Of a DNA stretch of 64,000 nt, positions 1 through 64,000 are shown in pieces; position 1 is the first letter of the stretch, and the number at the start of each line of letters is the position of its first letter. Position numbers and translations under genes: made by a program. Source of the stretch: Serratia symbiotica (Periphyllus acericola) (GTDB lineage Bacteria > Pseudomonadota > Gammaproteobacteria > Enterobacterales > Enterobacteriaceae); assembly GCF_964019515.1 (NCBI RefSeq), contig NZ_OZ026452.1, forward strand, positions 744,001 through 808,000. Reading direction: 5' to 3'. The notes below the pieces were generated by a model. It was not told the DNA's origin and ran no database searches. It was given only the letters and a program-made list of their open reading frames with translations.

Positions 1-1980
1 GAAGCGTTTAAACAGTACCATCGGCTCTTCCGAACCACCGCGCGACAGGATTGTGTCAAGGAAGGATTGGCCGGTTTCGGCGTTGAAGATGCCCTCTTCT
101 TCGAAACGCGAGTAAGCATCAGCCGACAGCACTTCTGCCCACAGGTAGCTGTAGTAGCCCGCCGCGTAGCCGCCAGCGAAAATATGGCTGAAGGCATGTG
201 GAAAGCGGCCCCAGCTTGGTGAAGGTACTACCGCCACCCTTTTATTAACTTCCGCCAACGTTGGCAAGATTTGCGCGCCGCTTGAAGGGCTGTATTCGAA
301 ATGTATGAGGAAATCGAACAGCCCGAACTCTAACTGACGCAGGATAAATAGCGCCGCCTGATAGTTCTTGGCTGCCAGCAGCTTATCGAGCATTTCTTGC
401 GGCAGAGGTTCGCCGCTTTGGTAATGGCCGGAGATAAACGCTAATGCTTCCGCTTCCCAGCACCAGTTTTCCATAAACTGGCTTGGCAGTTCGACCGCAT
501 CCCACGGCACCCCGCTGATACCCGATACCCCAGCGGTGTCGATTTGGGTCAGCATATGGTGCAGGCCGTGGCCGAACTCGTGGAACAGCGTAGTCACTTC
601 GTTATGGGTAAACAGCGCCGACTGGTCGCCCAGCGGACGGTTAAAGTTGCAGGTTAGGTAGGCGACCGGCTTTTGCAGCGTGCCGTCTGCCTTGCGCAGG
701 CTGCCGGCACAATCGTCCATCCAGGCACCACCGCGTTTGTTTTCACGCGCGTACAGATCAAGGTAGAAGCTGCCGCGCAGTTCGCCGTTGGCGTCGAATA
801 GATCGAAGAAGCGCACGTCAGGATGCCAGGTATCCACCCCGCTGCGCTCTTTGGCAGTGATGCCGTAGATACGTTTCACCACCTCGAACAGCCCTTCGAC
901 CACCCGTTGCTCCGGGAAGTACGGGCGCAGTTGCTCGTCGCTGATGGAGAACAGGTGTTGTTTTTGTTTTTCGCCATAATAGGTAATATCCCAGGCTTCT
1001 AGTTCGTCCACGCCGTAATGTTGTTTGGCAAAGATGCGCAGTTGCGCCAGTTCCTGCTCGGCCTGCGGACGGGCGCGCTTGGCCAAATCGTTCAGGAAGC
1101 TGATCACCCGTTGCGGGCTTTCCGCCATCTTGGTTGCCAGCGATTTGTCAGCGTATGTCTCAAAGCCAAGCAGTTGGGCCAGTTCGTGGCGCAGCGCCAG
1201 CGTTTCCGCCATCACTGCACTGTTATCCCATTTGCCGGCGTTCGGCCCCTGATCCGAAGCGCGGGTAGCGAAGGCGCGGTACATCTCTTCACGCAACGCA
1301 CGGTTGTCGGCGTAGGTGAGCACCGGCAGATAACTCGGCATATCCAACGTCAGCAACCAGCCTTCTTGCTCTTTGGCTTGTGCCATTGCCTGTGCCAAGA
1401 CTCTGGCCGGCAAGCCACTCAGTTCGGTTTGGTCAGTAATCAGTATGCTCCAATCCATGGTGGCATCGAGCACGTTGTTGCTGTAGGTAGAACCCAGTTC
1501 GGATAGCCGTGCGACGATCTCACCGTAGCGCTGCTGTTTGTCCGCCGACAGGCCGATGCCCGATAGCTCAAAGTCACGCAGCGCGTTTTCCACCGATTTG
1601 CGTTGCGGTGCGCTCAGTTGGCTGAAGGCCGCCCCCTCTTTCAAGCTACGATAGGCTTGATAAAGCCCTTCGTGCTGGCCTACCCAGGTGCCGTATTCCG
1701 ATAGCAGCGGCAGTGCCTGCTCATAGGCAGCACGCAGTTCCGGGCTGTTTTTCACCGAGTTCAGATGCCCAACCGGCGACCACATGCGCGATAGGCGATC
1801 GTCCGACTCCGCCAGCGGCTGACACAGGTTATCCCAGGTGAACGGCCCCGGCTCCGCGACCACGCTCTCTACAGCAGCACGGCAGTCTGCCAATTCGGAT
1901 TGTATCGCAGGCACGATATCTTCAGGGCGGATCGCCGAAAACGGCGGTAGGAAAAACGGGGTCAGCAACGGATTCGTCAT
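1..1980 (-). CDS. prlC: Oligopeptidase A, 3' end beyond the window
   Basis: Zinc metallopeptidase of the M3 family that degrades short peptides and cleaved signal peptides in the cytoplasm. The frame is open from an ATG at 1980 to the window edge: 660 codons of a family usually near 680, so only about 20 C-terminal residues are missing. The zinc site HEFGH lies at about residues 467-471 (bases 568-582), followed by further conserved acidic and histidine residues of the M3 fold. The protein begins MTNPLLTPFFLPPFSAI, as in other enterobacterial PrlC proteins. rlmJ is divergent across a 222-bp gap, the usual enterobacterial arrangement. No stop or frameshift is seen, so the gene looks functional. 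Confidence 0.95.
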   Translation of the reverse strand, partial: MTNPLLTPFFLPPFSAIRPEDIVPAIQSELADCRAAVESVVAEPGPFTWDNLCQPLAESDDRLSRMWSPVGHLNSVKNSPELRAAYEQALPLLSEYGTWVGQHEGLYQAYRSLKEGAAFSQLSAPQRKSVENALRDFELSGIGLSADKQQRYGEIVARLSELGSTYSNNVLDATMDWSILITDQTELSGLPARVLAQAMAQAKEQEGWLLTLDMPSYLPVLTYADNRALREEMYRAFATRASDQGPNAGKWDNSAVMAETLALRHELAQLLGFETYADKSLATKMAESPQRVISFLNDLAKRARPQAEQELAQLRIFAKQHYGVDELEAWDITYYGEKQKQHLFSISDEQLRPYFPEQRVVEGLFEVVKRIYGITAKERSGVDTWHPDVRFFDLFDANGELRGSFYLDLYARENKRGGAWMDDCAGSLRKADGTLQKPVAYLTCNFNRPLGDQSALFTHNEVTTLFHEFGHGLHHMLTQIDTAGVSGISGVPWDAVELPSQFMENWCWEAEALAFISGHYQSGEPLPQEMLDKLLAAKNYQAALFILRQLEFGLFDFLIHFEYSPSSGAQILPTLAEVNKRVAVVPSPSWGRFPHAFSHIFAGGYAAGYYSYLWAEVLSADAYSRFEEEGIFNAETGQSFLDTILSRGGSEEPMVLFKRF

Positions 1981-2202
1981 AGAGCAGTCCTGATTAGTGT
2001 TATCGCCCACCATAGCGGGCAAGCCATAAAATGCAGATGAAAGATTAACATGGAGCTATGCAACAGGAAAATCAATGCCCGGCGTTGTTGATAGTGCCTA
2101 CGGCAACGCAGTTCATTTTTTTCCAGCTAGACAGTTTATACTGCACAGATTATCAGCCTTATTGAAAGCTCCGTCTGCGGAGTACAAGGAATTGCCCCCG
2201 CC

Positions 2203-3045
2203 ATGTTAAGTTATAGCCATAGTTTCCACGCTGGCAACCACGCCGATGTGCTCAAACACAGCGTCCAGAGCCTGATCATTGAGTCGCTTAAAGAGAAAGA
2301 AAAACCCTTCTTCTATCTGGATACTCACTCAGGCGCGGGGCGCTATCAGTTGCGTAGTGAGCACGCCGAACGCACTCGCGAATACCAGGAAGGTATCGGC
2401 CTGCTATGGCAACGCAAAGATCTGCCAGAAGAACTGGCTGCCTACATGAGCGTCGTGCACAATTTTAACCGCTCCGGCACGCTGCGCTACTATCCCGGCT
2501 CCCCGCTGATCGCCCGCCAACTGCTGCGTCCGCAGGATAAGATCTACCTGACCGAACTGCACCACAGTGATTTCCCGCTGCTAAGCAGCGAATTTCAGAA
2601 AGATGAGCGCGCCAAAGTGCAGCGTGCCAACGGTTACCAACAGTTGAAATCCCAATTGCCGCCACCATCACGCCGTGGGCTGATCCTGATAGATCCACCC
2701 TACGAGATAAAAACGGATTATCAGGAGGTGATTAAAGGCATTCAGGAAGGCTATAAGCGCTTCGCCACCGGCAGCTATGCGCTATGGTATCCAGTGGTAA
2801 TACGTCAGCAGATCAAACGCATGCTGAAAGAGCTGAAGGCCACCGGTATCCGCCGAATTCTACAAATCGAATTGGCAGTGAAACCCGATAGTGACCAACG
2901 AGGCATGACCGCTTCCGGTATAATCGTCATTAACCCGCCGTGGAAGTTGGAACAGCAGATGCGCACCGTGCTACCATGGCTACACAATGCGTTGGTTCCC
3001 TCCGGTATAGGCCACTATTTAGTGGACTGGGTGGTGCCGGAATAA
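2203..3045 (+). CDS. rlmJ: 23S rRNA (adenine2030-N6)-methyltransferase
   Basis: Methylates N6 of A2030 in 23S rRNA using S-adenosylmethionine. The 280-residue product has the family length and starts MLSYSHSFHAGNHADVLKH, the conserved N-terminal SAM-binding segment. The catalytic N6-adenine methyltransferase motif DPPYE is at about residues 165-169. It is divergent from prlC and followed by the gor remnant after 118 bp, the same order as in Escherichia coli. The reading frame is intact. Recognition is by sequence similarity to known RlmJ (formerly YhiR). Confidence 0.95.
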   Translation: MLSYSHSFHAGNHADVLKHSVQSLIIESLKEKEKPFFYLDTHSGAGRYQLRSEHAERTREYQEGIGLLWQRKDLPEELAAYMSVVHNFNRSGTLRYYPGSPLIARQLLRPQDKIYLTELHHSDFPLLSSEFQKDERAKVQRANGYQQLKSQLPPPSRRGLILIDPPYEIKTDYQEVIKGIQEGYKRFATGSYALWYPVVIRQQIKRMLKELKATGIRRILQIELAVKPDSDQRGMTASGIIVINPPWKLEQQMRTVLPWLHNALVPSGIGHYLVDWVVPE

Positions 3046-3163
3046 TGGCATCCAGGCGCAATACGCCGTGCCTATTGCAGCCATCGATGCAACCTTTGCG
3101 ACAAACCCACATTAAGCTTTAAACTCTTTCCTCTTCGAATTTCACAACTCATGGAAATCACAG

Positions 3164-3994
3164 ATGACGAAACATTACGATTATCTAGCAATTGGCGGGG
3201 GAAGCGGTGGTACCGCATTGATCAACCGGGCAGCCATGTACGGCCAAAAATGCGCACTGATTGAAGCCAAGGAACTGGGCGTCACCTGCGTCAACGTGGG
3301 TTGTGTACCGAAAAAATTCATGTGGCATGCGGCGCAGATCGCCGATACCATCCATCAATACGGCGCGGATTATGGCTTTGAAACTACTGCGCCTTTGACT
3401 GGAAGAGACTGGTCGCCAACCGCAGCGCATATATCGACCGTATTCATCGTTCCTACGACAATGTACTCGGCAAGAATCAGGTTGATGTGATGAAGGGCTT
3501 CGCACGCTTTGTCTATGTCCATACCGTAGAAGTGAACGGCGGCCGCCACCGCCGATCACATCCTGATCTCCACTGGCGGCCGCCCAAGCCACCTGGATAT
3601 TCTGGGTAAGGAATACGGCATCGACTCCGATGGCTTCTTTAAACTGGATTCCATGCCAAAACGCGTCGCCATCGTGGGCGCTGGCTATATCGCTGTCGAG
3701 ATCGCCGGGGTGCTGAACGCACTGGGCGCGGAGACACATTTGTTCGTGCGTAAGCAAGCACCGCTGCGCGCCTTCGACCAAATGCTCGTCGAAACCATGG
3801 TGGAAGTGATGAGCACCGAAGGGCCATGTCTATACACTGAATCAGTGCCGAAAGCGCTCGTCAAAAACACCGATGGCAGCCTGACACTGCAACTGGAGAA
3901 CGGCCAAGAATTTATCGTTGAAAGCTTGATCTGGGCTATCGGCCCCCAACCAGCGACCGACAACCTGAACCTGGCCGTCACCGGGGTGAAAACC
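3164..3994 (+). pseudogene. gor: Glutathione reductase, frameshifted and cut by an IS
   Basis: Remnant of the NADPH-dependent flavoenzyme that regenerates reduced glutathione. The start MTKHYDYLAIGGGSGG (FAD-binding Rossmann motif) and the redox disulfide region CVNVGCVPKK are present. The frame shifts near 3390 and again near 3540, where the expected text continues in other frames. A third segment from 3653 contains the NADPH-binding motif GAGYIAVE and ends at about residue 310 of some 450, where IS sequence begins. The interface and C-terminal active-site histidine region are absent. It follows rlmJ as in relatives. It cannot make an active enzyme. Confidence 0.93.
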
Positions 3995-5034
3995 TCAGAT
4001 TTGGAATAAAAGAGTCCCGTGAATGGGCATCTTTCAGGCAAGGCGTACACTTTCTGTCATACCGGCGAGCGTCATCTTATTTAATGCACAGATCATGGCC
4101 AGCGCCTCTGCAACTTGCCCATCATAATCTCGCAGCGACAGGTGACCACCAAATAGCTATTTTACTCTGTACCTCGCTGTTGCCGCTATCGAACGTCGGT
4201 GGTAGCTTGTGATACTTTTCCACCGTGTGTTGTCTCCGGTAACGCGCTGTTTCGCCACCGCTTAATTTCGCTCTGCATAGTCTGCCGACCAATAACAGGC
4301 TCCGCTGCTGGGCGGTATTAACGCCTTGAGCTTCTTGCCCCTTAACTTATCATCACACACTCGCGTATCCTAAGCCCGATCCGCCGAGGCGACTTTGATT
4401 TTACGGTACCTCTGACGGATGAGACCTGGGAAGGCTTCGGTATCGGTGACATTGCTCAAGGAAAGGTCAGCACAGATGACCTCATGTGTTTCTGTATCTA
4501 CGGCCAAATGCAGTTTTCGCCAGATCCGCCGTTTTTCCTGACCGTATTTTTTTACCTTCCACTCCCCTTCACCCAACACGTTGAGCCCGCTAGAGTTGAT
4601 AACGAGGTGCGCAATTTCACCCGGCGTTGGGGTTTTAAACGGGACATGGCCGGACTTCGCCCACTTACTGATGCAGGTGTCGTCCGGGCAGTTCAACGGC
4701 ACTTTAATCAGTGTGACAATGGAGTCGACGAAACCCTGGAGGGCGCGAAGTGTCAGGCCGAAAATCCGTTTCAGCATCAATACGCTGGTGATTGCCATAT
4801 CGGAATAATGTGGTGGGAGACCACGCAGAGAAGGTTTTGCCTCGCAGTACCAGGCGTGAAGTACCGTTTCATCCCCCCAGCAAGTGAGTAAACCCCGAGT
4901 GATAAGGGCGTTGTTGTAAGCCTTCCAGTTAGTGATGTTGAACTTTTTCTGGGCCACGGAATGTCGCTATTTTGACAGAAGGAGAGTGATCTCATCCTCG
5001 TCCTGGCCAAAATTTCGATTTATTCAACAACGCC
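3995..5034 (-). mobile_element. IS903-type element (IS5 family), outer left end lost
   Basis: Transposase reads on the minus strand, beginning near 4957 with GTG (MAQKKFNITNWK). The first Asp (HLVINSS region shows Asn here) is altered. The reading frame stops at an amber at 4370-4372 directly after ASADRA. The C-terminal third lies beyond the stop in the same frame and has YHRRSIAATARYRVK, with Ala where IS903 transposase has its catalytic Glu. The right terminal repeat gatttattcaacaacgcc is complete at 5017-5034. At the left about 16 bp of the matching repeat are missing and the element runs straight into gor. Family assignment rests on protein similarity, the 18-bp terminal repeat and the length of about 1056 bp for complete copies. 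Confidence 0.9.
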
Positions 5035-5268
5035 GTGCAGAGATGCAAGTATATTCTTAAAAAATTTTTGGCATAGTAAACGTGCAGGCATAGTGATATC
5101 TCGTTGAATTAGTTGTATAATCAATAAGATCATAAATCTCTTTGCCAGTCACTTTTTCTGGGGATACCTCAGGGGTTGCCACCATTTTTGCAACACTGAT
5201 TTTGATTAAAATCGTTCTTGTTGCTCTTTACAAAGGTGCGGACAAATTGCGAAGAAATCAGCTTCGCT

Positions 5269-5469
5269 TTATGCCCTACGACAAGCGATAAAATGAGCAC
5301 CGGCGCAAGCTTCCACTACGACGGTGGCCGATGTACATCCAGTCAGAAACTCAATATGTTTGGTACGAGTAAGCTTTTTGCGCAGTAATGCCTTGCCTGA
5401 TTTATCCTGACAATGAATGTGAAAAGAATATTTGCCGAGATCGAAACCAATAAGCGTGACGTTTTGCAT
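5269..5469 (-). pseudogene. IS110-family transposase N-terminal fragment
   Basis: Sixty-six codons starting MQNVTLIGFDLGKYSFHIH and containing VVVEACAGAHF, the DEDD-type N-terminal region typical of IS110/IS1111 transposases, which are normally about 330-340 residues. The frame ends after ACRRA and nothing downstream on the same strand continues the protein. The region 5035-5268 between this fragment and the neighbouring IS is AT-rich and holds no gene I can recognise. Confidence 0.75.
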
Positions 5470-5538
5470 GATAGCCTGCTACATAAAAGAAACACCCTGC
5501 CAGCGTACTGCTCACAGGCTAGTGGGAACCTTCTCATT

Positions 5539-5560
5539 AACCGCCTCAGGCGGTTTTTTC
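5539..5560 (+). terminator. Possible rho-independent terminator
   Basis: aaccgcc-tca-ggcggtt forms a perfect 7-bp stem with a 3-base loop and is followed by a T run. No functional plus-strand gene lies directly upstream, so it may belong to sequence lost when the region was rearranged. Confidence 0.5.
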
Positions 5561-5627
5561 CAGTGACATCGTAATGTTATTTGCTCTTAAGCGAACCTGC
5601 CGCCAAACCCGCGAGCATAATTAGGCC

Positions 5628-5819
5628 TTACCAGTGGCTTTGGGAATCTTCATCATCGAACAATAACGTGACCTGTTCACTTTGGTGTTTTTGGCGGATT
5701 TCCTGCGCGACGTAGGCGATAGCTTCACCGCTACACATGCCTTGCGCCATCAATTGATGGATGCGCTCCACCGCTTCCTGCTGTTCTGAATGGCTCAGTG
5801 ATAGGATACCTGCAAGCAT
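5628..5819 (-). CDS. yoaH: YoaH/UPF0181 family small protein
   Basis: A 63-residue protein starting [18 protein letters not shown], with the conserved [21 protein letters not shown] segment in parts, and an acidic C-terminus ([10 protein letters not shown]). This matches enterobacterial YoaH, whose function is unknown. I chose the ATG at 5819, which gives the family length, over an in-frame ATG 18 bases upstream. It is divergent from pabB, as in Escherichia coli, which supports the assignment. The frame is intact. Confidence 0.85.
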
Positions 5820-5980
5820 GTGTTTATCTCCAGTCAAATAGCTTTAAAGTATACATATACGCCTTAAAGCGGTAGAACCCAATTGCGGGTTATTTAGGCG
5901 GGCCACACGCAACCAGGCATGCGCGCAGCGACTGACTATGGCAGAATAGCCAGCAACGACAACCAGGTTGATTAAAGTTC

Positions 5981-7357
5981 ATGAATATCTCCACCCCAAA
6001 CATAAAGTCCTTGCCCTATACCCGTAGCGCGCTGGTGGAATACTTCACACCGCTTGCCCGGCAACCATGGGCGATGCTGCTGCATTCGGGATTCGCCGAA
6101 CATCCACACAATCGTTTCGATATTTTGGTGGCAGACCCCCTAACCACGCTGACCACCCACAGCGCGCTTACTGAAATCCACCAGGGTGGGAGCAGCAGGC
6201 AATCATCACAAGATCCCTTCAGCCTGCTGCAACAACAGTTGGATACCCACCGGTGGCAGCCACAATTTCGTGCTGGCCTGCCGTTTCAGGGCGGTGCTTT
6301 GGGGCTGTTCGGCTACGATCTTGGCCGACGGATTGAGCAACTGCCACAGCATGCTGTGGCAGACATCGCGCTGCCAGATATGGCTGTGGGCATTTATGAC
6401 TGGGCGCTGATCGCCGATCACCAACAACAAAAGCTGACATTACTCAGCTATCAGGATGTGGAACAGCGCTGGCACTGGCTCAAGCAACAACCGGTAACAA
6501 CTCCGCCCCCCTTCGCCCTGACCAGCGGCTGGCAAGCCAATATGACACGGCAACAGTACGGTGAGAAATTCCAGCATATTCAACATTATCTGCGCAGCGG
6601 TGATTGTTACCAGATCAATCTAGCTCAGCGTTTTTCTGCCACCTATCATGGGGATGAGTGGCAGGCTTTCCAACTGCTGAGTGCCAGTAACCGTGCGCCG
6701 TTTTCCGCTTTTATCCGCCTGCCGAAAAACAGCGTGTTGAGTGTCTCTCCTGAGCGTTTCCTGTGGTTGGAGCAGCAGCAGATCCAAACCCGGCCTATCA
6801 AAGGCACCTTGCCGCGACTGGCCGATGCGCTACAGGATGCTGAACAAGCGCGTCGTCTGGCTAATTCCGCCAAAGACCGCGCTGAAAACCTAATGATCGT
6901 CGATCTACTGCGTAACGATATTGGCCACGTTGCATTACCGGGCAGCATGCGCGTGCCTGAGCTGTTTGCGGTTGAACCCTTTCCGGCGGTGTATCACCTG
7001 GTGAGCACCATCACAGCGGCGCTGCCAAACACTACGCCAGCTAGCGAACTGCTGCGCGCTTGCTTCCCCGGTGGTTCAATCACTGGCGCGCCCAAGGTAC
7101 GGGCGATGGCCATCATTGAAGAGTTAGAGCCACAGCGCCGCAACGCTTATTGTGGCAGCATCGGCTACCTGAGCGCCTGCTGTACCATGGACACCAATAT
7201 CACCATCCGGACCCTGGTCACTGAAAACGGGCGCATTTATTGCTCCGCAGGCGGCGGGATTGTGGCAGAAAGCCAGGAACAGGCAGAATATCAGGAAACC
7301 TTTGACAAAGTTGGCCGGATCTTGCCACAGCTTGGAGATCATTGCGCCTCAAATTAG
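5981..7357 (+). CDS. pabB: Aminodeoxychorismate synthase component 1
   Basis: With PabA it converts chorismate and glutamine to 4-amino-4-deoxychorismate, the precursor of p-aminobenzoate and folate. The product is 458 residues, the normal size. It carries the chorismate-binding motifs TRPIKGT (the Lys distinguishes PabB from anthranilate synthase, which has Ala), GGSITGAPK and CSAGGGIVAES. The N-terminal domain is present from MNISTPNIKSLPYTRSAL. No frameshift or stop is seen. It is transcribed away from yoaH. Retention fits a need for folate, also suggested by intact folD elsewhere in the window. Confidence 0.95.
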   Translation: MNISTPNIKSLPYTRSALVEYFTPLARQPWAMLLHSGFAEHPHNRFDILVADPLTTLTTHSALTEIHQGGSSRQSSQDPFSLLQQQLDTHRWQPQFRAGLPFQGGALGLFGYDLGRRIEQLPQHAVADIALPDMAVGIYDWALIADHQQQKLTLLSYQDVEQRWHWLKQQPVTTPPPFALTSGWQANMTRQQYGEKFQHIQHYLRSGDCYQINLAQRFSATYHGDEWQAFQLLSASNRAPFSAFIRLPKNSVLSVSPERFLWLEQQQIQTRPIKGTLPRLADALQDAEQARRLANSAKDRAENLMIVDLLRNDIGHVALPGSMRVPELFAVEPFPAVYHLVSTITAALPNTTPASELLRACFPGGSITGAPKVRAMAIIEELEPQRRNAYCGSIGYLSACCTMDTNITIRTLVTENGRIYCSAGGGIVAESQEQAEYQETFDKVGRILPQLGDHCASN

Positions 7358-7487
7358 CTTGCTGGCTCACAGAGTTTTAAAAAAACTATAAACCCGCTCT
7401 TAAACCGTATCAAAGACCGGTCAAATGATGCTATCTTCAGATAGCTTATCGTCAAAATAAGGATAAATAAGGATTAAGTGGGCGCGA

Positions 7488-7583
7488 TTAGGCTTTATTG
7501 AGGGTGTATTGGGTTAGTTGCTTACAACCGGCCAATAGGCCGACGAACATCAGGGCAGCAGCGCCCAACAGGATCTTCTTCAT
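7488..7583 (-). pseudogene. yceB: YceB-like lipoprotein stub (signal peptide only)
   Basis: Thirty-one codons reading MKKILLGAAALMFVGLLAGC then KQLTQYTLNKA and stop. This is a lipoprotein signal with an LLAGC lipobox followed by the first residues of the mature YceB/DUF1439 protein (family start LTQYT). The remaining 150 or so residues are not found downstream on the minus strand. In Escherichia coli yceB lies close to rimJ and murJ, the next genes here, which supports the identity. The stub may still be translated as a tiny lipoprotein, but the domain is gone. Confidence 0.7.
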
Positions 7584-7715
7584 TTGTGCTTCATAGCGAC
7601 TGCCAGTAAAAATACCACATATAATTGATTAAATTATCATTATAAAGTCTTACTGGTTATGGAAGAAATGAATATCGGGCAGTGATTAGGGGGATAAGGC
7701 GCACTCACCAGTATG

Positions 7716-7901
7716 TCAGTACGCTATTAGGCAGGCTGAGGAGACTATTATTGTGTTGGTACTGAGTTGAGAACCTCGATAAGGGTGGATACGCACCTGC
7801 TCAAGATCGATCTGGTCACGCTCGTTGGCAGCGTTGACGATCTGCAATTGCTTGATGATTGCGCTTTTAAGGGAGGCATTTTCGGCGATGACCTGAGCCA
7901 A
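7716..7901 (-). other. Unrecognised reading frame, possibly a gene fragment
   Basis: An open frame of about 61 codons from a TTG, with AQVIAENASLKSAIIKQLQ and VNAANERDQIDLEQVRIHP. The first half is likely helical or coiled-coil. The frame also reads back upstream as HVQPWLEKAL, so the true start may be further right. The IS630-type element starts 100 bp away and may have cut the original gene. I do not recognise a family; the style is like small phage or plasmid proteins, but this is only an impression. Confidence 0.3.
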
Positions 7902-8001
7902 CGCCTTCTCTAACCAAGGTTGAACGTGCGCACATCATGCGCAGGTTCAATATCATCTTTTCCAGCAACTATGGTAATTGCATATCTTCAGCCATAGGCT
8001 A

Positions 8002-9067
8002 AATACCTGCACCAAATAGTAGATCACTGAAGGAACTCAATCCGGTTTGAGCGATCTGATCAATCGCCAAACATCACAACCCCTCACAACCGGACTGAGT
8101 AATGCCGAACATAGCACCCATACCCCGACATGAACGACGTCAGATACAAAAAATTATCCAGAAAACACCAGATAAAAATTATGCCAGACGCCTTATCGCC
8201 ATGTTGATGTTACACCGTGGCTACACGCTGAATTACCTAGGTAAAACCTTATGTGCCGCTGTCGGACGATGGGTTAATTTGTTCACATTGGGCGGCTATG
8301 AAGGATTGGCAAGCCTTTCACCTGGACGCCCCCGAAAATGGCCCACGGAGGCGATGTTGAAGATGCTTGATTTGCTCGTTCAGCGTTCTCCATAGGACTT
8401 TGGCTATCTGCGCTCTCGGTGGAATACTGAGATGTTAACGATTGAAATTAATAAATTATTTAACTCAACGTTACATCCTGGCTCACTTCGGCGCTGGTTG
8501 CCGAGAGCCGGTATTGTGTGGCGTAGAGCGGCTGCAACATCCCGTCTTTTACGAAGATGAGGTAGACATCGATATGAACCCTAAAATAGGTGCTGACTGG
8601 CAGAAAAAGGGTCAACAAAAACGCATCACGACACCGGGACAGAATGAAAAGCATTACCTCGCGGGTGCCCTTTATGCAGGAACCGGAAGAGTTGATTATG
8701 TCAGTGGAAACCATAAAAACTCGGGTTTATTCATTAGCCTGTTACGCAAGCTGAGAAGCACATACCGAAGTGCCAAAACCATTACGCTGATTGTCGATAA
8801 TTACATCATTCATAAGAGTAAAGAAACGTTGAGCTGGTTGCGGCGCAACCCGAATTTTATTGTCATTTATCAGCCAGTTTACTCTCCATGGGTAAACAGG
8901 ATAGAGCTCCTATGGTTGGCTTTATATGAGACAGTCACACGCAATCACCGTTGCCGGACGAGATGGCAATTGCTAAAAAATATGGGTCATTTTATGAAAG
9001 CCGCCTCACCGTTACCAGGCAATAAACCTGGCTTAACGAAAGTGGAGCGGTATTAGGCGCAGGTATT
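8002..9067 (+). mobile_element. IS630-type element, 1066 bp, TA-flanked
   Basis: Ends are aatacctgc...gcaggtatt inverted repeats flanked by TA on both sides (8000-8001 and 9068-9069), the IS630 target duplication. An N-terminal frame starts at 8102 (MPNIAPIPRHERRQIQK, helix-turn-helix region). It ends here at an extra amber at 8394-8396, a C-to-T change relative to the copy at 47780. The catalytic half is in the +1 frame from about 8530 to 9056: EDEVDID, LIVDNYIIHKS and VNRIELLW supply the D, D and E. Relative to intact relatives as I recall them, about 25 residues between the halves are missing. It sits between unknown sequence and the truncated rimJ. Confidence 0.88.
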
Positions 9068-9069
9068 TA

Positions 9070-9558
9070 GTGCATAAACGAGATTCTTATCGCCTGGCGG
9101 ATTACTATGCTGAAAATCACCTGTTTCTCAAGCCTTGGGAGCCGGTACGTGATAACAGCCACTGCTACCATACGGTTGGCATGTGTGGCTAGATGATCAC
9201 CGAGATGCAAAAACAAGGCAGTGCCTACTATCTCCTTATATTTGATGCGCAAGAACATGAGGTAAGAGACGCAGCGAATTTTAGCAATGTGTTGCGTGAT
9301 GCGTTTCATGCCTGTTTCCTCGGTTATTCATTGGGTGAAAAATGGCAAGGGCAGGGGCTAATGTACGAGGCATTGCAACCCGCCATCCGTTATATGCAGC
9401 GCCATCAGCACATGCATCGCATCATGGTCAACTACATGCCGCACAATCATCGTAGCGGCGCACTGCTCAACCGCCTGGGGTTTGAACCTGAGGGGTATGC
9501 CAAGGATTATCTGCTAATCGACGGGCAGTGGCAGGATCATATATTGACGGCGCATTAA
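9070..9558 (+). pseudogene. rimJ: Ribosomal-protein-S5-alanine N-acetyltransferase, decapitated
   Basis: GNAT acetyltransferase remnant. Sequence right after the IS reads [27 protein letters not shown], which corresponds to RimJ from about residue 20; the true start is missing. A frame disturbance and an amber at 9190-9192 follow. The remainder from 9193 is continuous to the stop and includes the acetyl-CoA region [18 protein letters not shown] and [23 protein letters not shown]. In Escherichia coli yceH and mviM lie between rimJ and murJ; both are absent here. The 3' part could be translated from an internal ATG but lacks the first strands of the fold. Confidence 0.9.
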
Positions 9559-9703
9559 CCTAACCTATAAAGAATGGTTACCGCCACGCTAGCGTCATCT
9601 GGGATGGTAGCTATTCTGCTGCGGATACGTAAACTTACCTGGTAGTTTCATTCACGCCTGCTGATGCAGGCGTCGATATTTATTGTACAGAGCAGAAAAC
9701 GAC

Positions 9704-11239
9704 ATGAACCTACTAAAATCACTGGCCGCAGTCAGTACTATGACGATGTTTTCACGGCTGCTGGGTTTTGCGCGTGATGCTATCGTAGCGCGCGTTTTTG
9801 GTGCTGGTATGGCAACGGACGCCTTTTTTGTGGCGTTCAAGCTTCCTAACATGCTGCGCCGCATTTTTGCTGAAGGGGCGTTCTCCCAATCGTTTGTGCC
9901 GATCTTGGCCGAATATAAAAGTCAGCAGGGTGAACAGGCGACGCGCACCTTCATTGCCTATGTATCCGGCATGTTGACGCTGGTATTGGCGCTAGTGACG
10001 GTATTGAGCATGTTGGCTGCACCCTGGGTGATCTACATCACCGCGCCAGGTTTTGTCGATACACCGGACAAGTTCGCCTTGACTTCAGCACTACTGCGCA
10101 TCACTTTTCCTTATATCTTGCTGATTTCGCTCGCTTCGCTGGTAGGTGCAATCCTCAATACCTGGAACCGCTTCTCGATCCCGGCCTTTGCGCCGACGCT
10201 GCTTAATGTCAGTATGATTGGGTTTGCGCTGTTTGCCGCTCCTTACTTCCACCCACCGGTGTTGGCGCTGGCCTGGGCGGTGGTGGTGGGTGGTGTATCG
10301 CAACTGGGCTATCAGTTGCCGCATCTGCGCAAGCTAGGCATGCTGGTGCTGCCGCGCCTCACATTGCGTGAGGCGGGGGTATGGCGCGTAATGCGCCAGA
10401 TGGGGCCTGCGATCCTCGGAGTGTCGGTAAGCCAGATCTCATTGATCATCAACACTATCTTCGCCTCGTTTCTGGTGTCCGGCTCGGTATCCTGGATGTA
10501 TTATGCTGACCGCCTGATGGAGTTTCCTTCCGGTGTGTTGGGGGTGGCATTGGGGACTATCCTGCTACCGTCGCTAGCAAAAAGTTTCTCCAGTGGTAAT
10601 CAGGATGAATACTCACAGCTGATGGACTGGGGATTGCGTCTGTGCTTTCTGCTGGCGTTGCCGAGTGCTATCGCGCTGGGCATTCTGGCTAAACCGCTGA
10701 CCGTTGCGCTGTTTCAGTACGGCAAATTCAGCGCCTTTGATGCGGCGATGACTCAGCGCGCGCTGGTGGCTTACTCGGTGGGGTTGATGGGGTTGATCTT
10801 AGTGAAAGTGTTGGCACCGGGCTTCTACTCGCGTCAGGACATCAAAACGCCGGTTAAAATTGCCATCATTACGCTGATTATGACTCAGGTGATGAACCTG
10901 ACGTTTCTCAGTTCACTCAAGCACGCCGGATTGGCGTTATCGATAGGTTTGGCGGCTTGTTTGAACGCTGCGCTTCTATATTGGCAACTACGCCAGCAGA
11001 AAATTTTTCAGCCGCAGCCGGGTTGGGCGGTTTTTATCAGTAAACTGGGAATTGCCGTGCTGGTTATGGCGGGGGTGTTGATGAGCGTGATGTTGCTTAT
11101 GCCGTGTTGGGATCAGGGCAATATGCTGGAGCGTCTATTGCGTTTGGCCGTAGTTGTGGTTGCCGGGGTGGTGGCCTATTTTGCGGTGCTGGCGGGGCTG
11201 GGTTTCCGTCCGCGCGATTTCGCCCGCCAGGTCGCTTGA
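9704..11239 (+). CDS. murJ: Lipid II flippase MurJ
   Basis: Polytopic inner-membrane protein of the MOP superfamily that flips lipid II to the periplasm for peptidoglycan synthesis. The product is 511 residues from [18 protein letters not shown], the family length. I chose this ATG over one 21 bases upstream because it matches the conserved MurJ start. [21 protein letters not shown] near the N-terminus carries the charged residues lining the central cavity. About 14 hydrophobic segments follow. Conserved [20 protein letters not shown] is also present. The frame is intact. A 7-bp GC-rich hairpin at 9655-9672 lies just upstream. Confidence 0.96.
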
Positions 11240-11539
11240 TTTGGCGCTATCGCGTAACTTTCTTTATTGTCTTATAAGCACCTACGGCCAAATGGAACTT
11301 ACTTCGTTGATGCTGGAGTCTACGGTTTTAATATCATTAACTAAGGTGAAACCGTAAGTTCATGTTCGAATGCTCCCGCTATTCCCAGCAACAATAAACG
11401 GGCCGTTGCCACGGATCGGGCTCGTTTTGCTATTTGGAATTACCGTTTCAGGAACAATTAATTCATCTGAAACAACCAGTATTACTGTGAAAAAAGGGGA
11501 CTATATCAGAAGTATGAAACGGTAAATTTTGCGGTCCCC
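11240..11539. other. Gene-free stretch downstream of murJ
   Basis: No coding sequence recognised. It contains short inverted repeats: gaacttac near 11293 pairs with gtaagttc near 11356, and acggttt pairs with aaaccgt within that loop. It ends at the left terminus of an IS903-type element. In relatives flagellar genes often follow murJ, but I see no trace of them. Confidence 0.4.
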
Positions 11540-12595
11540 GGCGTTGTTGAATAAATCGAACTTTTTGGCCGGCATGAGGATCCGATCACTCTCATTCTGT
11601 CAAAATAGCGACATTCCGTGGCCCAGCAAAAGTTCAACATCACCAACTGGAAGGCTTACAACAACGCCTTTATCACTCGGGGCTCACTCACTTACTGGGG
11701 GGATGAAACGGCACTTCACGCCTGGTACTGCGAGGCAAAACCTTCTCTGCGTGGTCGCCCACCACATTATTCCGATATGGCAATCACCAGCGTATTGATG
11801 CTGAAACGGATTTTCGGCCTGACACTTCGCGCCATCCAGGGCTTCGTCGATTCCATTATCACACTGATCAAAGTGCCGTTGAACTACCCGGACGACACCT
11901 GCATCAGTAAGCGGGCGAAGTCCGGCCATGTCCCGTTTAAAACCCCAACGCTGGGTGAAATGGCGCACCTCGTTATCGACTCTACCCGGCTCAACGTGTT
12001 GGGTGAAGGGGAGTAGAAGGTAAAAAAACACGGTCAGGAAAAACGGCGTATCTGGCGAAAACTGCATTTGGCCGTAGATACAGAAACACATGAGGTCATC
12101 TGTGCTGACCTTTCTTTGAGCAATGTCACCGATACCGAAGCCTTCCCAGGTCTCATCCGTCAGAGGTACCGTAAAATCAAAGTCGCCTCGGCGGATCGGG
12201 CTTAGGATACGCGAGTGTGTGATGATAAGTTAAGGGGCAAGAAGCTCAAGGCGTTAATACCGCCCAGCAGCGGAGCCTGTTATTGGTCGGCAGACTATGC
12301 AGAGCGAAATTAAGCGGTGGCGAAACAGCGCGTTACCGGAGACAACACACGGTGGAAAAGTATCACAAGCTACCACCGACGTTCGATAGCGGCAACAGCG
12401 AGGTACAGAGTAAAATAGCTATTTGGTGGTCACCTGTCGCTGCGAGATTATGATGGGCAAGTTGCAGAGGCGCTGGCCATGATCTGTGCATTAAATAAGA
12501 TGACGCTCGCCGGTATGACAGAAAGTGTACGCCTTGCCTGAAAGATGCCCATTCACGGGACTCTTTATTACAAATCCGATTTATTCAACAAAGCC
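11540..12595 (+). mobile_element. IS903-type element, full length 1056 bp
   Basis: Both 18-bp terminal repeats are present: ggcgttgttgaataaatc at 11540 and gatttattcaacaaagcc ending at 12595. The transposase begins with GTG at 11618 (MAQQKFNITNWKAYNNAF). It has its own amber at 12014-12016, after GEGE where relatives have Trp, plus the amber shared by all copies at 12203-12205, and Ala in place of the catalytic Glu. Two more stops occur in the last third. No 9-bp duplication is seen: the left flank is gcggtcccc and the right flank is the interior of an IS630-type element. So the flanks have been rearranged since insertion. Confidence 0.92.
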
Positions 12596-13054
12596 CGGCT
12601 CTACGCCACACAATACCGGCTCTCGGCAACCAGCGCCGAAGTGAGCCAGGATGTAACGTCGAGTTAAATAATTTATTAATTTCAATCGTTAACATCTCAG
12701 CACTCCACAGAGAGCGCAGATAGCCAAAGTCCTGTGGAGAACGCTGAGCGAGCAAATCAAGCATCTTTAACATCGCCTCCGTGGGCCATGAACGGGCGGC
12801 ACATAAGGTTTTACCTAGGTAAGTCAGCGTTGTAGCCACGGTGTAACATCAACATGGCGATAAGGCGTCTGGCATAATTTTTATCTGGTGTTTTCTGGAT
12901 AATTTTTTGCATCTGACGTCGTTCATTTCGGGGGATGGGTGCTATGATCGGCATAATTCAGTCCGGTTGTGAGGGGTTGTGATGTTTGGCGATTGATCAG
13001 ATCGCTCAAACCGGATTGAGTTCCTTCAGTGATATACTATTTGGCGAAGGTATT
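12596..13054 (-). mobile_element. IS630-type element, 5' part only
   Basis: Minus-strand copy retaining its 5' end (ggcgaaggtatt then TA at 13055-13056) and roughly the N-terminal half of the transposase frame. It is broken at 12596 where the IS903-type copy begins. It reads LGKTLCAARSWPTEAMLKML, so it carries a deletion within the helix-turn-helix part different from that of the full copies. It keeps residues (CAARS) that the others have lost, so it may be an older lineage. Confidence 0.85.
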
Positions 13055-13056
13055 TA

Positions 13057-13137
13057 TGGCAGTGCTCACCCTCCTCACGGACTCCCTTGTACGCGCCGGT
13101 TATCGCGCGCTGTCCATATCCAAACGGTGCTGCTGCT
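13057..13137 (+). repeat. Fragment of ~145-bp interspersed palindromic repeat
   Basis: gcagtgctcaccctcctcac followed by gtacgcgccggtt and cgcgctgtccatatccaaac matches the middle of the repeat at 44470-44614 and its inverted copies near 57.8 and 59.6 kb. The left terminal part is missing at the junction with the IS630-type end. Confidence 0.65.
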
Positions 13138-13310
13138 GAGCTTCAGCGCATCTGCATTGCGGTGCCTTGATGGCCTCTGGAATATAGAGAAATATCTTCA
13201 GTGATCAGAAAAAATGATTCCTTACGGGCGACAACTGTCTTTCTGATCCAGAGCAGGTATTATCGCACCTTCCATACATTTATTAACTGAACAGTTTATA
13301 TGAGAACACC

Positions 13311-14111
13311 ATGCCATCAATTACACTCACTCACCTCAAAAATATTAAACATCGCGGCGAGAAAATTACGATGCTCACCTGCTACGATGCCATCTTTGCG
13401 CATGAACTAAGCTCCGCAGGTGTTGAAATGCTGCTTATCGGCGATACTCTGGGAATGATCCTGCAGGGGCATGACAGCACACTTCCGGTAACGCTGGCTG
13501 ACATGGTTTATCACACCGCCTGCGTCAGACGCGGGAACAACGGCAGCTTTATTATCGCCGATCTTTCTTTCATGACCTGCTCTTCACCCAAACAGGCTCT
13601 GCACAGTTCGGCGCAACTGATGCAGGCCGGTGCTCAGATGGTCAAGCTGGAAGGGGGAGCATGGCTCTGTGAGACGGTGCGTCAGTTAACGCGTAACGGT
13701 ATTCCTGTTTGCCCACACATTGGGTTGACGCCTCAGTCCGTGAACGTTTTGGGCGGATTTAACGTACAGGGACGGGATCAGATACAGGCGGAGGCTTTGA
13801 TCGAAACTGCGAAAAAATTTGAAGGAGCGGGTGCCGCGATGTTGCTGGTTGAAGCCGTACCCCCATCCCTGGGCAAAGCATTGAGCGAGGCGGTAACAAT
13901 ACCTGTCATTGGTATCGGTGCTGGTCCTGATACTGACGGTCAGGTTTTGGTTCTGCACGATATGCTCGGTCTGAGCATGACCGGCCGGGTACCTAAATTC
14001 GTGAAGAACTTTATGAAAGGTCAGGAAGACATTCAAGGTGCGATAAAAAGTTATATTGCAGCAGTTAAAGACGGTATTTTCCCAGCGCCGGAACACTGTT
14101 ACGCAGTATAA
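13311..14111 (+). CDS. panB: 3-methyl-2-oxobutanoate hydroxymethyltransferase
   Basis: First enzyme of pantothenate synthesis: transfers a hydroxymethyl group from 5,10-methylenetetrahydrofolate to 2-oxoisovalerate, giving ketopantoate. The 266-residue frame is intact and family-sized. Metal and substrate residues are visible in [24 protein letters not shown] and LLVEAVP, and the [20 protein letters not shown] block is conserved. The wording ([20 protein letters not shown]-like region, [12 protein letters not shown]) seems closer to PanB of pseudomonads than to the enterobacterial type, which suggests a second or transferred copy. No panC or panD is near. IS debris surrounds it on both sides. 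Confidence 0.92.
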
Positions 14112-14391
14112 CCGGCACACATCAGGCTGTTCCTGTGAAGCACTTGGCTAAACATCTGTCCGCAAGCTTGTGGGGACTGTTCAATAACGGCATAGAGGGG
14201 GGGTGGGCGATTTACTGGACTTATTTATGTATTCTTACGAGGAGCGTTTGCGCAGTAATGTTCTCCCCTGAGAGAGTTTATCGTATTCAGTAAACCCAAC
14301 CCTGACCAATTATTCCACCAACGACTGCATGCAGGAAGCTTGCATACGGCTCAAAATTGTTCCGTCAATGCGAGTTCACCGGATACTTACG

Positions 14392-14655
14392 TCAGAACTC
14401 ATTTGATTGCTATTGAGAAGCACTCGACCATCAGAACTTGCTTAGGCAATAATGGAGGTTCCGCCGTATCCTAACAGTTGAACCGGGGCGAAGGTCGCCA
14501 TGCCGTGGCAAGAGCCATCTGCTACGGTCAGTGTGGTGAAGATCAGAAAACGTTACCGAGAGGGATAGGAAGATCAGTTGGGTGCGCTGGATCTGGTGAC
14601 AAACGCAGTGGTACTGTGGAATACGCTTTATATACAGGAAGCTGGTTATTCCTGC
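14392..14655 (+). pseudogene. tnpA: Tn3-family transposase C-terminal remnant
   Basis: Scattered over frames, the sequence reads SELI-stop-LLLRSTRPSELA-stop-AIMEV, then LNRGEGRHAVARAI, then IRKRYREG-stop-EDQLGALDLV and TNAVVLWNTLYIQEA. These blocks are the highly conserved C-terminus of Tn3-family TnpA. At least three in-frame stops and two frameshifts are present, and the last residues are cut by the end of an IS630-type element. The preceding 14112-14391 holds no gene I recognise. Confidence 0.75.
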
Positions 14656-14657
14656 TA

Positions 14658-15050
14658 AATACCTGCGCCTAATACCGCTCCACTTTCGTTAAGCCAGGTT
14701 TATTGCCTGGGAACGGTGAGGCGGCTTTCATAAAATGACCCATATTTTTTAGCAATTGCCACCTCGTCCGGAAACGGTGATTGCGTTTGACTGTCTCATG
14801 TAAAGCCAACCACAGGAGCTCTATCCTATTTACCCATAGAAAGTAAAATGGCTGATAAATAACAATAACATTCTGGTTGCGCCGCAACCAGCTCAACGTT
14901 TCTTTACTCTTGTGAATGATGTAATTATCGACAATAAGCGTAATGGTTTTGGCACTTCGGTATGTGCTTCTCAGCTTGCGTAACAGGCTAATAAATAAAC
15001 CCGATTTTTTATGGGTCACACTGACATAATCAACTCTTCCGGTTCCTGCA
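14658..15050 (-). mobile_element. IS630-type element, 3' half (left part of a nested pair)
   Basis: Begins with aatacctgcgcc next to TA at 14656-14657 and reads on the minus strand through the catalytic half: LIVDNYIIHKS and VNRIELLWLALHE. It stops abruptly at 15050 in ccggttcctgca, where an IS903-type terminal repeat starts. The 5' end of what looks like the same element reappears at 15419-15517. Confidence 0.85.
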
Positions 15051-15418
15051 GGCTTTATTGAATAAATCAGATTTGGAATAAAGAGTCCCGTGAATTTGCA
15101 TCTTTCAGGCAAGGCGTACACTTTCTGGCATACCGGCGAGCGGCATCTTGTTTAATGCACAGATCATGGCCAGCGCCTCTGCAACTTGCCCATCATAATC
15201 TCGCCGCGACAGGTGACCACCAAATAGCTGTTTTACTCTGTACCTCGCTGTTGCCGCTATCGAACGTCGGTGGTAGCCTGTGATACTTTTCCACCGTGTG
15301 TTGTCTCCGGTAACGCGCTGGTTCGCCACCGCTTGATTTCGTTCTGCATACTGCCGACCAATAACGGGCTCGCTTCTCGGCGGTATTAACACCTTGAGCT
15401 TCTTGCCCCTTAACTCAG
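15051..15418 (-). mobile_element. IS903-type fragment inserted in an IS630-type element
   Basis: Starts with ggctttattgaataaatc and contains about the last third of the transposase on the minus strand, including YHRRSIAATARYRVK (Ala at the catalytic Glu position) up to KLKVLIPPR. The other half and the second terminal repeat are missing. The position of the shared amber is not covered by this fragment. Confidence 0.85.
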
Positions 15419-15517
15419 TCCAGTTGTCAGGGTTTGTGATGTTTGGCGATTGATGAGATCGCTCAAACTGGATTGAGTTCCTTCAGTGATCTACTATTTG
15501 GCGCAGGTGCAGGTATT
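15419..15517 (-). mobile_element. IS630-type 5' end (right part of the nested pair)
   Basis: Carries the 5' untranslated end of the IS630-type element on the minus strand and ends in gcaggtatt followed by TA at 15518-15519. A small repeat gcaggtgcaggt is present at the tip. With 14658-15050 it brackets the IS903-type fragment, so the three pieces look like an insertion followed by a deletion. Confidence 0.75.
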
Positions 15518-15581
15518 TAGCGTAATGGATAAATATAGGTGGGATAAAACAGGGGGGGTAGTACTGGCCCCTGAGGAGAAC

Positions 15582-17084
15582 TTAGGGTGCTGGGGCCGGA
15601 ACGGCATCCTGCGTTGTATCGCTGTATTTAGCAGGGGCGAGTAAGCCAAACATGCTCATGAACTCTTGCAACGACATCTTGCTACCGTTGAAATCAAGCT
15701 GATTATCTGCATAGTCTAAGCTGCTACTGATCACATTGTCCTTCTGGGTGGCAAGTTTAAACATCTGGCTCATTATCGCCAGCACCTGCACCTGCTGCTG
15801 TGCGAGCTTACGTGCATCTTCTGCGTATGTAGCCCTGTAACCGCGCGGCCTGCGTCGTGGTTTCGGCCGCCATGGTGAGCGGAATAGTCAGGTGGGCGTC
15901 CAATTTTTTAATCGAACGGGTGATCAGTTGATCTAACGACCCGGCTTGCGACGGAGCAGTCAATGCAAGATCCAGCGTGAAGCGGCTCTCGCCCTGGCTG
16001 TTTTTACAGCTTAGCGGCGCTACGCTGATGGTCGGATTGTTCTTCAGAAGCAGCGGAAAGTTTTTTAGCAGAATATCGGTGGTTTGCAGCTCATAAGTGG
16101 CGGGCCCCACGCCCTGGACATGCTGCAACAGATCCAGAGCCTGCTGATTATAGTGATTAATAAATTATTTCAAAGACTTATATTCAATCTTGTCGATTTT
16201 TAACGTCAGTTTACCGGTTCCGAAATCGTTGCCCTGGATCTTCAGCGCGTCCAGGGTGTAATCGATCTGCCCACCAATGTTGTTGCCTTGCTCGCTAAAT
16301 TTGCTCACCAGGTTAAAGCCGTCTAACGCTACGGTGTCCTTGCCATCGACGGCCAGTTTGAAGTGCTGTATGGTTATTGTCTGATCGCTGAGGTCTATAT
16401 CGAACTGGCTAGCATGACTGGCACACTTGAGGCTAACACCATGAACGCTGATTTTCTTGGTCTGGCCACACCCATTTTGGGCGCTGAATAATGGCGCTAG
16501 CGTTATTGGCATCAAGCACAATGGCGGTCATGTCACGCGATACGTCGGCATTTAGGGTACCTACCGCCACTGAATTCCAGCGAGGAGTTACCTATTGGGT
16601 ATTCCAACGGGGTGATGTTGATGGCGGAAGACGTGTCACTGCTGTAGGAGATACGATAGGTGGCGTTGAACGGTGATTTCCCCTTGGTGATATCAAACAG
16701 GTTCCTTACCGCCTTGGTGTTCTCCAATTCGATATGCGCCGATGCCATGCTTGGCAGCAGGTTGAACTTTTTCAACTGAGCAAATAGAAATGGGCCGTTC
16801 TCAATGGTTGTAAGGAAGGCCACTTCATAGCCGGGCTTCAGCGCTATGGCGTCGGTGGACGCGCTACCAGCAGAGCGCAGCACATAGCGGATTTTGCAAC
16901 TAAAAATGCCACGCTGAACATGCTAATAGCTCAGTTTAGCACCAGTCTTGGGCAGGAAATCCTGTAACTAACGATTGGTGTTATTAACCACTTCGTCCAT
17001 ACGTTGCTCGATCAGTTTGCCAGTGAACCAGGAAGCTCCAGTCCATGCTGCGCGAGCAGCAACAATGACTAACGATTTTTTCAT
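15582..17084 (-). pseudogene. ydgA: YdgA (DUF945) family protein, multiply broken
   Basis: The start MKKSLVIVAARAAWTGASWF (signal-anchor) at 17084 is followed by an amber after NTNR. Later segments in different frames read FLLPSMAS-like text (NLLPSMASAHIELENTKAVR), QIDYTLDALKIQGNDFGTGK, SVAPLSCKNSQGESRFTLDL and LDAHLTIPLTMAAETTTQ. They align in order with Escherichia coli YdgA, an inner-membrane-anchored protein of unclear function. At least three frameshifts and several stops are present. In Escherichia coli ydgA is next to manA, as here, but an IS630-type element now lies between them. Confidence 0.88.
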
Positions 17085-17125
17085 ACGTTGTGATCATCCT
17101 TTATAAACCCTTTCTATCTCGCCTA

Positions 17126-18088
17126 AATACCTGCGCCAAATAGTATATCACTGAAGGCACTCAATCCGGTTTGAGCGATCTGATCAATCGCCAAACATCA
17201 CAACCCTTCACAACCGGACTGAGTAATGCCGATCATAGCACCAATCCCCCGATATGAACGACGTCAGATGCAAAAAATTATCCAGAAAACACCAGATAAA
17301 AATTATGCCAGACGCCTTATCGCCATGTTGATATTACACCGTGTGGACGCCCCCGAAAATGGCCCACGGAGGCGATGTTGAAGATGCTTGATTTGCTCAT
17401 TCAGCGTTCTCCACAGGACTTTGGCTATCTGCGCTCTCGGTGGAATACTGAGATGTTAACGATTGAAATTAATAAATTATTTAACTCAACGTTACATCCT
17501 GGCTCACTTCGGCGCTGGTTGCCGAGAGCCGGTATTGTGTGGCGTAGAGCGGCTGCAACATCCCGTCTTTTACGAAGATGAGGTAGACATCGATATGAAC
17601 CCTAAAATAGGTGCTGACTGGCAGAAAAAGGGTCAACAAAAACGCATCACGACACCGGGACAGAATGAAAAGCATTACCTCGCGGGTGCCCTTTATGCAG
17701 GAACCGGAAGAGTTGATTATGTCAGTGGAAACCATAAAAACTCGGGTTTATTCATTAGCCTGTTACGCAAGCTGAGAAGCACATACCGAAGTGCCAAAAC
17801 CATTACGCTGATTGTCGATAATTACATCATTCACAAGAGTAAAGAAACGTTGAGCTGGTTGCGGCGCAACCCGAATTTTATTGTTATTTATCAGCCATTT
17901 TACTTTCCATGGGTAAACAGGATAGAGCTCCTGTGGTTGGCTTTACATGAGACAGTTACACGCAATCACCGTTGCCGGACGAGATGGCAATTGCTAAAAA
18001 ATATGGGTCATTTTATGAAAGCCGCCTCACCGTTACCAGGCAATAAACCTGGCTTAATGAAAGTTGAGCGGTATTAGGCGCAGGTATT
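17126..18088 (+). mobile_element. IS630-type element with 103-bp internal deletion
   Basis: TA-flanked (17124-17125 and 18089-18090) with the same ends as the 1066-bp copy at 8002. Compared with that copy it lacks 103 bp after caccgtg at about 17343, which removes the helix-turn-helix region and shifts the frame. The catalytic half (17463-18077) is open and nearly identical to the other copies, with the same frame break between the halves. Confidence 0.9.
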
Positions 18089-18169
18089 TAGATGAATAGG
18101 CAAATAGGCGCAACATAAAAACGCCCTCTACGTTTAATTGTGTGAGCAACTCGACAATATGCCAAGAAA

Positions 18170-19348
18170 TCACGGTAGCTGGTTGTAAACGCGAGCTATA
18201 CGCCCGTTACCGCTCGCGTTGACTGGCGATTCAAACGCGCCGATAAAGCAGGATCTACCCGGCTTTAATACCCATTGTTGTCCTTGCTTTTCTAGCACTG
18301 CCTCACCGTTAACGCAAAATACGATGGCTGAGCTGTTTTGCACAAATGCCTGTGGCGTAGCAGTCAGCTCATGCAGCGAGAAGGCAAAATCCTCTACCGG
18401 GATGGGGAAAAACAGTTCGTTACCCCGCTGTTCAGGTTGAACCAATAAAGCAGACGCAGGATGTGGACGGAATTGCAGGTTAGCCAGCAACTGAGGAATA
18501 TCGATGAACTTCGGCGTCAGGCCAGCACGCAGCACGTTATCCGAGTTGGCCATCACTTCCAGCGCTACGCCTTTGAGGTAAGCGTGCGGCGTTTCGGCAT
18601 GCAGGAACATCGCCTCACCTGGTTCAAGCTGCACGAGGTTCAGAAGTAGGGGTGAGAATAAACCACTGTCTTGCGGGTAAAAACCAGCGATAAAGCGTAG
18701 GGTATCCCAGGGTTCACCCTGTTGGTTATTTAGTGCAACTTTTAACACGCCAAGCGCCCGCGATTTCTGTTCACCACTGATTGCCAACAGGCTAGCGAAT
18801 AAGCTGGACAAATGTGCGATATCCTGATGATCCAAGAAGGTAGGGATATCCTGGTGTGCGTCGGCGATCGGTTGCAGCAAAGAGACGATATCGTCCAGAG
18901 TGCGAAAGCCATTCATTGCCAGGAATGGCGTTAGTGCGAACACCAGTTCTGGCTTGTGGTTCGGATCTTTAAAGCTGCGTTCTGCGGCATCCAACGGAAT
19001 GCCGACGGCATTTTCTTTGGCGTAGCCGTCTTCGGCGGCGATTTTTCTGGGGTGCACTTGAATCGACAGCGGTTGATCGGCGCACAGCACCTTGAACAGG
19101 AATGGCAACTCGCCAAAACGGTTGGCGATGTCGGCTCCCAACTGCTTTGACGGATTTTCATCGATCAGTTCGCGCAGTGAGCGCAGCCCACCATTACCGT
19201 CCGCTACATAGGAAGGGCTTTTAGGGTGAGCCCCCATCCATAGCTCGGCCATGGGTTGTTGGTTGGTATTGGTGATACCGAAGAGTTGAGTTAGCGCATC
19301 ATAGCTGCCCCAGGCATAGTTCTGCACCGAGTTAGTCATCTTTTGCAT
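18170..19348 (-). CDS. manA: Mannose-6-phosphate isomerase, class I
   Basis: Zinc enzyme that interconverts mannose-6-phosphate and fructose-6-phosphate, feeding GDP-mannose synthesis or mannose use. I start it at MQKMTNSVQNYAWGS (19348), which aligns with the family; an upstream in-frame ATG adds four residues. The product is 392 residues, as expected. Zinc ligands are in IQVHPRK and KPELVFAL and in the later FLHAETPHAYLKG block. The C-terminal GRIARVYNQ is typical. The frame is intact. It is separated from its usual neighbour ydgA by an IS. Confidence 0.95.
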   Translation of the reverse strand: MQKMTNSVQNYAWGSYDALTQLFGITNTNQQPMAELWMGAHPKSPSYVADGNGGLRSLRELIDENPSKQLGADIANRFGELPFLFKVLCADQPLSIQVHPRKIAAEDGYAKENAVGIPLDAAERSFKDPNHKPELVFALTPFLAMNGFRTLDDIVSLLQPIADAHQDIPTFLDHQDIAHLSSLFASLLAISGEQKSRALGVLKVALNNQQGEPWDTLRFIAGFYPQDSGLFSPLLLNLVQLEPGEAMFLHAETPHAYLKGVALEVMANSDNVLRAGLTPKFIDIPQLLANLQFRPHPASALLVQPEQRGNELFFPIPVEDFAFSLHELTATPQAFVQNSSAIVFCVNGEAVLEKQGQQWVLKPGRSCFIGAFESPVNASGNGRIARVYNQLP

Positions 19349-19549
19349 CTTGAAAAGCATCCTTATGCGTTCATAGTCGCATCAACGATTGTTAATTTTA
19401 TAATTTTTATCATTAAAATTTTTTACACACGCCTAATTAAACCGTCACTTTGCAGCGGCTGGCACGCTCAAATAATAAAAGGTAAGTCTGTGCCATTAAA
19501 CTTGGCAAAGTATAGCGTGGTAACCATCGGTGCAACAAATTCCTTAAAG

Positions 19550-20524
19550 TCAGAATAGCGCATGCTTTTTCAGCATGCCGCGCAACTGGTGATAGGTTAG
19601 TCCCAGCAGTTGTGCCGCCTTACGCTGGTTAAATTTTGCTTGGTGCAGTGCCGCTTCGATCAGCAATTTCTCCTGCCCATCTTGCCAAGCCTCTAAATCC
19701 AGCGGCAGAGAGGGCTGCGCATCGCAGTAGCCTACTTGTGGCAGTTCGCGATGGGTAAAAGGATTGATGACAATCTTATCAACCAATTTGCTGCTACTGG
19801 TGCCGTGACGGTATATCGAACGTTCCACCACGTTTTTCAACTCACGCACGTTTCCTGGCCAGTGATAACCCAGCAGGGTATCTCTGGCACCTTTGGTGAA
19901 ACCGGGGAACAGCGGCAACGACAGCTCGCGGCATATGTGGATGGCGAAGTGTTCGGCCAGCAGCATAGTGTCTTGATGACGCTGACGCAGCGGCGGTAAC
20001 TGCACCACGTCAAATGCCAACCGATCCAGAAGGTCAGCGCGGAATTTGCCCGCGGCTGCTAATGCGGGCAGATCGGCATTGGTGGCACACAACAGGCGGA
20101 CATCTACCTGTAGTGTCTGGCTACCGCAGACACGCTCTAATTGACCATATTCGATCACCCGCAGCAGCTTTTCCTGCACCGGCATCAGCGCGGTAGCTAA
20201 CTCATCAAGAAACAGCGTGCCGCCATCGGCGCGTTCAAAGCGCCCCAGATGACGTTTCTGCGAACCGGTAAAGGCACCGGCTTCGTGGCAGAACAGCTCG
20301 GAGTCCAGTAGATTGTCGTTCAGCGCTGCACAGTTGATCGATATAAAAGGAGCCCTGCCAACGGTTTGACAGATAGTGCAGGCGGTGGGCGATCAGCTCT
20401 TTGCCTGTGCCACGTTCGCCGATCACCAGCACCGGTTTTTCAGTTTCGCGAGTTGAGAGACTTGCTCCAATACTTCGATAAAGACGTTTGCCTCGCCCAG
20501 TAGGTTGTCTAACTGCTCGATCAT
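19550..20524 (-). pseudogene. pspF: Phage-shock transcriptional activator PspF, two frameshifts
   Basis: Sigma-54 enhancer-binding activator of the psp operon. It starts at 20524 (MIEQLDNLLGEANVFIEVLE). The frame breaks before the Walker A region, which continues one frame over as [19 protein letters not shown], and breaks again after RWQG. From 20185 the remainder is open: it includes the GAFTG loop region, Walker [19 protein letters not shown] and the C-terminal Fis-type helix-turn-helix ([20 protein letters not shown]). It is divergent from pspA. The two indels, near 20456 and 20345, separate the ATPase motifs, so it should be inactive. Confidence 0.9.
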
Positions 20525-20621
20525 GATGAAATTCGCCAATATTTGGTGAGAAAAAATAATTTATACTAGCATTATTAAGAGTCAAAAGTAAATAGTATTT
20601 ATAATTCAATAAATTAAATAT

Positions 20622-20637
20622 TGGCATGGATTTTGAT
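20622..20637 (+). promoter_or_regulatory. Putative sigma-54 promoter of psp operon
   Basis: tggcat-ggatt-ttgat resembles the -24/-12 consensus tggcac-n5-ttgca and lies about 60 bp before pspA. The upstream sequence is very AT-rich, as expected for the IHF-bound stretch between the PspF sites and the promoter in relatives. With pspF broken it is probably not activated. Confidence 0.55.
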
Positions 20638-20699
20638 TATCTCTGATGGAACTTTACACAGCGTTTCAGACGCCATTAAAAACCAAGAGGATATGAATT

Positions 20700-21365
20700 A
20701 TGGGTATTTTTTCTCGTTTTGCCGACATCGTGAACGCCAATATCAACACCCTGCTGGACAAAGCAGAGGATCCGCAGAAATTGGTACGCTTGATGATTCA
20801 GGAAATGGAAGACACACTGGTTGAAGTACGCTCCGCCTCGGCACGCGCGCTGGCACAGAAGAAACAGTTACTACGTCGCATCGAGCAGGGTGAAAACCAA
20901 CTGAACGACTGGCAGCACAAAGCCGAGTTGGCGCTGCGCAAAGATAAAGAAGATTTGGCTCGCGCAGCACTGATTGAAAAGCAAAGGGTCGCTGACCTGA
21001 TCGCCACGCTGACGTATGAGCTATCCATCGTGGAGGAAACGCTGGCACGTATGAAGAGCGAAATAGGCGAGCTGGAAAACAAGCTAACCGAAACCCGGGC
21101 GCGCCAACACACATTGACGCTGCGCCACTAGGCGGCCTCCTCTTCTCGCGAAGTGCGCCGTCAACTCGACAGTGGCAAGCTGGATAAAACCCTGGCGCGT
21201 TTCGAGCAGTTCGAACGCCGGATCGACCACATGGAAGCGGAAGCTGAAAGCATCAGTATCGGTAAAAAGAACGCTTTGGATCACGCGTTTGCCGAACTGA
21301 AAGCCGATGACGACATCAGCGAGCAACTGGCAGCGCTGAAAGCCAAAATGAACCGTTCCGAGTAA
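20700..21365 (+). pseudogene. pspA: Phage-shock protein A, single in-frame amber
   Basis: Peripheral membrane coiled-coil protein of the ESCRT-III/IM30 family that stabilises the inner membrane and restrains PspF. It starts [21 protein letters not shown], with the N-terminal amphipathic helix intact. The coiled coil is continuous in one frame to 21365 except for an amber at 21129-21131, where relatives have Gln (CAG to TAG). Without readthrough the protein is 143 residues instead of about 221. The rest ([20 protein letters not shown]...) is unspoiled, so this is a very recent lesion or one that is read through. Confidence 0.88.
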
Positions 21366-21423
21366 GGCGGCAGCGGTCATGGCGCAAGCGGCCGCCATCC
21401 AAAGACCCTAAAAAGGAATAGAA

Positions 21424-21648
21424 ATGAGTGCATTATTACTTGCCATTCCGTTGACACTCTTTGTGTTGTTTATCTTGCCGATTTAGCTTTGGTTGCATTA
21501 CAGCCATCGGCAATCTGGCATTCAACTGAGCCATCAGGATATGCAGCTTTTATTGCAGTTGACTGAAGATGCCAAACGCATGTGTGAACGTATTCAGGTG
21601 CTGGAAAAGATCCTTGATGCCGAACACCCGAACTGGAGAAGATCATGA
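21424..21648 (+). pseudogene. pspB: Phage-shock protein B, amber at codon 21
   Basis: Small inner-membrane protein that works with PspC to sense membrane stress. It starts MSALLLAIPLTLFVLFILPI (transmembrane segment), then an amber at 21484-21486 replaces the conserved Trp. The rest of the frame is open, LWLHYSHRQSG...RIQVLEKILDAEHPNWRRS, to a TGA at 21646-21648. Total length matches PspB (about 74 residues). It overlaps the start of pspC. Confidence 0.88.
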
Positions 21649-21861
21649 TGAGCAACATTCTGGGTAGTAAAAAACTGTATCGTGTGCCAGAAGAAGGCAA
21701 GGTGAAAGGCGTATGCGCCGGTCTGGCGCACTATATCGCCACGTCAATTGCTCGATCAACTGGCGTATCAGCTAGACAGCGGCGAACAGCAACTGCGACA
21801 GGTTGAACGCTACGTCACCTCCGATACCTTCAGTGTGCAAAGCCACTTCGGCAAACTTTAA
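21648..21861 (+). pseudogene. pspC: Phage-shock protein C, internal deletion
   Basis: The N-terminal 30 or so residues (MSNILGSKKLYRVPEEGKVK then GVCAGLAHYIA) match the PspC domain. They run directly into a C-terminal segment, LLDQLAYQLDSGEQQLRQVE then RYVTSDTFSVQSHFGKL, in another frame. The central part with the transmembrane helix and leucine zipper is missing, so about 40-45 codons were deleted. It could not anchor in the membrane. Confidence 0.85.
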
Positions 21862-21897
21862 ACATGCTGCTACGCAACATACCGGAGGGTATCGCCA

Positions 21898-22122
21898 ATG
21901 AATAAAAACTATGCCTTGAATGTCGACAAAGCGGGTAGATTTAAACCGAGATCGGGAGCAATGTTGAAGGCCTTGTCTAAAGTTATGCTCATAGCGTTAC
22001 TGAATTACGGTCCGGCGGGTGCGGCTAACTGGCTGTTGAAGGCCGTGGGCCGTAAACCGATCCGCGTTATGTTGGCGTTGGTGCTGGAACTGTTGTTCCG
22101 CAAGGGGCTAAACGAGATGTAG
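21898..22122 (+). CDS. pspD: Phage-shock protein D
   Basis: Small peripheral inner-membrane protein of the psp operon; its role is uncertain in all species. The 74-residue frame is open, with LNYGPAGAANWLLKAVGRKP matching the conserved core of PspD and hydrophobic surroundings. The N-terminus (MNKNYALNVDKAGRFK) is less conserved. It is the only psp gene here without a visible lesion, but with pspF and pspA-C broken its expression and role are doubtful. Confidence 0.75.
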   Translation: MNKNYALNVDKAGRFKPRSGAMLKALSKVMLIALLNYGPAGAANWLLKAVGRKPIRVMLALVLELLFRKGLNEM

Positions 22123-22129
22123 GGGCGTG

Positions 22130-23074
22130 ATGCAAAGGGCAACAATAAAACGACTGCAAAATGAGTTAACTTCACTGGTCAAACCTGGAATGAATCGTCA
22201 TTTGTGTCTGGCAGTAACGGGCCTGAGCCGTAGCGGTAAAACGGCTTTTATCACTGATTTTGTCAATCAATTGCTGCACGTATAGAACGGGGCGCGCCTG
22301 CTGTTATTCTCGCCAGTGCGCGAGGGGCGCCTGCTGGGTGTCAAACGCATTGCGCAGCGTGACCTGTGCATCCAGCGCTTTACCTATGATCAAGGGTTGG
22401 CACAGTTATACGGTACACCGCAAATCTGGCCGACCCCGACACGCGGCGTCAGCGAGATCTGCCTGACGTTGCGTTACCGTTCCAACAGTTCGCTGCTGCG
22501 TCACTTCAAAGAGACCTCCACGTTATATCTGGAAATTATCGATTATCCCGGTGAGTGACTGCTGGATTTGCAGATGCTCGAACAGGATTACCTAGTCTGG
22601 TCGCGCCAGATGGTGGGGCTACTGCAAGGTAATCGCGCTCAGTGGGCCAAAACTTGGTTGGATCTGTGCAAAAGCTGTGACCCACTGGCACCCGCCGATT
22701 AGAACAGGCTAGCGGCGATCGCCCAGAGTTACATCGACTACCTGCTGCGCTACAAACATTAAGGGCTGCACTTTATTCAGCCGGGGCGTTTCGTGCTGCC
22801 GGGTGATCTGGCAGGCACACCCGCGCTGCAATTCTTTCCGTGGCCGAATGTTGACGCCCTCGGCGAACCAAGGTTGGCACAGGCTGACAGGCACACCTAC
22901 ATCGGCATGCTGCGCGCACGCTTTAATTACTATTGCCAATCGATTGTCAAAAACTTCTATCAGCAACATTTTGCCAGCATCGATCGGCAGATCGTTCTGG
23001 TCGATTGCCTAAAAGCGCTCAACAGTGGGCCACAAGCGTTCAACGAGATGCGCTTGGCGCTTAGCTAATTGATG
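22130..23074 (+). pseudogene. ycjX: YcjX-family P-loop protein, 5' two thirds, broken
   Basis: YcjX is a stress-linked GTPase-like ATPase normally co-transcribed after pspABCDE. The start region MQRATIKRLQNELTSLVKPG and the P-loop GLSRSGKTAF are present. In-frame stops follow at about HV-stop-NGA, PGE-stop-LLD, PAD-stop-NRL, KH-stop-GLH and LS-stop-LM. The last segment, FYQQHFASIDRQIVLVDCLK then ALNSGPQAFNEMRLALS, ends in taattgatg exactly at an IS903-type terminus. The missing 3' part is found on the opposite strand at 42475-42950, abutting another IS copy. Confidence 0.93.
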
Positions 23075-24134
23075 GGCGTTGTTGAATAAATCTAACTTTT
23101 GGCAGGCACGCGGATCAGATCACTCTCCTTCTGTCAAAATAGCGACATTCCGTGGCCCAGCAAAAGTTCAACATCACCAACTGGAAGGCTTAAAACAACG
23201 CCCTTATCACTCGGGGTTTACTCACTTGCTGGGGGGATGAAACGGCACTTCACGCCTGGTACTGCGAGGCAAAACCTTCTCTGCGTGGTCGCCGACAACA
23301 TTATTCCGATATGGCAATCACCAGCGTATTGATGCTGAAACGGATTTTCGGCCTGACACTTCGCGCCCTCCAGGGCTTCGTCGACTCCATTGTCACACTG
23401 ATCAAAGTGCCGTTGAACTGCCCGGACGACACCTGCATCAGTAAGCGGGCAAAGTCCGGCCATGTCCCGTTTCCCGTTTAAAACCCCAACGCCGGGTGAA
23501 AGTGCGCACCTCGTTATCGACTCTAGCGGGCTCAACATGTTGGGTGAAGGCGAGTGGAAGGTAAAAAAACACGGTCAGGAAAAACGGCGGATCTGGCGAA
23601 AACTGCATTTGGCCGTAGATACAGAAACACATGAGGTCATCTGTGCTGACCTTTCTTTGAGCAATGTCACCGATACCGAAGCCTTCCCAGGTCTCATCCG
23701 TCAGAGGTACCGTAAAATCAAAGTCGCCTCGGCGGATCGGGCTTAGGATACGCGAGTGTGTGATGATAAGTTAAGGGGCAAGAAGCTCAAGGCGTTAATA
23801 CCGCCCAGCAGCGGAGCCCGTTATTGGTCGGCAGACTATGCAGAGCGAAATCAAGCGGTGGTGAACCAGCGCGTTACCGGAGACAACACACGGTGGAAAA
23901 GTATCACAGGCTACCACCGACGTTCGATAGCGGCAACAGCGAGGTACAGAGTAAAACAGCTATTTGGTGGTCACCTGTCGCTGCGAGATTATGATGGGCA
24001 CGTTGCAGAGGCGCAGGCGATGATCTGTGCATTAAACAAGATGCCGCTCGCCGGTATGCCAAAGTGTACGCCTTGCCTGAAAGATGCCCATTCACGGGAC
24101 TCTTTATTCCAAATCCAATTTATTCAACAAAGCC
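23075..24134 (+). mobile_element. IS903-type element inserted in ycjX
   Basis: Full-length copy (1060 bp) with ggcgttgttgaataaatc at the left and aatttattcaacaaagcc at the right. The transposase has an early ochre (KA-stop-NNAL), a 5-base duplication near 23470 (cccgtttcccgttt), the shared amber at 23744-23746, and Ala in place of the catalytic Glu. The left flank taattgatg is one copy of the 9-bp target duplication; its partner catcaattg (reverse complement) flanks the copy at 42951. The right flank lies inside an IS630-type element. Confidence 0.93.
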
Positions 24135-24279
24135 CATCTGACGTCGTTCATGTCGTGGGATGGGTGCTATGATCGGCATTACTCAGTCCGGTTGTGAGGG
24201 TTTGTGATGTTTGGTGATTGATCAGATCGCTCAAACCGGATTGAGTTCCTTCAGTTATCTACTATTTGGCGCAGGTATT
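24135..24279 (-). mobile_element. IS630-type element, 5' end only
   Basis: The outermost 145 bp of an IS630-type copy on the minus strand, from the first codons of the transposase (around MPIIAPIP) out to gcaggtatt and TA at 24280-24281. The inner part was removed at the IS903-type junction. Confidence 0.85.
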
Positions 24280-24293
24280 TAGGTAAAAATACC

Positions 24294-24482
24294 ATTTCAA
24301 AGTGGTTTGCAAAGTCAAGAGAACTCACACTGTTAAGCTGGAGCGGAAGTCCTCCATCGTTTCATGAAATACGAAGCCTTTCAGCCAGACTATACACCGA
24401 GTCTATCTCTGGAGATGGAGAGTTTGCACAGAAACTGCTTGGACACAAATTGGCAGCAATGACGGAAAAATATCAGGACTGA
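24294..24482 (+). pseudogene. Phage integrase (tyrosine recombinase) C-terminal fragment
   Basis: Open segment reading ISKWFAKSRELTLLSWSGSP then PSFHEIRSLSARLYTE, then LLGHKLAAMTEKYQD and stop. HEIRSLSARL carries the catalytic His and Arg, LLGHK the second His, and the Tyr of EKYQD is the nucleophile of lambda-type integrases. Everything before the C-terminal 60 residues is missing, replaced by the IS630-type end. It marks a lost prophage upstream of rsfS. The following 24483-24592 is AT-rich and has no gene. Confidence 0.8.
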
Positions 24483-24592
24483 TGAGGTAGCGAATGGATA
24501 GAAATAGCCGTATGATTATGACCGAATTTTGATTAATAGTGACATTTTTATTTTAAAATATTGATTTATAAGATAAAAAATAATGTAAACCT

Positions 24593-24898
24593 TTGCAAAG
24601 TAAAGCGCTCCAAGATTTCGTCATCGATAAAATCGATGACCTGAAAGGCCAAGACATTCTTGTTCTAAATGTACAGGGCAAATCCAGCATCACCGACTGC
24701 ATCATTATCTACACCGGCACCTCTACTACCCGTCATCGTGATGTCAATCGCTGACCACCTGATGCAACAATCCCGCGCTGCTGGCATAGCACTGCATGGT
24801 TATGAAAGGCCAGGAATTTCCTACTGGGTGAGGTGATTGTGCATGTGATGCAGGAAGAGAGCCATCACCTTTACGAGTTGGAAAAACTCTGGAGCTAA
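24593..24898 (+). pseudogene. rsfS: Ribosomal silencing factor RsfS, broken
   Basis: RsfS binds ribosomal protein L14 and blocks subunit joining in starved cells. The start (TTG) [20 protein letters not shown] followed by [15 protein letters not shown] is conserved. A frameshift after TGTST near 24730 is followed by stops and by loss of part of the middle. The end [20 protein letters not shown] then WS is again recognisable. It lies 3 bp upstream of rlmH, the normal order. It is non-functional as it stands. Confidence 0.9.
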
Positions 24899-24901
24899 GC
24901 G

Positions 24902-25372
24902 GTGAAACTGCAACTGGTGGCGGTCGGCACCAAAATGCCAGACTGGGTGCAAACCAGCCTTATCGATTATCTGCATCGCTTTCCCAAGGATATGCCGTTT
25001 GAGCTGAGTAAAATCCCGGCCGGCAAGCGCGGCAAGAGCGTTGACATCAAACGTATTCTGAAAAAAGAAGGCGAACAGATGCTGGCGGCAGTGGGTAAAG
25101 GCAATCGCGTTGTCACGCTGGATATCCCCAGCACAGCATGGGAAACGCCGCAACTGGCGCAGCAGCTTGAGCGCTGGAAGCAAGATGGCCGCAACGTCAG
25201 CCTACTGATTGGCGGCCCAGAAGGGCTGGCTCCGGCGTGCAAAGCCGCAGCAGAACAGAGCTGGTCGCTCTCGCCGTTGACATTACCGCATCCTTTAGTG
25301 CGCGTTCTGGTGGCTTAAAGCCTCTACCGTGCCTGGAGTATTGCAACAAATCATCCTTATCACCGGGAATAA
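24902..25372 (+). pseudogene. rlmH: 23S rRNA pseudouridine1915 N3-methyltransferase, C-terminal ochre
   Basis: SPOUT-class enzyme that methylates pseudouridine 1915 in helix 69. From GTG at 24902 the frame gives [20 protein letters not shown] through [13 protein letters not shown] and [11 protein letters not shown], then an ochre at 25316-25318 where relatives have Glu. The last 17 codons (SLYRAWSIATNHPYHRE) are preserved beyond it. These residues complete the knot and the RNA and SAM contacts, so the 138-residue product is probably inactive. It is a single-base lesion and clearly recent. Confidence 0.88.
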
Positions 25373-25407
25373 TCGGTGATAATCGTGACAGAGTGAAAAG
25401 CAGCGGG

Positions 25408-27313
25408 ATGAAAATAGAACGTAACCCTTTTCGCGACTATACAGCTGAATCTGTCCTGTTTGTACGCCGCGACTTGGTGGCATTCTTGGTCATTCTGGTG
25501 CTGAGCGGCATCCTGATCACCAACCTGTATCATCTGCAAATTGTGCGCTTTGAGGATTACCGTACCCGCTCTAATGAAAACCGCATCAAGTTGGTGCCCA
25601 TCGCCCCCAGCCGTGGCATCATCTATGATCGTAACGGCACCCCACTGGTGCTCAACCGCACCATTTATCAGTTACAGCTCATGCCGGAAAAGGTCAACAA
25701 TCTGGAGGCCACGCTGCAGGCTCTGCGTCCGGTGGTCGATTTAACCGATGATGACATCACCAATTTCGAAAAAGAGCGTCAGCGCTCGCGCCGCTTTGTC
25801 TCAATTCCCGTGAAAACCGCACTAAATGAAGCACAGGTCGCCCGCTTTGCAGTCAATCAGTTCCGTTTCCCCGGTGTGGAAGTAAAAGGCTACCAGCGCC
25901 GCTACTACCCTTATGGTTCCACCCTCACCAATGTCATTGGCTACGTATCGAAGATTAACGATCGTGACATCGAACGGCTGGATTCAGGACGGTAAACTGG
26001 CCAATTACGCCGCCACCCGCGATATCGGCAAGTTGGGCATCGAGCGCTATTATGAAAAAACGTTGCATGGTTGCATGGCAAAACCGGCTAAGATGAGGTT
26101 GAAGTCAACAACCGGGGTAAGGTGATCCGCCAACTGCACGAACAGCCGCCTTCCGTCGGCCAGGACGTTTACTTGATGTTAGATCTCAACCTGCAACGCT
26201 ATATCGAGCAGCTACTGGTGGGTAGCCGCGCTGCGGTGGTGGTGAGTAATCCGCATACCGGCAGCATTTTGGCAATGGTCTCCAACCCCAGCTACGATGC
26301 GAACTTGTTCGTCGATGGTATTTCCAAAAAAGATTATCAAGGGCTGCTGAACGATCCAAACCGCCCGCTGATCAATCGTGCCACTCAGGGGCTATACCCC
26401 CCCGCATCAACGGTGAAACCCTACATTGCCGTTTCGGCACTCAGTGCCGGGGTGATAACCAAAAATACCGTGGTGTTCGATCCCGGTTGGTGGCAGTTTC
26501 CCGGTTCGGAAAAACGCTTCCGCGACTGGAAAAAATGGGGTCACTTCCGCCTCAACGTCACCAAAGCGCTGGAGGAATCCTCAGATACCTTTTTCTATCA
26601 AGTCGCCTATGATATGGGTATGGATCGGCTATCGACCTGGTTAACCAAGTTCGGTTACGGCCAGTATACCGGTATCGACCTGTCTGAATAGTGCTCTAGC
26701 TTGATACCGACCCGTGAGTGGAAGCTCAAACGTTATAAAAAACCGTGGTATCGGGGTGATACCATTCCAGTCGGCATCGGCCAAGGCTACTGGACCGCTA
26801 CGTCTATCCAAATGTCCAAGGCGCTCAATACTCTGATTAACGATGGCAATGTCAAAACGCCACATCTGCTACAAAGTACCCGCGTCAACGGTGTGCTGGT
26901 GCCATTCCGCCAGGTAGATAGCCCGCAGATCGGGGATATTCACTCCGGCTTCTGGGAAATTGCCAAATACGGCATGTATGGTGTTGCCAATCGTCAGAAC
27001 GGTACGGCACGTCATTACTGCGCAGATGCGCCTTACCTCGCGGCGACAAAATCGGGTACAGCACAAGTATTCGGCTACGAAACCTACAACGCTAATAAAC
27101 TGGCAGAACATCTGCGTGACCATAAGCTGATGACTGCCTTTGCACCGTACAACAACCCTACGGTGTCAGTCGCTATCATTTTGGAAAACGGCGGTGCCGG
27201 CCCAGCGGATCGGGACGATTACTCATCAGATCCTCGATCATATCCTGCTGGGAGACAACAATACACAATTACCCAATGAGGCTCCGCTGCCGCCTGGTGT
27301 AGAAGGTGATTAG
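25408..27313 (+). pseudogene. mrdA: Peptidoglycan transpeptidase PBP2, several lesions
   Basis: PBP2 is the elongation-specific transpeptidase partner of RodA. It starts MKIERNPFRDYTAESVLFVR with its single transmembrane anchor. The frame shifts near 25980 (after DIERLDS) and again near 26080, has an amber at 26689-26691 and a further frameshift near 27210. Catalytic motifs PPASTVKP, SSDTFFYQ and ATKSGTAQ survive in separate pieces. Normally about 630 residues and essential for rod shape, so its loss is notable. It is followed 11 bp later by rodA. Confidence 0.93.
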
Positions 27314-27324
27314 GAAGATAGAAC

Positions 27325-28131
27325 ATGACTGAAAGCCAACAAAAAGGCTCGATCTGGGCCAAAATTCACATCGATCCCACGTTCCTGTTGCTCATTCTCA
27401 CTCTGCTGATTTACAGCGCGTTGGTGATGTTGAGCGCTAGTGGCCAGGACATTGGGATGATGGAGCGCAAGATCGGTCAAATCGTCATCGGGCTTATCGT
27501 TCTGGGCGTAATGGCGCAGATCCCGCCGCGAGTCTATGAAAGCTGGGCCCCCTATCTATATATTACCTATGTGATTTTATTGATACTGGTAGATGCTTTC
27601 GGCTAGATCAGTAAAGGCGTGCAACGCTGGCTGGATCTCGGTTTCGTGCTCTTCCAACCATCAGAAATCGCTAAAATTGCCGTGCCGCTGATGGTCGCAC
27701 GCTTTATGAACCGCGATGTCTGCCCGCCTTCGCTGAAGAATACCGGCATCGCGCTGGTGCTGATTTTCTTCCCAGCCCTGCTGGTCGCAGCACAACCGGA
27801 TCTGGGCACCTCAATCCTTATCGCCGCATCCGGCCTGTTCGTGCTGTTCTTATCCGGCATGAACTGGAAGCTGATCGCTATCGCCGCCCTGCTGCTGGCG
27901 GCCTTTATCCCGGTGCTGTGGTTCTTCCTGATGCACGGCTATCAGCGTGATCGCGTCATGATGCTGCTAGATCCAGAAAGCGATCCACTCGGTGCCGGCT
28001 ATCATATTATTCAGTCGAAAATCGCCATTTGTTCCGGGGGACTGGTGGGCAAAGGCTGGTTGCACAGCACTCAATCACAGTTGGAGTTTCTGCCGGAACG
28101 CCACACTGACTTTATCTTCGCGGTATTGGCC
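27325..28131 (+). pseudogene. mrdB: RodA (SEDS glycosyltransferase), amber and 3' deletion
   Basis: Lipid II polymerase of the elongasome. It starts MTESQQKGSIWAKIHIDPTF. An amber at 27604-27606 replaces Gln in LVDAFGQISKG (CAG to TAG). After it the frame is open through [28 protein letters not shown] and [15 protein letters not shown], then joins rlpA sequence at 28132. The last quarter of the protein (transmembrane segments 8-10) is deleted. So PBP2 and RodA are both lost. Confidence 0.92.
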
Positions 28132-28803
28132 TTCGATCCCAGTTCCCTGACAGCAGCCCATCCGAGGCTACCAATCAATCCCAAGTTACGTGCGCATTAC
28201 CAACCTGGCTAATAGCCGTCAGTTGGTGGTGCGCATCAACGATCGCGACCCTTAAACCAAAGGCCGCATCATCGACTTCTCGAAAGCCGCCGCCGATCGC
28301 CTGAACCTGACCAATAACACTAAGGTCAAGGTCGATTTTATTCGCGTTGCGCCAGACGGCACCCTAAGCTGACCCGGCACCACGGTTGGGAAACAAAGAT
28401 ATGCCCTACCGGCGCGTCCGGATCTCGGCGCCAGCAGCATGGGTACGCCAGTGCAAATAAGCCCCACTCACCAATGGTGCAGCGGTGCACCAGGTCGCTA
28501 ACAGTAGCCTGAACATCAGCGACAATGTACCAGAAAATAACAGCCACAGTGGTTTCTTCGGTGTACCTTGGCACCATGCGTGATTGCTCCACATAAACTG
28601 CCGTGGCCGCTGCCTCAACGGGTGATTATTGGGTGCAGATCGGAGCGTTGAGCAACGTCGAACACGCTCAGCGTTGGGCGCAACGCCTGAGCCAGCAGTT
28701 TGGAGTACCGGGCAAAGTCGCAGCATCCAGCCAGGCGGTACAACTGCAACAGCGCTTGTCTAGCGAAGCACAGCGACACTCTTTCATCATTGTGGACCTT
28801 TAG
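28132..28803 (+). pseudogene. rlpA: RlpA lipoprotein remnant fused to rodA
   Basis: RlpA is a septal lytic transglycosylase in some bacteria, with a double-psi barrel and a C-terminal SPOR domain. The 5' end is gone. The barrel is visible as [30 protein letters not shown] in another frame and KGRIIDFSKAAADRLNLTN, with frameshifts and stops between. The SPOR domain is recognisable at 28624-28800 (GDYWVQIGALSNVEHAQRWA). It is the third gene of the mrdA-mrdB-rlpA-dacA order of relatives. It is dead. Confidence 0.85.
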
Positions 28804-29087
28804 CATTAACTACGGCCGAACAGGATTAATAAGCGCTTACTTAGCTAAAACATTTTCTTGTAGCTAAAGTGTCTTTAAACCAGATGTGTCCAGTGATTAA
28901 TGGTCAGCGCAAAGCAGAAGTAGCACCTCCTTCACTGCAAATCAGAAATGTCCTTACCCCTATCGAAGCCAGATAGTTTTATTCATTTGTCACTTACCCA
29001 GAAAATTTCCCTCTCGGTGAGTAGAGCGTTTGCTTTACAGCAGATGCAAGATATGTATATCAATTGCTATACAAGAAGGAGCAAATC

Positions 29088-29834
<747 letters not shown>

Positions 29835-30054
29835 ACCTGAGCAAGCAACCTAGCGCTTGATTTTATCTAGGACATGATATCTACGAGCAGCATCCTTTTA
29901 CCAGATCTCTGCTCGTATCAATTCATACATAAATTTAATGTCTGTTTAGGGGACATTACAGCTTGGCGTTAACAGTCCAATGATGAATAATCCCTACCGG
30001 GATCTTATATGTTATAGTGTGATCTTTACCCTCACGGATGTTGTAGTTACGATC

Positions 30055-31266
30055 ATGAAACATGTAAATTATTTTCGCTTCATCAAGCGTATAGCACTCA
30101 GTACCGTTATCACAATGAGCACCGCTACTGTAGCGCATGCCGATGACGTTAATATAAAGACCATGATCCCAGATGTCCCGCAAATCGATGCGGCAGCATA
30201 CATACTGATCGATTACAATTCCGGCAAGGTGCTGGCTGAGATGAACGCCGATGCGCGCCGCGATCCAGCCAGCCTGACCAAAATGATGACCAGCTACGTT
30301 ATTGGCCACACGCTGAAAGTCGGCAAGATCGGCGAGGAAGATCTGGTTACTGTGGGTAAAGATGCTTGGGCGACGGGCAACCCTGTGTTCAAAGGTTCTT
30401 CGCTGATGTTCCTTATACCAGGCGATCGCGTATCAGTCGCCAAGCTGAGCCGTGGTATTAACCTACAGTCCGGTAACGATGCCTGCGTGGCGATGGCCGA
30501 CTATGTAGCGGGTAGCCAGGATGCGTTCGTTAATCTGATGAATACCTACGTTAACAAGCTTAGCCTACAGAATACCCACTTCCAGACGGTACATGGCCTG
30601 GATGCGCAGAGTCAGTACAGTTCGGCACGCGATATGGCGCTGATCGGCCAGGCACTGATCCGCGATGTACCAGACGAGTACGCAATTTATAAAGAAAAAG
30701 AGTTTACTTTCAATAATATACGCCAGATGAACCGTAACGGTCTACTGTGGGATACCAGCTTAAACGTTGATGGCATTAAAACCGGCCACACCGATGCAGC
30801 GGGATACAACCTGGTAGCTTCGGCCACTGCAGGCCAGATGCGTCTGATCTCCGCCGTACTGGGTGGCCGTACCTACAAAAGCCGTGAAACCGAAAGCAAG
30901 AAATTGCTGACCTGGGGCTTTCGTTTCTTCGAAACCGTCGCGCCATTAAAAGTCGGCAAAGCGTTCGCTTCTGAACCCGTGTGGTTTGGCAATGCCGATC
31001 GCGTCGATCTGGGCGTGGATAAAGACGTCTATCTGACAATCCCACGTGGCCGCATGAAAGATCTGAAGGCCAGCTACGTGCTCAATACCCCAGAAATTCA
31101 CGCTCCGTCGGCGAAGAACCAGGTTGTCGGCAACATCAACTTCCAACTGGATGGTAAAATCATCGACCAATGCCCGCTAGTAGTGATGAACGAGGTGAAA
31201 GAAGGCGGCTTCTTTAGCCGTACCGTTGACTGCGTCAAACTGATGTTTCATCGCTGGTTCGGATAA
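30055..31266 (+). CDS. dacA: D-alanyl-D-alanine carboxypeptidase PBP5
   Basis: Periplasmic, membrane-tethered enzyme that trims the terminal D-Ala from peptidoglycan stem peptides. From [20 protein letters not shown] (signal peptide ending AHA, mature [13 protein letters not shown]) it is 403 residues, the exact family length. Catalytic motifs SLTK, SGN (QSGNDAC) and KTG ([13 protein letters not shown]) are intact, and the C-terminal amphipathic anchor (KLMFHRWFG) is present. I reject an upstream in-frame start because it precedes the signal peptide. It is intact although its neighbours mrdA, mrdB and rlpA are dead. Confidence 0.96.
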
Positions 31267-31506
31267 GAGGTGATAAGTGGTAATCGTCAAAAATTTTGTA
31301 ATGTCTGTCACAAAATATGAAGGCCAGCCGAGCAAAAGTGTGCACTTAGCGCCTATCCAGTAGGCACACATTGCTGCAGCCATGATCGCATGGACTGTAC
31401 ATTAACCCTTGCCTTAAAGATAGTTTCTCCAGGGGCCTTCTGCTAGCGAGGCGGCTTTTTCATATGCTGACAGAAGACTAATATCTTGAGGCTCTATATT
31501 TTTTGG

Positions 31507-32493
31507 GGCTTTGTTGAATAAATCGGATTTGGAATAAAGAGTCCCGTGAATGGGCATCTTTCAGGCAAGGCGTACACTTTCTGGCATACCGGCAAGCGGC
31601 ATCTTGTTTAATGCACAGATTTACTCTTTACCTCGCTGTTGCCGCTATCGAACGTCGGTGGTAGCCTGTGATACTTTTCCACCGTGTGTTGTCTCCGGTA
31701 ACGCGCTGGTGCACCACCGCTTAATTTCGCTCTGCATAGTCTGCCGACCAATAACGGGCTCCGCTGCTGGGCGGTATTAACGCCTTGAGCTTCTTGCCCC
31801 TTAACTCATCATCACACACTCGCGTATCCTAAGCCCGATCTGCCGAGGCGACTTTGATTTTACGGTCCCTCTGACGGATGAGACCTGGGAAGGCTTCTAT
31901 ATCGGTGACATTGCTCAAGGAAAGGTCAGCACAGATGACCTCATGTGTTGCTGTATCTACGGCCAAATGCAGTTTTCGCCAGATCCGCCGTTTTTCCTGA
32001 CCGTGTTTTTTTGCCATCCACTCGCCTTCACCCAACATGTTGAGCCCGCTAGAGTCGATAACGAGGTGCGCAATTTCACCCAGCGTTGGGGTTTTAAACG
32101 GGACATGGCCGGACTTTGCCCGCTTACTGATGCAGGTGTCGTCCGGGCAGTTCAACGGCACTTTGATCAGTGTGACAATGGAGTCGACAAAGCCCTGGAG
32201 GGCGCGAAGTGTCAGGCCGAAAATCCGTTTCAGCATCAATACGCTGGTGATTGCCATATCGGAATAATGTGGTGGGCGACCACGCAGAGAAGGTTTTGCC
32301 TCGCAGTACCAGGCGTGAAGTGCCATTTCATCCCCACAGCAAGTGAGTGAATCCCGAGTGATAAGGGCGTTGTTGTAAGCCTTCCAGTTGGTGATGTTGA
32401 ACTTTTGCTGGGCCACGGAATGTCGCTATGTTGACAGAAGGAGAGTGATCTGATCCTCGTCCCGGCAAAAAGTTTGATTTATTCAACAACGCC
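31507..32493 (-). mobile_element. IS903-type element with ~69-bp deletion
   Basis: Complete ends: ggctttgttgaataaatc at 31507 and gatttattcaacaacgcc ending at 32493. Transposase on the minus strand from GTG near 32416. It has the shared amber at 31829-31831 and Ala at the catalytic Glu. It lacks about 69 bp in the 3' part (junction gcacagat/ttactc at about 31620), the same deletion as the copy at 56567. Length is 987 bp. No 9-bp duplication is seen at its ends. Confidence 0.92.
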
Positions 32494-32886
32494 GCTGCAA
32501 CCAAGACATGAAGCGGATTCCCTTGCATTAAACGTTTTAAAAAGGCCATTATGCCTTTAGGAGCCTTATCCCCAACTGCCCCTAATAATATAAGGTAACG
32601 TAACAGGTATTTAGAGCCTATCCCACTTAGGGGCGCTTAGCACGTGGTAACATTTTCCATGCATCCTTAGTGGGTAGGCGAAATAATAGCGATATTTTCC
32701 TCATCAATAGCACCGGGTAGAGCTGCTTTATAGGGTCTGTTCATTTAGCTCAGGGAAGCGACCCAGCGGATTATTGTGCAAATTTTGGCTAGAATAAACC
32801 CAAAATCGCCCTAAAATTGCTATAGAAGGTTGTCGTTGCGCCGCAGATTCCCGATAATAGGCGGCTTTATTTTTTTAGGTATCGTA
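32494..32886. other. Gene-free stretch upstream of rsxA
   Basis: No gene recognised. It contains an imperfect inverted repeat, gcctatcccacttagg near 32632 and ccttagtgggtaggc near 32666, that can fold into a hairpin. Its arms resemble the terminal repeat of the ~145-bp interspersed repeat elsewhere in the window. The last 100 bp should hold the rsx promoter, but I cannot point to a convincing one. Confidence 0.45.
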
Positions 32887-33468
32887 ATGACTGAATACAT
32901 GTTCCTTTTTGTCGGTACCGTACTGGTGAACAACTTCGTCTTGGTTAAGTTTCTTGGCCTGTGTCCCTTCCTCGGCGTATCCAAGAAGCTGGAAAGCGCC
33001 ATCGGCATGGGGATGGCCACCACCTTTGTTATGACGTTGGCATCTGTCAGCGCTTGGCTGATCAATACCTTTATCTTGGTTCCGCTAGATCTTGTGTATC
33101 TGCGCACGCTGTCGTTCATTCTGGTGATCGCAGTGGTGGTGCAATTTACCGAGATGGTGGTGCGTAAAACCAGTCCAGCATTGTATCGCCTGCTGGGCAT
33201 CTTCCTGCCGCTGATCACCACCAACTGCGCGGTGCTCGGCGTAGCACTGCTTAACGTCAATCTGGGCTATAACTTCCTACATTCTGCGGTGTATGGCTTC
33301 AGCGCTGCCGCTGGATTTTCTCTGGTGATGGTGCTGTTTGCTGCTATCCGCGAACACCTGGCTATTGCCGATGTGCCAGCACCGTTTCGTGGTTCCGCGA
33401 TATCCCTGATCACTGCCGGGTTGATGTCGCTGGCCTTTATGGGCTTTACCGGGCTGGTGAAAGGCTAA
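32887..33468 (+). CDS. rsxA: Rsx/Rnf electron transport complex subunit A
   Basis: Integral inner-membrane subunit of the ion-translocating ferredoxin:NAD oxidoreductase-like complex, which in Escherichia coli keeps the SoxR iron-sulfur cluster reduced. The product is 193 residues with six hydrophobic segments. The conserved [18 protein letters not shown] near the N-terminus and [17 protein letters not shown] carry the cysteines that bind the membrane-buried cluster shared with RsxE. The stop overlaps the start of rsxB (taatg). The frame is intact. Confidence 0.96.
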
Positions 33469-34040
33469 TGAGCGCATTGTGGGTTGCTATTGCGGTGCTC
33501 AGTGCGCTCGGGTTTCTGTTCGGTCTGGCGCTGGGCTATGCCGCACGGCGCTTTGAGGTAGCAGAAGATCCGGTAGCCGAACAGATCGATGATATTCTGC
33601 CGCAAAGCCAATGCGGACAGTGCGGATACCCCGGTTGCCGTCCCTATGCCGAGGCGGTGGCCAATGGTGAGATGATCAACAAGTGCGCTCCTGGCGGCGA
33701 GGTTGTGATGCTAAAACTGGCTGAGTTGCTCAACGTAGAGCCACAGCCATTAGGCAGCGAAATTGACGCCGAACCGGTACGACAAGTCGCCTATATCGAC
33801 GAAGCCAACTGTATCGGCTGTACCAAGTGCATTCAAGCCTGCCCGGTAGATGCTATTGTGGGTGCTACCCGTACCATGCACACGGTGATTGCAGACATCT
33901 GTACCGGTTGCGATCTGTGCGTTGCCCCCTGCCCTACTGACTGTATTGAAATGAGACCGATCGCTACCAATCCCGCTAACTGGAAGTGGGATATGAAGAC
34001 CATCCCAGTGCAAGTAATTCATGTGGAGCGACATGTTTAA
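33468..34040 (+). CDS. rsxB: Rsx/Rnf electron transport complex subunit B
   Basis: Iron-sulfur protein that passes electrons between RsxC and the membrane subunits. The 190-residue product has an N-terminal membrane helix ([20 protein letters not shown]), a 4Fe-4S motif CGQCGYPGC with a further Cys (INKC), and two ferredoxin-type motifs [12 protein letters not shown] and [12 protein letters not shown]. It overlaps rsxA by three bases and its last eight bases overlap rsxC, so the operon is tightly coupled. No lesion seen. Confidence 0.96.
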
Positions 34041-35886
34041 GCTGTTCGACGCGTTTAAAAATGACCGGATATGGGATTTTGACGGTGGAATACATCCGCC
34101 GGAAATGAAGGCGCAATCTTGCTGCGTGCCACTGCGTGCCGCTCCCCTGCCAAAGACCTTTGTGATCCCGCTACAGCAACATTTGGGGCCGGAGGGCGAG
34201 CTGTGCATCACCCTCGGTGATCTGGTGCTGAAAGGCCAACCCCTGACTGTCGGTCAAGGCCGTGTTGTTCCTTTACACGCCCCGACTTCCGGCACCGTCA
34301 ACGCCATAAAGCCGCATATCACCGCCCACCCCTCTGGGCTGGCAGAGCTGTGCGTGTTCATTGAGGCTGACGGCGAAGACCGCTGGGGTCAACGCGATCC
34401 GGTGGCGGATTACCGCCAACTGTCAGCGGCAGAGCTGATTCAACGCATCCATCATGCTGGTATTGCCGGCCTGGGTGGTGCTGGCTTCCCCACCTCCAGC
34501 AAATTGCAAAGCGGCATCAGCAGCGTGGAGACGCTGATCCTTAATGCCGCCGAGTGTGAGCCTTATATCACCGCAGATGATCGTCTAATGCAAGAGCATG
34601 CCGATCAAATCATTGAGGGTACGCAGATCCTGCGCCATGTGCTGCAACCGAAAGTCACCTTCATCGGTATCGAAGATAACAAACCAGAGGCCATTGCGGC
34701 GCTAAAGCAAGCACTGCATGGTCAACCAGGTATTGCGCTGCAGGTGATCCCGACCAAGTACCCTTCCGGTGGGGCCAAGCAACTGACCAAAATCCTCACT
34801 GGCAAAGAAGTACCGCACGGCAAGCACTCCTCTGCCATCGGTGTGTTGATGCAGAACGTTGGTACTGCCTTCGCGATTAAACGCGCAATAGTCAACGGTG
34901 AACCATTGATTGAACGCGTGGTCACCCTGACCGGCGAGGCGCTCAGTAAGCCAGGTAACCTGTTGGCGCGCATAGGTACGCCGGTACAGCATCTATTAGA
35001 CTATGCCGGTTTCCAACCGCAGGCGCAGCCGATGGTAGTTATGGGGGGGCCGTTGATGGGTTTTACCCTTCCCGCTCTCAGCATACCTATTGTTAAAATC
35101 AGCAATTGCATTCTGGCCCCGTCGCTCAATGAAATGTCGCCGCAAGTGCCTGAACAGGCATGCATCCGTTGCGGGTTGTGCGTGGATGCCTGCCCTGCGG
35201 GTTTGTTACCGCAGCAACTTTACTGGTTCAGCCGTGGCAAGGAGCATGACAAAGCGCGTAACCATAATCTGTCCGACTGCATCGAGTGTGGTGCCTGTGC
35301 GTTCGTATGCCCCAGTAATATTCCACTGGTGCAGTACTACCGGCAAGAAAAGGCCGAGATTAAGGCCATCGATCAGGCAGCGGCCCGTACCGCCGAAGCC
35401 AAAGCACGTTATGCAGCCAAGCTAGCGCGTTTAGAACGTGAGAAGCTAGCACGTGAACAGCGTTACCAGAAAGCGGCCATAAAACTGACCAATGACGATC
35501 AGAATAAAGTGCAAGCCGCACTGGCACGGGTGCGTAGCAAAAACGCTGAGGCAACAGCCACGACGGTTCATGGCCAGCAGCTAGATAACAGCGAGATCAC
35601 CGCTGCCCGTGAAGCACGCAAGGCACAGGCGCGCGAATGCCGCGCCCAGCAGGAAACCCAGGCCAGTACAAGCGAAGATCCGCGCAAAGCGGCGGTGGAT
35701 GCTGCACTGGCACGCGTGAAAGCTAAAAAAGAAGCGGTGCTGGCCCCCCTCCCTGTGCCAAACCCAGCAGCACCTGCTGTGGTTGAAGCAGATCCACGCA
35801 AGGCAGCGGTAGCAGCAGCCATCGCCCGTGCTAAACCCAAGAAAGCAGCACGGGAAGTCTCGCCTTATGAAACCAATGAAGAGTAA
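34033..35886 (+). CDS. rsxC: Rsx/Rnf electron transport complex subunit C
   Basis: Peripheral NADH- and FMN-binding subunit. I start at [20 protein letters not shown] (34033), matching relatives. The core has [10 protein letters not shown] (flavin/NADH-binding region) and two 4Fe-4S motifs, [12 protein letters not shown] and [12 protein letters not shown]. The C-terminal tail is Ala/Lys-rich with imperfect repeats of the type [18 protein letters not shown]; about two to three units remain, against more in Escherichia coli. The product is 617 residues. The frame is intact. Repeat number in this tail is known to vary between species. Confidence 0.95.
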
Positions 35887-36009
35887 CCCGATTAAAGCGT
35901 ATTAACCTGGCAATGAATCTGGTAGAATATCCAGCGATAAATTTTCACAGCGCCTTGTCGTGCAGGGCGATAGAACTGCCACAAGTTTGGCAAAAGGTGT
36001 CGTTACTCT

Positions 36010-37095
36010 ATGAAGTTCAGGCCGGTATCATCTACAGCCGCCAGAGGCTTACACATTGCCAGTTCACCCTTCGCCCATAACCCGCAAAACACCCACCGCA
36101 TCATGCTTTGGGTGATGCTGGCATGTATTCCTGGTATCGCGGCGCAGGTAGGCTTGTTTGGTTACGGCACATTCATTCAAACCGCGTTGGCGATGATAGT
36201 CGCACTGCTGGCGGAAGCGGCCATTCTAACTTTGCGCAAACTACCGGTGTGCCGTCGGTTGGCGGACAACTCCTCGCTACTGACTGCCCTGCTGCTCGGC
36301 ATCAGCTTGCCCCAGTTAGCCCCATGGTGGATGATCGTCATCGGCACCTTTTGTGCCATCGTGATCGCCAAACAATTATACGGGGGCTTGGGGCAGAACC
36401 CGTTCAACCCGGCGATGGTCGGCTATGTGGTGCTACTGATCTCCTTCCCAGTACAGATGACCAGTTGGTTATCGCCGCACGAACTACGCGCCACGACACT
36501 GTCATTCCAAGATACCTGGCTGATCATTTTTAGTGGGCATAGTGCTCAGGGGTCTGACATCCACGCGTTGCAGATGGCTTATGACGGCGTCAGCCAAGCC
36601 ACGCCACTGGATGCTTTCAAAACCGGTTTACGCAGCGGCTACAGCGTTGAACAGGTGTTACAGCAGCCGCTGTTTAGTGGTGTGCTGGCGGGCATTGGCT
36701 GGCAGTGGGTCAACCTCGGTTTTCTCGTCGGCGGCCTGTTCATGCTCACCTGTAAGCTGATCCACTGGCAGATCCCGGTCAGCATGCTGGCAGCGCTTGG
36801 CATCTGCTCTGGGATAGCTTGGGGATGCGATGCGGCCCACCAGGCATCGCCGCTGATTCATCTGTTCTCCGGTGCCAGCATGCTCGGCGCATTTTTTATC
36901 GCCACAGATCCGGTCAGCGCCTCAACCACGCCGAGGGGGCGCCTAATTTACGGCGCGCTGATTGGTGTGCTGGTATGGCTGATCCGCGTTTATGGCGGCT
37001 ACCCGGATGGCGTTGCCTTCGCCGTGTTGTTGGCTAATATCACCGTACCTCTAATCGACCATTACACGCAGCCGCGCGTTTACGGTCATCGCTAA
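36010..37095 (+). CDS. rsxD: Rsx/Rnf electron transport complex subunit D
   Basis: Polytopic inner-membrane subunit that carries a covalently bound FMN. The product is 361 residues with about nine hydrophobic segments. The FMN-linking Thr is expected in DGVSQATPL (the usual motif has SGAT, here SQAT). Conserved [15 protein letters not shown] and [20 protein letters not shown] are present. A gap of 123 bp separates it from rsxC, longer than the near overlap in Escherichia coli, with no gene in it. The frame is intact. Confidence 0.95.
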
Positions 37096-37101
37096 GGAGC
37101 C

Positions 37102-37734
37102 ATGATGCTAAAATCAATGAAGAAACATGGCACCACGCTGGCGGTTTTCGCTGCGGTCACCACGGGTTTGACTGCTGTAGTTAACAGCCTGACGCAAAAA
37201 ACCATCGCGCATCAGGCGGCACAGCAGCAAAAAGCATTGCTCGATCAGGTCGTGCCGCCGGAGAATTACGACAATAATATGCAAGCGGAGTGCTTTCTGG
37301 TCAGCGATCCGATATTGGGCAACAGCGGCCCACATCACCTGTATCTGGCGCGAAAAAATGGTCAGCCAAGCGCCGCGGCGCTGGAGACCATTGCGCCGGA
37401 CGGTTACTCTGGTGCTATTCAACTGCTGGTCGGTGCTGACTTCAACGGCACCGTGCTTGGCACCCGGGTGATCGAGCATCACGAAACGCCAGGCTTAGGC
37501 GACAAAATTGAACTGCGCATATCGAATTGGATCGCCTTCTTTAGCGGCAAGAAGCTCGAAAGCTCAGGTGATAAACACTGGGCTGTAAAGAAGGATGGCG
37601 GCGTGTTCGATCAATTCACCGGTGCGACCATCACCCCACGTGCCGTGGTGAATGCTGTGCGGCGCACGGCATTGTATATGGAAACGTTGCCACCTAAACT
37701 GGGTAGCTTATCGGTATGTGGAACCAACAAATGA
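37102..37734 (+). CDS. rsxG: Rsx/Rnf electron transport complex subunit G
   Basis: Membrane-anchored periplasmic subunit with covalent FMN. It has an N-terminal helix ([20 protein letters not shown]) and the flavinylation motif [12 protein letters not shown] near residue 175, where the Thr after GA links FMN. Length is 210 residues, or 209 if the second Met is used. Six bases separate it from rsxD and its TGA overlaps the ATG of rsxE (atga). No lesion seen. Confidence 0.95.
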
Positions 37735-38432
37735 GTGAAGCAAAAGATCTGATTGTTCAGGGGTTATGGAAGAATAATTCAGCGCTGGTGCAACTGCTGG
37801 GAATGTGCCCACTGTTGGCGGTGACCTCCACGGTCACCAACGCCCTTGGGCTGGGCCTGGCAACCACTTTAGTACTGACGCTGACCAACGCCTCCATTTC
37901 TGCGGTACGCCGCTGGGTGCCAAGTGAAGTACGCATCCCGATTTATGTAATGATTATCGCGGCGGTTGTCAGTATCGTGCAAATGCTGATCAACGCCTAC
38001 ACCTTTGGCCTTTACCAGTCTTTGGGGATCTTTATTCCGCTGATCGTCACCAACTGCATCGTGGTTGGCCGCGCTGAGGCAGTAGCAGCTAAGAAGTCTA
38101 TTGGCCTGTCGGCACTAGATGGTATGGCCATCGGTATCGGTGCGACTAGCGTAATGGTGACGCTAGGCGCGATGCGCGAGCTGCTAAGCAAAGGCACGCT
38201 GTTTGATGGTGCCGATATGCTGCTGGGCAGTTGGGCCAAGTTGATGCGTATTGAGGTGGTGCATTTTGATAGCCCATTTCTGCTAGCAATGCTGTCGCCA
38301 GGGGCCTTTATTGGCCTGGGTCTGCTGCTGGCGCTGAAGTACCTGATAGACGAGAAGATGAAGGTGCGTAAGGCTCAGGCCAGCATTCCCGTCGCAATGT
38401 TGGCAGTAGAATGCACAGATAAAGTCCGATGA
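37731..38432 (+). CDS. rsxE: Rsx/Rnf electron transport complex subunit E
   Basis: Integral membrane partner of RsxA, with inverted topology. I start at [20 protein letters not shown] (37731), which overlaps the rsxG stop by four bases. The product is 233 residues with six hydrophobic segments. [12 protein letters not shown] and [18 protein letters not shown] are the conserved Cys-bearing segments matching those of RsxA. It overlaps nth by four bases. The frame is intact. Confidence 0.95.
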
Positions 38433-39070
38433 ATAAATTCAAGCGACTAGAAATTTTTACCCGGCTGCACGACAACAACCCGCATCCGACCACTGAGCTG
38501 GTGTATACCACGCCGTTTGAGTTGCTGATTTCGGTGCTGCTTTCTGCGCAGGCTACTGATGTCAGCGTCAATAAGGCGACGGCGAAGCTGTATCCAGTCG
38601 CCAATACGCCGGCCGCCCTGCTGGCGCTAGGTATCGATGGCGTCAAGGCGTACATCAAGACCATAGGCCTGTTCAACAGCAAGGCTGAAAATGTGATTAG
38701 AACCTGCCGCAGGTTGCTGGAACTGCACGGCGGTGAAGTCCCCGAAGACCTCGCCGCGTTGGAGGCGCTGCCAGGCGTAGGCCGTAAAACTGCCAATGTG
38801 GTGCTGAACACCGCCTTTGGCTGGCCAACTATTGCCGTAGATACCCATATCTTCCGCGTCTGCAACCGCACGCATTTCGCACCGGGAAAAAACGTCGATC
38901 TGGTCGAGGAAAAGTTGCTGAAGGTGGTTCCTGCCGAGTTCAAGGTCGACTGCCACCACTGGCTGATCCTGCATGGGCGCTACACCTGCGTTGCGAGAAG
39001 GCCCCGCTGTAGTTCCTGCGTTATCGAAGATCTGTGCGAGTTTAAAGAAAAGGTTTACCCCAGCGCTTAA
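38429..39070 (+). CDS. nth: Endonuclease III (DNA glycosylase/AP lyase)
   Basis: Base-excision repair enzyme for oxidised pyrimidines. The 213-residue product has the helix-hairpin-helix [16 protein letters not shown] with the catalytic Lys, the catalytic Asp in [10 protein letters not shown], and the 4Fe-4S cluster as [17 protein letters not shown] (C-x6-C-x2-C-x5-C). It begins [20 protein letters not shown] within the end of rsxE, as in Escherichia coli, so it is the last gene of the rsx operon. The frame is intact. Confidence 0.97.
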
Positions 39071-39399
39071 TGCTCCGAGAAACCAAACTACCCTGGCTTC
39101 CTGCCTGGTGCTCTTCCTATTTCACTGCGTGTTTTTATCAAATATGCGATATCTAGCAGTAAATGTTCCTGCATGGGCGTTGTTGAATAAATCATATACA
39201 CTTGTCCCTGGATAATAACGTCTCCTGATTAGGTTGATGATAACATTAATATAAATGTGGCTATTCGCAAGGTTACAACGACGCTTGCCATTAGCCAACA
39301 CATGGTGTGTAGGACCCTGCGCGTGGCAGCGAGAGGAAAGAGGACGATAGCCTGATGACATTCAGTGTAGATTGAAAAATGAAAATAATGAGGTCGCTC
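39071..39399. other. Gene-free stretch after nth with a solitary IS end
   Basis: No gene recognised. It includes the solitary IS903-type terminal repeat at 39176-39193. The rest shows no recognisable family in either strand. It probably marks a junction between the nth region and the tpx-tyrR region, which are not neighbours in Escherichia coli. Confidence 0.4.
39176..39193. repeat. Solitary IS903-type terminal repeat
   Basis: ggcgttgttgaataaatc is identical to the 18-bp end of the IS903-type elements in this window, but no element follows on either side. It is either the footprint of a deletion that removed all but the tip or a recombination scar. Confidence 0.8.
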
Positions 39400-39537
39400 T
39401 CATTCTTCTTCTTCGTCTAATAGTCCTGTCATCAAACACAAAACCTGTGCATACAATCTGTCTGAAGAACTCAGTTGGCGGGTTGCCGACAAGGCGAAAT
39501 GATAAACTTTGCGTATCCAATCCAACCTGGTTGACAT
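39400..39537 (-). CDS. Small hypothetical protein
   Basis: A 45-residue frame from the ATG at 39537: MSTRLDWIRKVYHFALSATR then QLSSSDRLYAQVLCLMTG, ending in an acidic tail LLDEEEE. The composition looks like a real protein (basic helical start, acidic end), and it is divergent from tpx. I do not recognise a family. An in-frame upstream ATG would add 25 less plausible residues. It may be a remnant of a longer gene. Confidence 0.35.
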   Translation of the reverse strand: MSTRLDWIRKVYHFALSATRQLSSSDRLYAQVLCLMTGLLDEEEE

Positions 39538-39634
39538 AAACTGACGCCAGGGAATGAACCTAATGTTATAGACGGCCAACGGGCCATCTGGGTTCATGGC
39601 CTTGGTGTACACACCTGTAAGAAGGAAACTAACG

Positions 39635-40139
39635 ATGACTCAAACCGTACATTTTCAAGGCAATCCGCTCAGCGTGGCAGGCAAAATGCCACAGCCGGGC
39701 AAACAAGCCAAAGCCTTCTAGCTGGTTGCCAAAGACCTGTCAGACGTAGAACTGAGCAGCTTTGTAGGTAAACGCAAAGTCCTTAACATTTTCCCTAGCG
39801 TTGACACTGGCGTTTGCGCGAGTTCAGTACGTAAATTTAACCAGTTGGCCAGCGACATAGACAATACCGTGGTGCTGTGCATTTCTTCTGATCTGCCGTT
39901 CGCATAATCCCATTTCTGCGGCGCAGAGGGCCTGAACAACGTGATTACGCTGTCCACCCTGCGGGGCGCAGCCGTTCAAACATAGCTATGGTGTTGATAT
40001 CGCTGATGGGCCGTTGGCGGGCCTGGCCGACCGTGCCGTGGTGGTGCTAGATAGCCAAGATAACGTTTTGTACAGCGAGCTTGTGGATGAAATCATCACC
40101 GAACCGAATTACGATGCAGCGTTAGCGGCGTTGAAATAA
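39635..40139 (+). pseudogene. tpx: Thiol peroxidase Tpx, stops and frameshift
   Basis: Periplasmic/cytoplasmic peroxiredoxin that reduces lipid peroxides via thioredoxin. It starts [20 protein letters not shown]. An amber at 39719-39721 stands before [14 protein letters not shown]. The peroxidatic Cys ([14 protein letters not shown]) remains. An ochre at 39905-39907 precedes the resolving Cys region [13 protein letters not shown], and a frameshift near 39960 follows, after which [16 protein letters not shown] is readable in another frame. Ends ALAALK-stop. It is divergent from or adjacent to tyrR as in relatives. Confidence 0.93.
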
Positions 40140-40180
40140 AAACACCCCGCGGTAAACCCAAAGGCATTGCCAGGATCTTT

Positions 40181-41676
40181 TTACTCTTTGCCTGCCTTGC
40201 GGCTGCTTATCCCGCACTCACGCAACTTGTCGATGGCAGTATGGGATATGCCCAACCGCTTCACCAGCTTGCGGGTGCTGGGATAAGTGCGGCACAACCG
40301 TGTCAGCACCGAGCATTCAAAACGCTTGCTGATATTGTCCAATGACCCTTCCAAGACGTCATCCCCAGGTGGCAGATCCCCGTTGAACTTTGGCAGCACA
40401 ATATCCTGCGGAAGCAGTTCGTAGCCCTCAGCCTGAGTCAGTGCACGATAGATGGCGTTTTTCAATTGCCTCACGTTGCCCGGCCAGGCGTATTGACGGA
40501 GGAAACTACCTAGATCGTTGGCCAACCTAGGCAGCGCCACGACTTGCTCATCGGCGAAACGTGCTACAAACAATTCGGTCAACGGCATGATGTCTTGCGG
40601 ACGCGCGCGCATCGGCGGAATGGTAATGTTGAGTACGTTGATGCGATAATAGAGATCTTCACGGAACTCGTTGCGCTGCACCAGTTCAGTCATATTCTTC
40701 TGAGTCGCACAGATTACCCGTATATCGACATGTACTTCATACTCCTCACCCACTCGGCGGAAAGTGCCGTCATTGAGAAAGCGCAGTAACTTGGTTTGCA
40801 TGCGCAGCGACATCTCACCGATTTCATCCAGTAGCAACGCCCCCCCCGCTGGCTTGCTCGAAAAAGCCCTTATTACCTTCCAATGCGTTAGGATAAGCGC
40901 CCAGCGCATGGCCGAAAAGTTCACTTTCCATCACATGATCCGGCAATGCAGCGCAGTTTAACTCAACGCCTCAACGCCAGAAATGGCTGTTTACCACGTG
41001 GGCTGCCTAGGTGGCAGGCGAGCGCCAGAATATCTTTGCCGGTGCCAGTGGCGCCGACGATCAGCAGCGGCGCATCAAACATCGCCAGCTTGCGCGCCTG
41101 TTCCAGAACATGGCACATCGGTGCGCTGACGGCAACGATATGATCGAATTCGGTATCGTCATTGACAGAAAGATCCTGAAACTGACGCCCTATCCGCGCG
41201 GTTGATTTCAGCATTACTACCGCCCCCACAGCATTGTTGTGCTGATCCTCGTCTCCTCGTCTTCCAGATAAATAGGCGTGATATCCATCAGGAAGTCCTG
41301 GCTGCGGATCACCACCCCCGCGGAATGTGGCGCGGAGTGTTTGCTATCTAGCCAGCAGTTAAAGTTGTAGCCGCCGATCAGCACGCTGGCCGTCTGGTGG
41401 CGGATTTTGTCCTTGCTTAAGCTAAACAGCACCTGATCCGCCGGATTGACCAGTTCGACCTTGCCTTTCATGTCGATCGACAACACCGGTTCTGGCATTG
41501 ATTCCCGCAACGCACGCTGTTTACGTTTAGACGGTATGAAATTGACAATGCGCACATCAGTCACGCCGTCAATGTGGCGGATCTCCGTCATCAACACGCG
41601 AAAAGTGTCAAATTCAAGCTGGGAAAAATTGAGGTAAATACGGCCGATGGGAGCGATTTCGATGCCACGTAAAGTT
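40181..41676 (-). pseudogene. tyrR: TyrR regulator, N-terminus deleted and frameshifted
   Basis: Regulator of aromatic amino-acid biosynthesis and transport (ACT, PAS, AAA and helix-turn-helix domains). The first 25 or so residues are replaced by ycjF sequence: text resumes at [20 protein letters not shown]. The PAS and linker region is open to about 41220, where the frame shifts. Walker A reads VGATGTGKDILALACH. An 8-bp tandem duplication (gcgttgag) near 40970 and a G-run indel near 40850 break the AAA domain again. The remainder to the C-terminal helix-turn-helix (TRKLVKRLGISHTAIDKLRE) is open. It has no start codon of its own. Confidence 0.92.
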
Positions 41677-42478
41677 CGGATGCCCCCGCGAAGGCAATGT
41701 TCAGCAGTACCAATCGAAATAGCCAAATGCGGCTAAAATAGCCCAGAGCAATACCATATACCGCAGCAATGCGATTAATCAGGTGAATATTGCGCCAGGC
41801 GATAAACGCCATGTCAACGAGCGCTAACCGGCTGATGGCGATCATCAACGTTGACTCGGCAGCTGCATGGCTGATTTCCCGACGTGCCTTGTTATCCAGC
41901 ACTGGCTGCACTAGCTTGGCGTACAGTTCCACCACCTCGCGATCGTTCTGGGTTTCATGTAATGAAGCCTGCCAGCGCTGCAGCGCTGGGTGCCCCTTCT
42001 CCAACCCAGCCTGACGTGCCAGCGTCTCACAGAATGCACGGCTTTTGCCTAGGCCGTGGCTGTGCAGCAGTTCGCGCGACACGTTGCGCTCTTTCGCCCG
42101 TTGATGTAAACGATACAGGCGGTACCATTCGGTGATCAGCAAGCGAATACTGGCAAGGAGGATCACACCACTGGCCACACCACCGCCGATGGCAATCCAA
42201 TCCTGCTGCCCCCAAGCAGTATGCAGCCATTGCACGCTCTGCGCCACTAGGCTGGCAGCGAAAAGTACAAACCCGACGGTGACCACTTTGCGCCATAGGC
42301 TACGTCTCGGCTTCAGTACTGCCATAATGATGTCTTCTTCCTGTTGCAGCTCAGATGCCGTCGGATAAAAGCGTTCGGCCTGTTCTTGATCGAAGGTGAT
42401 ACCAGAGCGCAACTCCAGGGCCTGGGATGGCGATAGTGGTTGTTCAAAATCGATACGGGGTTTGATCGACTCACTCAT
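41677..42478 (-). pseudogene. ycjF: YcjF membrane protein, C-terminus replaced by tyrR
   Basis: DUF697-type inner-membrane protein of unknown function, paired with ycjX. It starts [20 protein letters not shown] at 42478 (overlapping the ycjX stop). Two transmembrane segments and the conserved [20 protein letters not shown] and [16 protein letters not shown] blocks are intact. About residue 262 ([10 protein letters not shown]) it runs into tyrR sequence out of frame and gains a junk tail of some 27 codons. Roughly the last 90 residues are deleted. Confidence 0.92.
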
Positions 42479-42950
42479 CGCAATGTCTCTTCCAGTAAAA
42501 ACTCCATCGCTGCATCCAGGCGGATGTGCGGCAAAGGGCTGTCCACGTTCATGGTACGCGGACGGAATGGGTCAAAATAGAACCCTGGATGTTGCCAGAA
42601 CGCTGGCCTAGGCAGACGCACAGGCACTTCGCTAGGAAACACAGTCAGTGGTGCGCCATCTCCAGCCGATTGCCCTTCAGCGCCGGTATAGACTGCCCCT
42701 GATGTTCAACAATGCCGCTTTCAGTGGCCTGCACTGCCGCGAGAGCCACACAATCCATGCTTATACCCTCAAATCCGGCGTTTTGCCACGCTTCTTGTAC
42801 TAACTGCTGCAACAGCGAGACCAGATTGGCGTGCTAATCGGTAGTGATATGATCCGCCTTAGTCGCGGCGAACATCAGTTTGTCGATGGTGGGCGAAAAC
42901 AGCCGACGCAACAGCGTGCGTTTGCCGTAATGGAAACTCTGCATCAATTG
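42475..42950 (-). pseudogene. ycjX: YcjX 3' third, separated from its 5' part
   Basis: Reads LMQSFHYGKRTLLRRLFSPT then IDKLMFAATKADHITTD, an amber, HANLVSLLQQLVQEAWQNAG and later PLTVFPSEVPVRLP and [14 protein letters not shown] after a frameshift. This is exactly the part missing from 22130-23074. Its first bases are caattgatg (reverse complement of catcaattg at 42942-42950), repeating the last nine bases of the 5' part with one difference. It ends overlapping ycjF as in Escherichia coli. Confidence 0.93.
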
Positions 42951-44012
42951 GGCTTTGTTGAATAAATCGGATTTGGAATAAAGAGTCCCGTGAATGGGTA
43001 TCTTTCAGGCAAGGCGTACACTTTCTGGCATACCGGTGAGCGGCATCTTGTTTAATGCACAGATCATGGCCAGCGCCTCTGCAACTTGCCCATCATAATC
43101 TCGCAGCGACAGGGGACCACCAAATAGCTGTTTTACTCTATACCTCGCTGTTGCCGCTATCGAACGTCGGTGGTAGCCTGTGATACTTTTCCACCGTGTG
43201 TTGTCTCTGGTAAGGCGCTGGTTCGCTACCGCTTGATTTCGCTCTGCATAGTCTGGCGACTAATAACGGGTTCCGCTGCTGGGCGGTATTAACGCCTTGA
43301 GCTTCTTGCCCCTTAACTCATCATGACTCACTCGCGTATCCTAAGCCCGATCCGCCTAGGCGACTTTGATTTTACGGTACCTCTGGCGGATGAGACCTGG
43401 GAAGGCTTCGGTATCGGTGACATTGCTCAAGGAAAGATCAGCACAGATGACCTCATGTGTTTCTGTATCTACGGCCAAATGCAGTTTTCGCCAGATCCGC
43501 CGTTTTTCCTGACCGTGTTTTTTTACCTTCCACTCCCCTTAACCCAACACGTTGAGCGTTGAGCCCGGTAGAGTCGATAACGAGGTGCGCAATTTCACCT
43601 GGCGTTGGTGTTTTAAACGGGACATGGCCGGACTTCGCCCGCTTACTGATGCAGGTGTCGTCCGGGCAGTTCAACGGCACTTTGATCAGTGTGACAATGG
43701 AGTCGCCGAAGCCCTGGAGGGCGCGAAGTGTCAGGCCGAAAATCCGTTTCAGCATCAATACGCTGGTAATTGCCATATCGGAATAATGTGGTGGGCGACC
43801 ACGCAGAGAAGGTTTTGCCTCGCAGTACCAGGCGTGAAGTGCCGTTTCATCCCCCCAGCAAGTGAGTGAATCCCGAGTGATAAGGGCGTTGTTGTAAGCC
43901 TTCAAGTTGGTGATGTTTAACTTTTGCTGGGCCACGGAATGTCGCTATTTTGACAGAAGGAGAGTGATCTGATCCTCGTCCCGGCCAAAAGTTCTATTTA
44001 TTCAACAACGCC
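42951..44012 (-). mobile_element. IS903-type element abutting the ycjX 3' part
   Basis: Terminal repeats ggctttgttgaataaatc (42951) and tatttattcaacaacgcc (ends 44012). Transposase on the minus strand, from GTG near 43935, with a frameshifting 6-7 base duplication (gttgagcgttgag) near 43555, two ambers including the shared one at 43341-43343, and Ala at the catalytic Glu. The left flank is half of the split ycjX target duplication. The right flank acatacctg has no partner in the window. Confidence 0.93.
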
Positions 44013-44240
44013 ACATACCTGGGCAAGTTGGTTAGTACAGGCGGGTGTACTGCTCTCCGCCATTGCAGTAAATGGGAGGATGGGAGTCTATCGAGATGGT
44101 ATAACGTTACGCCCATTTATCACCGGTTCACTTGACAGAACATGCCAGAAAAATTGACGAAGTCTTGGCGGGCGATGTCAATAGTCTGGCACTTTTGGAA
44201 AATATAACAGTTTGTGAATAGCATAATATACTGATTTTAC

Positions 44241-44317
44241 TGGTACGCCCTACAGGATTTGAACCTATGACCTACGGCTTAGAAGGCCGTTGCTCTATCC
44301 AACTGAGCTAAGGGCGC
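44241..44317 (-). tRNA. argU: tRNA-Arg (anticodon TCT)
   Basis: Minus strand reads gcgcccttagctcagttgg...ggttcaaatcctgtagggcg with tacca encoded at the 3' end. It is 77 nt with a good acceptor stem, the anticodon loop ttctaa and a T-loop ttcaaat. It reads the rare AGA codon. It lies next to folD as argU does in Escherichia coli. The preceding 44013-44240 contains no gene I recognise. Confidence 0.95.
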
Positions 44318-44469
44318 GCTGGGTGGCGGGGTTGGATTATACGGTCAGCGTTTATTGAGTCAATTCTTTTTCATACCGTCCCGGCTGCAACCGTGCATTA
44401 TGCTGATTTTGCGCTATCGGTCAGTGCGTGGGTAGGTAAACACAGCCATCAAGCTTAGATGATAACTAA

Positions 44470-44614
44470 GGGCCGATCCCATTAGGCTATTTTATTTGCC
44501 ATTTTGCACCTGGGCAGTTCTCACCCTACTAACGTGTTCCCTGTACGCGCCAGTTGTTGCCCCTTGTCCCTGTCCAAACTGGCTGCTGCAACATACGCCT
44601 ACTGGGATAGGCTC
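44470..44614 (+). repeat. ~145-bp interspersed repeat, complete copy
   Basis: Begins with gatcccattaggctatttt and ends with gcctactgggataggc, which are imperfect inverted repeats of each other. The inside contains tttatttgccatttt, gggcagttctcaccct, gtacgcgcc and gtccaaactgg. Four further partial or full copies occur in the window. It has no coding capacity and looks like a MITE-type or REP-like element. Confidence 0.7.
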
Positions 44615-44617
44615 TAA

Positions 44618-44677
44618 ACTTGCCCAGTCGATGGTAGAAAAAGGCAGACTTGCCCAGTCGATGGTAGAAAAAGGCAG
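44618..44677. repeat. 30-bp unit in exact tandem duplication
   Basis: acttgcccagtcgatggtag plus aaaaaggcag occurs twice in a row without change (44618-44647 and 44648-44677). It lies between the interspersed repeat and folD, and no gene overlaps it. It is probably a slippage or repair product. Confidence 0.8.
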
Positions 44678-44804
44678 AGGGGATAATGCCGTTGATATAA
44701 AAAAGCGTAAATCATGATAAGGATAATTCAGCGCCTGACAGCGCGCTCAGCTTCTGACAAAATAACGCCATCCCCGCTTTCTCAAATGATGGATTTCCTC
44801 ACTG

Positions 44805-45662
44805 ATGGCAGCAAAGATTATTGATGGTAAAACGATTGCGCAGCAAGTTAAAAACGAAGTGGCTGAGCAAGTTAAACAACGAATAGTGGCCGGTAAACGT
44901 GCCCCAGGTCTGGCGGTGGTGTTAGTCGGAGAGAACCCAGCCTCACAGATTTACATTGCCAGCAAGCGCCGCGCCTGTGATGAAGTGGGCTTTCTTTCCC
45001 GCTCCTACGATCTGCCCGCCACTACCAGTGAGGCTGAACTACTGGCGTTTATCGACCAATTGAACACCGATTCGGCAATCGACGGCATTCTGGTGCAACT
45101 GCCGCTGCCCGTCGGTATCGATAACGTCAAGGTGCTAGATCGCATACATCCCGATAAAGACATTGATGGCCTCCATCCGTACAATGTTGGCCGTCTGTGC
45201 CAGCGTGCACCTACACTGCGCCCTTGTACTCCAAGGGGCATCGTCACCCTGCTGGAGCATTATAACATTGATACTTATGGCCTGAATGCCGTGGTAGTCG
45301 GTGCCTCCAACATCGTCGGACGCCCGATGAGCATGGAGTTGCTGCTGGCCGGTTGCACCACCACCATAACCCACCGCTTCACCAAAAATTTGCGGCATCA
45401 TGTTGAAAACGCCGATCTGCTGGTGGTAGCGGTCGGCAAACCGGGTTTTATTCTGGGGAACTGGATCAAACCGGGTGCCATTGTGGTAGATGTTGGCATC
45501 AATCGTCTAGACACTGGCAAAGTGGTCGGTGATGTGGATTTCGACGCCGCCAGCGAACGCGCTGCCTATATTACGCCCGTGCCGGGTGGCGTTGGCCCGA
45601 TGACCGTTGCCACACTGATCCAAAATACCTTGCAAGCCTGCGAGGTCCATCACGATGTTTAA
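44805..45662 (+). CDS. folD: Bifunctional methylenetetrahydrofolate dehydrogenase/cyclohydrolase
   Basis: Interconverts 5,10-methylene-, 5,10-methenyl- and 10-formyl-tetrahydrofolate, supplying one-carbon units for purines and formyl-Met. The product is 285 residues. The catalytic Lys lies in [35 protein letters not shown], the NADP-binding [10 protein letters not shown] and [13 protein letters not shown] are all conserved. The frame is intact. It is next to tRNA-Arg and a ybcJ stub, the Escherichia coli order. Confidence 0.97.
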
Positions 45663-45677
45663 CCTAAGTAAGGCAAT

Positions 45678-45726
45678 ATGGATATTTTTAACCTGGATAA
45701 TCACCCCTACGTCGCACTGTGCGAAC
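45678..45726 (+). pseudogene. ybcJ: YbcJ (S4-type RNA-binding) stub cut by an IS
   Basis: Sixteen codons, MDIFNLDNHPYVALCE, match the start of YbcJ, an S4-fold RNA-binding protein of about 70 residues that sits after folD in Escherichia coli. An IS903-type end follows at 45727. The rest of the gene is not found beyond the IS in this window. Identification rests on the short sequence together with position. Confidence 0.65.
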
Positions 45727-46770
45727 GGCGTTGTTGAATAAATCGAACATTTGGCCGGGACGAGGATCAGATCACTCTCCTTCTGTCAAAATAGCGACAT
45801 TCCGTGGCCCAGCAAAAGTTAAACATCACCAACTTGAAGGCTTACAACAACGCCCTTATCACTCGGGATTCACTCACTTGCTTGGGGGATGAAACGGCAC
45901 TTCACGCCTGGTACTGCGAGGCAAAACCTTCTCTGCGTGGTCGCCCACCACATTATTCCGATCTGGCAATTACCAGCGTATTGATGCTGAAACGGATTTT
46001 CGGCCTGACACTTCGCGCCCTACAGGGCTTCGTCGACTCCATTGTCACACTGATTAAAGTGCTGTTGAACTGCCCGGACGACACCTGTATCAGTAAGCGG
46101 GCGAAGTCCGGCCATGTCCCGTTTAAAACCGCAACGCCGGGTGAAATTGCGCACCTCGTTATCGACTCTAGCGGGCTCAACGTGTTGGGTGAAGGCGAGT
46201 GGATGGCAAAAAAACACGGTCAGGAAAAACGGCGTATCTGGCGAAAACTGCATTTGGCCGTAGATACAGAAACACATGAGGTCATCTGTGCTGACCTTTC
46301 CTTGAGCAATATCACCGATACCGAAGCCTTCCCAGGTCTCATCCGTCAGAGGTACCGTAAAATCAAAGTCGCCTAGGCGGATCGGGCTTAGGATACGCGA
46401 GTGTGTGATGATGAGTTAAGGGGCAAGAAGCTCAAGGCGTTAATACCGCCCAGCAGCGGAGCCCGTTATTTATGCAGAGCGAAATCAAGCGGTGGCGAAC
46501 CAGCGCGTTACCGGAGACAATACACGGTGGAAAAGTATCACAGGCTACCACCGAGGTTCGATAGCGGCAACAGCGAGGTACAGAGTAAAATAGCTATTTG
46601 GTGGTCACCTGTCGCTGCGAGATTATGATGGGCAAGTTGCAGAGGCGCTGGCCATGATCTGTGCATTAAACAAGATGCCGCTCGCTGGTATGCCAGAAAG
46701 TGTATGCCTTGCCTGAAAGATGCCCATTCAGGGGACTTTTTATTCCAAATCCGATTTATTCAACAACGCC
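45727..46770 (+). mobile_element. IS903-type element between ybcJ stub and dedA-family gene
   Basis: Both terminal repeats are present (ggcgttgttgaataaatc and gatttattcaacaacgcc), 1044 bp. The transposase from GTG at 45804 is open for 190 codons, with an extra amber at 46374-46376, then the shared amber at 46389-46391; the later part has Ala at the catalytic Glu and a small deletion near 46470. The right flank atagtcatc is the reverse complement of the right flank of the copy at 56567-57553. Confidence 0.93.
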
Positions 46771-46807
46771 ATAGTCATCATGAATATTGCCTATCAGGAG
46801 CCGCATA

Positions 46808-47338
46808 TTGAGCCTTAATGACGTTATCACCTGGGTCAGCGACGTCGTGCGTCAGCACGAGGTCTGGGCCATCCCCATTATCTTCTTTCTGGCGTTCGGC
46901 GAGTCGTTGGCGTTTCTGTCACTGCTACTGCCGGCCACGGTGATCCTGCTGGCACTGGGGGCGCTGATCGGCGAAAGCGGTATCGCTTTCTGGCCGATTT
47001 GGGCTGCTGCTGCCGTTGGCGCTTTCTTAGGCGACTGGCTTTCCTATTGGATCGGTCATCACTATCAGCATCGGGTTGTTGATATGTGGCCACTGTCGCG
47101 CAATCCTCAATTGCTGACACGCGGCCATGCCTTTTTTGAGCGCTGTGGCGTGCTGGGCATTTTCATCGGCCGTTTCTTCGGCCCATTGCGCGCCGTGGTG
47201 CCGTTGGTCGGCGGGATCTGCGGCATGCAGCAGGGCTATTTCCAACTGGCGAATATCACCTCAGCGATGATTTGGGCGTTTGGCATTCTGGCACCTGGCG
47301 CATTGGGTATTAAATGGCTAAGCCAGTGGTTAGGCTGA
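46808..47338 (+). CDS. DedA-family inner-membrane protein
   Basis: DedA proteins are membrane transporters of the VTT/SNARE-associated family; some recycle undecaprenyl phosphate or other lipids. The 176-residue product (from a TTG preceded by aggag at about 46797) has FLAFGESLAFLSLLLPATVI, AAVGAFLGDWLSYWIGHHY and GRFFGPLRAVVPLVGGICGM, with the conserved Glu, the G-D-x3-Y/W block and the F/Y-x-R-x2-P/G-x-R region. It has four to five hydrophobic segments. The frame is intact. I cannot assign it to a specific Escherichia coli paralogue. Confidence 0.85.
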   Translation: MSLNDVITWVSDVVRQHEVWAIPIIFFLAFGESLAFLSLLLPATVILLALGALIGESGIAFWPIWAAAAVGAFLGDWLSYWIGHHYQHRVVDMWPLSRNPQLLTRGHAFFERCGVLGIFIGRFFGPLRAVVPLVGGICGMQQGYFQLANITSAMIWAFGILAPGALGIKWLSQWLG

Positions 47339-47350
47339 GGGCTGCTTATT

Positions 47351-47478
47351 TATACCCTAGATAATTCAAGTTGCATGTGCGTTAGCTTTCCTTACTCACC
47401 CCAGTCACTTACTGATGTAAGCTCCTGGGGGTTTGGCTGCGTTGATGCCTTCCTGAAACTTGAATTATCTAGGGTATA
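47351..47478. repeat. ERIC palindrome, complete
   Basis: Outer arms tataccctagataattcaag and cttgaattatctagggtata are perfect inverted repeats. The centre contains ctcaccccagtcacttac and atgtaagctcctgggg, the conserved core of enterobacterial repetitive intergenic consensus elements. Length is 128 bp, the classical size. Confidence 0.9.
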
Positions 47479-47540
47479 GAACCTATCTAATAAGGCTATT
47501 TTATTTGCCATTTTGGCTCTGGGCAGTATTCACCCTCCTC
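47479..47540 (+). repeat. Partial copy of the ~145-bp interspersed repeat
   Basis: gaacctatctaataaggcta followed by tttgccattttggctctggg and cagtattcaccctcctc matches the first 60 bp of the repeat. It starts directly at the ERIC end and stops where the porin remnant begins. Confidence 0.75.
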
Positions 47541-47777
47541 AACTACAGCGCAGAGTGCTGATAAAAGCCTGGTTGATTCGTCCTTTTTGAAGGACAGTCA
47601 GGCTGAGATCTCACTGAAAAATTATTGGAAATACCTCAAAGATGACGCCGACATTGCTAAGCCTCAGGAAATCCACAGCGCCTGGGGACAGGGGCTGGCG
47701 CTAGGCTATCAATCAGGTTATCTGGCAGATATCCTCGGTGTTAACCTTGATTACTACAGCTCAGTAAAACTGGGCGC
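47541..47777 (+). pseudogene. Outer-membrane porin remnant (OprD-like), both ends lost
   Basis: One open segment reads TTAQSADKSLVDSSFLKDSQ, AEISLKNYWKYLKDD, AWGQGLALGYQSGYLADILG and VNLDYYSSVKLGA. The alternating pattern with GYQSGYLADILGVNLDYY resembles the first strands of OprD/chitoporin-family channels. The signal peptide is missing at the left and an IS630-type element ends it at about residue 80 of some 400. Family assignment is tentative. Confidence 0.55.
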
Positions 47778-47779
47778 TA

Positions 47780-48846
47780 AATACCTGCGCCAAATAGTAG
47801 ATCACTGTAAGGAACTCAATCCGGTTTGAGCGATCTGATCAATCGCCAAACATCACAACCCCTCACAACCGGACTGAGTAATGCCGAACATAGCACCCAT
47901 ACCCCGACATGAACGACGTCAGATACAAAAAATTATCCAGAAAACACCAGATAAAAATTATGCCAGACGCCTTATCGCCATGTTGATGTTACACCGTGGC
48001 TACACGCTGAATTACCTAGGTAAAACCTTATGTGCCGCTGTCGGACGATGGGTTAATTTGTTCACATTGGGCGGCTATGAAGGATTGGCAAGCCTTTCAC
48101 CTGGACGCCCCCGAAAATGGCCCACGGAGGCGATGTTGAAGATGCTTGATTTGCTCGTTCAGCGTTCTCCACAGGACTTTGGCTATCTGCGCTCTCGGTG
48201 GAATACTGAGATGTTAACGATTGAAATTAATAAATTATTTAACTCAACGTTACATCCTGGCTCACTTCGGCGCTGGTTGCCGAGAGCCGGTATTGTGTGG
48301 CGTAGAGCGGCTGCAACATCCCGTCTTTTACGAAGATGAGGTAGACATCGATATGAACCCTAAAATAGGTGCTGACTGGCAGAAAAAGGGTCAACAAAAA
48401 CGCATCACGACACCGGGACAGAATGAAAAGCATTACCTCGCGGGTGCCCTTTATGCAGGAACCGGAAGAGTTGATTATGTCAGTGGAAACCATAAAAACT
48501 CGGGTTTATTCATTAGCCTGTTACGCAAGCTGAGAAGCACATACCAAAGTGCCAAAACCATTACGCTGATTGTCGATAATTACATCATTCATAAGAGTAA
48601 AGAAACGTTGAGCTGGTTGCGGCGCAACCCGAATTTTATTGTCATTTATCAGCCAGTTTACTCTCCATGGGTAAACAGGATAGAGCTCCTATGGTTGGCT
48701 TTATATGAGACAGTCACACGCAATCACCGTTGCCGGACGAGATGGCAATTGCTAAAAAATATGGGTCATTTTATGAAAGCCGCCTCACCGTTCCTAGGCA
48801 ATAAACCTGGGTTAATGAAAGTGGAGCGGTATTAAGCGCAGGTATT
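47780..48846 (+). mobile_element. IS630-type element, 1067 bp, TA-flanked
   Basis: Ends aatacctgcgcc and gcgcaggtatt with TA at 47778-47779 and 48847-48848. The N-terminal frame (47881-48339, 152 codons) and the catalytic frame (48221-48835, one frame over) are the least damaged of all copies. It has the same frame break after GIVWRRAA as the copies at 8002 and 17126. D, D and E are present in EDEVDID, LIVDNYII and VNRIELLW. It separates the porin remnant from the truncated mlrA. Confidence 0.92.
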
Positions 48847-48848
48847 TA

Positions 48849-49170
48849 GTTCGAACAGGCGTCTGCGTAGTTGACTGGGCGAGGAGGTGTGCAGGAGCGT
48901 TAACAGTTGCTTCTGCAACAGCGCCCAGTTGGCAGAGTGATCCCGCTGCGCTTTGCCGTCCAACAGCGCTTTGACCATATTGATAGGCACGCCGCGCTCT
49001 ATCCAAATGCGGATGGTACGAATACGCGCCACGTCCTCGTTGTCATACAGGCGGTGGCCGCCTTCGCTGCGTTTCGGTTTCAGCAGCCCGTAGCGCCGCT
49101 GCCAGGCGCGTAGCGTGACGGGATTGATGTCGCAGAGTTGGGCTACTTCACCGATGCTGTAAAAGAGCAT
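48849..49170 (-). pseudogene. mlrA: MlrA-type MerR regulator, truncated by IS
   Basis: MlrA activates csgD (curli and biofilm) in Escherichia coli. The segment reads MLFYSIGEVAQLCDINPVTL then RAWQRRYGLLKPKRSEGGHR, a classic MerR helix-turn-helix, and continues to about residue 107 (QLRRRLFEL), where the IS630-type element starts. The normal protein is about 243 residues, so the C-terminal sensor domain is gone. The DNA-binding part alone could be made. It could also be a close paralogue such as bluR. Confidence 0.8.
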
Positions 49171-49396
49171 ATCCTTCTCCTAGCTTAAGATATCGAACAC
49201 TAAACCATAGCGGGGAAGGCTAAAGTTGTACAAAAAAATAACCTGCACAACTTTAGACGCTGTGGAAAACGTGAGCTACAACCTGGAAAGGCGATGAGTA
49301 CAGCGAGACATTGCCTACCACTCATCATTAACTCAAGCTGACGCGTTAGCCGGTCTGTGGAACAATACGCCATCATTTCGTTTAGATAAGAGTCAA

Positions 49397-51577
49397 ATGT
49401 CGCTCTCCTGTGCAATTAAACATCAGATCAGGCAGTGGTACAAAGTCTTGCAGCAGCAAATACCGGATTTTATTTCCCGTACTCCCCAGCGCGAGATGAT
49501 CGCCGAAGTGGCGAAAACTCTGGCCGGCGATTCTCCGCGCCATCTAGCGATCGAAGCACCGACGGGTGTTGGCAAAACGCTGTCATATTTGATCCCTGGC
49601 ATTGCCGTGGGGCGGGCAGAGGGCAAGCCGCTGGTGGTCAGCACGGCTAATGTGGCGTTGCAAGATCAGATCTACAGCAAAGACTTGCCACTGCTGAAAA
49701 AGATCATCTCCGATTTGAAGTTCACTGGGGCCTTTGGGCGCGGGCGCTACCTGTGCCCACGCAACCTGGCGGCGATAAGTACTGATACCCGGGAGCAAGG
49801 CGATTTGCCGCTGTTTCTCGACGACGAACGGGGACCTTCCAGCGGAACAGAGCTGGCATTGTGCCAGAAACTGGCCAAGGCGTTCAGCTGCTGTGAGTGG
49901 GATGGGCTGCGCGATCACTATTCCCTATCTATCGGTGATCCCCTGTGGGCCAGGTTGAGCACCGATAAAGCCAATTGCCTAGGGCGCAACTGCCATTATA
50001 TCCGCGAATGCCCATTTTATATCGCCCGTAAAGAGATTGAGAGCGCCGATGTAGTGGTAACCAACCATGCTCTGGTGATGGCGGCATTGGAAACTGAGTC
50101 GGTGTTGCCGAACCCGAAAGCGCTGCTGCTAGTTCTGGATGAAGGGCATCACCTGCCTGATGTGGCGCGCGATGCGTTGGAGATTAGCGGTGAAATCACT
50201 GCGCTGTCAGCCAACCTGCAACTGGATATGCTGGTGCATCAGGTCGAACAGTGTATGAGCCAGTATCGGCCGAAAAACCCGCCAGGGCTGGCCAACAGCG
50301 AGCGACTCAACCACCACTGTGAGACGTTGCGCGAGCAGGTGCAACTCTTCGAACGCCAGGTCAGCGCCTATCTGCCCAGCGACAGCGTGGTGGCTGAGCA
50401 CCGTTTCGAGATGGGGGTATTGCCAACGGAAATGATGGAAAACTGTGTGCGCTTGTTCAAACTCACCGATACCCTACGCGGACTGACGGAATTTGTGCTG
50501 AATGTGCTCACCGAACAGACTGGCAAGCACGATATCATCGCTTTGCAGCGTTCAGTTATTCAGCTAAGCTGTATCCTGGGTTATCTAGAGGTGATGAGCA
50601 AACTGTGGCACCTGGCAGCACTTAATAACTCTTCTAGTGCGCCAATCTCCAAATGGGTGACGCGCGATCAGCGCGATAATGTGAGCCATATTTACTTGCA
50701 CTGCGTTGGCATCCGCGTCAGCGAGCAGTTGGAAAAACTGCTGTGGCGCAAGGTGCCGCATGTGGTGATCACCTCGGCAACGCTGCGTTCGCTAAATAGC
50801 TTTGCGCGGTTACAGGAAATGAGTGGTCTGAACGAGCAGGCTGGCGATCGCTTTATGACATTGGCATCGCCGTTTAACCACGTTGCACAGGGCAAGATCA
50901 TTATCCCGCAAATGCGTTTTGAACCGGTAATCGCCACCGAGGCGCAGCACTTGGAAGAGATGGCGCGCTTCTTCCGCGCCGAGCAGGACAGCGGTCAGCA
51001 CCAAGGCATGCTGATCCTGTTCAGTAGCCACCGGGCGATGCAGACTTTTCTCGGTTACGTGACCGATCTGCGCCTAAAGTTGCTGGTACAGGGCGATCAG
51101 CCGCGTTACCGCCTGGTGGAAGAGCACTGCAAACGGGTGGAAAAGGGGATCACCAGCGTGTTGGTCGGCTTACAGTCATTTTCCGAAGGGCTGGATCTGA
51201 AAGGTGAGTTACTGACTCAGGTGCATATTCACAAAATAGCCTTCCCGCCGATCGACAGCCCGGTGATCGTTACCGAGGCCGAATGGCTGAAATCGCTGAA
51301 GCGCTATCCGTTTGAAGTACAGAGCCTGCCGAGCGCCTCGTTTAACCTGATCCAGCAAGTAGGCCGCCTGATCCGCAGTAACCAATGCCACGGCGAGATA
51401 GTGATCTATGATCGCCGGTTGTTGACCAAAGGCTATGGTGCAAGGTTGTTGGCGGCGCTACCGGTGTTCCCTATTGAGCAGCGTGCGCTGCCGGAAGCTG
51501 ACAAAGCACATTTGGCGGCGTTGAAATCTGCCGCAGCAGCGGTACAGAAAGAGAAAAAACGCCGCCACAAGCGTTAG
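49397..51577 (+). CDS. dinG: ATP-dependent DNA helicase DinG
   Basis: XPD-like 5'-3' superfamily 2 helicase with an iron-sulfur cluster; unwinds R-loops, D-loops and forked DNA. The 726-residue product has Walker A (IEAPTGVGKTLSYLIPGI), the four-Cys cluster region (RGRYLCPRN and NCLGRNCHYIRECPF), the DEAH box as LDEGHHLPD, ITSATLRS, and VLVGLQSFSEGLDLKG plus QQVGRLIRS as motifs V and VI. The Lys/Arg-rich tail is typical. The frame is intact. It converges with glnQ; a weak hairpin (atgggc...gcccat, 51596-51615) lies between them. Confidence 0.97.
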   Translation: MSLSCAIKHQIRQWYKVLQQQIPDFISRTPQREMIAEVAKTLAGDSPRHLAIEAPTGVGKTLSYLIPGIAVGRAEGKPLVVSTANVALQDQIYSKDLPLLKKIISDLKFTGAFGRGRYLCPRNLAAISTDTREQGDLPLFLDDERGPSSGTELALCQKLAKAFSCCEWDGLRDHYSLSIGDPLWARLSTDKANCLGRNCHYIRECPFYIARKEIESADVVVTNHALVMAALETESVLPNPKALLLVLDEGHHLPDVARDALEISGEITALSANLQLDMLVHQVEQCMSQYRPKNPPGLANSERLNHHCETLREQVQLFERQVSAYLPSDSVVAEHRFEMGVLPTEMMENCVRLFKLTDTLRGLTEFVLNVLTEQTGKHDIIALQRSVIQLSCILGYLEVMSKLWHLAALNNSSSAPISKWVTRDQRDNVSHIYLHCVGIRVSEQLEKLLWRKVPHVVITSATLRSLNSFARLQEMSGLNEQAGDRFMTLASPFNHVAQGKIIIPQMRFEPVIATEAQHLEEMARFFRAEQDSGQHQGMLILFSSHRAMQTFLGYVTDLRLKLLVQGDQPRYRLVEEHCKRVEKGITSVLVGLQSFSEGLDLKGELLTQVHIHKIAFPPIDSPVIVTEAEWLKSLKRYPFEVQSLPSASFNLIQQVGRLIRSNQCHGEIVIYDRRLLTKGYGARLLAALPVFPIEQRALPEADKAHLAALKSAAAAVQKEKKRRHKR

Positions 51578-51631
51578 GTGACCTAAACAGAAACGATGGG
51601 CGAAAAAAAGCCCATTATTGAGTGGGATCAA

Positions 51632-52354
51632 TCAAGAAACGTGCTGAAGGAACTCCTGTAAACGTACGCTGGGTGGGTGGTTGATCAAATAGTGGGGATG
51701 ACCGTCCTGCGCAATTCGTCCTTGGTCGATGAAGATCAGACGCGATGCCACTTTTTCGGCAAAGCCGATTTCGTGGGTGACGATCACCATGGTCATGCCT
51801 TCTTCTGCCAGATCCTGCATAACCTTCAGCACTTCATGGCGTAGTTCTGGGTCCAGCGCGGAGGTTGGCTCATCAAACAGCATCATTTTCGGCTTTACCG
51901 CCAGTGCGCGGGCGATCGCCACGCGCTGCTGTTGTCCACCGGACAACTCAGATGGGTAATGATGGGCTCGTTCGGCCAAACCTACTTTGGCCAGCAGCTC
52001 ACGTGCCAGCTTATCTGCTGCTGACTTCTTCAAACGGCGTACGCGGATCGGGCCGAAGGCGACGTTTTCCAACGCTGTCAAGTGAGGGAAAAGGTAGAAT
52101 TGCTGGAACACCATGCCGGCTTCTTGGCGGATCAGACGATCGTCCACCTTGGGATCGTTAGCCCTCAGGCCATCGATGATCAGCTCACCGCTGGTGATCG
52201 CTTCCAATTTATTGATGCAACGCAGCAGAGTGGATTTGCCGGAGCCGGAAGGCCCAATAATCACCACCACTTCGCCCTGGTTAATCTTTAGATCGATATC
52301 ATGCAGCACCTGGGTTGAACCAAAGTGCTTGGAGACGTTGTTAAATTCAATCAC
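51632..52354 (-). CDS. glnQ: Glutamine ABC transporter ATP-binding protein
   Basis: ATPase of the GlnHPQ high-affinity glutamine importer. With a GTG start at 52354 ([20 protein letters not shown]) it is 240 residues, the family length; the GTG overlaps the glnP TGA by gtga, which decides the start. Walker [11 protein letters not shown]-loop [16 protein letters not shown], signature LSGGQQQR, Walker [10 protein letters not shown] and the H-loop VTHEIGF are intact. It is the last gene of glnHPQ. Confidence 0.97.
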
Positions 52355-53010
52355 AGGATTTTCATCCTTCTTTCCAGACGCCTCAGCACGAAGCTCAGCA
52401 CCAAAGTAATAATCAGATAAATAACTGCCACAGCGCTCCAAATTTCCAGTGCGCGGAAGTTACCGGCAATAATTTCCTGACCTTGACGGGTCAGTTCCGC
52501 TACGCCGATCACGATGAATAGCGAGGTGTCTTTAATGCTGATGATCCATTGGTTGCCCAGCGGTGGAAGCATGCGGCGCAAAGCCAGTGGCATAATGATG
52601 TAGCGGATGGTTTCACACCGCGACAGGCCGAGTGCCAGACCGGCTTCACGGAAGCCGTTATGGATCGATAACACCGCGCCACGGGTGATTTCCGCAATAT
52701 AGGCCCCGGAGTTGATCATGATGGTGACCACTGCGGCACTGAACGGATCGATGCGCAAATCGCTAAAGGCCATCGGCAGGGCAAAGTAGATAAACATCAC
52801 TTGTACTACAATCGGCGTGCCACGGATTATCTCGATAAACACCAAGGCGATATGGTTGACGATAAAACCGCCATAGGTGCGGGCAATGCCGGCGATAAGA
52901 CCAATAATGAGCCCACCAATCAGACCAAGGGCCGAAATCCACAAGGTCATTTTTGCGCCTTCTAACAGAATGGGGATGGCGGGCCAGATGGCGCTCCAAT
53001 CGAACTGCAT
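52351..53010 (-). CDS. glnP: Glutamine ABC transporter permease
   Basis: Inner-membrane permease of the glutamine importer. The 219-residue product has about five hydrophobic segments and the EAA loop ([20 protein letters not shown]), which docks to GlnQ. It begins [20 protein letters not shown]. The stop overlaps the GTG of glnQ. A 103-bp gap separates it from glnH. The frame is intact. Confidence 0.97.
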
Positions 53011-53113
53011 GGTAATTCTCCCGGTGAACTCAAAACATAAAGATCAGACGCAACAAAAGTCAGGGGCTAAGTGATTACCCCCTGGGTTTAGGTGAATAAT
53101 GCTACTGCCTGAA

Positions 53114-53857
53114 TTACTTAGGCTCAGTACTGAACCATTTTTTATAGATTTCGGTGTATGTGCCGTTGTCGCGCAGGGTTTTCAGCGCGCCGTTCACCTT
53201 TATACGCAACTCATCGTTGCCCTTCGGAAAGGCGATGCCATACTGCTGAGCTTCCAGCAAGTCGCCCACGGTTTTAAACCTACCAGCACCTGCGGTCTTG
53301 ATGAAGTACAAGATGTTGGGCGTATCGTGCAGCACGGCATCAGCGCGCTTGGTTCCCAGTTCCATATAGGCGTTGTCGATGTTGGGGAACTGACGTAGAT
53401 GCGTAGTGTTGATGTGTTGCTTGGCGTAGTTAACCGAACCGGTGCCGCTTTTTACCGCGACCACTTTGCCGTTCAGATCGTCGATACCTTTTTCGGTGGT
53501 GTTGTCGGCGTTAACCATGACCAGCAGACCGCTGGTGTAGTAGCCATCAGAGAACTCGATAGCTTTCTTGCGTTCGTCGGTAATGGTGATGCCAGCCAGA
53601 GCTAGATCAATGTTCTTGGTTTGTAGGGCAGGAATTATACCGCCGAAGTCCATTGGTTTCAGGGTGTAATTCAGCTTCAGCTCTTTTGCCACCGCCGCCC
53701 ATAGATCGATATCGAAACCCACATAATGCTCGCCTTGCTTGAATTCAAAGGGAACGAAGGCGGTATCGACAGCGACAGCCAGTTTATCTACTGCGTGAGA
53801 ACTTATGGCAAAGGCTAGGGAAAGTGCAGCCAAGGAGAGATTGAATACTGATTTCAT
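53114..53857 (-). CDS. glnH: Periplasmic glutamine-binding protein
   Basis: Substrate-binding component of GlnHPQ. I use [20 protein letters not shown] at 53857 as the start rather than an ATG nine bases upstream. The signal peptide is cleaved after SHA, giving mature [20 protein letters not shown]. The ligand-contact regions [25 protein letters not shown] and the Asp of VLHDTPNI are conserved. The product is 247 residues. The frame is intact. Retaining glutamine import fits a host-associated life, where glutamine is often abundant. Confidence 0.97.
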
Positions 53858-53915
53858 ATGAAGCATTCCTGTACAGGTTGCGGGTTACCTATTTTTTATA
53901 ATGCAGTCGTTGCTA

Positions 53916-53931
53916 TGAAAAAAGCGTGCCA
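53916..53931 (-). promoter_or_regulatory. Putative sigma-54 promoter of glnHPQ
   Basis: On the minus strand, tggcac-gcttt-tttca matches the -24/-12 consensus tggcac-n5-ttgca at ten of eleven key positions, about 60 bp upstream of glnH. In Escherichia coli glnHPQ is driven by an NtrC-dependent sigma-54 promoter. Upstream, tgcaccaaa at 54003 and tttggtgcg at 54043 resemble NtrC half-sites. Nitrogen control may therefore be retained. Confidence 0.6.
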
Positions 53932-54320
53932 TTTCTGCAAATTTTAAAAAAACAATAGGTTATAACCGAAAAAGAGGCCTTAGAGGCAGACTGTTATTTT
54001 TATGCACCAAACAAAGGCGCCAAAATGAGGCGTTAGGGATTATTTTGGTGCGTTTGGTTATCATTAACAGATGATGGGGTGTGAAACAATCAATTGATAA
54101 CATTTTTGTTTCAATATTGATAACTGGATATAACTTTTTCACTATCCATCTTTTTCACTATCCATGAGGTGGGCTAGTACACTGAGGATGAAAACGGGGT
54201 AACGCTGATACACCAAATGATCGTGGTGCATCAATTCCTGGCTGTCCGTTATAACGTCCACTTCGGTATCCCGTACGTGAGTGCGGTGGAAGGTCAAAAC
54301 AAAAGTAAAAAAATTAAAGG
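53932..54320. other. Stretch without a recognised gene upstream of glnH
   Basis: Holds the possible NtrC half-sites, an AT-rich segment and a 16-bp near-tandem repeat (ggatagtgaaaaagat region) at about 54133-54165. A minus-strand frame of about 65 codons (54142-54339) overlaps the end of the adhesin and resembles nothing I know. Confidence 0.4.
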
Positions 54321-56566
54321 CTAAAGACCTTGACGACATACCACGTAGTTAGTGGCGGTGTTGACGGCACCGCCGATATAGCCATATTTCAGTTGGACGT
54401 CGTAGTAGAGTTTATCCCTATCCTGCCCATTCCACTCCGATGACCAGTATTCGAAGGAGTAGTCGGGGGCGTAAAAATCCGCGCACCTGTAATTCGTAAG
54501 GGCGCCCCACTCACTCTACAGACCCCCCATGACGCCGCGATTGCCTCGACGGTGGTTAGGGTTGCCATTCAACTCCTGCACCGTCGCGAGGCTGTAGCCA
54601 GACTGTCTACTGCAGTATCTCTTTGCATCAGCCTACGTCATTTCTATCTGTTTATCGTTGATAAACCCGCTTTTCAGCGTGAAGTTGTATGTGATGACGT
54701 TACCCCTTCCGCTCTTCCGTGTGCCAGTAATGGTCACTTTCTTGCCGGTACCCGTATTGCTGAAGGCTACAACGCCGTCGTTCACTGTTACCCATGAGGT
54801 ATCTGAGGCCCAGGTGTAGTTTGGTGCCTGATTGCCATCGTTGAGTTCAAGTGTAAATTTCGCTCCCTTAAAGCCAGTGGTTGGGAAGCCCGCGTCTTTG
54901 TTAAAGGTATAGCCGTTGACGGCAATATCTTTTAAGTATCCATTAATGGTGATGGTGTAAGCGGGCAAGCTATTGGCACTACGCTAGCCTGGGAGTTGCA
55001 GCGTAGCTTTTAGGTCGCTACCCGTCTATTTAGCCACCTGCACACGGTCATAGGTCAGAGTAGATACCTGGCCGCTGACCGGGTTACTCTGGGCATCCTT
55101 TCGTCACCGTCAGCACCATCTTGCTGCCAGCCACGTAGCTATTCTTATCACGCGGTAGCTATTCTTATCACGCGTGATGGCTGAGTTTTCCTGGGCGGCA
55201 TGACTTTCAGTGATCACTGGGGCCAGTACCGTCACCCTAATTTCGCTCCGCTCTGTGCGATTCCCACGGGTGTCCACTGCTACGCCACTCAACAGGTAGG
55301 TGTTTATCTCTTGCCCCACTTTCTGGTACGGCGGCAGTACTAGGCTGTAATCTGCGCCGACCTGCACAATTTTACCGCCCGAAGCCAGTAGTATCGGTGC
55401 CGTCCATTTAATGTGTGCCAAACCGTATTTTCTGGTCACCGATACGCCCAGCGACTTTTGCTCGCCCGTGTAGCCGCTTACCTGTTCTGCCATTTGCAGG
55501 TTTATCACCTGCTGCTGATGGTACTTCAGGAGGATATTGTTGTTACGTGCCACCAGGTCGTAGCAGCTGCCTGCCAGGCTGTGCATCGCTGCCACAGCCT
55601 CTGGATTAAGTTGCTGATGCCACGGTACGCCCAATTGATGGTGCAGCTCAACACTTAGGTGAATGTCGCTTTTGCTGTGCTGTCCCTGCCGCTGTTCCGC
55701 ACTGTGAAGGTGATGAGAGGAATTGGGGTATAGTCCATGTGAGGGTGTGGGGGTTGTGCTGTCTGGTTTCCTTTCCAAACAGTGCCACATCTTTACCGTA
55801 ATACTACTGATACGCCAGTTTCACGCCAAGCTGAGGCAGCAAGGGTAGCCAAGCCTGCACATGCACGTCCCAGCCGTTGGCAGGGCGGACTTCATAGTCT
55901 TCCACATTCGGTGAATCCTTCCAGCCTGTCAGACGTCTATAGCTGTTGACATTCAGCTTCAGGAAATCGCGCCAGTATTCTACGCCAATGCCAGCTCGCG
56001 CGTGTTCTTGGGATAAATCATAATCACCAAAGATATTGCCGCCTAGCATGTAGCCGGGTGAAAAGTGGCGGAATCCCACCCCGATATTTGACTGGGTTCG
56101 GTCATCAGTACGGTGTAGGCTGCCTTGGATAAAAACCAGCCTATCCTTTTGTTCCTACACAAGTAGGTAAAATTGTGAGTTTTTCAGGGAAAATTTTTAT
56201 CGGTATCAAGCTGCACCCGAGCAGTACCAAACTGGTTCAGCCATTGCTGGGTCTCGCCGCTGACCACACTATTTAACGTTCCTCTGGCTCTGTTTGCTGC
56301 GGCGTCCCCCGTCCGATTATTGGACAGAAAATCCCCCATTTTTGAGGCCAGACTCGTTATTTTCTGCAACTGCCCATCATCACTGGCCTGCTGTTCCGCC
56401 GCTTTAGAGGTGGCTGCATCATTCCATATGATTTCGGGAAGCGGTGCCAGCGGCACATCCAGCTCATCACCAGGTTGCAGATGCTCAAACCCGTGCGCAA
56501 AGGTGCGAAACTGATTAAGCTTGCGCAGCTCCTCCAATGTCATATGATATTTTTGAGACAATAATG
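54321..56566 (-). pseudogene. Invasin/intimin-type inverse autotransporter, ruined
   Basis: Pieces appear in order on the minus strand. A LysM-type segment, MTLEELRKLNQFRTFAHGFE then LQPGDELDVPLAP, lies near 56540. Beta-barrel segments (FRHFSPGYMLGGNIFGDYDL, GIGVEYWRDFLKLNVNSYRR, GWDVHVQAWLPLLPQLGVKL) lie at 55804-56079. The linker QLNPEAVAAMHSLAGSCYDL then VARNNNILLKY follows, then Ig-like domains (VSVTRKYGLAHIKWTAPILL, YLLSGVAVDTRGNRTE). Another Ig-like piece lies at 54633-54968, and a lectin-like end SEWNGQDRDKLYYDVQLKYG closes near 54321. Frameshifts and stops separate most pieces, and an IS cuts the N-terminus. Confidence 0.88.
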
Positions 56567-57553
56567 GGCGTTATTGAATAAATCGGATTTGGAATAAAGA
56601 GTCCCGTGAATGGGCAGCTTTCAGGCAAGGCGTACACTTTCTGGCATACCGGCGAGCGGCATCTTGTTTAATGCACAGATTTACTCTGTACCTCGCTGTT
56701 GCCGCTATCGAACGTCGGTGGTAGCCTGTGATACTTTTCCACCGTGTGTTGTCTCCGGTAACGCGCTGGTTCGCCACCGCTTGATTTCGCTCTGCATAGT
56801 CTGCCGACCAATAACGGGCTCCGCTGCTGGGCGGTATTAACGCCTTGAGCTTCTTGCCCCTTAACTCATCATCACACACTCGCGTATCCTAAGCCCGATC
56901 CGCCTAGGCGACTTTGATGTTACGGTACCTCTGGCGGATAAGACCTGGGAAGGCTTCGGTATCGGTGACATTGCTCAAGGAAAGGTCAGCACAGATGACC
57001 TCATGTGTTTCTGTATCTACGGCCAAATGCAGTTTTCGCCAGATCCGCCGTTTTTCCTGACCGTGTTTTTTTACCATCCACTCGCCTTCACCCAACACGT
57101 TGAGCCCGCTAGAGTCGATAACGAGGTGCGCAATTTCACCCGGCGTTGGGGTTTTAAACGGGACATGGCCGGACTTCGCCCGCTTACTGATGCAGGTGTC
57201 GTCCGGGCAATTCAACGGCACTTTGATCAGTGTGACACTGGAGTCGATGAAGCCCTGGAGGGTGCGAAGTGTCAGGCCGAAAATCCGTTTCAGCATCAAT
57301 ACGCTGGTGATTGCCATATCGGAATAATGTGGTGGGCGACCACGCAGAGAAGGTTTTGCCTCGCAGTACCAGGCGTGAAGTGCCGTTTCATCCCCCCAGC
57401 AAGTGAGTGAATCCCGAGTGATAAGGGCGTTTTTGTAAGCCTTCCAGTTGGTGATGTTGAACTTTTGCTGGGCCACGGAATGTCGCTATGTTGACAGAAG
57501 GAGAGTGATCTGATCCTCGTGCCGGCCAAATGTTCAATTTATTCAACAACGCC
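56567..57553 (-). mobile_element. IS903-type element with ~69-bp deletion, in adhesin gene
   Basis: Ends ggcgttattgaataaatc (56567) and aatttattcaacaacgcc (57553), length 987 bp. It carries the same 3'-part deletion as the copy at 31507. The transposase is on the minus strand from GTG near 57476; it has an extra amber at 56904-56906, the shared one at 56889-56891, and Ala at the catalytic Glu. The right flank gatgactat is the reverse complement of atagtcatc beside the copy at 45727. Confidence 0.93.
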
Positions 57554-57559
57554 GATGAC

Positions 57560-57734
57560 TATACCCAAAATAATTCAATTTGCAGGATGGCGACAACGCA
57601 GCGATAGATGCTTCGGTAACCCATTTAAACCGCGTTTGCGATGAACCTCATTATTCATGAGGTTCATTAATCCCCTTGAGCTTACATCAGTCAGTGACTG
57701 GGGTGAGCGAGGAAAACTAACGTACAGGCAACTT
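57560..57734. repeat. ERIC-type element, long variant, one arm truncated
   Basis: Starts tatacccaaaataattcaat and contains gagcttacatcagtcagtga and ctggggtgagcga, the ERIC core. An extra stretch of about 60-70 bp includes a perfect 11-bp hairpin (atgaacctcat/atgaggttcat). The final arm stops at caggcaactt, where the interspersed repeat begins. Confidence 0.75.
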
Positions 57735-57735
57735 A

Positions 57736-57880
57736 GAACCTGTGCCAGCAGGCGCACATTGTTGTAGCCCGTTTGCACGCTGACAGCGCGCAACAACCGC
57801 AGCTTACAGGGAGTACCTGAGGAGGGTGAGCACTGCCCAAAGCCAAAATGGCAAATAACATAGCCTGATGGGATAGGTTC
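57736..57880 (-). repeat. ~145-bp interspersed repeat, complete, inverted
   Basis: Bounded by gaacctgtgccagcaggc and gcctgatgggataggttc, imperfect inverted repeats of each other. The inside has gcgcgcaacaaccgcagctt, gtgagcactgccc and aaaatggcaaata, the reverse complement of the copy at 44470. It directly adjoins an ERIC element, as does the copy at 47479. Confidence 0.75.
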
Positions 57881-57955
57881 TTAAAGTATGTCGAGTATAT
57901 AACCCTAACAGATTAACCGCGAATAGGACAACAGACCACCGAGCGGCCACAGCGT

Positions 57956-59536
57956 TCAGGCTTGCTGTTTGCGCAGGCGCTGTGCGGCCAGCACCATATT
58001 GTGGCCAGGGACTGACGGTTTTCCGTCCAGCCACGGGTTTTCAGGCCGCAGTCCAGGTTAACCCACAGGCGTTCCGCCGGGATGTTCTGCGCCGCTTTAC
58101 GCATCGGCGCTTCGATCCATTCTGCGCTTGGCACGTTCAGCGAGTGGATGTCGTACACGCCTGGGCCGATTTCGTTCGGATACTCGAACTCTTTGAAGGT
58201 TTCCAACAGATCCATATCGGAACGTGAGGTTTCAATGGTGATCACATCGGCATCCAATGACGCGATAGAATCCATGATATCGTTGAACTCGCAGTAACAC
58301 ATGTGGGTATGGATCTGAGTATCATCCTGCGCTACCGCAGCGTTCAGTTTGAAGGTATCCACTGCCCAGTTCAGGTACGCCGCCCAGTCGGATTGACGCA
58401 GCGGCAGACCTTCTCGCAGCGCAGGCTCGTCGATCTGGATGATACCGATGCCGGCTTTTTCCAAGTCTTCTACTTCATCGCGCAGTGCCAAGGCGATCTG
58501 TTTGGCGATCACTTCATGGGTGACGTCTTAGCGCGGGAACGACCAGCACAGGATGGTCACCGGACCGGTCAACATGCCTTTTACGGGCTTGTCGGTCAGC
58601 GACTGAGCGTATTTCGCCCACTCGACGGTGATGGCTTGCGGGCGGCTGATGTCGCCGATAATCACTGGTGGCTTCACGCAGCAGGAACCGTAACTTTGCA
58701 TCCAGCCGTTCTGGATAAAGACAAAACCATCGAGGTTCTCGCCGAAATATTCCACCATGTCGTTGCGCTCTGCTTCGCCATGCACCAGCACATCCAGCTC
58801 AAGGCGTTCTTGCTCGACGATCGCCTGCTTAATGTGTTAGCTGATGCTGGTGCGGTAGCGGTTGCCGTCAAGCCGACCTTGTTTGAAATCCAAACGCAGG
58901 CTGCGGATCTCGGTAGTCTTTGGGAACGACCCTATGGTCGCCGTGGGCCAGGTGGGTAGGTTGAAGCGCTCACGTTTTGCCTGAGCGCGCTGGGCATAAG
59001 GACGCTGGCGTTCGCTATCCCGTGCAGCGATCGCCGCCAGGCGTTTGCCTAACTGCGCATTGTGTACGCGGCTGGACTGACGGCGGACGCGGATTGGCGC
59101 GCTGTAGGCGTCCAACTCGGCCTTGTTTTGCCGTGCCAGCAGCGTTCAGTGCCAAGCTTAGCAGCGCCAATTCGGCGCATTTCTGCAACGCGAAGGCCAA
59201 CCAGCTTTTGACTTCCTCGTCTAAGCAGTTTTCTACACTGAGATCGATCGGGCTGTGCAGAAGGGAGCAAGAAGTGCCGATCCACAGTGGACGGCGGCCA
59301 ACCAGCGGTTGCAAGCGGCTGAACTAACTGCTCAGATCGGTATGCCAAATATTGCGGCCATTAATCACACTGACAGTAGCCACTCTTTTAGTAGCGCCTG
59401 ATTCAGCACGGCGATATCGTCATGGTCGGCAACCAGATCAACGTGCAGACATTGCACCGGCAGTGTACAGAGAGTGTCAAGATTGTGGCCTATGCTGTCA
59501 AAATAGGTGGTTAGCAGCAGTTTTACCATGCCCTTC
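57956..59536 (-). pseudogene. metE: Cobalamin-independent methionine synthase, 3' two thirds
   Basis: Starts at [20 protein letters not shown] and runs to the end of MetE. Zinc-ligand regions [10 protein letters not shown] and the last Cys (here [11 protein letters not shown]) are readable, as are [18 protein letters not shown] and [16 protein letters not shown]. Lesions include stops at about 59364 (SV-stop-LMA), 58840 and 58529, frameshifts around 59130-59330 and one near 57990. In relatives MetE is about 755 residues; this part corresponds to residues from about 245 on. The 5' part lies at 60444-61136, across a tRNA cluster. Confidence 0.93.
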
Positions 59537-59595
59537 TACCAGCCATTAAGCATATCAAAAACTATTTTGGATACATAGAGCCAATTCCATTTGGA

Positions 59596-59696
59596 CCAGG
59601 ACAGCGTGCAACAACCACAACGTACAAGGAGTACGTGAGGCGGGTGAGCACTGCCCAGGGCAAAATGGCAAATTAAGTAGCCTGATGAGATAGGTG
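59596..59696 (-). repeat. Partial copy of the ~145-bp interspersed repeat
   Basis: gacagcgtgcaacaaccaca, gtgaggcgggtgagcactgc, ccagggcaaaatggcaaatt and agcctgatgagataggtgc match the copy at 57736-57880 in the same orientation. The outer left arm is missing. It lies inside the block inserted in metE. Confidence 0.7.
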
Positions 59697-59908
59697 CATA
59701 GTGTGATACCGGTTTCAGCGCGGATATCCGCTATCTCCAAGTATCATTGGCTATTGGTCATTTTTGGGTTGAGAGGATGGATTGCAATGCATCAAGAGGG
59801 GCTTTACGAGGAAACAGAAAACAGTGGGTTGATCTAACTTACGCTCTGGGCAATCAATTTTTTGTAGCTTTGTCTGGGCGTTGACAGAGAAGACGTTGGG
59901 TGAGAAGG

Positions 59909-59985
59909 TGGTCGGCGAGAGAGGATTTGAACCTCCGACCCACTGGTCCCAAGCCAGTTGCGCTACCAAGCTGCGCTACTCGCCG
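59909..59985 (-). tRNA. proM: tRNA-Pro (anticodon TGG)
   Basis: Minus strand cggcgagtagcgcagcttgg...ggttcaaatcctctctcgccg with acca encoded; 77 nt. The anticodon loop is cttggga, with TGG as anticodon. It is the last of a four-tRNA run Arg-His-Leu-Pro, the composition of the argX-hisR-leuT-proM operon. Downstream 59697-59908 holds no gene I recognise and no clear terminator. Confidence 0.95.
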
Positions 59986-60029
59986 ATGCTTTGTTGCAGA
60001 TAGTTACAGTTACAACGCTTATATTTGTG

Positions 60030-60116
60030 TGGTGCGAAGAGAGGGGCTCGAACCCTCACGTCCGTAAGAACACTAACACCTGAAGCTAGCGCGTCTACCA
60101 ATTCCGCCACCTTCGC
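60030..60116 (-). tRNA. leuT: tRNA-Leu (anticodon CAG)
   Basis: 87 nt including CCA, with a long variable arm typical of tRNA-Leu: gcgaaggtggcggaattgg...ggttcgagcccctctcttcgc. Anticodon CAG reads CUG, the commonest Leu codon. Third of the cluster. Confidence 0.95.
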
Positions 60117-60152
60117 ACAGTCACAAAACAGCTTACGCATTTTTCCTGAATT

Positions 60153-60228
60153 TGGGGTGGCTAATGGGACTCGAACCCACGACAGCTGGAATCACAATCC
60201 AGGGCTCTACCAGCTGAGCTATAGCCAC
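60153..60228 (-). tRNA. hisR: tRNA-His (anticodon GTG)
   Basis: 76 nt including CCA: gtggctatagctcagctggt...gggttcgagtcccattagccac. Anticodon GTG in the loop attgtga. It is the only His tRNA type in enterobacteria, so it is likely essential. Second of the cluster. Confidence 0.95.
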
Positions 60229-60287
60229 CATAATGTCTTAACTTAATGCGATAATACCGCTACCGCAGATACTGCGCACAAACTTAA

Positions 60288-60364
60288 TGGCGCGCCCGAC
60301 AGGATTCGAACCTGAGGCCTCTGCCTCCGGAGGGCAGAGCTCTATCCAACTGAGCTACGGGCGC
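60288..60364 (-). tRNA. argX: tRNA-Arg (anticodon CCG)
   Basis: 77 nt including CCA: gcgcccgtagctcaactgga...ggttcgaatcctgtcgggcgc. Anticodon CCG in ctccgga reads CGG. First gene of the cluster, next to the promoter at 60386-60414. Confidence 0.95.
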
Positions 60365-60385
60365 GTAGCGCCGTTGCGGTAGGGG

Positions 60386-60414
60386 ATACTACGGATTTAC
60401 ACTAATTCTGTCTA
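60386..60414 (-). promoter_or_regulatory. Promoter of the tRNA operon
   Basis: On the minus strand, tagaca (-35), a 17-bp spacer and tagtat (-10), followed by a GC-rich ccccta discriminator, a feature of stringently controlled stable-RNA promoters. It lies 22 bp upstream of tRNA-Arg and inside the block inserted in metE, so the operon carries its own promoter. Confidence 0.6.
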
Positions 60415-60443
60415 GTGCTTTTCGCAAAAATGTTTGCGTTTGA

Positions 60444-61136
60444 TTACCTGCCCTTGCAGTGCATCGTATGCTGGCTTAAAGGCGTTCCGCCATTCCTGCG
60501 GTAACTCCAGCACCAGCGCAGGCTCGTCGATCTGCACCCGTTCGATACCGAGTTTTGCCAGTTCGATAAGCACCTATTGGTAGACCGGTAGGATATCTTT
60601 CAGCAGTGACAGGCGGTCGAACGACTCACCCTTCACTTTGCCCAGCCACAGATAGGTGACGGGTCACAGCAGTACCGGTTTGATTTTGTGGCCCAGTACT
60701 AGCGCTTCGTCAACCTCATCCTCCAGCCTAGTTTGAACTGCTGGCCCTGATGGAATTCAGGCACTATGTCGTGGTAGTTGGTGTTGAACCACTTGGTCAT
60801 TTCCGTTGCGGCTGCTGGCTCACCGCTCGGCGCACGGCCAATGCGGAATAGCGTGTCCAAATCGATACAACGATCGGCATTCTGATGGCGCGTTGGCACG
60901 TTGCCTAGCAGCAGGCTGGTGGTCAGTACATGGTCGTACCAAGCGAAATCGCCGACCGGTACCCAATCTACCGCGGCCTATCGTTGCTGTTGCCAATGGC
61001 TTGCGCGTAGCTCACGGCGAACAGCCAGCAATTCTTCCTGCGTTGTGTTGCCTGCCCAGTAGCTTTCCTGCGCTTTTTTCAGTTCACGTTGTAGCCCAAC
61101 GAGTGGAAAACCCAGTGTGTGATGTAAAATTGTCAT
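60444..61136 (-). pseudogene. metE: Cobalamin-independent methionine synthase, 5' third
   Basis: Starts [20 protein letters not shown] at 61136 and continues TMKW-type text ([20 protein letters not shown]) to YDALQGQV at about residue 244, where MetE sequence stops in ttacctgcccttg. In-frame ambers replace Gln twice (after HWQQQR and after PVYQ), and a TGA replaces Gly in PVLLGPV; a small deletion is present near 60730. The downstream part begins again at 59536. Thus the gene is both decayed and physically interrupted. Confidence 0.93.
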
Positions 61137-61153
61137 TTTCATACTCATAATTT

Positions 61154-61177
61154 AGCCATCTAGATGTTTACACATCC
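61154..61177. promoter_or_regulatory. Putative MetJ operator, three tandem met boxes
   Basis: agccatct-agatgttt-acacatcc are three adjacent 8-bp units matching the met box agacgtct at 6, 6 and 5 positions. They lie between divergent metE and metR, where MetJ (with S-adenosylmethionine) represses these genes in Escherichia coli. Both flanking genes are now dead. Confidence 0.5.
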
Positions 61178-61241
61178 ATAATCCGCAGCTACTGTATTAA
61201 CCACAAGCACAATTTATTCATTTTCACTGTGAAGGATCCTC

Positions 61242-62103
61242 ATGATTGAACTGAAACACTGACGGACGCTGCAAGCTCTGCGCAATACCGGCTCGCTGGC
61301 GGCGGCGGCAGCTCAACTCCATCAGACGCAGTCTGCGCTGTCACATCAGTTCAGCGATCTGGAGCAGCGTCTCGGCTTCAAGCTGTTTGTGCGCAAAAGC
61401 CAGCCGCTGTGCTTCACCGCGCAGGGCAAAATTTTGTTACAGCTAGCGGAAAAGGTGTTGCAGCAGATCCAGCAGGCCCTGCAGGCCTGTCACGAATCGC
61501 ACTAGGCTACGTTGCGCATCGCGATTGAATGCCACAGTTGCATCCAGTGGCTGACGCTAGCGCTGGATAACTTCCTCCTCCACTTTCCGCAGGTGGTGAT
61601 GGACTTCAAGTCCGGCGTTACCTTCCGATCCGCAGCCCGCGCTGCAACAGGGCGAGCTGGATCTGGTGCTGACCTCGGACATATTGCCGCGCAGCAGCCT
61701 GCATTATTCACCGATGTTTGATTTTGAGGTGCGCCTGGTACTGGCCCCAGACCATCCGCTGGCAAGCAAGCGGCACATTGAGCCGGAAGATCTGAGCGAT
61801 GAAATGCTGATGATTTACCCGGTGCAGCGCCAGCGTCTGGACATCTGGAGATATTTCCTACATCCGGCGGGTGTCAGCCCAACGCTTAAAAGCGTGAATA
61901 ACACGCTGCTGCTGATTCAGATGGTATCGGCGCGGATGGGGATTGCGGCGCTGCCGCACTGGGTGGTGGAAAGCTTTGAGCGTCAGGGGCTGGGTGGTGA
62001 CCAAAATCCTGGGTGACGGACTGTGGAGCCGCCTGTACAATGCGGTGCGCGATGGTGAACAGCGTCAGGACAATGCTGAGTATATGCCGATCCACCATCA
62101 TTA
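61242..62103 (+). pseudogene. metR: MetR LysR-type activator, multiply broken
   Basis: Activator of metE and metH. It starts MIELKH, then TGA, then [20 protein letters not shown] with the LysR helix-turn-helix ([20 protein letters not shown]). An amber follows at 61503-61505 before [20 protein letters not shown], with frameshifts near 61630 and 61995. The effector domain is otherwise readable ([37 protein letters not shown]). It is divergent from metE, the standard arrangement. Only about 287 codons remain of some 317, and the extreme C-terminus differs. Confidence 0.93.
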
Positions 62104-62154
62104 ATATTCCAAGTCAAAAAAACTAGCTTACAATGCTTACTATTGCTGTAGTAG

Positions 62155-63228
62155 GGCGTTGTTGAATAAATCGGATTTGGAATAAAAGAGTACCGTGAAT
62201 GGGCATCTTTCAGGCAAGGCGTACACTTTCTGGCATACCGGCGAGCGTCATCTTGTTTAGTGCACAGATCATGGCCAGCGCCTCTGCAACTTGCCCATCA
62301 TAATCTCGCAGCGACAGGTGACTACCAAATAGCTGTTTTACTCTGTACCTCGCTGGTGCCGCTATCGAACGTCGGTGGTAGCCTGTGATACTTTTCCACC
62401 GTGTGTTGTCTCCGGTAACGCGCTGGTTCACCACTGATTGATTTCGGTCTGCATAGTCTGCCGACCAATAACGGGCTCCGCTGCTGGGCGGTATTAACGC
62501 CTTGAGCTTCTTGCCCCTTAACTCATCATCACACACTCGCGTATCCTAAGCCCGATCCGCCGAGGCGACTTTGATTTTACGGTACCTCTGGCGGATGAGA
62601 CCTGGGAAGGCTTCGGTATCGGTGACATTGCTCAAGGAAAGGTCAGCACAGATGACCTCATGTGTTTCTGTATCTACGGCCAAATGCAGTTTTCGCCAGA
62701 TACGCCGTTTTTCCTGACCGTGTTTTTTTACCTTCCACTCCCCTTAACCCAACACGTTGAGCCCGGTAGAGTCGATAACGAGGTGCGCAATTTCACCCAG
62801 CGTTGGGGTTTTAAACGGGACATGGCCAGACTTCGCCCGCTTACTGATGCAGGTGTCGTCCGGGCAGTTCAACGGCACTTTGATCAGTGTGACCATGGAG
62901 TCGACGAAGCCCTGGAGGGCGCGAAGTGTCAGGCAGAAAATCCGTTTCAGCATCAATACGCTGGTGATTGCCATTACGCTGGTCATTGCCATATCGGAAT
63001 AATGTTGTCGGCGACCACGCAGAGAAGGTTTTGCCTCGCAGTACCAGGCGTGAAGTGCCGTTTCATCCACGGAGAAAGTGAGTGAACCCCGAGTGATAAG
63101 GGCGTTGTTGTAAGCCTTACAGTTGGTGATGTTGAACTTTTGCTGGGCCACGGAATGTCGCTATTTTGACAGAAGGAGAGTGATCTGATCCGCGTGCCGG
63201 CCAAAAGTTCGATTTATTCAACAACGCC
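62155..63228 (-). mobile_element. IS903-type element with 18-bp internal duplication
   Basis: Ends ggcgttgttgaataaatc (62155) and gatttattcaacaacgcc (63228), length 1074 bp. The transposase on the minus strand contains a duplicated segment (SVMAITSV) from an 18-bp tandem duplication near 62980. It has a stop shortly after GLNVLG, the shared amber at 62546-62548, and Ala at the catalytic Glu. Flanks ctgtagtag and agttaggcg do not match. Confidence 0.93.
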
Positions 63229-63343
63229 AGTTAGGCGGCTAAAAATGCGGCTCAAGGTAAAGAATAATGTTCCTGCCTGACTGAACAACAGCATTTTACC
63301 CTATAATACTCACAGGTTTTTGTAGAAAGGCAGGGGATATATT

Positions 63344-64000
63344 ATGACGCAGGATGAAATGAAAAAAGCAGTGGGTTGGGCCGCGCTGGAATACGTAATG
63401 CCTGGTACCCTTGTTGGGGTCGGCACCGGTTCTACCGCCAGCCACTTTATTGATGCGCTTGGTTCTATCAAGCACCAAATTGAAGGCGCGGTCTCTAGTT
63501 CCCATGCTTCCACCGCCAAGTTGAAAAGCCTCGGCATCCCTGTTTTCAATAGCAATGAAGTGGACTCGTTGGATATCTATGTCGATGGGGCCGATGAAAT
63601 AAACAGATATATGCAGATGATTAAAGGCGGCGGTGCGGCGCTGACGCGCGAAAAGGTGATTGCCGCCATCGCACGTAAATTTATCTGCATCGTCGATGCC
63701 AACAAGCAGGTCGATGTACTGGGCAAATTCCCGCTGCCAGTGGAGGTGATCCCGATGGCCCGATCCTATGTGGAGCGCGAACTGGTGAAGTTGGGCGGCC
63801 TGCCGGAGTATCGTCAGAACGTGGTCACCGATAACGGCAACGTGATCCTGGACGTGCATTATCTGATCATTACCGATGCTGTGGAATTAGAGAATAAAGT
63901 TAACGACATCGCTGGCGTGGTTACCGTAGGTTTGTTCGCCAACCGCTGCGCTGATGTGGCGCTGGTTGGTACGCAGGATGGCGTGAAGGTCATCGTATAA
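63344..64000 (+). CDS. rpiA: Ribose-5-phosphate isomerase A
   Basis: Interconverts ribose-5-phosphate and ribulose-5-phosphate in the pentose phosphate pathway. The 218-residue product ends exactly at the window edge with TAA. It begins [20 protein letters not shown]. The substrate-binding [11 protein letters not shown], the acidic DGADEIN and the [11 protein letters not shown] block with the catalytic Glu are intact. No lesion seen. An IS903-type element ends 115 bp upstream, so its native promoter may have been affected. Confidence 0.96.

Follow-up and report, generated by a model that had tools for sequence, protein, structure and literature searches.

Inversions between insertion sequence (IS) copies have been read from split target duplications before. 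Inversions triggered by transposons and marked by reciprocal target duplications were described in Aeromonas salmonicida subsp. pectinolytica 34mel (PMC5756416): duplications were split between two IS copies, genes were cut into two distant fragments, and the inversions were inferred from the duplication together with the gene context. One of the four inversions described there also lacked a second duplication, which was ascribed to later rearrangement (PMC5756416). In Serratia symbiotica SCt, IS families were presented as the key factor of rearrangement (PMC4122931). The accounts of S. symbiotica genomes in PMC4122931 and PMC5013485 drew their inference from mobile elements flanking syntenic clusters, and the main text of PMC4122931 contains no word starting with "inversion" or "duplication". 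In the Lenski experiment, the absence of target duplications was taken to indicate IS recombination or adjacent deletion (PMC11708052); that account concerns deletions and duplications in laboratory E. coli and Pseudomonas fluorescens, as opposed to the scrambled natural chromosome considered here.

The present case lies on the chromosome of S. symbiotica (Periphyllus acericola), a single-contig genome of 1,897,958 bases, in a window of 64,000 nucleotides (G000:C1:744001-808000). As in the other S. symbiotica genomes, gene order differs between strains in an IS-driven manner, and, as in Aeromonas 34mel, a duplication is split between two IS copies and a gene is cut into two distant fragments. 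In contrast to Aeromonas 34mel, the genome is reduced, 95 of the 102 IS copies examined are without a duplication of their own, an intermediate relative retains the earlier order, and, in place of four inversions, 17 exact split duplications were found in addition to the pair in ycjX. The reading of IS inversions from split duplications is already published for Aeromonas, and no novelty is claimed for pairing them as an approach; the present case is unusually extensive.

The main reference was G026 (3.6 Mb), the nearest relative among 30 genomes to retain ycjX and the one with the top ycjF match when the genus was searched. Its 470-codon open ycjX frame, a PF04317 YcjX-like protein, was used in tblastn to delimit the two parts of the broken gene. 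The junction features are as follows.

22118-23074, plus strand: ycjX 5' part, broken
23066-23074, plus strand: 5' half of the split 9-bp duplication, TAATTGATG, with C to T relative to CAATTGATG
23075-24134, plus strand: ISa, an IS5-family (IS903-type) copy, GGCGTTGTTGAATAAATC, transposase frame broken
24135-24143: CATCTGACG, flanking ISa on its inner side, in half of a repeated element that appears to be of IS630 type
42478-42953, minus strand: ycjX 3' part, broken
42942-42950, minus strand: 3' half of the split 9-bp duplication, which in gene orientation reads CAATTGATG, like G026
42951-44012, minus strand: ISb, the inverted partner copy
44013-45662, plus strand: region outside ISb with tRNA-Arg and folD; in G028 this site is uninterrupted

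The original prediction had placed taattgatg (23066-23074) at the end of the ycjX 5' part against a plus-strand IS, and catcaattg (42942-42950) at the end of the opposite-strand 3' part against a minus-strand IS. Both sequences are as it described, and its 9-bp duplication with one change was borne out. In gene orientation the halves are identical at 8 of 9 bases; the C to T change in the 5' copy turns CAA into TAA, a stop, and the 3' copy is unaltered relative to G026, which reads CAATTGATG once, inside its open frame. A half of the duplication lies at each junction, and relatives, in which the site is uninterrupted, have the 9 bp once.

A short 9-mer match by itself is poor evidence. The 8-mer shared by the halves occurs 7 times in the window against 3.3 expected, and 2 of 100 shuffles reach 7; the 8/9 match alone is insufficient. 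Chance was ruled out by the continuity of the gene. Each 200-bp ycjX flank was placed on 110 ycjX loci of relatives, a set that joins two overlapping collections, holds several genomes twice and so comprises loci that are not all independent. At every one of the 93 loci that could be scored (76 plus-strand, 17 minus-strand) the two flanks overlapped by exactly 9 bp; the other 17, the window's own genome among them, were unscored for want of a match to one or both flanks. Because of this continuity, we judge the target duplication real: an IS inserted into ycjX. The inversion need not be what inactivated the gene, since ycjX has further lesions: the 5' part carries five in-frame stops, four elsewhere and the last within the duplication, and the 3' part one in-frame stop and one frameshift.

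The elements agree in family, ends, size and duplication length with the predicted IS903-type copies that make 9-bp duplications. Assignment to the IS5-family DDE transposases comes from NF033579, above its cut-off on two copies of the window other than ISa, and from PF13737 and PF01609. The copies are about 1.05 kb long and bounded by 18-bp terminal inverted repeats starting GGCTTTGTTGAATAAATC, which we take to be the size and repeat of IS903. A 9-bp target duplication was seen in 7 of 102 end-paired copies as well as in the overlap at ycjX. ISa and ISb are oppositely oriented at the two ends of the segment between them.

Gene order in relatives supports an inversion of this segment, which measures 18.8 kb between the IS copies, less than the roughly 20 kb that had been predicted. 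Its contents are listed below; comparison was with G026, G003 (5.2 Mb) and G027 (1.5 Mb, 40 contigs).

24135-42950: inverted segment, 18.8 kb
24280-31506, plus strand: block 1, rlmH-mrdA-rodA(mrdB)-dacA, which relatives carry far away
31507-32493, minus strand: IS copy at the dacA/rsxA fusion, boundaries identical to the base in G027
32494-39175, plus strand: block 2, rsx genes with nth, which relatives carry at a different remote locus
39176-39193, plus strand: 18-bp IS end at the fusion of nth with tpx-tyrR, present after nth in G027 too
39620-40136, plus strand: tpx (thiol peroxidase), broken by two in-frame stops and one frameshift
40181-41726, minus strand: tyrR, in pieces
41591-42478, minus strand: ycjF, TIGR01620 family

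The TIGR01620-family gene at 41591-42478, which we take to be ycjF, has its nearest named matches in Serratia species, e.g., S. marcescens; the proteins named in block 2 are RsxA, RsxC, RsxE and Nth. In G026 and G003, the parts of the segment lie at three distant loci: rlmH-mrdA-rodA-dacA (G026 C1:762869-771827; G003 1.317-1.323 Mb), rsx-nth (G026 C1:1214902-1221579; G003 2.42 Mb) and tpx-tyrR-ycjF-ycjX. The first two are also at separate places in G028 (2.5 Mb), and only the third is joined to psp and the ycjX 5' part in G026. The segment as an ancestral unit is thereby ruled out. It is a mosaic of three loci fused at IS copies, and its sole ancestral join is at ycjX.

Turning the segment back restores psp-ycjX-ycjF-tyrR-tpx, as had been predicted, and G026 keeps this order, though its genes are separated by insertions of some hundred bases. 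The claim of a restored order does not extend to the other junction, where the flanks differ. Moreover, because the parts are fused at an IS copy and at an 18-bp IS end, turning back does not rebuild an ancestral 20-kb region.

The synteny comparison proposed with the original prediction also yielded an intermediate. On contig C4 of G027, whose genome is more reduced, the order is dacA-IS-rsx-nth-IS end-ycjX 5' part (minus)-manA (minus), and the succession of nth, ycjX 5' part and manA is that expected from turning the window's segment back. G027 has lost everything from the ycjX 3' part to tpx, the site within ycjX included, so its un-inverted order concerns the nth/ycjX 5' neighborhood and not an IS inside ycjX. 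Because G027 has nth beside the ycjX 5' part, the inversion seems to have arisen in the lineage of the window, unless G027 has flipped the segment back.

These relatives also bear on wrong joins at the 1-kb IS repeats, which the many similar IS copies would allow. An assembly artefact of this kind is highly improbable. The genome is one contig, and the dacA/IS/rsxA junction recurs at identical bases in G027, as does the IS-end junction on its nth side. The copies also differ by about 4%, which should make reads placeable.

That an IS first inserted into ycjX and that two copies in opposite orientation then mediated an inversion, as originally predicted, is very probably the right account, supported by the 9-bp overlap and by the neighbor order in G027. 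In this account, an IS5-family, IS903-type element inserted into ycjX, generating a duplication of 9 bp (CAATTGATG). A second copy, inverted, would have lain about 18.8 kb away, beyond a segment assembled by IS events from three chromosomal loci. Crossing over between the inverted copies, most likely by RecA-dependent homologous recombination, would then have flipped the segment and left one half of the duplication at each junction.

The other junction is less simple. A reciprocal split of the partner copy's duplication was not found: CATCTGACG at 24135 and ACATACCTG at 44013 differ. A simple reciprocal exchange between two intact insertions is ruled out by this mismatch, from which it follows that the partner IS was, or later became, a recombinant copy. 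The missing second duplication would not, by analogy, exclude an inversion of the IS-IS kind, because one published case lacks one too (PMC5756416). The 9-mer CATCTGACG recurs at the IS ends 299650 and 1850099 of the genome, and pieces of an IS630 transposase occur within the window. The copy at 1849044-1850099 was considered as a third member of a cycle and rejected on its mismatched other flank. For ACATACCTG, no partner with two or fewer mismatches was found among 307 exact IS ends, a list that omits 72 of the 379 ends recovered when one mismatch is tolerated. Observations that run against the best account include the imperfect duplication (8/9) and the failure of a simple two-copy exchange to explain the 24135/44013 side.

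These flanks raise the alternative that several overlapping IS-IS events with other end points, instead of one flip of exactly this segment, produced the present order. Both flanks of the partner copy come from other insertions (CATCTGACG is repeat-borne and the folD site is uninterrupted in G028), and, of 102 copies examined, the 95 that lack a duplication of their own are in keeping with such a history. Nevertheless, turning back this segment alone gives the nth/ycjX 5' order of G027, so that one flip is enough for the ycjX side, and we regard the multiple-event history as rather unlikely.

We infer that crossing over, and not replicative transposition, made the flip, and that it did so in a single step. 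Homologous recombination is favored as the agent but not proven; recA spans its whole model without an internal stop. By our own derivation, replicative intramolecular transposition, with the far-end IS attacking ycjX, would yield the second copy, the duplication and the inversion in one step and predicts the same geometry: a split duplication, inverted copies and the same IS-end polarity. It is a variant of the agent for the same event. IS5-family elements are described with both replicative and conservative transposition routes (PMC11708052). By the replicative route the two copies start identical, yet ISa and ISb share no derived substitution and carry 19 and 25 private ones. Their identity of 0.958 over ungapped columns (94.5% counting gaps) equals the mean among 53 copies (0.958; 0.957 among 102 copies, all 5151 pairs), and they rank 40th and 19th out of 52 in each other's neighbor lists. 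For the exact split duplications, both copies could be aligned in 9 of 17 pairs (8 distinct copy pairs), whose mean identity of 0.956 is no higher than the 0.957 for all pairs. Thus, no sister-copy signal of replicative transposition was present in ISa/ISb or in the exact pairs, and because ISa and ISb resemble each other no more closely than other copies do, a crossover between distinct copies fits better. This argument is weakened by the star-like tree of the IS copies, which does not resolve mosaic copies, and a replicative event during a burst, before the copies diverged, would leave no such signal. Overall, we consider the replicative route improbable and retain crossing over.

We evaluated how common split duplications are across the genome. 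The IS-end motif, with one mismatch allowed, occurred 190 + 189 times (379 ends), and 307 exact ends with 20-bp flanks (79 + 76 + 81 + 71) were compared. Seven of the 102 end-paired copies, a set that includes 12 short forms of 84-113 bp, still had a 9-bp duplication of their own, one mismatch being allowed. The remaining 46,869 end pairs yielded 23 exact 9-mer matches, 6 of which came from one repeat-borne 9-mer, leaving 17, as opposed to a mean of 0.39 and a maximum of 3 in 300 shuffles. Control 9-mers gave 0 exact and 4 one-mismatch pairs, and a control slid by one base gave 0 exact and 19 one-mismatch pairs among twice as many ordered pairs. The excess fell to about twofold for one-mismatch pairs (22, including self pairs, versus a shuffle mean of 9.5 and maximum of 16 in 40 shuffles) and vanished for two-mismatch pairs (106 versus a shuffle mean of 98 and maximum of 117). 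Single cases such as ycjX therefore need context, and most IS ends are without a recognizable partner.

For 16 of the 17 exact pairs, the joined flanks matched G026 across the join, among the matches listed. The remaining pair, 691471/1555723, had no match in G026, G003 or G028 among the matches listed. The join test against G026 scored 40 of the 221 initial candidates; for pairs 1 and 8 the match covered just 91 and 80 bp, and pair 9 is a multi-copy element. When present neighbors were joined as controls, 0 of 7 without a duplication were contiguous in G026, compared to 1 of 1 with a duplication; three of these seven had their halves at different places in G026, and four, weaker as controls, had only one half found. 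A second split duplication lies in the window itself.

46771-46779: one half, ATAGTCATC, right of the IS copy at 45727-46770
57554-57562: the other half, GATGACTAT, right of the IS copy at 56567-57553

When the flanks of this pair (46771/57554) are joined, G026 matches them across the join. Because split duplications identify exactly which breakpoints belong together, they offer a route to rearrangement history in IS-rich genomes that does not depend solely on gene order. The ycjX case cleanly illustrates how IS copies rearrange a chromosome undergoing reduction, and a relative still shows the earlier order.

More tentatively, the chromosome could be read as a network of insertion scars, in which matching the split 9-mers between about 190 IS copies would recover a large part of the ancestral order. 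The IS would have spread or been homogenized without its own transposase, through a trans helper or recombination, and the recombination that flipped ycjX may itself be the homogenizer. None of the 102 aligned copies, a set distinct from the 102 end-paired copies above and also used for the identities, has a frame of 280 aa; the longest frame is 219 aa. A TAG nonsense codon is present in 97 of the 98 aligned copies of the window's genome that cover the position. On this reading, the near-universal codon would mean that the IS spread or was homogenized without an intact transposase of its own. In G027, three of the four copies covering that codon have TAC.

The window contains a second split 9-bp target duplication, GATGACTAT, whose halves lie at two different copies of the IS903-type element:

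46771-46779 (window), one half of GATGACTAT
57554-57562 (window), the other half of GATGACTAT

Each half abuts an IS copy at its right end (the first half copy 45727-46770, the second copy 56567-57553), and their flanks, once joined, align across the join to G026, the nearest relative that keeps ycjX. The split duplication is a further signature of inversion.

Elsewhere in the genome, the four flanks of IS copies 699915-700850 and 1780517-1781549 are fully reciprocal, the left duplication of each matching the right one of the other copy. The two copies lie 1.08 Mb apart in the same orientation. Since a simple exchange between them would imply two circles, later inversions are likely. Copies 1238518-1239488 and 1430211-1431181 (genome), which are in opposite orientation, are 99.9% identical and have a 20-bp flank in common, apparently through recent duplication.

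The 9-mer CATCTGACG or its complement was found at 5 of the 307 exact IS ends listed genome-wide. The IS has inserted more than once at this identical site of a repeated, apparently IS630-type element. The locations concerned are:

12910-13056 (window), repeated element
24135-24281 (window), same
299650, 356622, 947786 and 1850099 (genome), further positions

A TAG stop after ...VASADRA in the transposase is common to 97 of the 98 aligned IS copies that cover the position genome-wide, the sole TAC being in copy 1130310-1131361 (genome). Two examples of the stop are:

31829-32416 (window), within an IS copy with TAG
45804-46376 (window), within an IS copy with TAG

None of the 102 aligned copies has a frame of at least 280 aa, against a length of 289 for the NCBIfam model. 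In the more reduced relative G027, three of the four copies covering the position, including that at the dacA|rsxA junction which the two genomes share, carry TAC, and the fourth carries CAC. Spread in trans or homogenization via recombination would explain the presence of TAG in nearly all copies.

Among the end-paired copies, a different set of 102, 12 are short (84-113 bp), MITE-like elements with both IS ends present, for example:

58344-58456 (genome), short MITE-like element
424554-424650 (genome), same
600665-600761 (genome), same
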